Part shown: positions 1-64,000 of the stretch, in pieces
Layout: each line of letters begins with the position of its first letter
How positions within the stretch are numbered: position 1 is the first letter of the stretch
DNA from: Limnomonas spitsbergensis
Taxonomy: Eukaryota > Chlorophyta > Chlorophyceae > Chlamydomonadales
Reading direction: 5' to 3'
Assembly (NCBI GenBank): GCA_037349105.1
Contig: JAYJMM010000100.1
Location: forward strand, 1,206,001 to 1,270,000
DNA: 64,000 nt
The notes under the pieces: generated by a model
Database searches by the model: none
Told to the model about the DNA's origin: nothing
Seen by the model: only the letters and a program-made list of their open reading frames with translations
Position numbers and translations under genes: made by a program

Positions 1-137
1 GTGCCTGCAACGAAACATAGCCACCGTCTCGAAGCGGCGATAATAAGCGCCTCCACGACACGAGGAATACGACGGAGCTTACGTCGACGTACACTATACA
101 CATTTTAAGCGGGTTAGCAGTTTGTTGGGTGGGTTAA

Positions 138-265
138 TAACGTTACACCTCTGGGCCCGCTCAAAGCTCGGCCGCGTGGGCACCCAACTGTTCAGAAGGG
201 AGTAAAGAAGGAACTACAAGGAAGAGAGGGGGAAAGGAACAAAAGGAGAGGCCGGGAAGGCAAAG
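138..265 (-). repeat. Dispersed LINE-tail-like repeat, copy A
   Basis: Begins 'gttacacctctgggcccgc' on the + strand, followed by 'ggccgcgtgggcacccaac' and a purine-rich tract. The same order recurs near 1904, 31688, 38484, 39078 and (shorter) 39330 and 58083. Read on the minus strand the repeat ends with TGTAA close to its border. A second degenerate unit follows near 342-400. Orientation is given as the proposed transcript sense. Confidence 0.65.
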
Positions 266-406
266 AAGACCAAGCCCAACACCTCTGAGTTCCACTAGAG
301 ACTAGCCCTCAACAAAGCCTCTAAGAAAAGAAAAGCAAGCGTATCCCACCCCTGCTTGGCCGCGAGGGCGCCCCACTGATCAGAAGGGCAGAAACTAAAA
401 GGGGGC

Positions 407-407
<1 letters not shown>

Positions 408-439
<32 letters not shown>

Positions 440-440
440 A
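408..440. repeat. (CAA)n microsatellite
   Basis: About eleven consecutive CAA triplets inside the purine-rich part of the dispersed repeat region. Simple-sequence expansion; no coding role is supported. Confidence 0.85.
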
Positions 441-1903
441 AAGGACCAAAAGAGAAGGCCGGGTGGGTGCCTGGGTGCCGCCACAAGGTGGCTATCTTGC
501 TGTGTTGCCGGTCCCATCTCTGCGCTTTAAATGTGGACTTGATAGCGGTGTGACGCCATTCACCTGTCATCCTGATTCGGGCAAAGAAAGAGACAAACCA
601 CCCGCAAGTAGCCAGGTATGTACACATGAGGGTTCAGGCCTTCAGGGAACAGTGCCGCATGGACCGAGGCTGCACCGCTATCCACCACTCCTTACCATAC
701 ATGCATGGACAATCAGATCCGATCAGAGAGGTGCACCCATGAATCCATTATTTACTGTCAGCGCAACGGAGCGCATTGGTTTATCTACTTCTCCGTCCCA
801 TCCCATTTTACTTTCAAGTATGCTTGACCCTGTTTGCTATCACCAGTCCCATGCATGACAACTTGGGCGCACGTCGCATGACACGGTACTTCAGCTGAAC
901 ATAAGCGGTGTTGTCCCGTTCCAGCGGTGTTGCCGCCCCATGCATCTCTTGGTGCCCGAGCCTTCATAGTTGCATGCGAATGTGGATGCAAATTCCCGTG
1001 TTAAGTGAAACATGACGTAAAGGATCATAGGGGGGCAAATGTTTAGGTGACTGAGTCGTAATTAGTGACTGGGTAAAAAATTGACGTCTCCGTTTGAAAA
1101 TGTGCGATGCATCATGCATGACTTGCGTGACACTATTCACTGCGACAAAAGTGTGAAAATGTGTGAAACTCGAAAAGTCCGAATGTCCATTTGGACGGTG
1201 CGTTAAAGCCGGAGTTATCGGCGTTCTCTTATTTTCCGGAAGCCGTTCGTCTCTATTTTCCGTATGTCGACACGTTTTCGTAGCTCTGTACTATGAATCG
1301 CTAACATTGTGCGCACCTTTTTTACAACCTTTATCCCTTGCTACCCGGCTTGCTACCCTCCGGAACATTACCGGTAAGGCTCTTTCGGGTTAAACCGGCC
1401 CCCGAGAGGACCGGGACTTGTCACACCTAGCGAGTAGTGATCGGCATGCACACAAGTGCGCACCTTTCTTGCAACTAACCTGAATAACTAACCTTTTTAA
1501 GGATCCTGCGGGGGATACCAATCCTAAGACGTCACACACCTAGCGATCGGCACACACATGTTGTACGCATCTTTCTTGCAGCCTTTATTCTTTAATCCTT
1601 ACCCTCCAGAGCAGCCTCCGGAGGCGGGAAACCTGGTGGGAAAACCTCCGGGGGTGTAACGCACCCCCGGAAGGGCTGGGACATGTCACTCACCTTCTCA
1701 GATCGGCACACGTACAAGTAGTCACATTTCTTGCAACCTTCCTTCACACAGGCCTTGCGGCAAAGGAGGACATGTCACTCTCCAATCTCATATCAGCACA
1801 CAAATAAGTACGAACAAGAACAAGTATTTCTTGCAACCTCCCTTAACTTATTTGAAGGGAGGAAAATCTCCGGTCTGCGGCGAGGTCTGCAGTGTTAACA
1901 GAG

Positions 1904-1965
1904 TCAATGACGTTACACCTCTGGGACCTGCTTAAAAAGGCGCCTAACTAAAAGGGGCAGACACA
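1904..1965 (-). repeat. Dispersed LINE-tail-like repeat, copy B
   Basis: Contains 'gtcaatgacgttacacctct' then 'gggacctgcttaaaaaggcg', truncated relative to copy A. It abuts the 3' end of the minus-strand open frame at 1948-2394, the same arrangement seen between copy C and the reverse-transcriptase remnant near 31.9 kb. Confidence 0.7.
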
Positions 1966-2394
1966 AAAATTAGGTATTAACTGAGTACCGTAGGCTGGTG
2001 GTGGACCTTCGGGTATGTAGGATCGTGCATGGCTTGATAAGTCGTATGATTTGGAGACTTGCTTTGATTCACGCATGGCCTGATATGAGGCCACTACTTC
2101 TGGTGGGTAGCACTGGTACCATGACTCCATGAGGCTGACGAGAGCCTGTATGACTTTGCCCCACATCAGCCTAATGCAGGGCTTGCCCAGTGCCCAGCCA
2201 CGATCATAACATTGTAAGTAGAGCTTGCTTGGCAAATCTTCTTCACGAGATAAACTTTCGGCCGTAGACACTGCAGTCCAGGAAAGCCGATATCCTTGCT
2301 TTCTCCGGGTACGTAGCCAGCTTATTTGAGTGCAGCAGGCTGTGATTTTTGAATGGGTGTCACTCAGTGACCTGTGATAAAACTGCAGCACCAA
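1948..2394 (-). CDS. Unassigned open frame, possible retroelement remnant
   Basis: A 148-codon minus-strand frame with ordinary amino-acid composition (several W, Y and C residues; segments such as WGKVIQALVSLMESW). I do not recognise the family. Its stop lies inside dispersed repeat copy B, so it may be the 3' end of a 5'-truncated retroelement rather than a host gene. No splice structure or start context supports a host gene. A chance open frame remains possible. Confidence 0.25.
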   Translation of the reverse strand: MVLQFYHRSLSDTHSKITACCTQISWLRTRRKQGYRLSWTAVSTAESLSREEDLPSKLYLQCYDRGWALGKPCIRLMWGKVIQALVSLMESWYQCYPPEVVASYQAMRESKQVSKSYDLSSHARSYIPEGPPPAYGTQLIPNFCVCPF

Positions 2395-2756
2395 ATGGTG
2401 TTTGCTATGACAACAAAGTCTTCGATATTTCGACTGTCAAGGTCGTCACGCCCTCTCCTGGTACTTGCACAGCGTTCACCCCGTTGCCTGACGTAAGGAT
2501 GGCTCAAAATATTGGGTCGGCCGGTCCGAGGATTCCCACACCCGTCACTTCCACACAACTTATTTGAACCTCGCAAGGAAGGGCTCGATCCCAGTGGGAC
2601 GCCCGTCGCACCGAACATGCGCATAAACCTTCTATGTCTCGTACTATGTGCGCGAAACTCCCTGTCGAGGATCAGCAGACTTCAACAAACTGATTTTTTC
2701 GACACAGCAAATTAGCAACAGGGTTGTAACTTTGATAGGTTATTTCCGTGCTCGCT

Positions 2757-5700
2757 ATGGAGGCAGTTGATGCACCAGCTGTATGCGTTGACGATGACGA
2801 TGATGACGAGTTCGTTGTCGTGGAGGAAGAGCTGCCTGATTCAGACTCCAACTACAGTACAGAGGATGATGAGGAGGACGAGGATAGCGAGGCTGACGAC
2901 GATGAGCCGGATGAGGAGGATTATGAAGCAGGAGGAGCACTCGCAACCCAGCATGGAGGTGCGGTGACCTGGTGCCTGCATGGCCCTTTCGAAAATAGCT
3001 AGGCGATGGATTTCCGGAGTCTGCGATAAGAACAGAACAAACGTGAACCAAATACGGTAGCCTGCATGATCTTTTAAAGCACCATGCCTGACACAAAATG
3101 CCCAGCCTGACACAAAATGCACAGCGTGACCCATGGCATGGCAGCTGCATGCAGCACCGATGGGCCAACAGTTTGGCCGCGTGTCTCCTTGTTGCGCGTT
3201 TTAGGTTCGTATTGTTGGTTCCCCCCAGCTGGCCCTTTCGAAAAAGGCTGTGGGTGGCTGGTGGCTGGTGGCTGGTTGCCTTAGCTAAGTAACGAAAACA
3301 GTTTCAAATCCCAGCCAATGTGCAGCCAATGGGGTGCCACCATGCGCAAAAGTATGGGACAAGTATGGGACAAGTATGGGACATGTGCCCCCGAATAGCA
3401 TGCAAACACCCCAATAAAGGAAACGAGGACAACGCAATCTCGGTCACACATAAGTACATAACAGACCAGATCATGAAAATCTGAAATCTGAAAAACAATT
3501 AATGACCACCCCATTGGAGAGGACCACAAACTACAACAATCAACATACACATTCGTTGATATAATAACATAGGTCGCCACCTCTCTGGTCGCCACTATAA
3601 TAACATACGTCGCCTACCCGGCTACCCCCTGCTGGGGTTGGGCATGATCGGGGTGGGGAATACAGACTAACCTCGGGGGAAGGGTTCTGAGGAAATCTAT
3701 TCATCAGCACAAAAGGAAGGGGGGGGGCAGACATGAAACTGGGAGACCCCATCACAGGAATGCATACAGATATTGACGAAAGCTTTTAAAATCTTGTCTT
3801 AATTTGTCTTTTGGCCCAGCAGCGACCCCGACACCAGGGTTCAAGGATTGAGGGTATAGAACATTGTTTAAAGCAGCCGCTGGCTGGTTAAAACATTCTC
3901 TTTTCAACATCAAAATTAGGACCTGGGGAGCTGCATGCAATGACAACATCTCACTACATCGGGCTGGCCAGGGCCATGCCAAAGCCCCCCTGGGCTTCCT
4001 CAACGGCCTATCAGTTTGTTTTTTAGGGAGTGGTCTACCATGATCAGCTACACTTCAGCTACACTGTGGCCCCCGGCCACAAGCCCCTGGTGCGGCCAGC
4101 CCTCCTGTTTGGGCCACCGGCCGGAGGCTGGTCCAGGTTTCGTGGGAATCGGCCCAGGGGTGGCCGCAGGGCGGCCCAGAAAAGGTGGTCCCTTACCCAC
4201 TAGAACAAACACTGCGGTCTATGAAGGGGAGGAGGGGAGTCCAAGACTCCTAGTAGTTGTCCGAGTCCCTCGAAATAACGTTAAGCATTTTTTTATTTAC
4301 ACAAATGAAATACCGGTACCGTACATTTGATTTGCCTTCCCTCGGGTATGGAACAAATATTTCTTTAAGGCTGACGGGCGTCAACGATCGATAATTAGCA
4401 TATTCATGGATCCCTCAAAACCACAAACAATTTTAATCATGAGGGAAGGCAAACAAAATTTACGGTACCTCCCCCTGAAGAAGGCCATGGAGGAACACCT
4501 CTCTTAGATGAGTCCCCCCCCCCCTTGCTATCCCCTTCTCTTCCACTCGCATCAGCATACAAATTGGGGACTCCTTCCCCCCCCTCCTCTCGCACCAGCA
4601 TGCAAACTGGGGGACTCTTTCCCCCCCCTCCCCTCGCAGCAGCATGCACAAATGGGGGATTCCTCCCCCCCCTCCCCCCCCTCCCCTCTTTTAACGGCAT
4701 TCAAAACGTGGCCACTTATCCTTTTCCTACCCCTCTCCCCCCTTCCCCTCCTCCCCCTGCTTCTTCCCGAAATACAGTGCTCACATCTCACGCCTATGCC
4801 ACTCACTCCACCTCCCCGGCCCCCATTGCTCTCTGGCTCATGCAGAGGCCCCACCCAGAGCTGCTCCCTCTACCCAGCGCCCCTCGGGCTCCTCACTGGA
4901 AACCGCTGCCCCGGAGGGCGCTGCCGCGGAGGGAGTGGAGGAGGAGGAGGAGGAGGAGGAAGGGGAGGATGCCCACGAGGCGTTCGAAGAGGAAATTTTG
5001 CCCTCCTCGGACGATGATGATGATGATGATGATGACGAGGACGAGGGTGTGGACGCGATCGGAGGCAAAGAGGTCAGCAGAGGGCAGCGTGTGGGCCGCA
5101 GTGTTTCTTTTGTCGTGATTTAGCTACATGTCATCTACACTCCAGGCCCTGGCCTGAGGCCCCATTTGTGGCCAGCCCTGCTGCTTTGGCCACCAGTCGT
5201 AGGTTGGTCCAGGTGTCATCCCCTCTCTGCCTCGGGGGAGGGGACTCTACCAGCCTTCGGCCACGAGGCGGCCTGCCGAAGGTGGACTGGTGATCGAAAA
5301 AATAATCACTTGTGTGGATCAGGGGTTCCCTGGTGTGGATCGGGGGATCCCTGGTGTGGATCAGGGGATTGCTGGTGTGGATCTGGGGATTGCTGGTGTG
5401 GATCTGGGGGTCGCTGGTGTGGATCAGGGGATCCCAAGTGTGGATGAGGGGATCCCAGGTAAGGATCAGGGGATGCCAGGTGTGGATCAGGGGATCCCAG
5501 GTGTAAATCAGGGGATCCCAGGTGTGGATCAGGGGATCCCTGGTGTGAATCAGGGGATCCCTGGTGTGGATCTGGTGATCGCTGGTGTGGGAGCTCTTTG
5601 GATCCGTGTTGATTTCAGAGCACACCAACCATATATTGGCATGCCCTTGAGATGCCACTATTGGTTGAGGATTAAGAGAGTGAGGGCTTGGCAGGCTGCT

Positions 5701-8700
5701 GGGAAGCCATCACCGGGCCGATTTGGGGCCAGGGTGCCAGACATGGACCGTCCCATGGTCGGTGGCCCATGCAGAAGGTTTTAGGGTTTAGGGTGGCTCA
5801 TACAGAAGGGTTAAGGGTTTAGGGTGGCCCATGCAGACGCGCTTGCAAGACCATGGCTGATCTGCCGTAGGCCGTGATGTAGCTTCACTGACGCCGGAGC
5901 ACTCTAAAATATGCCATGGCCTGTACCTGTATATGTCTGTGTGAGGCTCTCGATTTCATCCCCGCCCCTCGGCCCCTCGGCCCCTCGGCCCCTCGGCCCC
6001 TCGGCCCCTCGGCCCCTCGGCCCCTCGGCCCCTCGGCCCCTCGGCCCCTCGGCCCCTCGGCCCCTCGGCCCCTCGGCCCCTCGGCCCCTCGGCCCCTCGG
6101 CCCCTCGGCCCCTCGGCCCCTCGGCCCCTCGGCCCCTCGGCCCCTCGGCCCCTCGGCCCCTCGGCCCCTCGGCCCCTCGGCCCCTCGGCCCCTCGGCCCC
6201 TCGGCCCCTCGGCCCCTCGGCCCCTCGGCCCCTCGGCCCCTCGGCCCCTCCGCCCCTCGGCCCCTCCGCCCCTCTGCCCCTCCGCCCCTCTGCCCCTCCG
6301 CCCCTCTGCCCCTCCGCCCCTCCGCCCCTCTGCCCCTCTGCCCCTCTGCCCCTCTGCCCCGTCACACCCTCGCCTGTGCGCAGGGCGCATTGCTGGTTTC
6401 GGGGCCATCTGCGCAGCACCCAGTGCAGCTCCTCTATGCCTTATCAATTGCGTCCGAGCAGTGGGAGGACCTTGGTGTCCCCCTGCACCTTGCCCCTCTC
6501 TGCTGCCCCCCCTCTCCTGTGTGCAGTGCGCTCTAGAGGTTCCGGGGCTATCTGCGCAGCACTCAGTGCAGCTCCTCTTTGCCCAATCAATTGCGTCCGA
6601 GCAGTGGGAGGACCTTGGTGTCCCCCAGAGTCTTACCCCTCTCTGCTCCCCCCCCTCTCCTGTGTGCAGCGCGCTCTCGTGGTTCCGGGGCTATCTGCGC
6701 AGCACCCAGTGCAGCTCCTCTGCATCTCATGGGTTGTGCCGGAGCACCTACGTGGCCCCATGACCCGCTCTGTCCCTTCCTCATCTGCCCACAAGGCGCT
6801 CTGCTTGTTAAGGGCCATCTGCTTAGCACCCGGTTGAAGCTCGTCCTCGCTTCATGGACTGTGCCCGAGCACCTGGGTGGCCCACTGAGTCCTACCCCTC
6901 TCTGCCCCCCCTCAGTCCTGCCCCTCTCTGTCCCCCCCCTCAGTCCTGCCCCTCTCTGTCCCCCTCAGTCCTGCCTTTCTCTGCCCCCCACCTCAGTCCT
7001 GCCCCTCTCTGCCCCCCTCAGTCCTGCCTTTCTCTGCCCCCCCTCAGTCCTGCCTTTCTCTGCCCCCCCCCCCCAGTCCTGCCCCGCTTTGCCCCCCTCA
7101 GTCCTGCCCCTCTCTGCCCCCCCTCAGTCCTGCCCCTCTATGCCCCCCTCAGTCCTGCCCATCTCTTACCCCCCCCGAGTCCTGCCTTTCTCTGCCCCCC
7201 CCCCCCAGTCCTGCCCCTCTCTGCCCCCCCCTCAGTCCTGCCCCTCTCTGCCCCCCCCTCAGTCCTGCCTTTCTCTGCCCCCCCCTCAGTCCTGCCCCTC
7301 TCTGCCCCCTGCTCAGTCCTGCCCCTCTCTGCACCTCCCTCACCTATCCACCAGGCCGCTCTGCTCGTTCCAAAGCCCCCTGGCCCCCCGGTGGCCCTAC
7401 TCTTCCCTCGCGTCCCATTGTCGACTGCTCTGGAGCACCCATGCGGCCCGCTGCCGCCTCCACACGCCCTCTTCCCCACCCTCCAGCAACATCCGAGGGC
7501 CCAGGTCAGCGGCAACAACAACAACAACAACGGCAACAATAGCAACACCAATGATGACCTGGCACGGTCATGGCTGCAGTCGACGCTGTCGCCGGTGCCG
7601 GAGGATAGCCTGGGACCCTTGTTGCCCGGGGAGGGCATGCCCCTGCTGCCGGCTGCCGGAGATACCATGGGCCTGCCGCCCCTCATTCCCATGCCGCAGC
7701 AGGCGCAGCAGCAGCAGGCGCAGCCGCAGGGCAGCTTCTTTCAAATGTTGGGCCTGGAGGCGCAGGGCGACGCCTCGGGCAGCATCTACAGGTACTGCTG
7801 CTTGGGACACCGCAGCTTCACACCATTCACACATCCACTTCACACCGTCCACACCACTGTTTCAGCCATTCACACCATAGCTGCACATCATCCTCACCTC
7901 CGTTTACACTATTCACACCACTGTTTCACACCATTCACACCACAGCTTCACCCCGCTGGTAATTGTCGCCTCTCTCTCCCCATTCTCTCCTTCACCTCGT
8001 ATATCACCTCTTCTCCCCCCTCCTCCTCTCCCACGCTGCGTTTACTGGCGCAGACGTACGCGCGCCCAGGTGTCTCTGCAAGAAATGAGCATGGAAGAGC
8101 TGGAAACCCTAAGCCCTAAACCCTTAACCCTGCGTGCACTGCCACAGACGTACGCGCGCCCAGGTGTCTCTTCGAGAAATGAGCATGGAAGAGCTGGAAA
8201 CCCTAAACCCTAAACCCTTAACCCTGCGTGCACTGCCACAGACGTACGCGCGCCCAGGTGACTCTTCGAGAAATGAGCATGGAAGAGCTGGAAACCCTAA
8301 ACCCTAAACCCTTAACCCTGCGTGCACTGCCACAGACGTACGCGCGCCCAGGTGTCTCTGCAAGAAATGAGCATGGAAGAGCTGGAAACCCTAAACCCTA
8401 AACCCTTAACCCTGCGTGCACTGCCACAGACGTACGCGCGCCCAGGTGACTCTTCGAGAAATGAGCATGGAAGAGCTGGGTACCCTAAACCCTTAACCCT
8501 TAACCCTGCGTGCACTGCCACAGACGTACGCGCGCCCAGGTGTCTCTGCGAGACATGAGCATGGAGGAGCTGGAAACTGCGCTCTGTGAGGAGGTAGGGC
8601 TCTGGATTTGGGGATTCAGGGTTCAGCGTTTATGTGTAGGGATGCAGTTTAGGAGGAGGTGGACACAAAGTGTGTAGGTCATGGGTTTAACAACGGGTAC

Positions 8701-11700
8701 TGCATGGAGGAGCTGAAAATAGTGCTCTGTCAACAGGTAGGGTTCGGGATTTGGGGATTCAGGGTTCAGCGTTTTGATGAGGGATCTTCTTCAGGAGGGG
8801 GAGGATACAAAGGCGGTGGTTTCAACAATGCGTACCGCATAGTGGAGCTGGAAGCAGTGCTCTGTCAACAGGTAGGGTCCAGGATTTGGGGATTCAGGGT
8901 TCAGCGTTTTTGTGTAGGGATTAAGTTCAGGAGGAGGTGGGGCACATAGTGTGCAGGTCATGGCTTTCACAACGATGCCGCATAGAGGAGCTGGAAGCCA
9001 CGCTCATCAAGGAGGTAGGTTTCTGGATTTGGGGATTTAGGGTTCAGCGTTTCGTTTATGGATCTCCTTTAAGAGGAGGTGGCCAAAAAGTGTGTAGGTT
9101 GAGGGTTTAAGAACGGCACCGCGTGGAAAACCTGGAAATAGCGCTCTGTGAGGAGATTGGGTTTTGGATTTCGGGATTCAGGGTTCAGTTTTCTTGCTTT
9201 TATAGGGATCTACTTCTGGGTAGGTGGACAACACAAATGTGTGTTCAGGTTCAAAAACACCGCGCTCTTTGATAACGTAGGGTTCTGGATTCGGGGTTCA
9301 GTGTTTTAAATTCCACCCTAGGAAGTTGCTTCGGGGGAGGCGCACTAAAAGTGTGAAGGTTTAGGTTTTAAGGAATAACCGTGCGGAGGAGGTGGGTATA
9401 TACGGGCTTTGCCGTTGAACGCGTGCAATGCAAAGGCCTTTTAGTACAGGCCTCCCAGCTGTCTAATTTAGGGTTTAGCTAAAATATTTGGCTAAAACCT
9501 TCTGCTGCAACCTAGTTCATGGCCTGAACGCAGGGCTTGTGGCTGCATAGCCTGTTTCTTGATGGGTTTAGGGTTAAGGCTTTGGCTGCACTGCCTGTTT
9601 TGAATGGGTTTAGGGTTCAGGGTTGTGACCGTACTGCCTATTTTTATGGCCTTGCTGTCCCATGCCCCCCCCGCATGCTGCCCTCCCCCACCCCCTCAAT
9701 AAAGAAATAAACGATACGCCCCTATCTATCCTTGCTGCTGTGTCACTGCGGCTGACTCCCCCTCTGCACCCCCCCCCCTCTCCGGCTCTGACAGCTCGTG
9801 GAAGGAGAGGTGGAGGCGGCCGAGGAGGAGGGCCTGTGGGAGGAGTTTTTGCAGGTGAGGTCAAGGTGGGGAGGGGCTGTATGATGTGTACTAATGTATG
9901 CGACCTTTGATTCCTGCCTCCATTTCCCTGCCCCCCCCCTATGGGGTGTGTGGGAGGGGAGGCGGCCTTTTATTTCTGCCCCCGCCCCCCACAGGTGCAC
10001 TGAGAGCTGGGAGGGTCTGCAATGCGTGCCCATAATGGTTGATGCTGCATCCAGGGGAGGGCAGGCCCTGCTCACGGGGCCTTGGACAGCGTCTGTGACG
10101 TCCATCAACGTCTTTGAAACCAACCGACGCCTCCTCCCTTTTTGATTCAGGGTATCTTTTTCTTGTCGAGGTGGCCTTGCACCCAAGGTATGAACAACCT
10201 GTTCCCCCCCCCCCCCCCCCCTTCTCTCCCTACATTCCATTGCCCCCCTCTTATCCCCCCTCCCCCCCCTCCTGTTTCAGGAACTCAAGGTATGAACAAC
10301 CTGTTCCCAACCCCTATCACCCTCCTAACTACATTCCGGGGACTTGAAGAGAATGGCAAGGTGGCTTTGCATCCAAGGCCGGTCTGAACAGCCTCTTTCC
10401 AACCACAACCACCCCTCTTTCCAACAGAAAAGCCCCTTTCCAACCACTATCACCCCTCTTTCCAACCACAAGCACCCCTCTTTCCAACAGAAAAGCCCCT
10501 ATCCAACCACTATCACCCCTCTGTCCAACAGAACAACCTCTTTCCGACCTTTGCCAACCTAAACCCCAACCCTCAGCCTTATATTATAAACCCTAACCCT
10601 AACCCCAACCCCAACCCCTTTCTTCCAGGGTCTAGTTGAGAATGGCGAGGAGACGCTGCTCCCCGAGGACGACGAGTCGGATGCCGAGTACGACGAAGCA
10701 GCCTTGATGGCGGAGCTGGATGCCGAGGACGGTGCCGCCTCTGCTGGGGAGGAGGACGGGACGGTGGAGGCGACCGGGGGGGCGGGGGAGGCGGCGCGAG
10801 GGGGCGACGACGGGGGAGGGACGCCGGGATGGGGAGAGGTGAGAGAGGGGAGGGGTGAAAGTAGCTAGGCGGCGTTGGGGTCGAGATGAGTGGGGTGGGG
10901 GCAGGAGGGGGTGCGGGCAATGAAGGGGAAGAAAGGGGTGAGAGGGGTGCTCTAGGCAGGGCAGGCGGAGGGACAACGGGGCGAGGGGAGGTGATTGGGG
11001 AGGAGGCGGCGCGAGAGGGTGGGGGCGATGATGGGGAAGGGACGCCGGTATGTGGCGAGGTGGCAGTGTGGTGGTGGTGGTGTGATCCCGTGATGGGTAT
11101 TAATTGGTGTAGGAGTGAGTGGGGAGGTGCCGGGAGGGGGTTGGGGGCGATGATGGGGGAGGGACGCCGGTATGTAGCGAGGTGGCAGTGTGGTGGTGGT
11201 GGTGTGATCCCGTGATGGGTGTTAATTGGTGTAGGAGTGAGTGGGGAGGTGCCGGGGGGGTTGGGGGCGATGATGGGGAAGGGACGCCGGTATGGGGCGA
11301 GGCGGGAGTGGGGCGAGGTGGGAGTGGGGCGGTGGTGGTGTGATCGCGTTTGGGTTGAAGGGCGCTAGGCGGTGTAGGTGTGAGTGGGGAGGTAGCGGGA
11401 GGGGTTAGGGGCGATGAATGGGAAGGGGGAGTCAAGGGACGCCGGGATTGTGCGAGGTGAGAGTGGGGCGGTGGCGTGGCTGCATGAGGGGTGCTAGGTA
11501 GGGTTCTACTTATCCCCGTCTGGACCCTCTGCTCAGGCCCCCTCCCTGACTGGGCGCATGATTTGTTGGCTAGCAGGTGAGTGTACTCATTTGTTTCTCA
11601 CCTCTCTGATCTGGCCTCCGGCCGACGTCAGCGAGGGGGCCGATGGGTGACACGAGCAGCTGAGCCGAGGCGGTGGCAAGGAGGAGATGTGCTCGCCAGG

Positions 11701-14700
11701 GCGCACGATTTCTTTGCCAACCGTAACTGGCGAAGTTGTTAATGTTTCACACCCTTTGGTCAGGCCTCCGGCCGACGTCAGCGTGGGGGCCGACGGGTGA
11801 CACGGGCAGCTGAGCGGAGGCGGCAAGAGACGGAGGCGCTGGCCAGCGTGCGGCTGCGCCCGACGTCGCCCGTTGCCGCCGCGGAGCCGGGCGGGAGCGC
11901 GGCCGAGGGGGCGGGTCATCGGGTCAGCGGCGGCGGCAGCCGTTGGCGGGACGCGGAGGCGGAGGAGCGGCCACCCGGCCTGCCCCCCCAGCAGCTGCAG
12001 CAGCTGTATGAGCAGGTAGGTGGGTTTCAAATAGCTTTTTTTTCTTCTGTGTGAGATAGGCCACTTTCGGCACGGCCACCGCCAGGCTGACTGGGTGCTG
12101 AACCTTGAGCAGCTTTCAAGGCCCTTGAGCCCTTTCACGGCCCGGAGTCTCAGCAGCTGCAGCAGCTGTATGAGCAGGTGAGCTGTTTCGGAGATCTTGT
12201 TTTTTTCTTTTGTGCGAGATAGGCCACTTTCGGCATGGCCACCGCCGGGCTGACCGGGTGCTGAACATTGAGCAGCTTTCACGGCATTTGAGCCCTTTCA
12301 CGGCCCGGAGTCTCAGAAGCTGCAGCAGCTGTAAGAGGAGGTAGGTGGGTTTCGGAGAGCTTAGTTTCTTCTTGTGCAAGCTAGGCCACCTTTGGCAGCT
12401 TAAGGGCTCCAGACCTTGATCGACCACTTGGCCTGAACCCTTCCGCAGCAGCAGCAGCTGTACGAGGTGGTAGGTGGCGGAGCGCTTGCTTTTTTGTCTT
12501 GTGTGTTCTTGCTCACCTTTGGCACCGCCACCGCTGGGCTGACCGGGTGCAAAACCTTGATCAACCACCTGGCCTGGACCCCCAGCAGCTGCAGCATCAG
12601 CTGTACAAGCTGGTAGGTGGCGGAGCGCTTGTTTTTCTTCTTTGTGTGTGCTAGGCCACCTTTGGCACCGCACCCGCTGGGCTGACTGGGTGCAAAACCT
12701 TGATCAACCACCCGGCCTGGAACCCCATCAGCTGTACTAGGTGATTGGTGGCGGAGCGCTTGCTTTTCTTCCTCGTGTGTGCTAGGCCACCTTTGGCACC
12801 GCACCCGCTGGGCTGACTGGGTGCAAAACCTTGATCGACCACCCGGCCTGGAACCCCAGCAGCTGCAGCATCAGCTGTACAAGCTGGTAGGTGGCGGAGC
12901 GCTTGTTTTTCTTCTTTGTGTGTGCTAGGCCACCTTTGGCACCGCACCCGCTGGGCTGACTGGGTGCAAAACCTTGATCAACCACCCGGCCTGGAACCCT
13001 TTAGCAGCTGCAGCAGCTGTCTGAGCTGGGTCGTCCTATGATTAGCCTAAACCCAAAACCCATTGCTGCCCCGGAAGGGTGATCTTCCTGGAACCTGAGG
13101 AAGAACCCTGATGTGCTGTCCGTGCCTATTTGCATAGAGCATGGCATCTACGGTTTTGATACGCCTGGCTTTGCCCCAGCTTGAACTCTAAATCCCGGAC
13201 CCTACCATAATGAAAAGGCAGATTGGTCTCAAAATCCTGTACCGCTTTAAGACGGTGCTGTTTAAAAAAGTAATCTGGATTTTCAACCAAAACCAGACCT
13301 CCCCTCCCCTCCCCTCCCCCTCCTCCTAGCCCTACTTAAAACCACTGATACTAATACCCCCCCCCTTGACCTAAGCCACCCCCTTCCATGTCTAGGATTC
13401 ACCGCATACCCTGCCCTCACCCCTTCCCCTAGCTCCCCTCCTTTTACTAAACCCTAAACTCTTAAACCCTAAACCCTAAACCCTCACCCCCTGCCTCTCC
13501 CCCCCCCCCTCTCCCCCTTGCATCGCCCCCTCAGGTTTACCTCCATGCCCAGCTCGTGGCCCAGCTGTACGCAATGACGGCCAAGGACCCCTGCCCACAG
13601 GCGGTGCGAGTGGCCAAGAATGTGAGGTGGAGGGTTGAAGGCTGCGCAGGCTGTCTGGGTGGGAGCACACCGGGCCTGCAAAGGGCAGCATTTAAATATG
13701 TATATTTATTATGAATACCGTACAATAAATAAATGTATGGTGTACAATGTACTTATAATAAATAAATTCATACAATAACCGGGGGCAGTCAGTTTAAATC
13801 CAAGGGGCAGGCAACGGAATAATGAAATGAATTTAAGCAAACCAAATAAAAATAAAAAGTCATAGGTACCTACCTGAAAGGTAAGATAACTTCCTGGTAC
13901 AATTTTTTTCGATTGCTTTCGCACACCCCTCACCCTACAAAAAAGAATTTCGCACATCCGCGCTGTCTTTTATTTGATCACGCAGGCTTGTCAAAAATAA
14001 AAACAAACCTCGCATTGCTGAAATCCGCCACGCCGCAGCGTCAAAAGCCCGGTTGTTGGAGGATTTTCTTTTAACCCCAGCCCGCCAAATTACCACGAAA
14101 CGTTCTGAAATTGTGAAATTGCGCACAAACAGCCTGCGCTTACCTTTCCATCACTACTGTAGATTTGCTTTGCCTTCCCTCATAATTAACGTTGTTTGGG
14201 GTTGAGTGATCCATGGATTTATTAACAATCAATTGTCGACGCCAGTTTTCAGTCGGAATTTTTAGTTGTTGTCGATAATTTGCCCTGAAGGCAGAGCATT
14301 AAGAGAAGTAATATTTTGATGCCCGAGGGAAGGCAAATCTGCGCGGTGATGTGTGGTGCTTGGTATATCCACACTGATCCACACTGATCCACACTGATCA
14401 AACCCCTCCAACCCCAGGCACGTCAGATGCTACTGACGCTGGGTCAGGCCGGCTGGGAGGCGCGCCAGCGCGCCGAGGCTGCAAGCATGCCCGCCTTCAA
14501 CCCGGAGCAGCTGGGCATGCCCCTGGCAGGCCCCGTGGCTCTGGATACCGAGCACACCGGCGGTCTCGACGACGGGCATGCCGCCGCGACACAGGCCCAG
14601 AACCAGCTGGCACTGCTTATGGCCATGCCGGGCGGCGACGGCCCGCTGGGGCCAGTCAACGGGGGCGACACCAGGCCGCTCGCGGGCGGGGAGGAGACCG

Positions 14701-17700
14701 AGGCGGGGAACCCCGGCTGCGGGTTGTGGGCGCCGACGTATCTGGCCGACGTTCGGTAAGTGTCGGGAGCGGGTGGGTGGAGGGTGCACGCCAGCCCACC
14801 TTTTTGGTGGGCTGTAGACTGTGGGCGCTGACGTACCTGGCTGATATCCGGTGAGTGCAGGGCGCGGGTGAGTGGAGGGTGCACGCCCGCCCACCTTTTT
14901 GGTGGGCTGTAGACTGTGGGCGCTGAAGCACCTGCCTGATGTCCGGTGAGCTGCCGGGAACGGGTGGGTGGAGGGTGCACGCCAGCCCACCTTTTTGGTG
15001 GGCTGTAGACTGTGGGCACTGACGCACCTGGCTGATGTCTGGTGAGCTGCCGGGAGCGGGTGGGTGGAGGATGCACGCCAGTCCACCTTTTTGGTGGGCT
15101 GACGGCTGAGGGATGTCGATGCCGACGGACGGTGAGTGGGAGTAACGGGTTGGTGGACAGTGAACGCCACAACGTTTGTGTTCAGTTGTAGGGTGAGGGC
15201 TGTGGCGCCGGCATACCTGGCAGGTGTCCGGTGAGCGTGGGGGGTGGGGGGGTAGACTGTACGCAATGCTGCTTCATGTCTCGTGACCCCTTTCAAGAGT
15301 ATGCTACATATGAAGGCCTGTCTGAACCATCCTTCATGCCCATGCATGTCTCTTTACGTCCCTTGATCCACCAGGAGTTTGCAATTAAGAACTACGTGTG
15401 GTTTCCAATCCTTCGTGATGTTTGACGGATCCCTGGGTATAGACGATGAGACCTGCCTGTACGGGATACGCGCATTCTTCCCCGTGTCATTGCAAGTGTG
15501 GATCAATCACATGACGGTACCTCAGTAAAATTGTGCGGTTTCCCTCACGACCAGCTACAGCGTTTCACGTTGAGAGGTTTTATCAATCGTCCGGAGTTTG
15601 CCACTTATTATGGCATGTCTGCACTAGCGATGATGTCCCTCATGTCCTGTGACACCCCCACCAGGAGTACGTTACATATCATGGCATATCTGGACTAGCG
15701 ATGATGTCCCTTATGTCCTGTGACACCCCCACCAGGAGTACGTTACATATCATGGCATATCTGCACTAGCGATGATGTCCCTCATGTCCTGTGACACCCC
15801 CACCAGGAGTACGTTACATATCATGGCATATCTGGACTAGCGATGATGTTCCTCATGTCCTGTGACACCCCCACCAGGAGTACGTTACATATCATGGCAT
15901 ATCTGAACCATCCTTAAGGCCCTGTCACCCCCCTATCGGAGTGTGTGTGCTAAGTACTAAAAAGCGTACCAGTGTGTGAACCATGGTCAATGCTTCCTTA
16001 ATGACAATCCTGTGACGACAATGACTACTTTCAACATATCTGATCATGTTGGTCCTGCCCACTAGAGGACTGGCCTCAAAGCCAGCCGGGAGCGCACTGA
16101 AGGGCAAAGTGAGGGACTAGGCTATCCCTTCAACCCCTCCAGGAGCAATGCGACATGCTTAAAAGCATACCAGTGTGTGAAAAGCATACGGTACCCGAAC
16201 CATTATGTCCCCTTCTTGTCCCATGACCACCCTCCAGGAACATGCTTACCTATCATACCACATCTTCACCATCCTGAATGTTTTCCTGTTTTTCATGTTC
16301 TACGTCCCTCTCCAGGAGTGTGTTGGATGTGGCGCCCCTGCGTCCTTGCCCTTTTCATGTCCTGCGTTCTGTGTCCTTGTCCTTTTTAATGTCCTGCGTC
16401 CTTTTTCATGTCCTGCGTTCTGCGTCCTCGTCCTTTTTCATGTCCTGCGTTCTGCGTCCTCGTCCTTTTTCATGTCCTGCGTTCTGTGTCCTTGTCCTTT
16501 TTCATGTCCTGCGTTCTGTGTCCTTGTCCTTTTTCATGTCCTGTGTTCTGTGTCCTTGTCCTTTTTCATGTCCTGCGTTCTGTGTCCTTGTCCTGTGTTC
16601 TGTGTCTTTGTCCTTTTTCATGTCCTTTTTCATGTCCTGCGTCCTTTTTCATGTCCTGCATCCTTTTTCATGTCCTTGTCCTTTTTCATGTCCTGCGTCC
16701 TGCGTCCCCCTCCAGGAGTGTGTTGGATGTGGCGCCCCTGCGTGTGCTGCCGGCCTTCTTTGCAGTGATGCATGCCCTGCCAACAATCCCGCTGGAGGAC
16801 TCGCCCATGCAGGTAGGCGCCTTATGAGGACTAGCCCATGCAGGTAGGCGCCTTATGAGGACTAGCCTATGCAGGTAGGCGCCTTATGAGGACTAGCCTA
16901 TGCAGGTAGGCACCTTATGAGGACTAGCCTATGCAGGTAGGCGCCTTATGAGGACTAGCCTATGCAGGTAGGCGCCTTACGAGGTTTCGTCCATGCAGGT
17001 ACCCACGGCCGTCAGAGGCCTGATTGGGAACAAACCTGCATCGGCCTACGGCCGGCAGCCCAAGCAGCATTGATGGCCACACCTGGGACCTGTGCCGTGA
17101 AGCCGGGTTGTAGCTGATGTGTAGCTGAGCCACGAAAAACATAACTGATGACCATGCAGGTAGGTGCCTCAACCCGGCATGCCCATGTGGAGGTAGTTTG
17201 ATTTTCTCTGGAGGGGGGACGGAGCGGGGCTTGCAGGAGCCCCTTCCCCCCCTCCCTCGACCCTGTTAAGGCTGTGATGTAGCTGAATTGTGACTGAATT
17301 GTAGCTGAAGGGTGCTTTAGTAAACACTGCCTCATGAGTCTACGGTCACAACGACTCATGCGTATATAGTTAGATTCAGGTGTGAAAAAAGAACTGATAC
17401 CCCACCTCGGCACCCCTTTGGCCTAAGCACACTACCACCAGAATCGCACCCAAGAGCGGCTGCAAAGTGCAAACGTCTCCACCAGAACCGATTAAACGGC
17501 ACCCCAACCTGCAGAAGGAGACGAGAGCTGACAGGAAGCCAGTAAAGAAGCTATGTGGACGCAAAGAGGGCAGCGGGTTTAGGTTACAGGTTAAGGGCAA
17601 AACCCTAAACCCTACACCTAACCCTGCCTGGACACTTAAGAGGCAGCTGGTTTAGGTTGAAGGTTTAGGGTGAAACCCTTAATTTTAACCCTGCCTGGAC

Positions 17701-20700
17701 ACAACGAGTGCTGCGGGTAAAATATTACCCGAAGGCATGGCCACCATTATAGCTTAGCGGACGTTTTTTTCCACACGAACAGCCACACCCGTCACACTCC
17801 TTTCCACACCTTCAAATGTGTTACACTGTACATTTTTGCGCCTCACTTTTCTTGACGTACGGCCTGCGACAGGAGCTGATCGGTAACCGCCACACTCTTG
17901 TCCACACCCTCCAATGTGCGACCCTGTACATTTTGTTGTCCCCTCACCTTTCTTGACTCATGGAACGTGACAGGAGCTGATTGATATGGAGGCCACCAAT
18001 GCCATCGAACGGAAGAAGGCGCGCAAGCGGACCAAGGCGGGTCCCCATGCAGAGCGCGCGACCGAGTGGGCAGGCCCGGCCCTGGCTGTGATTAAGGTGC
18101 GTGGGAGGGCAGGCCCAAAAAACAGTTCAGTGGGCAGGCCCGGCAAAAAGTTAGGAGGGCAGGCCCAGCAAACAGCCGGGAGGGCAGACCCGACGCAATG
18201 TGGGAAGATTGGCTGGTTGGGAGGGCAGGCCCGTCACTGCCCTGAGGCCCCTTGTGTCCTCTACCCGCTTGTTCTCACTATTTCCAGGTTATGTTTCTTA
18301 CTGAAGTTCCCCTTAACGTACGTTGGGGCAGTTGGCCCTGCTATCCTCATCGAGGTCCCCCGCCAACCGCCTAACCGCCTGCCCAGCTGCCAGAAACGGA
18401 TCCCCTGCCCGCAAATTGCACGGGTGGCAGGTCTAACAAAAAAACGCCTACAACCACCTAACCCCAACCCATCTTACCGTCTAACCGCTTACCCAGCTGC
18501 ACACCTTTGCCTTCATTCTACACAGGCATTGCGCATTGAACCCCAAACTGCCTATTTGCCCACCCATCTAACCGACTAACCGCCTCTCCAGCTTCAAACC
18601 CATCCCCTGCCTGCCTTCTGCACTGGCCTGGCAGATGTCAATCCGCAAACAACCACCTAACTGACTACAACCACCTAATTCACCCCCAACCACTGACCCC
18701 ACCCTCTTAGCCCACCCACTAACCCACCCTCTCCACCCACCCACCCACATCAGCCCTACCTGAACCCCGGGGTGGAGTACCGCCCCGCAGCCCGCGTACC
18801 GCACAACTACTGGTCGCCTGGGGAGGATGAGCTGCTGGCACTGGGTGAGCGCACTGCGAGGAGAGGGATCTCAGATCTGGATCCAGAATAGATCTTGGAT
18901 CTATGTGTGGGACGATGAGCTCGTACCACTGTGTGAATGTGTTGTGGGGAGAAGAATATCCGATCCGGATCCAAAAGCGGATCTTGGATCAAGGTGAAGG
19001 AGGGTGAGATGCTGACACTGCGTGTGCACACTGGGGAGGGGAATTCAAATCCGGATCAAAAGGCGGATCCGGATCTAAGGACGGATCCAGATCCAAAAGC
19101 AGATCTCAAATCCAGGCATGAGAGGATGAGCTGCTGGCACTGGGTGAGCGAACCGTGTGGATAGGGATGTCAGATCCGGATCCAAAAGTGTATATTTGAT
19201 CCAGGTGCGGGAGGACAGGCTTCTGGTGTTGGGTGAGTGTCTTGTGGGGATGAGGATATCAGATCCGGATCCAAAAGTGGATCTTGAATCCAGATGTGGG
19301 AGAGTGAGCTGCTGTCGCTGGGTGAGCGCGCAAGTGTGATATCATACTATTTGTGGCAGGCCCAAAGCTGGTAGCTCACTTAGTGCTACGGCCGTACGGG
19401 TGGCTTCCTTAATCCATGCCTCAGGGCGTATTGTTAATTTATTTATTCGTGGCAGGCCCATGGTCAGCCGCCACTATAGGTCGCCTGGAGAGGATGTGCT
19501 GCTGGAGTCTAGATCCACTAGCAGACATTGGATCTAGGTGTGGGAGGATACCCTGCTGGCGCTGGGTGAGTGCGCATCGGTCTACCTTCGGCAGGCCCAT
19601 GGTCAACCGCCACTAGGTCACATGGAGAGGATGTGCTGCTGGTGTGCTGGTACTAGGCAAGCGCATTGCGGGGAGGATTGTACGAGATCTATATCCACAA
19701 GCTGATCTTGGATTTAGGTGGGGGAGGGATGATCTGCGGGCGCTGGGTGATGACACAGTGGGGAGAGGGGTATCAGATCTAGATCCACTAGCGGATCTTG
19801 GATTCAGGTATGGGAGGAGAACCTGCTTGTGCTGGGTGAGTGCGCAAGAGTGACATTGGTCACTCTTGCGCACTCACCAGCTGACCATGGGTCTACCTCG
19901 GCAGGCCCATGGTCATCTGCCACTAGTTCATCTGAGAGGATGCGCTGCTTGAACTGGGCAAGCGTATCGCGGGGAGGGTAGTATCAGATCTAGATCCATG
20001 GACGGATTTTGGATTTAGGTGGGGAGAATGCGCTGCCGGCACTAGGCGACCGTTTGCGGGGACGGGGGGAACCAGATCTGGAATCCAAGAGCGGATATTG
20101 GATCCAGGTGAACGCGGATCCGCTGCTGGTACTAAGCCAGAGTGCTGAGCTATTTACTTTAGTTCGCACCAGATCCTCTCCGCTCCCCTCCCCCTCCTGT
20201 GACCCGCTCCCGGCACATCTGCCACTTGTCGGTCAGACTGTGGGTCCATTTGCGTTCAGGCTCCTAGGCCTCATCCCCCGCCTCGTGCTACTTGCTGCTA
20301 TGGTACCGTACCTTGTGGTATGTCCGACAGAGTGACTCCCCTAATCCACGACAGGGTTTTTTATCTGGGTTTTTCATTTATTTTATTATCTATCTGAGGG
20401 GGGTTTATTTATTTATTGAGGCTCTTTATTTCTTTGCGAGGGCGTTTGATCGGCGTTTATGTACTCATTTATGTGCACGCTGCTGCGCAGGTATTCGCAG
20501 GTTTGGTACCAACTACGCCCAGCTTCAGGAGGCCTACTTTCCCACCCGCACCGAGCAGCAGGTGGATGGGTAACCGGAGGGTCAGTTGGACCAGTTTATC
20601 TAAGGGTGCTTCGTCAAAAGTGCCGACATGTAATAGCTTGTGGTCCAGGTTGGAAGCCGGATGCAGGTAGCCCTGTCACTCGGGGCTCCACACGCATTGA

Positions 20701-23700
20701 GCAGCAGGAGCAAGGGTAATCGGAGGGTTGGTTGGGCCAGTATGTGTTAGGTTGCTTCAGCAAAAGTGCAGATATGTTACAGCCCATGGCCTGGGTTGGA
20801 AGCCGGATGCAGGTAGCCCTGTCACTCGGGTCCCCACACGCATTGAGCAGCAGGAGCAAGGGTAAACGGAGGGTTGGTTGGGCCAGTATGTGTTAGGTTG
20901 CTTCAGCAAAAGTGCAGATATGTTACAGCCCATGGCCTGGGTTGGAAGCCGGATGCAGGTAGCCCTGTCACTCGGGTCCCCACACGCACCGAGCAGCAGG
21001 TGCAAGGGTAAACGGAGGGTTGCGGTTGGCATTATCTTTTGAAGTGATGCTTCAGATTGAGTGTGGCTTCGTGACGGCTTGTGGTCCAGGTTGGAAGCCG
21101 GGTGCGGCAGCCCTGTCGGTTGGGTCTCTGGTCATAGGCCAGGCAAGGTGGGGTCTCCGCTCAGCAGGTGCGAGGGTCCTTGGAGGGTTGGTTGAGCCAG
21201 TATACTTTAGGTTGCCTCAACAAAAGTGCCTCAACTAAAACTTTAAAATGGTGTGTCTAAAAATTTGTTTAAGTAAAAAAGAAAACACGTAAGCGCCTGT
21301 TGTCTAGGTTGGAAGCGTGGTGCAGATAGCCCTGCAGGCTGGGTCGCCGGTTGTATGCCCAAAATATGACCGTCCTATATGAGGATGCGGCAGGGTCCCC
21401 TTATTTTTTCAGCTTCATAATGTAGCTGAAAAAAATAAGGGGACCCTGCCGCATCCTCACTGTAGCTGAATAGTGTGGGGGAAGTAACTCCCCCCTCCCT
21501 CCTGCCATTGTGATCATCAGCTGTGGATGCGGCAGAAGAACATCATGGCACGCAGGAAGGGCAAGCCGGGCGCGGCAGGCCCTGCTGCCGTCTTTGAAGC
21601 CAAGAGCTCCGCCATCGGACCGCTAACCAGCGACGAGGTGTCCAAGGTGCGCACAACCTTTGGTGTGGGGTTAAGGGTTTCTAAATTTGGTGGGGGGGGG
21701 GAATGGGGAGGGGGGGGGGGGGGCAGGAGGGTGGAGGCCATGGGGATCATGAGGATGCTCGCCATCCAGCGTAGCAGGCCCACCACGGCTGTGGGCTTGC
21801 CATCCAGCGTGGCAGGCCCACCACGGCTGTGGGCTTGCCATCCAGCATGGTAGGCCCACCACGGCTGTGGGCTTGCCATCCAGCGTGGCAGGCCCACAGC
21901 TGCGATTTGTTTAATGAATTTATGCCCAGAGCCCGGTCATTGGACTGTTGATATCTGTAGAGGTGACGACGGACGAAGGTGCTGACAAACCCTGACACAA
22001 ACCTATAGGGTTTGGGGTGAAGGATTTGAACTTCCTTACCCCAAACTATGTACTGGAAAATACTTGTAGGGTTAAAATGTCGAGTGCAGACCTTGGCGCC
22101 ATGGCATACTAGGGGCCGATCATCTGCCTGGGGGCACCACAACAACATGGGAAACAACCGAAACAACCCAAGCTTGACCTAAACCCTAGTTTGCATTCGA
22201 GTGCGTGCATTCGTGCCTGACGCCTGCTACCCGCGCTGATGCCTCCGCCCTTTTAGATTCTGAGTCTGCAAGTATTTCTACGCAATGCCCTGACATGGAC
22301 ACTCCCCTTCCGCCCCCCTCCAGTCTACCTTAACCCAACATTTACTCACAATCGATTTGACGCTGATGCCTCCGCCCTTGTAGATTCCGAAGCTGCCAAC
22401 ATATTCACGAATTGTTCCGCCAAGGACACTCCCCTTCCGCACCCATTTTTCTACCTAAACCCAGCATTCACTCGCACTAAATTGAGTGCGGATGCCTCGA
22501 CCCTCTCACTGTCAAGGGGGCTGCATGATTCTTGCCTCCCTGCGAATCCTTGGCTCTGTTTAGGTTCCGATTCCCAAACCCTAGACATATACCCTTGCCT
22601 CCCTATGCATCCTCCGCCCCTTACCTCCTCATGTCTCATTTGCTGTTCTGGTGACCCTGCGGTGGTGTGCTGCTGCAGATCCAGCAAGGGCTGTCTTTTT
22701 AAATTTGAATCTGCTTACATTTCTACACAATGCCCTTCCTCGGACACTCCCCTGCCACCCACTTAATCCTATCTGAACCCAACATTGACTGGTAAATTCA
22801 TAATCAATTTTGGCATTTGTATTCAACTCATAAATTCATAATCAATTTTGGCATTTATAATCAACTCATACATTCACAATCAATTTGGCACTGATGCCTC
22901 GACCCTCTCACTGCTAAGCAGGCTGCAAGAGTCTTGCCTCCCTTAGCATCCTTCGCTACCTACAACCTGACCCCTCCCTTAACCCCAAACCATCCCTAAA
23001 CCCATAAACCTCGAACAATCCGTAAACCCTGAACCCAAACCCTGCATCCTCATGTCTCATTTGCTGTTCTGGTGGCTTTGTGCTTGTGTGCTCCAAAGAT
23101 CCAGCAAGGGCTGCCCTTTTGAATTTTGAATCCCGTAACATTTGTTTTTTTGGTGGCCCCGTGGTCGTGTGTGCCGCAGATCCAGCAAGGGCTGCCCTTT
23201 TGAGTTTTGAATATTCTGACATTTCCACCTGTGCTTGTGTGTTCCGCAGATCCAGCAAGGACTGCTGTGCATGGGCATGGACCCAACAGAGTCAGGCCAC
23301 AAGGGAGCGACGCCGCAGGTGGGACACCTACGGATGCGTGAAGGAGGGTGAAGGTTCAGGGTTGCGGGTGGGAGGGCTGCTTCATTCAAGTTACGTAGAA
23401 TTCTCGTATGGAAAACACCCATACGAGAATTAAACAAAACCAGCCAGGCTCAAAAGATTAGCTCCCAAGGGGACAAGCTAATGCGTGGCGAGAAAAATGT
23501 CTCACGTCTCAGGTTTGGGTTGGCACCCCATGCACCCAGCACCACCCCATGCACCCAGTACCACCCCATGCACCCTGCACCACCCATGCGACCCCCTTTG
23601 CACCCAGTACCACCCCATGCACCCTGCACCACCCCATGCACCCAGTACCACCCCATGCACCCTGCACCACCCCATGCACCCAGCATCACCCCATGCACCA

Positions 23701-26700
23701 CCCCATGCGCCCAGCACCATCCCATGGACCCTGCACCATCCCATGCACCCAGTACCACCCCATGCACCAGCACCACCCCATGCACCCAGCACCACCCCAT
23801 GCACCCAGTACCACCCCATGCACCCTGCACGACCCCATGCACCCAGCACCACCCCATGCACCCTGCACCACCCCATGCACCCAGCATCACCCCATGCACC
23901 ACCCCAAGCACCCAGCATCCCCCCTTCACCACCCCATGCACCCTGCACAACCCCATGCACCCAGCACCACCCCATGCACCCAGCACCCCTCCCATGCACC
24001 CAGCACCACCCCATGCTCCCAGCACCACCCATGCACCCAGCACCACCCCATGCGCCCAGCACCACCCTATGCACCCTGCACCCCCCCGTGCACCCTGCAC
24101 CCCCCCCCCCCCCCCCCCTATGCACATAGCACCACCCCAAGTACCCAGCACCACCCCATGCAACCTGCGCCACCCTATGCACCCGGCACCACCTCATGCA
24201 ACCAGCACCACCCCATGCACCCTGACCCCCCCCCCCCCCCCCCATGCACCCAGCACCACCCTATGCACCCAGCACCAACCCTGCACCCTGCGCCACCCCA
24301 TGCACCCAGCACCACCCCATGCACCCTGCACCACCCCATGCACCCAGCACCACTTCATGCACCCAGCACCACCCCATGCACCCAGCACCATCCCATGCAC
24401 CCAGCACCACCGCATGCACCCTGGGCGACACCGCCGATTCCTTCACCACCGCTTTCCGACCTTCGCAGATCGTTTGGAGCCGCATCGCTGATGACCTTCT
24501 GCCACTCAGGAAAGCCGAGGTGCTCAGGAAGCTGTGGAGAGAGGTGCGTGCTTGCGTTTGTTTCAGCTACAGTTCAGCTGCACTTCAGCTACAGCACAGC
24601 TACAGCATAGCCTACGGCCGTGGGGGCCCGGTGCAATAATTTTCCAGCTGCGCGGGCCACTGGCCTTAGTTTGGACCCCGTCGGCCCAGTGGTGGTCTCC
24701 AAAAATGAGTGCGGAGCATCTGTTGGGCGTCACACTGCCACACACCTCCCACCCTACCATCCCACTCACACCTCCCACCCGACCCTCCCACTCATCATTT
24801 TGAAGTCAACAACGGTGTGTGCAATCTACCTGGGTCTGGGTTCCATTCGTTTTAAGTGGCTAAGTCGGTAGCGTCAAACTGAACTTCGTGAATCTTTGGT
24901 TGTAGAGGCACTCGGTCGACCGGCGTAGAAGGTGGCAGGGCACAGATATGTAGATATCCAGGGCCCCTACACCCTTAACCCCAAACCCTACACTGGAAAG
25001 AGTGGAGGGTTTAGGGTGTAGGGGCCCTGGATATCTACATATCTTAGGGTGTCCATACCCCCTTCTCCCCCCGCCTTCATCTCTCCAGCTCATTGAAAAT
25101 GGCACACGAAACCCCAACATCCCCTCCCCCCCCTCCAACCCCTTCTCCTTCCCCACCTCTTTGCAGCTCACAGAAAATGGCACGCAAAACCGATACTCCT
25201 CGCCTCCCTCCTTCTCCCCGCCCCCTTTAACTCTGCAGCTCATTGAAATGGCACAAATCCCTACGTCCCTGCCTCACTACCTTCTCCCTCCCCCCCTCCC
25301 TTCAGCTGACGGAAAACGGCACACAAAACTCCTACGTCCCTGCCTCACCCCTTTGTCCATACCCCCTTCCCTTCAGCTGACGGAAAACGGCACACGAAAC
25401 CCCTACGTCCCCGACGCGGACGACGCAGCAGGCTCGCCCAGTACTCGCGGTGGCGTCCGAGCCGTTGCGATCGCCGCTAGCCCGCAGCCTGCGGCAGCAG
25501 CTGCCGGCCGCGCAGGCAGCTTCGTTGACATCGTTACCATGGCAGCAGCTGCAGCGGCGGCAACATCGCCGGCGGCGGACGGGCCGGCGGCGGCTGGGCC
25601 AGCGGCAGCTGCGCTGGTGGTTGTGAAACCAGATGTGAATACGCTGATGAACAATCACTTGGCACACCTGAGTAACATCCAAGGCTACAGGTGGATAAAC
25701 CCTAAATCCATGAGCATAAACCCTGGATCTAAAGCTACAGGTGGATAAACCCTAAATCCATGAGCATAAACCCTGGATATTAGGCTACAGGTAGATAAAC
25801 CCTAAATCCATGTGCATAAACCCTGGATCCAAGGCTACAGGTGGATAAACCCTAAACCCATGTGCATAAACCCTGGATCCAAGGCTATAGGTGGATAAAC
25901 CCTAAACCCATGTGCATAAACCCTGGATCTAAGGCAACAGGTACACAAACCTTCAAATTATGTGCATAAACCCTGGATCTAAGGCTACAGGTAGATAACC
26001 CTAAATACATGTACACAAACCCTGGATCTAAAGCTACAGGTGGATAAACCCTCAATCCATGTGCATAAACCCTGGATCTAAGGCTGCAGGTGGATAACCC
26101 TAAATACATGTGCACAAACCCTGGATCTAAAGCTACAGGTGGATAAACCCTCAATCCATGTGCATAAACCCTGGATCTAAGGCTGCAGGTGGATAAACCC
26201 TCAATCCATGTGCGTAAACCCTGGATCTAAGGCTGCGGGTGGATAAACCCTCAATCCATGTGCATAAACCCTGGATCTAAGGCTGCGGGTGGATAAACCC
26301 TCAATCCATGTGCATAAACCCTGGATCCAAGGCTGCGGGTGGATAAACCCTCAATCCATGTGCATAAACCCTGGATCCAAGGCTGCGGGTGGATAAACCC
26401 TCAATCCATGTGCATAAACCCTGGATCTACGGCTGCGGGTGGATAAACCCTCAATCCATGTGCATAAACCCTGGATCTAAGGCTGCAGGTGGATAAACCC
26501 TCAATCCATGTGCATAAACCCTGGATCTAAGGCTGCAGGTGGATAAACCCTCAATCCATGTGCATAAACCCTGGATCCAAGGCTGCGGGTGGATAAACCC
26601 TCAATCCATGTGCATAAACCCTGGATCCAAGGCTGCGGGTGGATAAACCCTCAATCCATGTGCATAAACCCTGGATCCAAGGCTGCGGGTGGATAAACCC

Positions 26701-29700
26701 TCAATCCATGTGCATAAACCCTGGATCTAAGGCTGCGGGTGGATAAACCCTCAATCCATGTGCATAAACCCTGGATCTAAGGCTGCGGGTGGATAAACCC
26801 TCAATCCATGTGCACAAACCCTGGATCTAAGGCTGCGGGTGGATAAACCCTCAATCCATGTGCATAAACCCTGGATCCAAGGCTACAGGTGGATAAAACC
26901 TAGCCCTGGATCCAGCAGGGGGGAAAACCTTCAATTGGTAACCCTGGATCCCAGTATGCAGGGGGGTGAACCCTTCATCCCATGCCCTGAACTCTGGATC
27001 TGAGTCGGCAGGTGGATGAAAAGGTCACACTTACATGTCAAAGTCTAGGGCTGGCACTGTTGGCAGTGGGCCTTACTAAGCTTTCTCTTCCTGCCCCCCC
27101 CCCACCCTCCCCTCCTTCTCCCCTTTCTCCTCACCCCATTCCCCCTCTCCTTCTCCCCTTGCTCCTCACCCCCCTCTCCATTCCAGTCCTCATTCCCATC
27201 TCCATCCCCTCACCCCATCCTCATTCCCCTTCTCACCCACATCCCTCTTTCTTCAGACCCCCCCCCTCATCCCCGCCCTAACCTTTGTCTCTTCTAGCCT
27301 CCTCACCCCGCCCCCCCTCCCTTCCTCCCCCTCCCCCTCCGCGTCCTCCCCCTCCGCGTCCTCCCCCTCCTCATTCCTTTCTCTTCTGGCCTCCTTATCC
27401 CCCTCTCCCCCTCCCCTCCCCGTCCCCATCCCCTCCTCTTCCCTCCCCATAATCCCTTTCTCTTCTGGCCTCCTCCCCCACCTCATCCCTTTCATTTCTG
27501 GCCTCCCCCTCCCCCTCCCCCTCCCCCTCCTCCTCCGTCTCCTCCTTCTCCTCATCCCTTTCTCTTCTGGCCTCCCCCCCTCCCCTTCCTCCTCCTCCTC
27601 CCCCTCCTCCTCCCTTGGACGACACCCTGCACCCCACTGGACACCCACCTCTTGCGTGCAACCGCAGGAAAAGCTTGCCTTTCAAGACTCGGGCCCGGCG
27701 CACCCAACGTGAAGCAGATGCAGCTGAAGCAGGTATGACAAAAATGGGATAAAGGGGGAAAAGGGGGGGAAAGGGGGGGAAAGGGGGGCAGAAAGGGGGA
27801 ATGGGGGTAAGGGGGGGAAAAGGGGGGGAGGGAAGGATAAGTATCGAAGTTTGTCTGATGCATACTAAAATAAACTGAAATAAATCCCGATTCCTAAATC
27901 CTGACCCTAAATTCTGAACTCATACTCTTTACCCCGTTTTGCTGTTTGTGGTTACTGGTATGTGGTCATGCTAGGTCAATTGATGTTGCACCCCCCCCTC
28001 CCTCTTTTAGCAGAGAGGGTAAGGAACGAGAACTTCGAACAGATCTTCGCCGCCGCGGGGACTGCCGCCGCCGTTGAGCAGTACCAGGCTCACGTCCTCG
28101 CGCAGCAACAACAGCAACAACAGCAACAACAACAACAACAGCAGCAACAACAGCAGGTTTTGAACAGGCGGAAGCGGCCGCGCGCCGACAAGGGAGGCGG
28201 CAGCAGCGGCACCGCCATAGCAGGCGCCCTCGGGCCAGCCAGCAGCAGCGGCCGAGCCGCCTTCAGGCGGTATACGCCCAGCAGGCGTCATGCGGTCGAG
28301 GAGGCTAGCAATGGCGGTGGCGGTGGATCGTTCTACGCTGGGCTGGCCGGAGGCCATGGGGCCTGGGACGGCGCCGCCACCGCCGCGCCGGCCCTGGGGA
28401 ACGAGCTCAATACGGCTTTCGCAAACGCCCTGCTCGCGGCGGCAGCTGCGGCGCCGCAGCTTGGGCTGCAGCACCCAGGAGCGGTTGCCGGCGGGCGGTT
28501 GCCAGAGGGCGGAACAGATGCCTGGCAGGCCCTCGACGATTCGGGCCTGCAGTATGACAGGTCTCTGGGTGCGACGAGCCTGCAACTGCGCCCATACGCC
28601 GCCGCCCTCGGCCAACCGAACCACAACGCCGCTGTCCAGCTCCCTGTCAGCTTTTCGCGGCCGGACTGGTCAGCATGGTCCGGGGCGTCTGTTGGTTTCG
28701 GAGCCAACACTGCTTACGTGGAGGAGTGTGTCCCGAACGACGAAGACGATCGCGGGGAGGACGTGGCGGGGGCGCCCGCCGGCCCCTCCGCCGCGGCCGC
28801 CGTGGGAGGGAGCCTCTCGGCAGCGCTGTGCCCTGCTGGCGGAGGAGGAGGCAGCTTCGTCGGCAGCAGGACGCAGCATCAGCAGGTGGAGCTGCGTGGG
28901 CGGGCGCCGTCGGGCTTCCAGCCGCCGGCTAGGCAGAGCTCTCTGCATTCAAGCATGCAGCAGCCGATTCAGGAATGGGGCCGAGGGCATCGGCATGGGC
29001 AGCCGGCAGGGCCTGCGGCACACGGTGGGCAGCCGGCACCCGGCCTCAGACCAGATCAGCAACAACAGCAACAACAGCAGCAGCAGCGGACGTCCTCTTC
29101 TTCTGCTCGCCGTGCGCTTTCATTTGCATCGGGTCAGCAACGGGTTGCAGAACCTGGGGCGCAGCAGCAGCAACAGACGCAGCAGCAGCCACATCTGAGC
29201 TATCATGATACGCAGCAGGCGGCACTCGCGGGGTACCATCACCACCATCATCACCACCACCACCACCACCCGGCCGCCTACCAGCCCCTGCAGCGTAGCC
29301 CGTCGGCGAGCGCTTCCATGGGGAGGCCGGGGAAACAGAATTCGACTGGAGGAGGAGGAGGAGGAGGGGGTGGAGGAGGAGGAGGGTATAGGGCTGTGGA
29401 TGCAGGTTGGAGTGACGCGGAGGACCGCACTATCCTCCGGACCGTGCTGAATATGGTGCGTTTTTAATTTGTAGTGGCTAAACACATTTGGGCCCTGGTC
29501 GAACAGGCTGGTCGAAGAGGCTGGTCGAAGAGGCTGGACGAAGAGGCTGGTCGAACAGGCTGGTCGAACAGGCTGGTCGATGAGGCTGGTCGAAGAGGCT
29601 GGTCGAAGAGGCTGGTCGAACAGGCTGGTCGAAGAGGCTGGTCGAACAGGCTGGTCGAACAGGCTGGCCGCAAAGGCTGGTCGAACAGGCTGGTCGAACA

Positions 29701-30709
29701 GGCTGGTCGCAAAGGCCCTGGTCAAAAAGGCTGGTCGAACAGGCTGGTCGAAGAGGCTGGTCGCAAAGGCCCTGGTCGAAAAGGCTGGTCGAAGAGGCTG
29801 GTCGAACAGGCTGGTCGCTAAGGTTGGTCGAAGAGGCTGGTCGAACAGGCTGGTCGCAAAGGCCCTGGTCGAAAAGGCTGGTCGAAGAGGCTGGTCGATG
29901 AGGCTGGTCGAACAGGCTGGTCGCAAAGGCCCTGGTCGAAAAGGCTGGTCGAAGACGCTGGTCGAAAAGGCTGGTCGAAACGGCCCTGGTCGAAAAGACT
30001 TTTCACCGCTGGGCCCTGGTCGAAAAGGTGCCCAACTGTCTGGTTAAAGTCTGAGGAGAAGACGAGAAATAGGGTGTCTCTTGGGGCTGATGGCTAGGGT
30101 TTTGGGACTAAGGGAGAAGGTCGGGGTTTAGGGGTAGGCTCAGGGTCAGGGTGTCTTAGGGCTGAGGGGAGCATGTTAGGGCTGAGGGGAGCGGGTTAGG
30201 GCCCACTTTCACCCTGCCTCCGGACCAGACCCCATTGGCCACTCTGCACTATGCGCGTGCCTCACTGCCTCTCCGATCTTAAGGTCTTAAGATCTTGACC
30301 CTGAATCTGAAGATCTACAGATCTTAACCCTTCAAAGATGGTGTGCCCGTTGATCTGGTGTACCGGCAACGTCACTCCTTTGTTCGGTGTCACACTTGTT
30401 GTGTCGTTTCACACTTTGTTCTGTGTGCGCTTGTAGGGCTCCCTCGGACCAGACACGTACCAGGCGATCCTGAGAGAGTTGAATCGTGCCAGGCCTGCAA
30501 CCTCCGTCTCTCCGCCGCTGCCCGCCGCTTCTGCGATAGAGCCCCGGGCGGCACCGCCCGGGCTTCCGCAGCATCAGCAGCTGCAGCAGTCGGCGACGAC
30601 GGTGTCCAGCGGAAGCGGTGTGGCCAGCCTGTTGGCCGCCGTCGAGCTGCGTTGTGCTGAGCTGTTCGCGAGAGCGTCAGAGGTGGCCGCCTCGACGGCA
30701 GGTCAATGA
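2757..30709 (+). CDS. GON4L: GON4L-like (Gon4/YY1AP family) nuclear regulator, 20 exons
   Basis: Exons: 2757-2958, 4846-5072, 7487-7791, 8524-8593, 9795-9854, 10629-10838, 11782-12015, 13535-13621, 14418-14755, 16716-16812, 17974-18096, 18754-18844, 20491-20561, 21521-21646, 23250-23318, 24469-24543, 25377-25690, 27668-27732, 28011-29455, 30437-30709. All introns are GT-AG, phases agree throughout and the total is 4,482 nt (1,493 residues). The order of features fits the Gon4 family: acidic N-terminus (about 1-143); TRAQVSLRDMSMEELE (about 246-261); LWEEFLQ with an acidic EYD segment (about 282-310); YLHAQLVAQLY and AKNARQMLLTLGQ (438-475); the SANT-like segment WSPGEDELLALG-IRRFG (about 671-687) with MRQKN; a second helical unit ending LRKLWRE (795); and a C-terminal WSDAEDRTIL SANT-like segment (about 1388). 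Homologues act in chromatin-linked transcription control. Exon 19 holds polyQ, polyH and polyG. The first exon and the stop in exon 20 are the least certain parts. Confidence 0.8.
4331..4453 (-). mobile_element. MITE-like element, copy 1 (intron 1 of GON4L-like gene)
   Basis: Bounded by 13-bp perfect terminal inverted repeats, 'tttgccttccctc' at 4331-4343 and 'gagggaaggcaaa' at 4441-4453, about 123 bp in all with an AT-rich interior. Its reverse complement aligns with copy 2 at 14169-14337: both have 'gttt' then 'gagg/gagt' then 'gatccatg' soon after the repeat. No target-site duplication was obvious and no coding capacity is present, so this is a non-autonomous element. Confidence 0.75.
5305..5590. 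repeat. 21-bp minisatellite in intron 2
   Basis: About 13 tandem units close to 'gtgtggatcaggggatccct'. It lies between exons 2 and 3 of the GON4L-like gene. The long open frames across it are by-products of a unit length divisible by three. Confidence 0.85.
5966..6360. repeat. 8-bp minisatellite (CCCCTCGG)n in intron 2
   Basis: Nearly perfect array of an 8-bp unit, about 35 identical copies followed by variants with 'cccctccg' and 'cccctctg'. Because 24 bp equals three units, every frame reads as a PLGPSAPR-type repeat on one strand and GRGAEGPR on the other; these are not genes. Confidence 0.9.
6380..6770. repeat. Tandem repeat of about 140 bp, roughly three units
   Basis: Units start near 6405, 6550 and 6690 and share 'ggggctatctgcgcagcac' and 'cagtgcagctcctct'. 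Each contains 'gcgcag', so they may be decayed acceptor-type copies, but the matching exon is not clear. Confidence 0.6.
6890..7345. repeat. C-rich minisatellite, about 25-bp unit, upstream of exon 3
   Basis: Many units of the form 'cagtcctgcccctctctg' plus a C tract. Each unit supplies a polypyrimidine run followed by CAG, just like an acceptor. It ends about 140 bp before the exon 3 acceptor at 7486. Confidence 0.8.
8050..8523 (+). repeat. Acceptor-plus-exon array upstream of exon 4
   Basis: Five tandem units of about 93 bp precede the used copy at 8524. Each has 'ctgccacag' (or 'ctggcgcag'), then 'acgtacgcgcgcccaggtg', then most of exon 4, then telomere-like 'aaccctaaaccctaaaccc'. Only the last copy (exon 4) reaches a functional-looking donor, GAGGAG followed by gtaggg. 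The earlier copies lose the donor because telomere-like sequence interrupts them. Confidence 0.85.
8594..9330 (+). repeat. Donor-side array downstream of exon 4
   Basis: About five degenerate units of roughly 140 bp. Each repeats the 3' half of exon 4 and its donor, for example near 8704-8745 ('gaggagctgaaaatagtgct' then 'caacaggtagg') and again near 8840, 8985 and 9130. The spacer carries 'ggatttggggattcagggtt'. Confidence 0.8.
10180..10628 (+). repeat. Acceptor-side decayed copies and short repeats before exon 6
   Basis: Contains 'gacttgaagagaatggcaag' near 10341, which mirrors the start of exon 6 ('ggtctagttgagaatggcga'). Around it are repeated 'aaggtatgaacaacctgttc' and 'tttccaaccactatcacccc' units. 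Confidence 0.5.
11010..11445 (+). repeat. Donor-side array downstream of exon 6
   Basis: Three to four units of about 120 bp repeat the exon 6 end. In the exon it reads 'gacgccgggatggggagag' followed by gtgag; copies near 11041, 11161 and 11281 read 'gacgccggtatg' then 'gcgagg' with GT kept. Confidence 0.8.
11600..11781 (+). repeat. Acceptor-side duplicate of exon 7 start
   Basis: The stretch 11623-11665 ('ccggccgacgtcagcgaggg' and following) is a near copy of 11766-11810, which spans the exon 7 acceptor 'gacgtcag' and first codons. A second acceptor CAG is therefore present about 145 bp upstream of the used one. Confidence 0.75.
12016..13035 (+). repeat. Donor-side array downstream of exon 7 (at least 6 units)
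   Basis: Units of roughly 120-170 bp each contain 'cagcagctgcagcagctgta', the exon 7 end, followed by GT, for example near 12150, 12315, 12450, 12590 and 12860. The spacer 'gccacctttggcaccgc' with 'gggctgactgggtgcaaaac' is also shared. Read on the other strand it gives long spurious frames. Confidence 0.85.
13440..13490. repeat. Interstitial telomere-like repeats
   Basis: A run of CCCTAAA-type heptamers just upstream of the exon 8 acceptor. Similar short runs occur near 8100-8500, 17600, 41820-42160, 62370-62490 and 62850-62905. Confidence 0.8.
14169..14337 (+). mobile_element. MITE-like element, copy 2 (intron 8 of GON4L-like gene)
   Basis: Same 13-bp inverted termini as copy 1: 'tttgccttccctc' at 14169-14181 and 'gagggaaggcaaa' at 14325-14337. 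It is about 169 bp, AT-rich and in the opposite orientation. Flanking 'gatttg' and 'caaatc' extend the terminal symmetry slightly. Confidence 0.75.
14756..15245 (+). repeat. Donor-side array downstream of exon 9
   Basis: Four to five units of about 100 bp repeat the exon 9 end, 'ctggccgacgttcg' followed by gtaagt. Copies near 14840, 14935, 15030, 15120 and 15230 read like 'ctggctgatatccg' followed by GTGAG. The spacer carries 'cccacctttttggtgggct', a short palindrome. Confidence 0.85.
15280..15925 (+). repeat. Acceptor-type array upstream of exon 10
   Basis: At least four units of about 84 bp: 'gtgacacccccaccaggagt' then 'acgttacatatcatggcata'. The 'ccaccaggagt' core resembles the exon 10 acceptor 'ctccaggagt', so these are probably old acceptor duplicates. 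Confidence 0.7.
16311..16715 (+). repeat. Acceptor duplicate plus 32-bp minisatellite before exon 10
   Basis: The stretch 16311-16345 duplicates the exon 10 acceptor and first 28 bases exactly ('ctccaggagtgtgttggatg' onward). Between it and the used copy at 16716 is an array of about 32 bp units, 'tttttcatgtcctgcgttct' plus 'gtgtccttgtcc'. The duplication has captured the array between two identical acceptors. Confidence 0.85.
16813..17000 (+). repeat. Donor-side array, 31-bp unit, downstream of exon 10
   Basis: Six to seven near-identical units, 'gactagcctatgcaggtagg' plus 'cgccttatgag'. Each reproduces the exon 10 end 'gactcgcccatgcag' with its gtaggc donor, so each unit offers a consensus-like 5' splice site. 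Confidence 0.9.
17840..17973 (+). repeat. Acceptor duplicate upstream of exon 11
   Basis: The stretch 17847-17885 ('cttgacgtacggcctgcgac' then 'aggagctgat') copies 17950-17990, the exon 11 acceptor and first codons. Confidence 0.75.
18845..20140 (+). repeat. Donor-side array downstream of SANT exon 12 (about 12 units)
   Basis: Degenerate units of about 70-150 bp repeat the exon 12 end 'gatgagctgctggcactgg' followed by gtgag. The copy near 19125-19148 is identical; others near 19220, 19305, 19550, 19730 and 19815 keep GT. Spacers carry 'agatccggatccaaaag' blocks. Read through, the units would encode variants of DELLALG. Confidence 0.85.
19835..19878. repeat. Perfect 19-bp inverted repeat
   Basis: 'ggtgagtgcgcaagagtga' at 19835-19853 is followed after a 6-nt loop by its exact reverse complement at 19860-19878. 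It is built on one of the duplicated splice donors, so it also creates an antisense copy of the donor. Confidence 0.9.
20562..21240 (+). repeat. Donor-side array downstream of exon 13
   Basis: Four units of about 145 bp. The exon 13 end 'cgcaccgagcagcag' with gtggat is echoed near 20692, 20838, 20985 and 21160 as 'cgcattgagcagcaggagca' or 'cgcaccgagcagcaggtgca'. Shared spacer 'ttggaagccggatgcaggta'. Confidence 0.85.
21381..21458. repeat. Long hairpin, 34-35 bp arms
   Basis: 'gaggatgcggcagggtcccc' continuing to 'cagct' at 21381-21414 is the reverse complement of 21424-21458 apart from one extra base in the A/T run, with a loop of about 9 nt. It lies in intron 13 of the GON4L-like gene. Confidence 0.9.
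21760..21900. repeat. About 36-bp minisatellite in intron 14
   Basis: Four units of 'ggcccaccacggctgtgggc' plus 'ttgccatccagcgtggca'. Confidence 0.85.
22660..23249 (+). repeat. Acceptor-side array upstream of exon 15
   Basis: Three upstream copies of the exon 15 acceptor, 'gcagatccagcaagggctg' or close, near 22674, 23094 and 23177, before the used one at 23250. Shared upstream sequence 'catttgctgttctggtg' marks the unit. Confidence 0.85.
23399..23431. repeat. 13-bp inverted repeat
   Basis: 'aattctcgtatgg' at 23399-23411 pairs with 'ccatacgagaatt' at 23419-23431 with a 7-nt loop. Confidence 0.8.
23525..24425. repeat. 19-bp minisatellite in intron 15
   Basis: About 45 units close to 'caccaccccatgcacccag', with a few C-runs. 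It lies between exons 15 and 16. Long frames on both strands (HHPMHPAPP and GAGCMGW types) are artefacts. Confidence 0.9.
24944..25044. repeat. Long hairpin, about 31-bp perfect arms
   Basis: Left arm 24944-24974 starting 'agatatgtagatatccaggg' is the reverse complement of 25014-25044. The interior also partly pairs ('aaccctacact' with 'agtggagggtt'), giving a foldback of about 100 nt that contains telomere-like sequence. Confidence 0.9.
25080..25376 (+). repeat. Acceptor-side array upstream of exon 17
   Basis: Four copies of the exon 17 acceptor and start ('cagctgacggaaaacggcac') precede the used one, near 25087, 25165, 25236 and 25303. Each has a C/T-rich tract then 'cagct', 'gaaaatggcac' or similar. 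Unit about 75 bp. Confidence 0.9.
25691..26900 (+). repeat. Donor-side 50-bp satellite downstream of exon 17
   Basis: About 24 units of 50 bp. The first is continuous with the exon end: 'ggctacag' is the exon 17 end and 'gtggataaacc' its donor. The typical unit is 'ggctgcgggtggataaaccc' followed by 'tcaatccatgtgcataaacc' and 'ctggatctaa'. Units near exon 17 keep 'acag|gtgg'; distal ones have 'gcgg|gtgg' or 'gcag|gtgg'. Confidence 0.95.
27085..27625. repeat. Pyrimidine-rich low-complexity tract
   Basis: A C/T tract of roughly 540 bp in intron 17 with repeats of 'atccctttctcttctggcct'. Reverse frames are poly-E/G/R artefacts. It lies upstream of the exon 18 acceptor. Confidence 0.8.
29490..30040. 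repeat. 13-bp minisatellite in intron 19
   Basis: About 40 units of 'ggctggtcgaaca' or 'ggctggtcgaaga', with variants 'ggccctggtcgaaaa'. No resemblance to the flanking exon ends, so this array is not junction-derived. Confidence 0.9.
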
Positions 30710-31680
30710 CGTTAGTCGGCATTACAATGCCGTCCCTGATGTTGCATCTCTGGGCTTGAAGCAGGGTCAAACGGGTTTGCACTGCTCTCAACACCTCTAG
30801 GCCATGCTTGAAAAGACTTGGCCGTGATTGGGCGTCGATCTGTTTGGTTGGATCTGGTTGGATCTGGTCTGTGGTTGGATCTGTCTGTATGGAAAACAAA
30901 AGGAAGACGAGAATGAAAGAGAGGGATGCAAGAAAAAGGGCCGAAAACAAAAGGAGGTCGGAACCACACGGGTGTGACGGCACCACAACTACCAAAGTGG
31001 AATTCCGGAGCCGATCATCCGTGGGAATCCCATGGGAGCCGATGCCTAGGGAAGGCTGAGTGACTGGTTCCATTGTCGGAATGATTCCATTGCCTGCAAG
31101 GGATATGAAACGTGTCATGACGTATGATTACTCTGCCAGGCATTTTTAGTCAGCGAATCACAAATTTGGCAAACATGACGGGATTCCAGACGTTGCTAGA
31201 TGTTGATCCCCTGATATTGTGGAATGCACCGCTCTAGATGCGGGCTCGTTATGGTGTGATGTACCTATTTTGGTTTCCTAAAAACCAAGATTTTGCTTTT
31301 TATTTATGAGTGGTTACAGGTACTATGATGTACATCACCAGTGCAAACCTACTCCAATCACAAAGAGCAAGCCGGTATTATGGTGGGGATATGTAATTCT
31401 GAAAAGCGAGGAGTTGACGTAAGCATTGCACAATCAACATAGGCACGTCATGGTTTTACCCCCCCCCGCACACACGTCTTGGTCTTCAATGAATCATGTA
31501 TGGTTTACCCCCCTCCCTCGCGCAGCTCAAGTTTCTGATATTCAGTGCCGAAAAAACTACTCCGCGCACCCCCAACAATAATTGTTCATTATTATTCTGT
31601 CGCGCACGACTCCGCGCATAATTAATAAAACGCATAGGTAGGCGGTGAGTGAGGGGTTTGGGCATGTGGAACGTTTGGGA
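30710..31680. other. Probable 3' region of GON4L-like gene, no gene seen
   Basis: I see no coding exon here. A TGTAA at about 31394 could serve as an algal-type polyadenylation signal for the upstream gene. AT-rich stretches near 31250-31640 carry short repeated 'ccgcgca' and 'ttattatt' words. Confidence 0.35.
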
Positions 31681-31687
31681 AGGTGTA

Positions 31688-31770
31688 TGTCAATGACGTG
31701 ACACCTCTGGGCCCTGCTCAAAAAGGCTCGGCCGCGTGGGCACCTAACTTCAGGATTGGGAGGAAAGACC
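31688..31770 (-). repeat. Dispersed LINE-tail-like repeat, copy C
   Basis: 'gtcaatgacgtgacacctct' then 'gggccctgctcaaaaaggct' and 'cggccgcgtgggcaccta'. On the minus strand it lies directly 3' of the reverse-transcriptase remnant (31885-32520), the key clue that this repeat is the 3' end of a non-LTR element. The TGTAA core is mutated here (TGTCA). Confidence 0.75.
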
Positions 31771-31884
31771 GAAACAAACAGCAGGGGGGAAAAAGGAGGA
31801 AAAGTTGGCTAGACCGATACAATGAAGTGACAGACAAAAGGCTGGAAAAGAAAGACAAAGGAAGTCCTAGCCATTGAAAAACGT

Positions 31885-32520
31885 CTACGCCTCAACGATA
31901 TCTACCACGTCTTCCATAAAAGCCAAGTCATCCCACCCAAGCCTGCCCCCGTACAACTGGAAGAAGTCTCTAGCAACGTTCGGAGGACCTGCCCATCCCC
32001 GCTCCCTAAGTTGATCTAGCACGCTGGGGCATTGAAAGCATGCATGCAACGTATCCTCCACATGCTCGCCATCTCCCCTAGCCCAACATCGTTGGCAACA
32101 CCGTCTGTCACGCTGCTGACCGCTGCGCCGTCCTCGAGTGTCAGCCGCGCTGACGGCGCCGAGCCGCAGCCTTGAGTTCGTGCGCACGCAATCACACTCC
32201 CTTCAGCTGGTGCAGCCCCTGGCCTGTGCCAGCACGGCGCCCGCCGTTGACTGAAACCAGGTGCGGTAAGCAGCCGCAGACCTGTGTTCAGTGGCAGGAT
32301 CTCTGGGGTCCCCTCTGCCAGCTGCATCCATCTGCGCCCGCTCGTATGCTGCATCAACTATCGCTAGCACCTCTTTGACAAGTAGCGGCTGTAGGTCAGT
32401 CGCTGTCTGACGCAGTTTGGGGACGGCTGATCCCAGCTCCAGCTCCAGCAGGGCACCTAGCAACTCACTGCACCAATTGCGCCCTCCGGTATCCTGCCTG
32501 ACAGCGAGCTGGGTTGGGAA
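31885..32520 (-). pseudogene. Non-LTR retrotransposon remnant, C-terminal reverse-transcriptase region
   Basis: The proximal frame (31885-32187) contains CQRCWARGDGEHVEDTLHAC followed by FQCPSVLDQL, the Cys/His arrangement (C-x2-C, H-x3/4-C, then CP) found C-terminal to reverse transcriptases of non-LTR elements. A second frame (32203-32463) carries LPLLV-like and IVDAAYERAQMDAAGRGDP segments with a close relative at 37988-38236. The two pieces are in different frames with stops between them, so the copy is broken. No catalytic reverse-transcriptase core is seen in the window; a 5'-truncated insertion is the simplest reading. Confidence 0.65.
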
Positions 32521-33116
32521 AGTGTAGGTGCAACTGTTTATTTATTCAGCGCGCTTGAGCTGCATCATTTCCCCTGGCCTGGTGTGGCAAGCCCTGCTGC
32601 CCGGGCAATCGGCAGCAGGAGGCCGGTTATCGTTTGTTCTGATCAACCCAGTGGTGGCCGGCCGGCCGGCCGCCTGGAGGCTCCCAAATGTGTTGTTTGA
32701 CAGGGGGAACTAATGTTGCAGATGTTGCTCCTCGTGATAGCATGTGCCTCAGGCCGCACACTGTGCTCAGCTGCTTGAAAGAGCACAAATTGCTGGGTGC
32801 GGGCTATACCTCGAGTCTTAAAATACTGCAATTTAGAATGCTGGTGGTGCTGACACGTATTTCATGGGCCTGGTTTAGGGTGAAGTTGTGCACTTGTGAT
32901 CTGACAGGGCTCGCATTAAAGCGTTGTGGTCACGAAAGCCCACAACCCCACGAGCCCACAATAGACGGAATCCAGGTCATCATGCTTGATATGGCTTTGT
33001 CGAGAGAAATAACCAACATCTCCACCTTCCAATGTTACTAGTTTGCCTTGCTTGGCTGTTTGCTCCCTAAAAAGGCTTTTTGCTCGGTGGATGCTGATCT
33101 TGACAGTGGTCCAATC

Positions 33117-33308
33117 ATGATGATTATTTACTCCAGTGATGAGGAGGCTGCTGACAGCGGGTGTACAGATTGCCCTCTCTGCTGCATGCCCCAGCAGGAG
33201 GAGGCCGACAAGGTCCACAGCAGAGAGCGGACAATGGCAGGCAAGGCCCGCATGGGCATGGCCAAGGTGCTGGACACGTTTGTGAACAGCTTGGAGGAGG
33301 AAACGTAG
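33117..33308 (+). CDS. Small acidic/cysteine open frame, unassigned
   Basis: A 63-codon frame starting MMIIYSSDEEA, with CTDCPLCC and a C-terminal VLDTFVNSLEEET. Two C-x2-C pairs suggest possible metal binding. It could be the last exon of an upstream gene or a short standalone gene. Its phase does not connect with the next exon at 33360/33371. I do not recognise it. Confidence 0.3.
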   Translation: MMIIYSSDEEAADSGCTDCPLCCMPQQEEADKVHSRERTMAGKARMGMAKVLDTFVNSLEEET

Positions 33309-33370
33309 TCCCACCTGTATCCGCCTTGGATAATTTATTCCTGGGGGCTTGTTTTATAGTGCCAGGCGAG

Positions 33371-36300
33371 ATGGTCACGCCATCTCCTGGGGCCCCCGCT
33401 GCTCCCGCTCCCGATGGTGCACCCCCGATGGTGCACCTGGATAACGTAGCATCAGCGCTTGCGGGTATTGCGGGAGCACGCCGCTTGACGGTCCTCGCCG
33501 CAGATGCGCCAGCTCTTGACGCAGCGCTCTCCGCGTTGTCGCCTGAGGGCGTACGTGTGACGCCGCTGGCGCAGGCAGCCATCGACGCCGCTTTAGGCAG
33601 ACAGTCCACCGGCTACTTCCGGATAGCATCGGAAGTGGTTGATGACGGCGGCGGCGGCGGCCTCCATGTTCGACACTTCGTGAAACCTATCGCGGTGGAG
33701 GGAGGCTTGAAGGCTGCGCTCGACAGTCTATGTGGCCGCGCCGGCGATGCCGCAGACGTCAGGGCCAGCTGGTTCTGTCGGGCAGGCAGCAGCCTGGGCA
33801 CACCGCTGCTGTTGGCAGCTCAGGACCTAGAAGCGGGAAGACCAGTCGCTTGCCTGGAGCGTCATGGCGTGATTGACATCGCGGACGGCACCTCCGCTGC
33901 CTCCGCCGAGGGTTGCAAGTACTTCGCCCGCAGCTTCAAGCTTTGCCTTGGGCATGGCTCTGAGACAACCGCTCTCGTGGTTTGTGGAAATTCGCTCCGG
34001 AACCCCGTCGCCCGGCTGCTGGACTTCCATATCCAGTCGTTGCTGTGCGACCCCTGCCTTGGTGGCCACCAGGTAAGTCATTGCAAAGATAATTGTACCT
34101 GATCAGTAAGGGCTGATAAGTGCTTCCCGGCATCAGGAACTGCTACCAGTCAGCCGGTCAAGCACAAAGGAAGCACAAGCCACTCTCGCTGATCTGATCT
34201 TCTTCTTGTTATGATGGTAACGGCGCGAGCACAGCCTCGGCCCATGCCCCACTACTGTTTCCTTTACCCTCACTTCCCCGTGGGGCGTAGTTTTAGTTTT
34301 CCGCTGGTTTTCGTCCCCCTGGTTTTAGTTCTCCGTTACCGTCGCAACGCAGGGCGTAGTTTTCGTCATTTCTATGGCCTGTTTGTAAGCGCTGTTAGAT
34401 TCGGGGCGCTGTAGAGAGTGCTGTGAGAACTAAACTAAGTCGTCAACTACCGTAATCCGCTCCAGCCTTCGCGTTAAATTAATTATTGAATGGGCTGCGC
34501 GGGCCTGCTGCGCGCTAGAATTAATTCTAAAACCCTACCGGTATGGTGTGCATGAAATACGAAACTCCTCCAGCGAAAATGCATTTTCTTGCCCGCGAGC
34601 GGGCCAGTACTGGTACGCTAGGTTCCCTGTGTCCTCCCATCAGAGAATTATCCGTTGTGGTGTCACACAGTTGCACAGAATGGCTCGGAATGTCAGGTAC
34701 CAAAAAGGCCTTGAAGTACAGGCCTCAGAGGAGGAGGCAGAGGAGGAGGAGGACTTGGATGACTGGTATATTGCGGCATAGCCTTGGTTGCATGAATGCC
34801 TGATGAGCGAGAATTACCCAGAACTCAAACGTTGGCTTCTGACGATGATGCACGGCAGTTTTAGTGTTGCGCGGACGATTGAATTTTAGCGCTGCGCTAA
34901 TTTTAATTAATTATTTGGGAGGGGGGGGGGGGCGAAGGCAAATCGACGCTTACGGTACCATCAACCTTACTCAACATAAAATCAGGCCGGAGCCCTGATT
35001 TTCTGGAATTTAGACACAGACCAAGTACCGTATAGAATGCATTCTGGTTATTCTGATAATTAACGCCCGAAAGCTCTATACACATGACGCGCGGTGGTGG
35101 TAAGCGGGCTTTTTCCATGCCGGCACCAAAAGGGTTGTACCATGTACCTGCATGCTGTAATATGTATCTGCATGTTGTACCGTGTACCTGCATGTTGTAC
35201 CGTGTACGTGCATGTTGTAACGTGTACCTGCATATTGTACCGTGTACGTGCATGTTGTACCGTGTACCTGCATGCTGTACCATGTACCTGCATGCTGTAC
35301 CGTGTACCTGCATGTTGTACCGTGTACCTGCATGTTGTACCGTGTACCTGCATGCTGTACCATGTACCTGCATGCTGTACCGTGTACCTGCATGTTGTAC
35401 CGTGTACCTGCATGTGGTGAGCTGACAAGAACGATCCATACCGCTCATGCCTGTACAACATTAAAACCCTTGTTTAAGGAGATCTAGTCCGTGCCACGGC
35501 AGCACGCAGGGCCTAGGGCGGCTGCTACGAGCGTCTTGCAGTGGCAAGGTGAGGGGCAGTGACGCAGGGGCAAGGGTGCTGGCAGGGACAGGCCGGGGAA
35601 TGGGAGCACACACGGGCAGGGGTGAGGGGCCAAGTAGCCTTACTGTGCAAGGGTGGAGAAGATAGGACGTCTGTGAGACAGGGAGAAGATTGAGTATAGG
35701 GAGGTCTTGCAGCACTAAAATCCTTAAGCTCTGTGGGGATGTTGTTGATCTGATTTGCAAGTTGTCACCCAGTAAAGCTACATTTGGATGTATGCCACAT
35801 GTGGGAGGGGAAATTGGTTTGAATCAATTTAAGAGAAGTTGATGTTCCACACGCACCAAATGGGGTCACATTGACTGAATGTTGAGACGGGGCGTTTCTA
35901 TAAACTTGACGAGCCTCGCAGTGAGAGCTTTGGAAAATGCTGCAATCTTGAATCTAGGGAGGATGAATTTCACATGATTTCCTGTCCGTTTTATTCAGAC
36001 CTTTGCTTGGAGTCCAACCTTAATGTCCAGTCAATTGACGGATGATGATGGGGCCATGAATCGGTCTCAATAGCGGATAGGGGCAAACAATTGATGTTGC
36101 TAGGTTTTTGCATCCCCACCTTTTGGAGGAAAATGGCTTCCTATTAATCCTATATCTTACAATGTATGATGAAAAGGGAGAATCTTCTCGAAGTTTTGCT
36201 GAACACGTTAGCTCCGCAACCGGGAATCTTAGCGTGCAATGAATGTTGAACTTGAAATGAAGAATTATGAGCCATTATGAGCTGTGGTTGTCTTAGGCTG

Positions 36301-37592
36301 ACACTTATAACTAGCTATAGGCTAAGATGACATTTGGCCTCCTTCCAACTTTTGAAGGCAAAGCCCTGCTTTACTCGGTTGCGCCCACGTCATGTTCTGT
36401 GATTGATCTGCACTTCCGGGATGGGGTTCATTCCCTCGCAACTTGCTCGCAGTTTTGTTGCCCAAGGGGGTTACTGTTGCCCAAGGGGGTTACTGTTTCT
36501 TTGCTAAATGCATGCCCTCGTTTGGTTCTTGAACTGTGCACTCGTCCCATGCGATTATGTGCACCCGTCCCATGCACCCGTCCCGTGCGATTATGTGCAC
36601 CCGTCCCATGCACCCGTCCCATGCACCCGTTCTATGCGATTATGTGCACCCGTCCCATGCACCCGTCCCATGCACCCGTCCCATGCAATTATGTGCACCC
36701 GTCCCATGCACCCGTCCCATGCGATTATGTGCACCCGTCCCATGCACCCGTCCCATGCACCCGTCCCATGCAATTATGTGCACCCGTCCCATGCATGCAA
36801 TGTGATATCTCGCTGGCATGTAAAACTACTCATGCAAATGCGGAGGAGGGCTGAACAAGTGCTGTAATAAATTGGGGATTCGTTTATGATGTATATAGGT
36901 ACCCGTTAACAACTACGGTATAAGCAGTGGCATTTATTATCATAAACACATGCAGTCTGGTAAATGGCAAACAAATTCATTTCGGCAATCGCAGTTGGAC
37001 ATATTTTAACAAATGTCTAAAATATGGGCTTTGCAACAGGCCAGTTGTGCAACAGGCCAGTTGTGCAACAGGCCAATTGTGCCCTCTCGTGGGCTGCGTC
37101 CACTAGCGCCATCACTCCTGTTACGGGAAGAGGCTGCAACAGGCCAGGAATTGTGCATAATGTGTCATCGAAAAGTCTCCATCATGCTTGCTCCCGCAGG
37201 CGGCTGTTGATGCGGCCAACTGCGTTCTTCAGCCTTACTTGGTGATAAGAGAGAGAGCTGACGCTGATGGAGAAATGAGCATCATAACCACACCTGCCAG
37301 GTCAGCAGCAGGTCTGTCGCCGAGGGCAGCTCCTGCTGCTGTTCCACCTATTGCCACTACCGAAGCCACCAACAGTGGCGGTGGCTCAATGGTGGCTGCG
37401 CTGTCTGTCGTGTTAGTTCCGACTCGAGATCTGGAGATGGGGGAGCAACTGAGGTTGCCGCCGTGCATGGTGCAGGATTGGGCGGGGCTTTGGGCCTCAG
37501 CTAAGGAGCTGTCCAGACGTGTAGCATATGCACACACAAGTATGCCCGTGGAGCTCAGGGAGATGTGGGATTTCCTTTGGGTTAAGTGGTAA
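33371..37592 (+). CDS. Protein with weak SET-domain-like features, two exons
   Basis: Exon 1 33371-34072 (ATG in MVTPSPGAP; an acceptor 'ttttatag' at 33352-33359 could add an upstream exon) and exon 2 37200-37592 ending WVKW-stop. The 34072 donor is gtaagt, the 37199 acceptor 'ctcccgcag', phase 0, total 364 residues. GTPLLLAAQDLEAGRPVACL resembles the first SET strand (A-rD-l-G), and in exon 2 NCVLQ with VLVPTRDLEMGEQLRL resembles the PNC...rdI-GEeL part of SET methyltransferases. A clear NHS motif is missing, so catalysis is doubtful. The 3.1-kb intron holds two minisatellites. A TGTAA follows at about 37924. An unrelated family is possible. Confidence 0.5.
35135..35420. repeat. 20-bp minisatellite in the SET-like gene intron
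   Basis: About 14 units of 'ctgcatgttgtaccgtgtac' with single-base variants. Spurious frames read VPACCTVYLH on one strand. Confidence 0.9.
36538..36800. repeat. Composite minisatellite in the SET-like gene intron
   Basis: Blocks of 'cgtcccatgcacc' (13 bp) separated by 'gcgattatgtgcacc', forming a higher-order array. Both strands give artefactual frames. Confidence 0.9.
37025..37150. repeat. 17-bp tandem repeat capturing a retroelement fragment
   Basis: Three units of 'caacaggccagttgtg', then 37081-37137, which is essentially identical to 38106-38162 (inside the retroelement remnant), then 'caacaggcca' resumes. A fragment of about 57 bp of the element has been copied into this small array, about 60 bp before the exon 2 acceptor. 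Confidence 0.8.
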
Positions 37593-37987
37593 GGCACTTA
37601 TCAAGAATGCAACAAATGTTTATCATGCTACATTTGTGTGTACTGCATGGCAGGTATACAGAAAAGGCCGTCTTGGCTTGATGGGTGTTTGCCAAAGTCT
37701 CGCTACAGTGACTGGCCATAAAGACCATCGTTGGGACCATTGTGTAGCTTTGCTTTAGGCGCCAACTTAATTTCCATGTTATTTGTCAGTGTCGGCAGGC
37801 TTGCTTGCATGCATCAGTTCCCCGATAATGAAATGCGACGACCTTCCTGACAGAGCGTCACTTGCCATGCACCGACTCTGTTGTTTTCTAGACATTGAAG
37901 CATGCAAATGTGATGCCACAGTGTAAAACGAAACAGACATTCACCGGAATGACAGCTGTAGTGACCTTGTCTGCCTGTCACCTGTGT

Positions 37988-38270
37988 TTACATTCCAGCC
38001 AAAAAACGCCTGCCGTAGGCTAGACCCAGGTGCGGTAGGGGGGCGCAGATAGACTTATGCTCCATGGCTGAGTCTCCGGGATCCCCTAGGCCGGTGACCT
38101 CCAATTGTGCCCTCTCGTGGGCTGCGTCCACTAGCGCCATCACTCCTGTTACGGGAAGAGGTTGCAGAGCAGTCGCTCTTTGACTCATTGTGGATACGGC
38201 TACTCCCTGCTCCAGATCCTCCAAGGCAGTAAGCAATTCCCTACACCAGCTGTGCCCTTAGATGCTCTAT
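37988..38270 (-). pseudogene. Second fragment of the same retroelement
   Basis: The minus-strand frame reads VMALVDAAHERAQLEVTGLG, matching VLAIVDAAYERAQMDAAGRG of the remnant at 32203-32463. Downstream the frame is shifted by one base relative to that copy, so neither is intact. Confidence 0.65.
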
Positions 38271-38483
38271 GTGACAGTAAGCTGCATGTCAGCCGCCATG
38301 AGGGGGCTGTCTTGCTGTGCTGCTGGGATTACAGCTACGTTGTAGAAGCGGAGTACATGCTGCCACCAACCTCGTTGTAACGGGTGGATTTGTAACTCCC
38401 TCATGACCCCCCAGCTAGCCGTGGACGCAGGTAGCCCCGCAGCAAAAATACAAAACCTGATACAGGTGCTGAAGCAAGCTTGA

Positions 38484-38605
38484 GTCAACAACGTTACACC
38501 TCTGGGCCCGCTCAAAGCTCGGCCGCGTGGGCGCCCAACTGTTCAGATGGGAGAAAAACAAAGAAGAAACTATAAGGACGGAAGAGGGGGGGGCAAGGAA
38601 CAAAA
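38484..38605 (-). repeat. Dispersed LINE-tail-like repeat, copy D
   Basis: Long copy: 'gtcaacaacgttacacctct' then 'gggcccgctcaaagctcggc', continuing into the purine-rich tract. It aligns with copy A almost end to end (both have 'ccaactgttcaga' then 'ggaacaaaag'). Confidence 0.75.
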
Positions 38606-38689
38606 GCAAGCTTGAGTGCATCGAGCTCTTGAGGCAGAGTCATGGCCTGAGGAGACTGTTGGCCCTCACCTACCACATCATCGTGGATG

Positions 38690-38870
38690 CCGCAGGCAAG
38701 CGTTTAATTGAAGGCAGGTCCATGTTTTGTGTGGGCGTGTCCACACTTAAGCCATGGGATGGCTTGACATGCCCATGCTTAATTTAAGACAGGTCCATGC
38801 TTAGTGTGGGCATGTCCACACTTAAGCCATGGGCTGGCTGGGCATGCCCATGCTTAACTTAAAGCAGGGA
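38690..38870. repeat. About 85-bp tandem duplication
   Basis: Two units of 'ggcaggtccatgttttgtgt' followed by 'gggcgtgtccacacttaagc' and 'catgggatggcttgacatgc'. No coding role seen. Confidence 0.7.
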
Positions 38871-39077
38871 AGTGCGGGCAGCGTGTCTGGACTGTGACAG
38901 TAGCAGCCTCACGACCCCGGCTTTCCGCTACCATCACTCCTTATCCTCCTGGACCATCAGTGACTTCTGAAATCTGAAAAAGTGTCCGGATAAATTTTTC
39001 GAAATCTTCCCCCCTGATCTCTGTTTGTCGACCGTTATTTGTCACGTTTTGCATAACACAAAGTGCATATGTCATTG

Positions 39078-39150
39078 ATGTCAATGACGTTACACCTCTG
39101 GGCCATGCACAAGAAGGCTCGGCCGCGCGGGCACCCAACTGTTCATAGGT
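39078..39150 (-). repeat. Dispersed LINE-tail-like repeat, copy E
   Basis: 'gtcaatgacgttacacctct' then 'gggccatgcacaagaaggct' and 'cggccgcgcgggcacccaac'. It is oriented so that its TGTAA lies on the same strand as, and 3' of, the RING gene that ends at 39591. A short fifth-type fragment, 'gtcacacctctgggccctgc', lies at 39334-39354. Confidence 0.75.
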
Positions 39151-39590
39151 CAAGGATGTGTCGCCCTACGGAGACTCCGGACCTCTCTTTCCCCCATCTA
39201 GAATCCCATTTCCCGAACCATGGGCATGATCTGTCACCCAGGCTCTTTCAAGTTCACACCCGAGGTCACTCCTTTCCCCTACTGGTACATCCCCGAGGTC
39301 ACTCCACGCCAGCGCCTGTGCTCCTACTAGACGTCACACCTCTGGGCCCTGCTAAAAATGTCCCTACTAGAACGTCTCCAAGGCTACTCCTTGCGAGACA
39401 GCCCCACTGCTCCTACTACTAGAATATCCCCAAGGTCATACCCAAGTTCAAACCCTTAACCATAAACGCCAATCCTACTGAAACGTCATGAAGTGCCAGG
39501 CCAGGCGAGATCCCTCCTTGCCATGCCTTGGGCAAGGCAAGGTCATGCCTTGGGCAAGGCAAGACCCCCCTCAAGGCCCCCCAACTTCTC

Positions 39591-42500
39591 CTAGTACGTC
39601 CTGATGCGCAGGGTGATGGCCTGCCTACATATTGGGCATGCCACCAGCCTCTCCCCACATGCCACACACGTGCTGTGTCCACAAGTGAACACCAGGCCCT
39701 TCCTCGCCTCCCAACACACGGGGCAGGCCTCCCGCTCAGCAGCTGCAGCCTGCATGGGCATGGGCTTCAGCGTTAAGATTAACATGAAGGGGTACAATCT
39801 TTAGGGTTGAGACTAGGCATGCAGAGGTACAGGTTTTATGGTTCAGGCTCAGCCTGCAGGGCCACATGCTTCAGGGACACAGGCAAAAGCAACGCGATCT
39901 ACTTTTGGCCCCCAGCAGACTATATAGGCCCCCAACCTAGATTTAGCAGGGGGGCACGATTGAGCTGATGTTTGATTCCCATACACCCTTCGTTGCCATG
40001 GTAGCGCTACACAGCAGGGTTTAGCCGAATCAACTTACAAGGTAGCTCTATGCATCACAATATGGTGCAGGTCAAGCCGGATTCAGCTACCCATGCAAGT
40101 TGCAGACGAAAAATCTCACGGGACATGCCGACATGCGTCCTAACATAACCAAGGCCTCCCCTGGGCATGTGCCTGTTTATTTTCAAGGGTTTAAACCCAT
40201 TGACGGGGCCCCACCTGGGCATGTGCCGCCCTAATGCGTCCCAGGGCTGTCTCTGTCCGCACCGCCAGCCGCTCCAGATCCTCGGCCGAGAGGCACGACA
40301 GACCCGTCCCGGCGGCACCTCCGGCAAAAACATCATCTACGGCAGCCGCCGCAGACAGGAGAACCGCCTGCCAGCTACCACCTTTGGCCGGCGCGCACGG
40401 TGCAGCGGCGGCGGCGACGACGGGGCGCTGTGGTTGTGACGGTGCTTGGTGAGTGGCTGTCGCGGCTGAAGCCGTCGGCCGGCCAACGTCGCGGGCCTGC
40501 CGTCTCGCCAGCTCGTCCCGCTCATCTAGTGCGTATTCCAGCCTGGCGTGGCTGAGTGTAACCTGGGTGTGACAAAAGTGTGAAACAAGCTTAATCCGCC
40601 AGTTGGTGCCCGCGTTCAGAAACTAACCTGCTTCTACTGCAGAAAAACAGTTACTGACGGAAATCAGTTACTGGCGGAACAACAGTTACAGCCAGGATAG
40701 CAATTACCAGCAAGAAAGCAGTTACCGGGGGCAAGCATTTACCCGAGGAAAGCAGTTACCGGAGGTTAGCAGTTACCGGGAGGATATCAGATTTTGTCAG
40801 TAAACAGTCTTGTCAGGAAACCAGTTGTTGACTGGTGGAAGTATGGAATCCACACATTTGGCCGCACTTGCCTGCTATCCTTTCACTTAACCACCCTTGA
40901 TCCACACATCCCTTCACACCTCATTGCACAGGCCTGCCATCCACACACTAAACCACCCTTGATCCACACATCCCTTCACACCTCATCGCACAGGCCTGCC
41001 ATCCTCACACTTAACCACCCTTGATCCACACATCCCGTCACACCTCATCGCACAGGCCTGCCATCCACACACTAAACCACCCTTGATCCACACATCCGTC
41101 ACACCTCATCGCACAGGCCTGCCATCCACACACTAAACCACCCTTGATCCACACATCCCTTCACACCTCATCGCACAGGCCTGCCATCTGTGCATGCACA
41201 CACGCCAGCTCATCCCGGGTCGCCGACAGGTCAGCCAACAGGCTATCACACTCAGCCTACCATGGGGCAAGCCACGCATGAGGGACAGGGTTCAGCATCA
41301 GGGTTAGTCAGGATCCTCACAGGGTTCAACATCAGGGTTAGTCAGGATCCTAATTGGGTTAAGCATCAAAGCTAGTCAGGATCCTAATAGGGTTTAGAAT
41401 CAGGGCTAGTCAGGATCCGAATAAGGTTTAGCATCAGGGCTAGTCAGGATCCTCATAGGGACATGAAATATTCCAACTAAACTCATGTCAGGGATTTGGG
41501 TTTGGGGGAAGGAGTCTGGGCTCAGGGTTTGGGTCTGGGGTTTGGGGTTTAGATGAGGTGCAGGGTCTCGCCTTCAAATCAAAGGCAGGCAGATCAGCCC
41601 GGTGTGAGCCCGGCTGCAGATGAGGCTGCAAGAAGCATATCGCATTCAGTGTGCATAAGTGTGAAATCCACACAAATACTGGTACAGGGAAGTGAGGCCA
41701 TATCACACCACCGGCCTACGGCAGAAGGTCGAAGCAGCTGTGGGCACAGTGAGGCAGAAGCCGGAGACAATCCCCGCAGGGACGTAGAAGACGGGGAAGC
41801 CGCCAAAAGGGCTTAGGGTTTAGGGGCCTACAGTAGCTAAACCCTGAACCCTAAATCCCCGCAGGGACGTAGACAGGGAAGCCGCCAAAAGGGTTCAGGG
41901 TTAAGGGGCCTAGCTAAACCCTGAACCCTAAATCCCCGCAGGGACGTAGAAGACGGGGAAGCCGCCAAAAGGGTTCAGGGTTAGGGGCCTAGCTTAACCC
42001 TGAACCCTAAATCCCCGCAGGGACGTAGAAGACGGGGAAGCCGCCAAAAGGGTTCAGGGTTAGGGGCCTAGCTTAACCATGAACCCTAAATCCCCGCAGG
42101 GACGTAGAAGACGGGGAAGCCGCCAAAAGGGTTCAGGGTTTAGGGGCCTAGCTAAACCCTGAACCCTAAATCCCCGCAGGGACGTAGAAGACGGGGAAGC
42201 CGGAAAATAATGCTGCTGGAGTGCGCGGACATTGGGAAGGCAAAGCGGGCCAATGGCCTCAGCAGAGCAAAGGCGCAGCTGCTTACCAGCGCGTGTGGGC
42301 ACAGTGAGGCACAAGTGACAATCCCCGCAGGGACGTAGAAGACGGGGAAGCCAGAGCATCATCAGCCAGAGCATCACCTCTCCTTCTCTGCCGCCTACGC
42401 TTCCCGGCCACGGACACCAACCGCCCACCTAAGATCTTTGCGAGCGGGAGCGAGCCCTCTGTGACACGCCAGCGCGACCTGCAGTATCTGCTCTTAGGGT

Positions 42501-45500
42501 GCCAGTGCCAAGTCGCCACAACCCCTCCCGGTATCTGCTCTTGGGTGGGCCGGCGGGTGGGTCGTGTATGAAGACCGCAACAAATGCTGCTGGAGTGCGC
42601 AAACATTGGGAAGGCAAAACTAGCCACTGGCCTCAGCTAAGCAATGGCGCAGCTACTTACCAGCTGGCGTGTGTTCACATGCTGGTTTGTATCCCCCCCC
42701 CTTGGGCCGTAGGCGGGGTTGTGGGCCTGGAACTGCTGAAACGCTGCTGGAGAGCGCGGACTTTAGGCAGGTAAATCTGGCCACCGGCCACCGCTGAGCA
42801 ATGGCACAACTGCCTTGCATGGCACATCAGCCATGCATGGCAGATATGGCATGCATGGCTGGCAAGCATGCACCTCCACCCCACACAAACACACCTGGCT
42901 GCAGCACAGCTCCTGCTCCAGCTCTGCAACCTAGTTTAGGGTTGAAGGCCAAGGGCCCTTACCTAGCTGCAACCCAGCTTCTGCTCCTAAACCTACTTAA
43001 GGGTTCAGAGCTAAGGGCGCCTTACCAACCTGGATACAGCCCAGCCCCTGCTCCAGCACTGAAATGGTCTAGAGTTCAGGGCTAAGGCCGCCTAACCGAC
43101 CTGGCAACAGCCCAGCTCCTGCTCCAGCTCCGAAGCCCGCTCCGCAAGGGCCTGCCTCTCCAGCTCCGAGCTCAGGCGACTGGAGCAGCAGCGGCAACGT
43201 CGCCGCCCGCAAGCCGCCGCCGCCAGCCCGACTGCCTCGCAGCCGTCGTCTGTGGCAGCAGAACCAGCCGGCACGCCACCGCCCGCCGGCACACAAACTC
43301 CGAACACCGGCTCCGAAGCCGCAGATCGGATCAGCGGATCCAGATCCGGATCCCGTTGCTGCCTGGGGGATGTATGAGCCCCCCTGTGCCTGGGCGGGGA
43401 TGTAGGCAGTTCCATAGAGGGCAGGCCCAGCGCGGCAAGATCACCCTGCGCGGCGTGGTAGGAACGAACAAGGCCCGACCAGCAGCCGCGGAGGAGCAGG
43501 AGGAGCAGCTGCTTCGCGGCGCCCTCGATGCCACGCTGCCGTGCGGCACGGATGCGGCCGAGGCGCTGGTGGGCCTGTGAGGGGAGGGGTCCAGGTTTCA
43601 GGACGTTGACTTATCAGGTAGGTCAGGATTTCTGTAGCAACAGCTGCTTCGCAGCGCTCTGGAGGCCGCGCTGCCGAGCGGCACAGATGTGGCCGAGGCG
43701 CTGGTGGGCCTGTGAGGGGAGGGGTCCAGGTTTCAGGACGTTGACTTATCAGGTAGGTCAGGATTTCTGTAGCAACAGCTGCTTCGTAGCGCCCTGGAGG
43801 CCGCGCTGCCGAGCCGCACGGATGTGGTTTAAGCCCTGGATGGCCTGCCTGGTGCAAGTGTTGCAGGGGCTGGGATTGGGGTTTGGAAAATGAAGGGGTT
43901 GGGGTGGAGGGTTCTTTGGGGTCTGGAAAATGAAGGGGTTGGGGTGGAGGGTTCGTTGGGGTTTGAAAAATGAAGGGGTTGGGGTGGAGGGTTCGTTGGG
44001 GTTTGGAAGATGAAGGGGTTGGGGTGGAGGGTTTGTTGGGGTTTGGAAGATGAAGAGGTTGGGGTGGAGTCTTCGTTGGGGTTTGGAAGATGAAGGGGTT
44101 GGGGTGGAGGGTTCGTTGGGGTTTGGAAGATGAAGGGGTTGGGGTGGAGTCTTCGTTGGGGTTTGGAAGATGAAGAGGTTGGGGTGGAGGGTTCGTTGGG
44201 GTTTGGAAGATGAAGGGGTTGGGGTGGAGGGTTTGTTGGGGTTTGGAAGATGAAGAGGTTGGGGTGGAGTCTTCGTTGGGGTTTGGAAGATGAAGGGGTT
44301 GGGGTGGAGGGTTCGTTGGGGTTTGGAAGATGAAGGGGTTGGGGTGGAGTCTTCGTTGGGGTTTGGAAGATGAAGAGGTTGGGGTGGAGGGTTCGTTGGG
44401 GTTTGGAAGATGAAGGGGTTGGGGTGGAGGGTTCGTTGGGGTTGGAAAATGAAGGGGTTGGGGTGGAGTCTTCGTTGGGGTTTGGAAGATTAAGGGGTTG
44501 GGGTGGAGTCTTCGTTGAGGTTTGGAAGATGAAGGGGTTGGGGTGGAGGGTTCGTTGGGGTTTGGAAGATGAAGGGGTTGGGGTGGAGGGTTCGTTGGGG
44601 TTTGGAAAATGAAGGGGTTGGGGTGGAGTCTTCGTTGGGGTTTGGAAGATTAAGGGGTTGGGGTGGACGGTTTGTTGGGGTTTGGAAGATGAAGGGGTTG
44701 GGGTGGAGGGTTTGTTGGGGTTTGGAAGATGAAGGGGTTGGGGTGGAGGGTTTGTTGGGGTTTGGAAGATGAAGGGGTTGGGGTGGAGGGTTCGTTGGGG
44801 TTTGGAAAATGAAGGGGTTGGGGTGGAGTCTTCGTTGGGGTTTGGAAGATTAAGGGGTTGGGGTGGAGGGTTTGTTGGGGTTTGGAAGATGAAGGGGTTG
44901 GGTTGGAGGGTTTGTTGGGGTTTGGAAGATTAAGGGGTTGGGGTGGGGAGGGTTTGTTGGGGTTTGGAAGATGAAAGAGGTTGGGGTGGAGGTTTGGTTG
45001 GGGTTTGGAAGAATAAGTGGTTGGGGTGGAGGGTTTGTTGGGGTTAAGAGTTTGCGGGGCTCAAAAGAGTTGAAGGTTCCAGCTTACGATCATACGGATA
45101 AAATGGTCGGACTAGGCGATTTATTTTTGGTTTTGAGCTTTTAAGAGAGCCGTGTAGGAAATGTTTCGACACGAAATCAGGGGTGCTGCACAAAAAACGG
45201 CAGGGCAGTCGGGTATGTGACTTTTCAAAAAACGGCAGGGCAGGCGCAGGTGCGGATGGGGTCACCTGGACCCCATGCAAACCCCCTCGCCATGTTGAAG
45301 GATTTCAAAATATTTGTCACAACTCTATCGCTGGCCAAGTGCGTGCTTTCAATGATGCGTTTCGAATTGCGCATAGAGAAGCGAAGCTGCAGCTGTCGGC
45401 CTGTCGCGTGACACCAGGGGACAGCGTGACGAGTCCTGACGACACCTTACGTCATCCGCCGTGAGATCCAGCCTTGGTAGCTGAGTTTCTCATTTCTGCA

Positions 45501-48500
45501 CCTCGGCCTTGGAGGTCTGACAGGAATAACCTTAATAAATACAGCCGGTTGATTTGCGCTGTAGCGCATTAAGTTTCAGGGACGTTCCAGAAACATAGGG
45601 CTGACGGACGGACGGACGGACGGATACGGGGTGACTCTGGGCCTCTGGGGGCTTCGCCCCTGCGACCTTAGGCTGCCCGGGGGGGCTCTGCCGAAAACAC
45701 CATATTAATCATGCACCGGTACACTATTCACGTATACCGGTAGTAACGGCACCGGTACATCAATAATTTATGTACCGTACATTTAAATACCAATAGCCTT
45801 CCCGCACCCGTAGGAAAAACAAATTGTCCATTGAATCCCAGAGGTTTCTCTTTATTAAGCCCCGCAGGGCCTAATTTAATTATTTTTTGGTCGACGCATT
45901 GCCCAGTTCCCACTGATTCCAACCGATTCTAATCGATTTGGCCCAGCGTCGTTATCGCGCACCGTGGATCTAAATTATTGTACAGTTTGCGCGGCCTATC
46001 GCGCTCCCTTCGAAAACAATATTTATGCGCAAAGGCACTTTGATTACAGATTTTGGCCATGTCCACAAGAAGGAGGAGCATCGAAAACCCCCTCCCTCCC
46101 CCCCTCCCCTCCCCTCCCCTCCCCCCTGCCCTCCCTCCCCCCCCCTCCCTCCCCCCCTCCCCGCCCCCCTGCCTCCCCCCCCTCCCCCCTGCCCCCTCCC
46201 TGCCCCCCTGCCTCCTGCAGCCCACACCTGCACCAGCTCCTGCTTCAGCGCCTCCACTTGGGCCTGCATCTCCCCCGACAGAGCCGCCACCACCCCTGCG
46301 TCTATCAGGTCCAGAGCCACCCAGGGGGATGCAGCTGACCAGGCAGCCTCACAGCCTGATGCAGCAGCAACAGAAGCCGCATAGCCTGGAACAGAAGAAG
46401 CAGCTGAAGCAGCAGAAGCAGCAGAAGCTGAAGCAGAAGCAGCACAGCTTAGAGCAGCAGCAGCAGTAGCAGTAGCAGTAGCAGTAGCAGTAGCAGCAGC
46501 TACTAACTCCCTCCCAGAAGTGGTGCGAGATGCAGCTGACCAGGCAGCCTCACAGCCTGAAAAAGCAGGATAGGCAGCGTCCGCTGCAGCACCCGCAGCG
46601 GTGGCTGAGTCCCTCCCGGAGCGGGAGGGGGAAAAACAGGATATCCCCCCGCGTGCCCCCGCTCCGTCCCGCACAGCAGCGCCCCTGCCCTCACAGGTCA
46701 GCCCTCCCGCCTCCCTCCTCCGCTCAGCCCGCCGGCAAGTTTCCTGGCCTGGCGCCTCGTCCCCATCGGTATCCTTTCCATTAGCGTTGCCATCAGAAGC
46801 CTCATCCTCGTAAGCCTGGGGCAGATCAGATACAGGGACGGCAGACACATCCACCCAGCTGCTGCCGCTGCCTCTACCGCTGCCTCTTCCGCTGCCGTTA
46901 CACCTCCCGTTGCCGCTGCCGCTGCGCCTGTTGTCCCAACCGGCGCTGGCCGCAGCGCCAGGTCCCAGCACCGGCATCGCTGGACGCATCCTCGGCAGCG
47001 GGACGCCGGCCAGATCCAGGCGGCACGCCACAGCCACCGCCAACGCGGCAGCCGCAGAAGGCGCGGTGGAGCAACCGGCTCCACCCGCGCTCTCCTGCAA
47101 CGTGCCTGCAGGGGGCGGCGGCGGCGGCGGCGGCGGCGGCGGCTCATGCTTGGATCTATATCCACATCTGGATCTGGATCCAGATCTGTCCTCAGCCTCA
47201 CAGGTTTGCTCGGCCTCGCTGCCGCCGCTGCTGCTGCTGCTTCTGCTGCTGCGGCAGTCCTCACTGCCTGTGTCAAATGGGCCCGTCGCTCGACGTGGCC
47301 CCTTGAACACTCCCAAAGCTGCCAGCCCACTGTATGCAGCCTGAAATCATAGAAATAAAAGGCCTGAATGTCTTCAAATGATGTTACCAAGGCATTCCCC
47401 CACAGAGTATAACATCCCATAGACTTGACCAACGTGCACCCCCCTTGCCAGAATGTCTGTTGAGGAACACGACATATGAAATGCGGGACGCCCAAATCTA
47501 TCAGTACGGAAAATGCCGAAACTCACACCATCGTCAAGCGTAATAACACACTTCAACCAACCACCAGGAACAGCAACCAGCATGCAGGCTACACATCCAG
47601 ATTTACCCACGTTTCTCATCATAATTAGTGATCACTCCTCATCTCATTCTCATCATAACGAGTGATCACTCCTCTTATCCTCATCCCAGTGAGTGATCAC
47701 TCCTCCTCTTTTCCTCATCCCAGCGAGTAATCACTCCTTGTACCCTCATCACAGAGAGTGATGAGTGACCACTCTTCTTCCCGTCATCCTAATGATGCCT
47801 TCCCTGGACCAGCGCCTGCCGCCTCCGCTGACACACCTCCCAAATTCCTCCTCCGCATCCGCACCTTGCCACTCCTTTTAACCTCATCATAACAGTCACC
47901 ACTTCTCATCTCATTACATGCATGTCTCACCTGGACCAGCGCCTGCAGCCTCCGCTCCGACGAGTCCAGCTCTGCAGGCCCGGGCTGGTGGAGGTGCCTG
48001 CTGCAGTCCCCCACCTCGGCATCCAAATCCTGACAGCAGCAGACAATGACGTGTGTTATGCACCCAGGGCAAAAGCACAGGGCACCAGGGGCTGCAGCCC
48101 CCCACCTTGGCATCCAGATCCTGACACCAGCAGACAATGACCTGTGTTACGCACCCTGGGCAAAAACACACAACACCAGGGGCTGCAGTACAGCATGCAT
48201 TCTGTTGTATTCCAAGAGGTTGCTACACTTTTGGCTACTTCTTTTGGCTTCTTTGATTGGCCGCTGCGCTATTTTCTGACCATGGCTATGGGCTGCCAGG
48301 CGGCCACCCCTTGGCAGACCAGGACCTAATCTGGGACATGTTCAACCGGCAGCCGGCTGCCCCAGCAGCAGCAGGCCCTGCGAAGAGAAGCCCAGTCGAC
48401 AGTAGTGGTCCTGTACCACCCAGTCCATATTTTCAACATTTCTATAATTACAAGGGCCTTAGACCTCTTCACCCTTTGACAGTGGGCCATGTTGAAGCTG

Positions 48501-51107
48501 ATAAAGCTTCGTAAGAAACGACTTTGGTCCACCCTGCCCTCTCCAGGAGAGTCAACTGCCAGGGCCACTTTACTAATAGCAGTTTACAGCCAGGTTATGA
48601 AACTAGTGGGTAGGCTTCAAAGATAATTTGCTCACGAATTCTTTGGAGGGGGGGGGAAATGCAGCCCAGGGCATCATGACAGACATTTCAAATTTGCACA
48701 CCATTTGATTGGGAGAGTTGTTTAAGTAACGCAGCTCTGAAACCCTTAACCCTAAGCCCTGAACCCCTAAGCCCTGAACCCCCCAAGTCCTGAAACCTGA
48801 AGTCCTGAAACCCTGAGCCCCAAACCCATGTTCCCAAAGCCCGGTCCTCACCTGCATGCAGAACAAGCTCTCCACAAGAAAGGGGAGCAGCAGGCCGCCC
48901 GCCTTGCTGGGCCCCCCTGCCCTGCCTCCGAGACCAGACGACGGCAACAGCAGCGCCCCGCCCGCCGCCTCGATGCACGGCGGCCCGCCGTCCCCAGCCT
49001 CCAGCAGTGACGGGTGGAGGGCGATGTTGTTCGGGTGGCGCCACACAAACTGCGGAAGCAAGCAGGCACAGTGTGAAAGGTGTGAACATGATAAACATTT
49101 CGAAAAAAATGGGCTTCAGAAACAGCAAATGTGAAGCACCATATGGTCCATATCACAACTCCGCATGCCGACACCGCGCGCATCCCGCAACATTCACCTG
49201 CTGCAAAGAGGCAGGACAAAACCGTACGCGGGAAGCTGGGGTGGTTTAGGGGCCCTGGGGCAAAACAATGCACCCCCATTTGTTTTGGGGCAAATGATGC
49301 AAGGCATCCTGAACCTGAAAGCCCCACAAGATATAATGGGAGTGCAGCCTCCCACCTACGGGACATAACCCTGCAACAGTAAAACCACAGGATTCCTCAT
49401 CTCTCAACCGTAGTCCCCTCCCCCCCCCAAGGCCTCAACCCCCTCCTTAGAATGGCCCCTCCACACACATCCCACAACACGCATCTGCTGCGAAGATATG
49501 GGACATAAAACCCGCAACAGGAAAACCACAGAATTCCTAAACCCTCAACCATACCGGTAGCACGCACCTGGCCGTTTGTGCATTTTCATTTCCACACACA
49601 TCCACACTTGTGTGGATCGTAGATCAACACCAAGGTATGGAATCTCCCAAAATTTCCTGCTCGACCTGCTTCCAACTCACCTGCATTAGGTTTGCCAGCC
49701 GGTACCTGCCAGTCGATGCCAGCAGGGGGGGCAGCCAGGGCGGCCCCGGTGCCGGCGTCATCACCGCTGCCGCACCAGCACCAGCAGCCAGAGGGGCTGC
49801 AGCGGGGGCAGTAGCAACAGCAACAGACGGAAGCGCAGCAGCAGCAGTAGCAGTAGCGGGGGCTGCAGCAGCGGTAGCAGTCGCACCATCACCCGGGTGC
49901 CGCAGCCAGGCCGCAGCCCCCGCCTCCGCGCCCATTTCGCACCCCTCGAACCTCGTGCTCCCGCTGCTGCACGTTGAGGCAGCGCCACGGCGCACTTGTT
50001 GGTTTCGGAGCCTGTCTAGTCCGCCTGGCGACCGGCAGCTCGTGGGAGACAAGACCGCGGGCAGGTCCTCGTGCGGTTCCGGAGCCGGCAGGAACGCGGA
50101 AAGGACCTGCCGTACGAAGCCACAGCGCTGGCAGCAGGACTCAAGCTGTGCCACCTCCTTAAAGACCTGCAAAGGGGTTAGGATTTAGGGTTCGGGGGAT
50201 AGGGGTTGACGTTTGGGGGTTAGGGTTTGAGGGTTAGAGGTTGGGGTTTGTGAGTTAGGGTTTGAGGGTGAGAGGTTGGGGTTTGTGGGTTAGGGTTTGA
50301 GGGTTAGAGGTTGGGGTTCTGTGGGTTAGGGTTTGCGGGTTAGAGGTTGGGGTTCTGTGGGTTAGGGTTTGAGGGTTAGAGGTTGGGGTTCGTGGGTTAG
50401 GGTTTACTTTGGTATTCAATGCTCTATGAGGAGCTCTGACAATGATCATGGGCGGGGACGTAAGGCAGCAAACGTGTACCGTTCCTGTTCCTGCTGGCGT
50501 CTGATTGCAACTCAACCCAGATTCCACCAAGCCTATTATATGTACCGTATTCAAATTTTATGCTGGGCCCTCAGCACAAGGGATTGTCCCTGAACTCACC
50601 CTTACCCTAAACCCGGACCCACCTGTGATTTAGAAACAGAGAGTGCCTGGCGGCGCTCGCGGGCGCCCATGCGCGCTGCATGCTGGAGGTACGCCTCGGC
50701 CGCTGGCGGCGCCACAAAGGGCGAACCAGTCATCCACGCAGGTCCTACCGCTGCCGCTGCGGCTGGTGGCGCCACCAAGGGCGGAGGAGTCATCCGCGCA
50801 GGCCCCACCGCTGCCGCTGCCGCTGCCGAGGCTGCTGCTCCTCCTGCTGCTACTGTTGCCCCCGCCTCAGGCGCAGATGGCATCGTCGGCGAAGCGCCCC
50901 ATGTCCTGGGTCTCGGCTGGCTCCCTCTGACGGAGGTGTCGCTGTAGAGCACCCCCACGCCAGGCATAGCACTCGAAAGGTCCAGCGCGTACTCCCCCCC
51001 CAAAACTCCACACCGAGCCTCTCGATTTTGGGAAAACCTAATGTCAAATGGACGCACTGCCACTCGGCTGTAACCGAGAGCTCCAGGCGCCAGGGACTGG
51101 TGCCCCA
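39591..51107 (-). CDS. Large coiled-coil protein with C-terminal C3HC4 RING finger, 8 exons
   Basis: Exons in transcript order: 51107-50623, 50166-49681, 49049-48852, 48029-47931, 47340-46228, 43577-43101, 40562-40215, 39749-39591. All junctions are GT-AG, and phases are 0 from the second exon on. They encode about 1,120 residues; the 5' end is open because the first listed exon begins mid-codon. The C-terminus reads CPVCWEARKGLVF, CGHSTCVAC, CPICRQAITLRIRTY-stop: a complete C3HC4 RING like that of RGLG-type plant E3 ubiquitin ligases. No copine/vWA domain is seen upstream. The preceding exons give coiled coil (LSSELERQALAERASELEQE; HARLEYALDERDELARRQ; EALKQELVQ). Exons 2-3 join as RYRLANLMQ-FVWRHPNN. 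Probable E3 ubiquitin ligase; substrate unknown. An extra exon near 42.3-42.5 kb is possible. Confidence 0.65.
39960..40095. repeat. Dispersed 'agccgaat...tggtagc' tandem family, locus 1
   Basis: Units with 'ccatggtagcgctacacagc' then 'gggtttagccgaatcaac' and 'tatggtgcaggtcaagccgg'. The same degenerate unit recurs at 52015-52190 and 56370-56560. Confidence 0.55.
40870..41190. repeat. About 60-bp minisatellite
   Basis: Five units: 'ttgatccacacatcccttca' then 'cacctcatcgcacaggcctg' and 'ccatccacacactaaaccac'. Located in the intron before the RING gene exon at 40562-40215. Confidence 0.9.
41280..41465. repeat. About 37-bp tandem repeat
   Basis: Four to five units of 'agcatcagggttagtcagga' plus 'tcctcacagggttca'. 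Confidence 0.8.
41755..42350. repeat. Tandem array with telomere-like spacer
   Basis: Six to seven units of 'aatccccgcagggacgtaga' then 'agacggggaagccgcc', separated by 'aaccctgaaccctaa'-type sequence. On the minus strand the last copy (near 42320-42350) is joined to a donor-like gtaagc at about 42290, so it could derive from an unassigned minus-strand exon (42291-42480). On the plus strand each unit has an acceptor-like 'ccccgcag'. Which reading is right is unresolved. Confidence 0.6.
42890..43100 (-). repeat. Donor-side array of the RING gene exon 6
   Basis: Three degenerate copies of the exon end read on the minus strand: 'ggagcaggagctgggctgt' then CAG or TAG followed by GT. GT is kept in every unit (gtgtgt, gtaagg, gttggt, and gtcggt in the real exon). 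The conserved GT shows that the minus strand is the sense strand. Confidence 0.8.
43578..43860 (-). repeat. Acceptor-side array of the RING gene exon 6
   Basis: Two copies of about 130 bp of the exon start, near 43640-43715 and 43770-43830, with the same 'cccctcccctcacag' acceptor on the minus strand and about 70 bp of exon. A plus-strand frame through the same units ends in a stop, but the preserved polypyrimidine-CAG supports the minus reading. Confidence 0.8.
43870..45045. repeat. 40-bp minisatellite in the RING gene intron
   Basis: About 29 units of 'gaaggggttggggtggaggg' plus 'ttcgttggggtttggaagat'. Variants 'agtcttcg' and 'gggtttg' alternate, suggesting higher-order amplification. Confidence 0.95.
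45590..45625. repeat. (ACGG)n microsatellite
   Basis: Five to six ACGG units near 45602-45623, followed by a short palindrome 'gggggcttcgcccc'. Confidence 0.7.
46080..46227. repeat. Pyrimidine-rich tract downstream of RING gene exon 5
   Basis: C/T tract (purine-rich on the sense minus strand) immediately 3' of the donor at 46227. Open frames through it are artefacts. Confidence 0.7.
47615..47930 (-). repeat. Donor-side duplicates and 'gagtgatcactcct' array
   Basis: Five units with 'gagtgatcactcctc' (a palindromic TGATCA core) at 47625-47775. Near 47800-47835 a decayed copy of exon 4 end follows ('ccagcgcctgccgcctccgc' on the + strand). Confidence 0.7.
48030..48190 (-). repeat. Acceptor-side duplicate of RING gene exon 4
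   Basis: On the + strand 'ggcatccagatcctgacac' near 48112 copies 'ggcatccaaatcctgacag' at 48018-48036, which spans the exon 4 acceptor and first codons. The unit is about 92 bp and includes 'gcagacaatgac'. Confidence 0.75.
50170..50405. repeat. Telomere-like degenerate array
   Basis: Units around 'gggttagggtttgagggtta' and 'gaggttggggtttgtg', about 45 bp each, abutting the acceptor side of RING gene exon 2 (50166). Confidence 0.85.
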
Positions 51108-51253
51108 CTGAAAACAAAAGGCTTTGTGGAGTTGAAGTTGAGCTGCAATCAGACGCCAGGCAAAAGCTGGTCTAGTGTGACAGCTTCAGTCAGCGCTGCC
51201 TGCATGAGGCACGATTCCACGTATGACGCTCCCCCCCACGCTTGGCTGCGATC

Positions 51254-52921
51254 CTATGGCCTCGATGGGGCCTCGGCAGCAGCAGCAGCTTTGGCCTGCT
51301 CTGCTCTCTCTAACTGGAGCAGCTGCAGCTCGGTCTGTGTCTCCGTGGTAGTGGTGGGAAGGGCGGTGGGGGATTGCCCCGTCTCGGTTTGCTGCGCAGG
51401 GACAGCAAGGAGAGATCAGCCCTCAGATCAGCTGTCAGATCAGCCCTCCAACCAGCCCTCCGATCAGCTTTCAGATCAGCCCTCCAATCAGCCCTCCAAT
51501 CAGCCCTCCAACCAGCCCTCCAACCAGCCCTCCGATCAGCTTTCAGATCAGCCCTCCAATCAGCCCTCCAACCAGCCCTCAGATCAGCCCTCCAATCAGC
51601 CCTCAGATCAGCCCTTAGATCAGGTCTCAGATCAGCCCTTAGATCAGGTCTCAGATCAGCCCTTAGATCAGGTCTCAGATCAGCCCTCAAATCAGGTCTC
51701 AGATCAGCCCTCAAATCAGCTGTCAGATCAGCTCTCCAATTAGATATCAGATCAGCCCTCAGATCAGCCCTAGGCAGGATTATCAGCCCTCAGCTCAGCC
51801 CTATGGTAAATTAGTAACCTGGTAATCTGGTACCTAAGATCTGCCTCCTTCTGCGCAGCTGGGGATGGTCATGCTAAAAGAGCAGAGAACGTGAGAAGAA
51901 TGCTGAGCCAGACATGAGCATGAAGGGGCAACGAAGGCATAGCAAGGGCAACTAGGGTGGGAGAATAGGCACGTGTGACGAACCTAGGGTATGCCTAGAC
52001 GTTTTACGAGCAAGGTAGCAGGGTAAAGCAGGATTCGTCAAACGTTTCGCCGGATTGTACTACCAAGGCAGCACGATATGGCGCAAAGTGGTGTAGGTCT
52101 AGCCGGATTTTACTGCCATGGTAGCACAGTACGGCACATGTTTAGCCGGATTGTACTGCCATCATAGCATGATATGATAAGATACAAAATGGGTTCCAGA
52201 TTTTCGATTGGCGGGTACGGCATTCAGGCACGCTGGTCAAGTAGCATTAGCATGGACATGACATATTGCCTTACATGCCGGCCGGGTAGTGGGGAGGTAG
52301 CACGAACAGAATCGTGTTTCGGAGTATTGACTGGCATTGGCACTGGTACGCTCGTCAGGTTGTATGAGCATGGACAAGACATGTTGCCCTCAATGCCGGT
52401 TGGGGGGCATGGAGCGGATAGCCGGATAGGAATGCACATCGGATTCAAAATTTGGATTCATGATAGGCCTTGCATTATTCAGCTGCTGACTGCAATGGTC
52501 AGTTGGCAACACCAAGGCCAATTGGCTGGCGCGGCACATGGCGCGATGCCATTGGGAGGGCCATGCGGAGGGCTCTCTCAGAACGGTAGGTTGGATGTGT
52601 GCTGACCCAGGACACCTAGCTGCCATGGCTTACTGTTTCTGAGGTGCAGAGCTGCGGAATGGCACTGGCCTCGATGTCTGCAGTCTGCGTAGCGTTGTTT
52701 AGCAGTGCCTGCTCGGCTTGTGTGGTGGTGGTGCGTGTGGCGACAGACGTTGCTGCTACCGCAGTCTGAGTAGCTTGCTCTGAAATTCCACGAGCAGCGG
52801 CAGCAGCGGTTTGCGTGGCCTGCTCGTTGTTGTTCCAAGCGGGGGTCTGCGTCGAGAGGTTTGCAGCTGCCTGTTCTTCCTCGGAGGATTCGGAGGCTGA
52901 CTGGCGGTTCCACTGGACCAT
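51254..52921 (-). CDS. Small TQT-rich protein, two exons
   Basis: Exon 1 52921-52634 starts [17 protein letters not shown] and ends LCTSET at a gtaagc donor. Exon 2 51391-51254 follows acceptor 'ctgcgcag', begins [20 protein letters not shown] and ends APSRP-stop. Phase 0, 141 residues. The sequence has repeated TQT motifs ([46 protein letters not shown]) and a short C-terminal helix [23 protein letters not shown] motifs of this kind are known as dynein light chain (LC8) ligands; that role here is inference only. The family is not recognised. The intron carries a minisatellite. Confidence 0.55.
51405..51765. repeat. 12-bp minisatellite in the TQT gene intron
   Basis: About 28 units of 'aatcagccctcc' or 'gatcagccctca', immediately next to the exon 2 acceptor. 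Confidence 0.9.
52015..52190. repeat. Dispersed 'agccggatt...tagcac' tandem family, locus 2
   Basis: Three units near 'gccggattgtactaccaagg' then 'cagcacgatatggcgca', in the TQT gene intron. Related units occur at 39960-40095 and 56370-56560. Confidence 0.6.
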
Positions 52922-53172
52922 GTTCCACGCAGCTTATAAAGTCCCGAGGCGTTTGAAAACCAACACTCGTCGGTTTTTGAACGTTGTGAAGCTGCTCTGA
53001 AACCAAGTACTTATTGCTACTGCTTCTTCTCTCGATGCTCAGACCACTTCACTCACCCATCCGCAATATCACTGTTCACTTGACAAACTCATTCTTTCTG
53101 AAGGCAGAATTCGTCTCGTGGAAGGGCAGGGCAGGAGGGCTTTCAGAGCGAGGACCTTGTAGCTTCCGCATC
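52922..53172. promoter_or_regulatory. Divergent intergenic promoter region
   Basis: About 250 bp separate the start codons of the minus-strand TQT gene (52921) and the plus-strand TIM14 gene (53173). A TATAAA on the plus strand at 52935-52940 could serve TIM14, leaving a 5' leader of about 200 nt. It is too close to the TQT start to serve that gene unless translation starts further in. Confidence 0.35.
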
Positions 53173-56100
53173 ATGGCAAGTGCCGATGTCATATGCGCAA
53201 ATGCCTTCAGAGTTTCTGGTGATTATCTTGTTCCTCCATGCGCACTCCAGGCCACACCCTTGATGGCCGGCCTGGCCATCGCCGGCACGGCCTTCATGGC
53301 CAAGCAAGCCGTCACAACGTACATTAAGCTCACCGCTAGCGGCTCTATCTTCAGTGCGACAAAAGCATTTTACAAGGTGCGAGCGGCGAGCGCCTACCCT
53401 CGCTCTGCGGACGGCTGCCAACTAGCCACCACACACGACCCGGCGGGTTCTCCCGTGGGCCCGATTCATGGCTACAGTTTCTCATTCCTTACCGTTCGCA
53501 ATGCCCAGCCTTGTTTTAAACGGCTACACAATGGATGCGTTGTCATTTTTTTCACACCCGTGACATGACAGTCGCCCGCTCCCATGCAAAGCGGGCGACA
53601 ATCATGACATGGGAGAGCTGCTGGCGCTCCAGCTGCTTGGTAATCAGCAGGAGGACAACGCTGTTTGAAAGCACGAGGGCTGGGGTCTAAGGACTGTATG
53701 CTTCATGCCCTCACATCCCTCTGCCACAACAGCAGTCTCTTGTAGTAGATCCAGAACAGGATTTATATGCCCCATCCTGAACCTGAAGTACCATGTCTGC
53801 CATCATGGCAACATGCAAGGAGCCCACTCCTATTCATGGGCCTGTGGCTGGCTGGCTGCAGTCAGGCATGGCAGAGCAACCATGCGTAAAATTGCTTGGG
53901 GGTGATGAAAAAGCATGAGAACCCATGGGGATCCAAGCAGTCCATGGTTTACTGATGTATGCTGATGGCGTGTGACTGAGAAGGCCGTACAAATAAAGAA
54001 AGAAAGCTACGCCCGGTGGGGGGCGTGAGAGATAAGGAAACAGCGCAGCCTGGGCCGAAGCCACATCCGCGCCGTTACCGTGAGATAAGGCTGTATCTAG
54101 AAGGGTTTAGGGTTTAGGTGTGGCATTACCGTGAGATAAGGCTGTATCTAGAAAGGTTTAGGGTTTAGGTGTGGCATTACCTTGAGATAAGGCTGTATCT
54201 AGAAGGGTTTAGGTGTGGCATTACCGTGAGATAAGGCTGTATCTGGTAGGGTTTAAGGGTTAAGGGTTTAAGTGTGGCATTACCGTGAGATAAGGCTGTA
54301 TTTAGAACGTGCATGACCCGTAGCTGAAGCAGCCCCCTTATAGAAAGCTTGGACAGAGGGCATCACATGATTGGTTCCTAGAGCCGTCTCCTAGGTGAGA
54401 AGCTTTCACGATGGGCTTCACATGACAGGTAGCTGCAATAGCCTCTGGTTCCGGAGCATGGAAAATCCTCCTGATCCCAGCCATGCAGCTGGTTTTGACT
54501 CATACAGTTATGCGGGCATGAGAAGAGGTTTCCGAGGGACCTTCCTATACATAACACATTAGGACTCGTCCGTGTCTCCGTGATAGCATGCAGACGCTAT
54601 CATGGGCTAGTCCTGAATTTCTGCCATGCAGATCGGCATGGGCAGCTAAGTCTACTGTCAGGGTCTACTCAAGGGTGCGAGACAAAGCAGAGCGGCTGTA
54701 TCCCCCCTGCCTGTGCGCCCCCGAGCTACCCCAATCAACTTGAATAAACGCTCCATGGACTGGTCGTGAATCTTTATCATACAGATTGGCACGGGCGGCT
54801 ATCATTGCTGACTGACTGGCTCAAGGGTGTGAGACAAAGCAGAGCGGCTGTTTCACCCACTGCCCGGGCGACCCCAAGCTACCCGTATCAACTTGAATCC
54901 ACGCTCCATTGCCACCCCTATTCACTCCGCTCATTTCTCTTCTCTTCACCCCACACCCACCCACCCACCCCCTGAGCATGCCTTCATAGGCCTCCTGAAA
55001 CCACCAGGTCCATCTCCGATACCCTGCTGCCCTGCCCGGCCACCCGCTGCTTCCCACCTGCTGTTTGTCGCTGGCTAGGCGGTTTCAGCCTGAAATGTAC
55101 TGACATGTGGCAGGTCTGATCCTCCCTTCTCCCCTGCTTGTTACGCACCTGCTGTTCTGTTGAACTTATGTTGACACCCAGCCGCTGCTTGTCGCTAGCA
55201 GGGTGCTTTCTAACCCTTGATGAATCGAATCAAGGCGGATCTGATCCCCTTTGCTCTCTAGGGGGCCACCCACCTGCTGATGTCCCCATATGCTGTTTGT
55301 ACCCACCTGCTTTTTGTCCACCTTATGTTTGCCCCCTGAAGGCGGTTTCCAACCAAAATGAATCGACATGAGGCAGCCCTGACCCCCTTGGCTCTTATGC
55401 GCGTCACCTAACTGCCGCTCGTCCCAACTGCTGTTTGTACCCACCTGCTGTTTTTCAACATATGTTTGCCCCCTGAAGGCGGTTTCCAACCAAGATGAAT
55501 CACCATGAGGCAGCCCTGACCCCCTTGGCTCTTATGCGCGTCACCTAACTGCCGCTCGTCCCAACTGCTGTTTGTACCCACCTGCTGTTTTTCAACTTGT
55601 GTTTGCCCCCTGAAGGCGGTTCACAGCCAAGATGAATCGACGTGAGGCAGCCCTGACCCCCTTGGCTCTTATGCGCGTCACCTAACTGCCGCCTGTCCCA
55701 ACTGCTGTTTGTACCCAACTGCTGCTTCTAGCCTCTATTTGCCTCCTGCCGGACGGGGTCCAGCCCGAGATGAACTGGCGTGAGACGGGCCCGATTTCCT
55801 GTCCGAGATCAATAGACGCAAGGCAGCCCTGATCCCCTTTGCTCCCTTCCCCAACTGACGCTCATCCCAACTGCTATTTGTACTCAACTGCTGTTTTTTC
55901 AAAAATTTGTTTGTACCCTGCAGGTCGGTCTCCGGCCTGAGATGAATCGACGAGAGGCAGCCCTGATCCCTTTTGCTGCCCTGAGCGCCAACCAACTGCG
56001 GCTCATCCCAACTGTTGTTTGTACACGCCTGCTGTTTTTCAACCTCTCATTCCCTCTTGCAGGGCGGTTTCCAGCCCGAGATGAATCGACGAGAGGCAGC

Positions 56101-57292
56101 CCTAATCTTAGGCCTCAGAGAGACTGCGGCAGAGGAGAGAATCAAGGAGGCGCACAGAAGGATCATGGTGGCTAATCACCCAGACTCAGGTGAGGCAGTT
56201 CCCCCCCCTGTGTCTCAGCTACATTTGAGTTACTTGGGCCTTCGGGGGCTGCGGGATGGCCTTGCCCAGTTGGCATTGCTGACAAGAAATAAAACTGGGT
56301 AGGCCTTGGGAGGGGGCGTGAAGGGCTGCATGAGCTGCATGAGTGTTGAGGGCAGGGGGAGGTGGTATTTGTGATGAGGCACGATATGGCGCGACACTGC
56401 ATGATATGGACAGGCTAGCCAGGTTGTCCAACCAAGGTAGCATGGACTGCACAGGTTCAGCCGAAATGTACTGTGAAGGTAACACAAAACGGCACGCTAC
56501 GCTGAAGGCTAAGCCGGAATGTACAGCCAAAGTAACACGATACTGCACGTTACGACAAGGGTTTTGTGGATATCCGCCTGACCGTAGGAGACAGCAGCAA
56601 CCTTCAACCTAACAGATGTAGCAGACGTAGCATATTTGGGGAGCGTGTCTTGAGCCTGAGAGGATATGCACCGCATGCTCTGTCGGTGGCAGCCGTGAAG
56701 TGAGTAAGCAATGCAGTAGGTATAAAAGAGCTCAATTTGGGCCCCAGATGGAAACGCGTCTTTAAAGACACAGATGGCGTTCCGCCTCTACCTTCTGGTA
56801 CCCAAATGGACCTCTTGGATGAACGTGTCGCCTGAAGCCTGAGGCATGCACTGTGCATGCTTCATGTGTGTGCCTACTCATAGGTGGCAGCAGCCCCCTT
56901 CAGCTTGAAAGATGTAGCAGATGTACCAGGCTAAGAAGTGTGTCTCTAGCCTGAGATATGCACTACTTGCCCAGTCGGTAGCAACCGTGCAAGCAAACTT
57001 GCAGATCTCAACGGTATGGGAATGTGCCGATAGCCCAAGGGATGCCTTTGCATGCCTCTACGTCTGCCCGTTGGCAGGCAATGATGTCAGCAATGTTGTG
57101 GATCTGGAAGATCCGGAGTGGTAGATCTGGCAGATCCAAAATATATCTGGGAAGTGACTACCTAGCCTGAGCCGTGCCCCGCCTCCTCCATCCGTTTGCC
57201 TGCTGACAGGTGGCAGCAGCTTCATCGCGGCAAAGGTGAACGAGGCCAAGGACATCCTTCTAGGGAAGAAGAAGCCGGGCAGCATGATGTGA
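53173..57292 (+). CDS. TIM14: TIM14/PAM18, J-protein of the mitochondrial import motor
   Basis: Exons 53173-53376, 56063-56189 and 57210-57292 give 137 residues with matching phases (0 and 1). One transmembrane helix (about 29-51, [20 protein letters not shown]) is followed by [20 protein letters not shown] and a J-domain with the HPD motif at 107-109 ([10 protein letters not shown]), ending [12 protein letters not shown]. This is the usual TIM14 layout and length. In mitochondria it stimulates mtHsp70 at the TIM23 channel, in complex with PAM16. Canonical homologues start near MATPL; here 26 residues precede ATPL. An alternative GC-AG intron (ATG at 53173, then gcaagt, to 'ctccag' at 53250) would produce MATPL directly. 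The two visible introns contain arrays of degenerate acceptor copies of exons 2 and 3. Confidence 0.92.
54080..54310. repeat. About 62-bp minisatellite in TIM14 intron 1
   Basis: Four units of 'ttaccgtgagataaggctgt' plus 'atctagaagggtttagggtt' and 'taggtgtggca'. Confidence 0.9.
55080..56062 (+). repeat. Acceptor-side array upstream of TIM14 exon 2 (about 7 units)
   Basis: Units of about 130-145 bp repeat the exon 2 start: 'ggcggtttccaaccaaaatg' or 'aatcgacatgaggcagccct'. Units lie near 55081, 55199, 55341, 55481, 55611, 55751 and 55921, before the used copy at 56063. Each includes an upstream pyrimidine-rich 'ctgctgtttttcaac'. The 55921 copy keeps 'ctgcag' and nearly all of the first 50 exon bases. 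Confidence 0.9.
56370..56560. repeat. Dispersed 'agccgaaatgtac...gtaacac' tandem family, locus 3
   Basis: Units 'ttcagccgaaatgtactgtg' then 'aaggtaacacaaaacggcac', in TIM14 intron 2. Same family as 39960 and 52015. Confidence 0.6.
56640..57209 (+). repeat. Acceptor-side decayed array upstream of TIM14 exon 3
   Basis: Copies of the exon 3 acceptor region, 'caggtggcagcagcttc', are visible near 56683 ('gtcggtggcagccgtg'), 56880 ('cataggtggcagcagccc'), 56975 ('gtcggtagcaaccgtg') and 57070. They share 'agcctgag' and 'atgcac' words. Confidence 0.7.
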
Positions 57293-58640
57293 GGACACAC
57301 GAGATGGAAAGAGGCCGGAGACGCGCAGCATGATGTGAGGGCGCCACGGATGGCTCTGAGGCGTGAGGCGTTGAGGTCTGCTTGAACGGACCTAGCTGCA
57401 GCCACCGTTGGATGTCCCCGCCGTCATTTAACCACGTCATTGTAGTAGGTATGTTTGTTTGCAGCAAAGGCATTAGGCCCACGTGTGATGCGAGTGAATC
57501 CCACGGTGTGCTGTGTGTTATGTGTCAGTGCCGCAACACACGGCATGATGTGGACTCCCCTAGCGCTGTGTGTCCTATATATATTATGTGCATGGAGCCA
57601 TAGAGCCGGGGGGACTGAGCCCCCTGGGATCAGGGTGGCGGTGTTGCGCAGATGTCGCCCAACAGTTTGAAGGCACTGACATTGTGCCTCGACATTCAGT
57701 GTGCCACACCCCGTTTTGTTATTTCTTACATAGCCTCATATGCAAGCCTGCGCCACCTTGCTGTCTTGGAAGCATCAGTTTTGAATCGTCGAAGGCAAGG
57801 TGTTGGATACCCACCCACCCACCCAGCACGTTCATGTTTGGTACGGCGAGCTGTGTTTCAAAATTTCGCGTTAACAGGCATAGGGTTTCAAAGGGGGCAC
57901 TTGGGATATGTGCCCGCTTCCTGCAACGACGCAATACCTCTGGGTTCGCGCTTAAAAGCATATTAAAAAAGTGCTGATATCTTCCTGATCATAGGAAGGA
58001 CCGCGAAGAGCTCGAAACTACGAATGTAACTCAGTAGACAGCTTGGAAACGAGCGATAGTTCTTAGCTACTCATCTTTCTCAGTCAATGACATTACACCT
58101 CTGGGCCCTGCTCAAAAAGGCCCTTTCCAAACCCCCCTTTCATGTAAAACAAGATTGACATATAACTGCTCAAAATATAATGCTAGGACATAGTCACACC
58201 GGTACGCGAATTTCACTGGTAAAAAAATTAGTTTTGCTTATACCGGTATACATGTTATGTAATTTTATTTAGTTATATTTCGGGAAGTTCTCATTCCGGC
58301 TGGGGGGGCCAAAAAAAGATCAAACACCCCATCCCAAAATATATATGTGAATCGCCCCCTGGCTACCCCCCCTCCCCGCCTCCGGATTCTAGTAAAGCCT
58401 TCATATCTCAGTCAAAAACCAGAATTTGTGGAAGGGATCTAGGTCAATTTCATTCAGCTCATCAGTGCGCTTCTAATGGTGACGATAAATGTAGCTGGTT
58501 CACAGATGTCAAGCGGTGAAACAAAAGAATAAACCATTGCTCTAGCCACCACCTGCCAGCTACTTTTCCTCGGTAGAGACCATGAGGCTACAGACCGAGA
58601 GGACTCACGCATAAGTAATCAAACTAGCATCTAACTTGAG
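57293..58640. other. TIM14 3' region, no gene seen
   Basis: Just after the TIM14 stop the terminal bases 'cagcatgatgtgagg' are duplicated (57325-57345). A TGTAA lies at about 58025. At 58083-58128 there is a truncated dispersed repeat copy ('gtcaatgacattacacctct' then 'gggccctgctcaaaaaggc'), oriented as the others. No coding exon is evident. Confidence 0.45.
58083..58128 (-). repeat. Dispersed LINE-tail-like repeat, copy G (truncated)
   Basis: Only the terminal 45 bp of the repeat are present, beginning 'gtcaatgacattacacctct'. This fits 5' truncation, as LINE insertions commonly show. Confidence 0.7.
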
Positions 58641-59195
58641 CGTGCTGATGTGCTGCTTCTTGGGAAGCTCCTTGCCCACCCACCCCCTTCAACTCCTCAG
58701 CGCTAATGGCATATCTCGGCATATCTGCCTCCGTCAGCTCCTGACCAGGGTGGGCTGACTCCATGTGATCTAGATAGTATTAACTCCACACATAAGGGCG
58801 GATGGTACCCGCGATGCTCCTGCAGATGGTGCAAGCCACTGGTCTGTTGGTGCAAGGATTGGTGGCAGAACCCCTCTCAGCAGCCGCATACGACATCTTG
58901 TACTCAAGAGGCAGCGTGACTCGACTGCTAGCGTGCTGCTGGTTGAGCCTTTGCCCAAGTCCATTTTGCAAAGGCCTGATGTCCAGTCGTCACACACAAT
59001 GCCACAGAAGCCGCATACCTCAGCACCACTTGGCTCCAAGCTACAGGCTGCTGCACATTGGCGCAGCAAGATGTGCACTCCGACGTGCAACCGCATAGCT
59101 GAAGGCTTGGCTATCTTCCCACAGCCATGCACCTTGCACACTGTCAGCGTATCCCCGGCTACTGGTGGTCCATATTCTTGTTGAACATCCTCCAA
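58640..59195 (-). pseudogene. Broken zinc-finger gene, mobile-DNA type
   Basis: The minus-strand frame 59195-58770 has CKVHGCGKIAKPSAMRLHVG with VHILL and then VCGFCGIVCDDW. After a frameshift a second frame continues NPCTNRPVACTIC and PYVWS, and after an in-frame stop the tail reads YLDHMESAHPGQELTEADMP with ISAEEL. This order (Cys/His box, 'MR-HVG-HIL', CGFCG, SPCTN-P-CP-C, H-x-H box) matches multicopy zinc-finger proteins common in fungal and algal repeat DNA. One frameshift and at least one stop make it a pseudogene. Function of the family is not known to me. Confidence 0.6.
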
Positions 59196-59199
59196 CTCT

Positions 59200-60620
59200 C
59201 AGGGGGTGTCATCACAAAGTGGCCAGGGCTTGGCATCATCGCCTCGGAATGGGCTAGCAGGCTCGGCGATAGCCGCATGCTGGGCTAGCTGGGCAGCTGG
59301 GCTAGCAGGCTCGGCGATAGCCGCATGCTCGACAGCAGCAGCAGCAGCAGCGGGAACAAGAGCTGATGGAGTAACAGGAGTAAAATAGTTGTATTATTAT
59401 GTGAGTGTGCGCTGTCGCTTCGTCGAGTTCTCCTTGGCCAGCCTCTCAGCTCCTCTCTTGTACTCTTTCCCCGTTGGTGATTCCTTGAGGCCACTGGGTT
59501 GTCTGCGGATTTTAAGACCTTCAATCAATGCTCAAAGCTGATTGCCATTGTTTGATTCATAGCAACTACCAATGCAGCTACACCGTTTGATTCCATAATG
59601 GGTGTACAGTGCGCACAATGGTGCATGTGGTTCCGGAGCCATGATAGTACCCCCCATGCCAAAATTGCATGCCTAGGGGGGTCTGGTATTCTGTGTGGAA
59701 CGTTTATCATGCACAATTGTAGCAAATGACAGTATGAATGCAACTGTGTAGCTATCGTCTCAATATGTTTAATATTTAAATAAAAGATACTGAAATTTCC
59801 AAGGGCATTTTTAGGCATTTTTATTGTACCCGCCCCCTCCATATCTCCCAGCCCCCTGAGTGGGCCAAGAACAATAAGAAGACCAGACATGGAAACTCTC
59901 ATCAAGCTCAACAACTTTCGAGGGTGGGGTGTATTCAGGTTTTTTACCCCCCCTCGATTCCGGCATAATATTTCCAGTCAATAACACCTTAAGGACCTCC
60001 ACTTCAGGCTAGGCGCCTAGCAAAATATGTATCAAGACTCTAAAAACACCAGGGTCTATTCAAGCTACCTACTTGCATGAACTACATAAATACCAGCATC
60101 GGTACAGATGGGAAGGACAAACCAGTACGGACATTTAGATTTTAGACGCCTCTATTGGTAGGGTCCCATACTCCCATCTATCCAAATAGGGTCAAGTGGT
60201 CAACGTTTGCGTAGCGGACGGTGGGTAGCCAGGGTAGTCCATCGGCCAGACACAATAGTACTTGCTCACGCTGGCTTGTCTTAATGCTTCAATGCTATGG
60301 TTTGAACACTTGATGTCATCACCGCACGTGCAGCATCTGGTCACACATTTGAATACTGGTACTCATAAATGGCCTTCGACGAAGCTTAGCGCAAGCAAGG
60401 TAGCTAAGCGGCAGCAAATTGCCAGGCCCGTGCGATCGTTGAAGATCCAATTGGTGTCGCAATCGCCTCTAATCAGGCACTGTACCTCTCCCTCTACGCC
60501 ACCGCCCACTAGACGGGCAACAGTCAGCGTAGCCTCGCCTTCTACAGCGCTGAACAGCACGCCCTGGTACTGCATGAGCCTCACTGCTTAAGCCACATCG
60601 TCCTGTCGGCATCTGTTTAG
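59200..60620. other. Intergenic region, no confident gene
   Basis: Contains a duplicated 'gctagcaggctcggcgatag' block near 59255-59325, a short GCA run near 59335, and AT-rich stretches. A minus-strand frame at 60363-60584 (LVGGGVEGEVQCLIRGDC) looks protein-like but is unassigned and could be mobile-element debris. Confidence 0.4.
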
Positions 60621-60623
60621 CCG

Positions 60624-63433
60624 ATGTCTGGCGTCAAGGGTCCACCGTCGCCAACGTACCTCAATGATACGGGGGGCTCGGATGATCGCTACGGGGCCAT
60701 CTACGCTGCTGCGTCAGCAGCAGGAGGTGCACTTTCTCAACAGCAACAGCAGCAGCAGTACCAGCAGCAGCAGTACCAGCAGCAGCAACATCAACAGCAG
60801 CAGTATCAGCAGCAGCAGTACCAGCAGCAACAGTATGGACAACAGAATGGAGCTTACAGCCAAGAGGATGAGCTTCGCCACCAGGTATCCCCGGGCAACA
60901 TGCGTTGCAGGCATGGGCCGCTTAGGCTGCATCGGCAGAAAGGGTCGCATGGGCCGCTTGAGCCGCAAACCCATGCACGCGACCACGCTGTGCATGCCAC
61001 GCATGGCACTTCACCTTACTGTACCTGACTCTGCGGAAATAGTCCGGTCCATGCAGGAGATAGACGGTGGCTTGTCTTTCTGCCGACCAGCGGGGGCCAT
61101 GCATGGGATCTGCACCTGCAAACCAGTTCAGGTTCAAACGGGACTAAAGGAGAAAACAAGCAGCCTTGACCAGCCAAAATCTTACGAGCTTAAAAAGCCG
61201 CTGTATCCAAGGAGGGCAGCGGGCAGGAACTTCCAAGAGTATTTCCCGAAAATGCAGAGCGGTGCGGACCGGAAGGTCATGCATGCGAGGGCAGTGAGGG
61301 GCATGAAGGCACATCATGCGCATTTCTCCCAAACTGTTCAACCAGCGCTTAAAAGCAAGAGGCAAGCAGGCACCCCATACCAGCACAGGTCCTTCTCCTC
61401 AACTCCTGCAGGAGGGCTAGTGAGCATAGGGGCAAGCCAATTAGCCAACACTGCATGTAAGCACAAGTCCTTCTCCTCAACTCCTGAATGAGCGTGTGTG
61501 AGCACCTCCACCCCCCCATACCCTTATCTCATCTTCAGAACTCACCCCTCACCTCCTCACTCCCCCTGACTCAAGCTTCACCATCCCCCCCCCTCACCCA
61601 GCCCTCCCCCCTTCCCCCCTCACCCCTCACCCCTTGTGTCCACCAACAGCAACGCATGGTGTCCTCTCCGCCCCCGCACCCCCTCATCGTTCACCCACCT
61701 TGTGTCTGCTCTACAGCAACAGATACCGTCCACCCCTCACTACCTTACCTTCCCACCCTTCACCCTTCACCCCCCTCACCCCTCACACCCCACTCCTGGT
61801 GTCCGCCCTGCAGCAATACATGGCGTCCACCCCCCTCACCCCCCCCCCCCCCCCCCCCTCACCCTTCACCCCCCCTCCCCATTCCTCACCCCCCACCCCT
61901 AAACCCTACAGCAACATATGGCGTTTCCCCCCTCACCCTTCACCCCTCCCCATTCCCTACCCCTCACCCCTCACCCCTGCAGCAACAGATGTCCCCTCCC
62001 CCCTAACCCCCCAACCGTCACCCTTCACCCCCCTCCCCCCCTCCCCCCTCCCCCCTCCCCCTCACCCTTCACCTCTCCCCCTCCCCACCCCTCACCTCTC
62101 ACCCCTCACCCCCTCCCCATTCCCCACCCCTCACCTCTCGCCCCTCACCCCCTCCCCATTCCCCACCCCTCACCTCTCACCCCTCACCCCTCACCCCCTC
62201 CCCATTCCCCACCCCTCACCCCTCACCCTCACCCCTCACCCCTTCAGCAACAGATGGCGTCCACCCCTGTGGGCAAGTTCCTGATTGACCTGGACTGCAC
62301 CGACTATGTCGAGGCGATCTGCGTACAGCTGCGTATTCATGAGGTGGGTTTAGTTTAAACTCTAAACCCTTAACCCCCTGCGTACAGCTGCGTATTCATG
62401 AGGTGGGTTTAGTTTAAACCCTAAACCCTAAACCCTATGCATACAGCTGCGTATTCATGAGGTGGGTTTAGTTGAAACCCTAAACCCTCCGCGTACAGCT
62501 GCGCATTCATGAGGTGGGTGCGGGCATCAGGACACTTCCTTGCAGTCTAGTGACGGAATGAGTTCTTGACATTTGTGAGTCGTCCTGTTTCGTGGGAGTC
62601 CGGGTTTTGTGAGGTTGAGGGTTTTGTGAGTTATAAGGTTATATGGGCTCTAGGATTGTTTAAGGGGTTCAAAGCTTTCGTTTTTTGTGGCTTTTATGGG
62701 TTATAACTTTCAAGGTTTGGTGGGTTCTAGAGTTTTGTGGGTTTTGTAGGCCATTCCCATGATCTAGGTCTGTGTGAACGGTTATTGCACGCCCTGCTTT
62801 GATTCTCGAAACAAGGGCCGGCACGCTCTCCCGCATCCGCCGGAATCGAAACCCTGAACCCCAAACCCTAAACTCTGAACCCCAAACCCTAAACCCTTGA
62901 CCTTGGACCCTACACATAATGCTGCTTCCGTTAGAAACAAACCATGACATTAGTACACGGCGTGCTTGACTGCTTGCTAATAAGCCGGTCCTTCCCTTAT
63001 TTTGGCTCTTCTTTTAGCCCCTCCCATCTCTTGGCCCTTTCCTACCCATGGATCTTCCCTTCCCTAACCATGGCCCTTTCCCCATTTGGCTTCATAGAAG
63101 GAGGCAGTTTGTGCAGTGCATCAGGTTCTGCCCTAGCCCCCCTTGCTGCTTTTGGCACTCGCTGCATCACCAATCGTCACTCTTATCACACCGTGTCACT
63201 GCTCTCGTCACACTGTGTCACCACCCTTATAACACTGCATCACCCCTCTTGTAACACTGTGTCATCGTTCTCATCACACTTTGCCACCTCTCCCACACTA
63301 TTCACACCCACAGGTGAAAGAGCTGCACCTCCTGACCCCGGACGAGGTGCGGGCTGTCCAGCAGCAGGCAGCCGGCGGGGCCCAGTGGCAGTGGCGCAAA
63401 ATCGAGGAGCACCTGGCCAAGGATAAGATGTGA
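60624..63433 (+). CDS. Polyglutamine-containing protein, three exons
   Basis: Exons 60624-60884, 62248-62343 and 63314-63433, all phase 0, GT-AG. Starts MSGVKGPPSPTYLNDTGG, then YGAIYAAASAAGGALS, a Q4Y-type glutamine tract (about 39-72) and SQEDELRHQ. Exon 2 reads QQMASTPVGKFLIDLDCTDY with VEAICVQLRIHE. Exon 3 reads VKELHLLTPDEVRAVQQQ and WRKIEEHLAKDKM-stop. About 158 residues. The final ATG-TGA overlaps a GT-donor-like 'gtgagg' that is repeated downstream, so the gene may continue beyond the window with a splice at 63428/63429. The family is not recognised. The (CAG/CAA) tract reads glutamine only in this frame. Confidence 0.55.
61640..62247 (+). repeat. Acceptor-side array upstream of polyQ gene exon 2
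   Basis: Copies of 'cagcaacagatggcgtcc' (acceptor plus exon 2 start) near 61648, 61713, 61811, 61911 and 61980 precede the used one at 62247. They are separated by C-rich 'cccctcacc' tracts that act as polypyrimidine runs. Long P/S/H frames are artefacts. Confidence 0.85.
62344..62520 (+). repeat. Donor-side array downstream of polyQ gene exon 2
   Basis: Three units of about 65 bp: 'gcgtacagctgcgtattcat' then GAG and gtgggt, each ending in telomere-like 'aaaccctaaacc'. This is an exact copy of the exon 2 end plus donor. Confidence 0.9.
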
Positions 63434-64000
63434 GGGCCTGAGGGGGCATGCAGCTAGGGTTGAGGGTGGAGGGCTCAGTGGCAGTGGCGCAAGATTGAGG
63501 AGAATTTATCTAAGGATAAGATGTGAGGGGCTGGCAGCTAGGGTTGAGCGCTAGGGGTGGAGGGTGGAGGCCTCAGTGGCAGTGGCGCGAAATCTAAGAG
63601 CACCTGGCCAAGGACCAGATGTGAGGGGACAGGTATCTAGGGTCGAGGGTGGAGGTTTGAGGGTGAAGCACTTAGTGGCATTGGCAAACATCGAGGAGCA
63701 CTTGGCCAAGACCAGATGTGAGGGTGCAGGCATCTAGGATCGAGGGCTGAGGTTTGAGGGTGGAGCGCTTAGTGGCATTAGCAAAACATCGAGGCGCACC
63801 TGGCCAAGACCAGATGTGGGGTGCAGGCATCTAGGATCGAGGGCTGAGGGCTGAGGTTTGAGGGTGGAGCACTCTGTGGCATTAGCAAAACATCGAGGCG
63901 CACCTGGCCAAGACCAGATGTGAGGGGACAGGCATCTAGGATCGAGGGCTGAGGTTTGAGGCTTGAGGGTAGAGGGCTCTGTAGCATTAGCAAAACATCG
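63434..64000 (+). repeat. Array of the polyQ gene exon 3 end
   Basis: Six to seven degenerate units repeat 'cagtggcagtggcgcaaaat' then 'cgaggagcacctggccaagg' and 'ataagatgtgagg', near 63476, 63570, 63665, 63755 and 63865, running off the window edge. All keep 'agatgtgagg'. Confidence 0.85.

Follow-up and report, generated by a model that had tools for sequence, protein, structure and literature searches.

The introns of several genes in one stretch of the genome of the green alga Limnomonas spitsbergensis carry rows of tandem units that repeat the junction of the neighboring exon, and the question that they raise is whether exon borders provoke such duplication or are simply caught in it. In the window (the whole stretch of DNA analyzed here, 64,000 nucleotides long), an initial annotation had described exon ends plus GT donors amplified downstream of exons, and acceptor AGs plus exon starts amplified upstream, as the product of a general process that enlarges introns outward from nearly every border. 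Our results bear out the copies and their arrangement; we consider it probable that they stem from local tandem duplication of a neutral kind, which borders can tolerate since the reading frame is preserved by the outermost site.

The window analysis covers three plus-strand genes curated by reading frame (21 introns, 42 borders), together with one minus-strand border. A gene finder run on the whole window merged genes and made false exons; its window rows were excluded, and the three genes were curated in their place. The models are as follows.

7503..30709, plus strand: gene A, a host gene with 18 exons and a putative 5' start
7503-7791, 8524-8593, 9795-9854, 10629-10838, 11782-12015, 13535-13621, plus strand: exons 1-6 of gene A
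14418-14755, 16716-16812, 17974-18096, 18754-18844, 20491-20561, 21521-21646, plus strand: exons 7-12 of gene A
23250-23318, 24469-24543, 25377-25690, 27668-27732, 28011-29455, 30437-30709, plus strand: exons 13-18 of gene A
53251..57292, plus strand: TIM14-like gene, 3 exons modeled
60621..63429, plus strand: polyQ gene, 3 exons modeled
48029 down to 47931, minus strand: an open exon of 99 nt

The exon phases of gene A link into 1344 codons and a final stop, without internal stops. Its product matches Myb_DNA-bind_6 at residues 522-569 (E=4.1e-5; exons 10-12). For the earlier label of GON4L-like, this Myb/SANT-type domain was all that could be found, and a protein search with residues 320-660 gave no homologue. 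The product of the TIM14-like gene matches DnaJ with E=1.4e-5 and 25.5 bits, under the Pfam cut-off of 27.8. After the pseudo-junction test described below, a few TIM14-like and polyQ borders were moved by at least one base, and the acceptor of polyQ exon 2 was placed one base early in the fixed-threshold, copy-alignment, and locality tests, which depresses the AG count.

Copies of an exon edge with its splice site lie in the adjacent intron at 18 of the 42 borders of the three curated genes, 83 copies in all, spread over 15 of the 21 introns. Where two tallies exist, the counts can differ: both arrive at 18 window borders, but the exon-4 acceptor is counted in the breakpoint tally alone, and the TIM14-like exon-3 acceptor in the other alone.

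8036..8577, plus strand: acceptor array before exon 2 of gene A, 94-bp unit, the real border plus 5 copies that each hold 50-54 nt of exon
8559..9290, plus strand: donor array after exon 2 of gene A, spacing 121-143 bp, 5 copies, 18-35 nt of exon
10839..11500, plus strand: donor copies after exon 4 of gene A, 120-221 bp apart, 4-5 copies by tally
11610..11781, plus strand: acceptor copy before exon 5 of gene A, 150 bp away, 70 nt of exon
11989..13030, plus strand: donor array after exon 5 of gene A, spacing 129-274 bp, 6 copies
14725..15240, plus strand: donor array after exon 7 of gene A, 96-bp unit, 4 copies, 41 nt of exon
15300..16715, plus strand: acceptor copy before exon 8 of gene A, 400 bp away, 28 nt of exon
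16795..17000, plus strand: donor array after exon 8 of gene A, 31-bp unit, 6.1 copies (TRF), 16-18 nt of exon
17860..17973, plus strand: weak acceptor copy before exon 9 of gene A, 101 bp away, with 13 nt of exon
18822..20150, plus strand: donor copies after exon 10 of gene A, 8 (three with GC for GT) or 11 by tally, 22-47 nt of exon
20541..21022, plus strand: donor array after exon 11 of gene A, 146-bp unit, 3 copies, 20-21 nt of exon
22660..23249, plus strand: acceptor copies before exon 13 of gene A, 3 copies, 15-16 nt of exon
25080..25411, plus strand: acceptor copies before exon 15 of gene A, 69-78 bp apart, 3-4 copies by tally, 35-37 nt of exon
25677..26901, plus strand: donor array after exon 15 of gene A, unit of ~50 bp, 23 similar donor copies, 14 nt of exon
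47931..48188, minus strand: acceptor copy of the minus-strand exon, at 48120, 91 bp upstream of acceptor 48029
~55077-56062, plus strand: acceptor copies of exon 2 of the TIM14-like gene, 8 or 4 by tally, spacing mostly 124-140 bp, 40-45 nt of exon
~61640-62000, plus strand: acceptor copies before exon 2 of the polyQ gene
62319-62519, plus strand: donor array of the polyQ gene, spacing 52-59 bp

By eye only, weaker CCAGGAG-type copies were seen before exon 8 of gene A (including a 71-bp array at 15606-15905), as were donor copies past 63429 in the polyQ gene. The tandem arrays found by TRF over borders have unit lengths of 31-163 bp, in keeping with the 31 to about 150 bp first given. The pattern had also been claimed for at least four genes on both strands; it stands in the three plus-strand genes and at the one minus-strand border that was checked, the acceptor at 48029, which is identical to its copy at 36 of 40 nt and lies in a TRF array at 48000-48188.

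The copies are local, and their polarity is consistent, as the initial annotation had claimed. Exon-edge 25-mers match their own adjacent intron at 16/42 window borders, the intron at the other end of that exon at 0/36, and nonadjacent introns at 2/760, while shuffled mers in the fixed-threshold control match at 1/588. When the 25-mers were tested against other exon edges, 17 of the 42 borders reached p<0.01 within 1 kb. The locality and polarity of border copies are therefore far above chance. The array DNA itself also appears to be essentially single-locus: four array stretches had no strong second genomic locus in a search that skips very common words (one had matches of 67-68% on C110), and the different arrays among 51 in the window with a period of at least 25 share just telomere-like stretches of 16-21 nt, one neighboring pair excepted.

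How general the pattern is was assessed in HSP70, CCT, and SNF2 genes and in a random set of four 10-kb stretches at round coordinates. A human HSPA8 query, a spliced aligner, and merging of loci gave 12 HSP70-family models, of which 3 were poor or partial (C65, C120, and C104); these were dropped from most counts, although the first HSP70 test kept two C104 introns, and the gene finder was trained on the remaining 9. With each group left out of training in turn, its predictions were exact for 83 of 95 HSP70 introns, and 34 of 49 CCT Pfam exon hits were covered by more than 80%. Three of the 16 SNF2 loci (L067, L068, and L080, with long unbroken frames) were dropped except in the looser p<0.01 test. 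HSP70 introns shorter than 200 bp were left out of the fixed-threshold border rates and of the locality and breakpoint tests.

At the fixed threshold, with low-complexity mers removed (which leaves 40 of the 42 window borders), border copies were found at 14/40 borders in the window, compared to 2/113 in HSP70, 6/59 in CCT, 1/11 in SNF2, and 0/16 in the random set. The p<0.01 test on predicted exon edges, whose borders are less certain, gave 4/190 for HSP70, 10/105 for CCT, and 1/35 for the random set; its looser form gave 11/57 for SNF2, part of these borders being doubtful, and in the first HSP70 test 3 of 97 introns had border copies at p<0.01. The assertion that nearly every border is affected did not survive these counts, which fall short of it in the window (18/42) as well as outside. 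Tandem-repeat cover is highest in the window (0.289), followed by SNF2 (0.189), the random set (0.105), CCT (0.055), and HSP70 (0.041), and the 97 HSP70 introns have a median length of 227 bp. Border copies are frequent in genes whose introns are long and rich in repeats, but they do not extend to nearly every border. Border rates vary by gene set, and the GC content of the window is 0.49-0.68 in 2-kb bins beside 54.15% for the genome (PMC11228838). The genome paper, whose assembly was built from PacBio long reads with Illumina polishing, gives a mean intron length of 720-823 bp depending on the annotation and reports full-length transcripts; border copies go without mention in the accessible portions of its text (PMC11228838).

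If border copying were driven from the border, copies should be concentrated there, and we therefore compared junctions with other positions. Without the complexity filter, random points in the same window introns, taken as pseudo-junctions, had nearby copies in 162 of 320 cases versus 17 of 42 for the borders. In the filtered distance profile of the window introns we found no peak at the junction: the border itself scored 14/40 (0.35), positions 25-200 nt into the intron 0.36-0.53, and positions 300-600 nt in 0.28-0.43. Summed over ten depths of 25-600 nt, the intron interior scored 141/345 against the same 14/40. On the exon side, the filtered values were 9/39 at 15 nt, 3/39 at 25 nt, and 0/29 at 50 nt. 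The exon part per copy has a median of 34.5 nt (longest per border), with a copy spacing of 94.5 nt (36 borders). Breakpoints in the window did not differ significantly from uniform (P=0.15), and across the 36 borders of all sets the exon parts were marginally shorter than uniform (P=0.048).

We think it probable that these observations reflect duplication without regard to borders. Local tandem duplication in the non-coding DNA of this alga would yield units of tens to ~160 bp, with breakpoints indifferent to splice sites. While introns were short (~200-300 bp, an ancestral length that we assume), a unit of ~95 bp would often have spanned a border and so included the end of the exon together with its GT or AG. 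The gene would tolerate this, since splicing could go on at the copy still attached to the exon body, and the intron-side copies would become intron, which would give the outward polarity; further rounds would leave a longer intron and a row of decoy sites. The molecular step may have been replication slippage, unequal exchange, or end-joining repair, and the outermost site is presumably the one used in RNA. The observations beneath this account are the locality and polarity of the copies, the essentially single-locus arrays, the near-uniform breakpoints in the window, the lack of any excess over intron interiors, and the disruption of the frame that the decoy donors of gene A, described below, would cause.

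An alternative that we regard as unlikely is that junctions are themselves hot spots where R-loops or breaks linked to transcription, for instance, set off tandem duplication, with arrays seeded there and growing into introns. It draws on an excess of border-crossing arrays over random placement in present introns: TRF arrays cover 9/42 window borders where 2.7 are expected (P=0.001), and repeat families cross a border in 36/104 cases over all sets (18.1 expected), made up of 19/55 in the window (6.5 expected) and 17/49 in the other sets together (11.6 expected). An earlier version of the family null gave a larger excess (window, 19 versus 4.8 expected; HSP70, 8/24 versus 5.3; CCT, 7/13 versus 2.8; SNF2, 2/3 versus 0.5; random, 0/9 versus 0.7). 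A shuffled-intron control produced 0 families in 139 non-window introns and 1 in 21 window introns. High-identity families (at least 0.92) in the window likewise cross a border in 6/14 cases (1.7 expected), and a survey of Chlamydomonas and Volvox, in its accessible portions, describes tandem repeats enriched near intron-exon junctions (PMC3887541).

Against border anchoring stand the distance profile without a border peak, the near-uniform breakpoints in the window, and features of the excess itself. Outside the window it rises with intron length, from 3/8 (3.4 expected) in introns shorter than 300 bp, a class of 8 families with no excess, through 9/19 (5.5 expected) at 300-600 bp to 5/22 (2.7 expected) at 600 bp or more, and high-identity families there cross a border in only 1/8 cases (2.1 expected). 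The exon halves of copies should moreover decay more slowly, which would inflate the detection of border-crossing duplicates. A pre-expansion intron length of 250 bp predicts 19.2 border-crossing families in the window, and 19 were observed. The window excess thus fits duplication into introns of about 250 bp, near the HSP70 median of 227 bp, and a border-anchored process is not needed. A modest true border preference, of about twofold, is possible, the length and identity classes being small. The wider proposition that the junctions of this alga are duplication hot spots, perhaps via transcription- or splicing-linked breaks, with intron growth seeded at borders independently in birds and green algae, we hold to be improbable.

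These tests separate two parts of the earlier description. Lengthening of introns by local tandem copying of junction segments is supported. In 5 of 38 paired paralogue introns just one of the two members carries border copies (score 11); the length gains are +329, +90, -1, +271, and -46, and no clear gain in length with border copies was found in this sample. A general process working outward from borders finds no such support, since interiors match as often as borders, breakpoints are near uniform, and the pattern is not genome-wide in strength. The outward polarity, for its part, is forced, because any copy past the functional site is intron by definition.

The copies do leave decoy splice sites behind, as proposed: GT is intact in 51 of 58 aligned donor copies and AG in 16 of 24 aligned acceptor copies, the latter count being lowered by the one border set a base early. 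It is conceivable, though very unlikely, that selection retains the copies because spare splice sites aid or regulate splicing. Individual positions of the dinucleotides agree with the real site at 110/117 (0.94) for GT and 44/48 (0.92) for AG, compared to 0.79-0.92 in the flanks, and this small difference is in the direction that selection would give. The whole dinucleotides, however, are lost in part of the copies, three of the exon-10 copies of gene A carry GC, and the conserved HSP70 genes have few border copies (2/113). Gene A has 57 intact decoy GT donors, and, among these donors, none would keep the frame without a stop. The outermost donor of gene A would thus have to be used for a functional product.

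The initial annotation had also connected the pattern with tandem duplication as a route to new introns. Under the Rogers model, introns are born by tandem duplication of AGGT proto-splice sites, and the units here are indeed tandem and bear splice motifs. The donor and acceptor contexts of one intron should then resemble each other, but in the window they agree at 5.14 of 21 positions versus 5.32 for mismatched pairs, with similar results for HSP70, CCT, and SNF2, and intron positions are common to HSP70 paralogues whether or not border copies are present. Because the resemblance within an intron does not exceed that between mismatched pairs, we rejected proto-splice duplication, which is hardly credible as the source of these introns. 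That a mobile satellite or an introner-like family was inserted at junctions has a negligible probability and is largely refuted, for although telomere-like AGGGTTT motifs are common to some units, the units contain the local exon edge, the four array stretches lacked a strong second locus (in the search that skips very common words), and different window arrays share only the short telomere-like stretches noted above.

A similar pattern has been described elsewhere. The closest match is the sequence or exon stuttering of chicken dot chromosomes (Genome Biol Evol 2026, PMC12954441), where, in the accessible portions of the paper, exon copies measure 20-187 bp (median 36), number 1-44 (median 4), and occur in 190 of 5,572 annotated dot-chromosome introns. 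That paper concerns birds, mentions gerbil genes (data not shown), and speculates on repair under replication stress. Stuttering in chicken is also marked by wide differences in the length of the affected introns among members of the species and by its concentration on GC-rich, repeat-rich chromosomes. The alga introns share its features of local imperfect tandem units, tens to hundreds of bp long, and of proximal exon copies that comprise the exon-border part with its splice site; the exon edge is copied into adjacent, not distant, introns (16/42 versus 2/760 in the alga), the exon parts are of similar size (median of 36 in chicken versus 34.5, longest per border, in the alga), and so are the copy numbers (1-44 versus 1-23). 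Unlike the chicken cases, the host is a green alga, and the affected share is 15/21 introns in a selected window rather than 190/5,572. The alga border copies are best filed as sequence or exon stuttering, with a neutral account of their association with borders, a placement that draws on the sequence of one assembly.

Three other reports, in their accessible portions, touch on parts of the pattern. In the survey of Chlamydomonas and Volvox, introns have the highest repeat density and repeats rise toward intron ends (PMC3887541); the hosts are again green algae with repeats near intron ends, but the accessible text holds no demonstration of an exon edge inside the units. Human segmental duplications contain internal tandem repeats at exon-intron boundaries (PMC2812944). 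These resemble the alga arrays in that minisatellite units sit at borders and introns become longer, and alternative splicing and novel introns are described for them as well, although they concern a few loci in recent primate paralogues. In an intron gain by tandem duplication in potato RdRp, the duplicated stretch spans an intron-exon boundary (PMC4974935), and to that extent it resembles the alga duplications; unlike that case and the Rogers model, it is existing introns that lengthen in the alga. In our literature search, introns that copy exon borders did not turn up for any green alga, although earlier reports may exist.

The 2026 paper introduced exon stuttering as a new form of instability on chicken dot chromosomes (PMC12954441), and here there are dense cases of it in a green alga. 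These cases suggest that stuttering arises generally, as a side effect, where introns free of constraint undergo local tandem duplication, and they give a neutral account of exon-edge copying that is testable. An intron in which up to 24 similar donors compete is, in addition, a natural experiment on how the spliceosome chooses the exon-proximal site.

The window carries far more telomere-like motifs than expected from permuted words: AGGGTTT/AAACCCT occurs 129 times, counting both strands, against a mean of 10.9 for 140 permuted 7-mers. Telomere-like words also lie within 10 of the 96 entries that the tandem-repeat finder reported with a period of at least 20, and the enrichment is lower in the other sets examined from the same genome. 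Many introns carry the motif, as in the first four examples below; the last entry is a tandem array outside the curated gene models.

8100-8510: intron stretch with telomere-like AGGGTTT/AAACCCT
41769-42202: intron stretch with the same motif
54075-54307: intron stretch with the same motif
62360-62520: intron stretch with the same motif
43876-45045: tandem array, 40-bp unit, about 29 copies

At exon 10 of the Myb/SANT gene, GC replaces the GT of the real site in three of the eight decoy donor copies (window 18844-20150). Among the HSP70 introns of the gene-finder training set, the acceptor consensus has G at position -4 (0.52), and the AG tends to be followed by G and then T (TGCAG|GT-like).

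Three SNF2 loci, L067, L068, and L080, have their domain matches within long open frames (682, 917, and 1042 aa, respectively), which contrast with the intron-rich genes around them; these loci are possibly inserted DNA.

Several conserved genes form paralogue pairs, the HSP70 models on contigs C4/C123, C36/C119, and C21/C124 and the CCT genes on C39/C99, in which intron positions are common to both members and intron sequences are dissimilar. Both CCT genes carry border copies (intronic duplicates of exon edge plus splice site), at apparently the same acceptor. The pairs look as if they derived from a large duplication.
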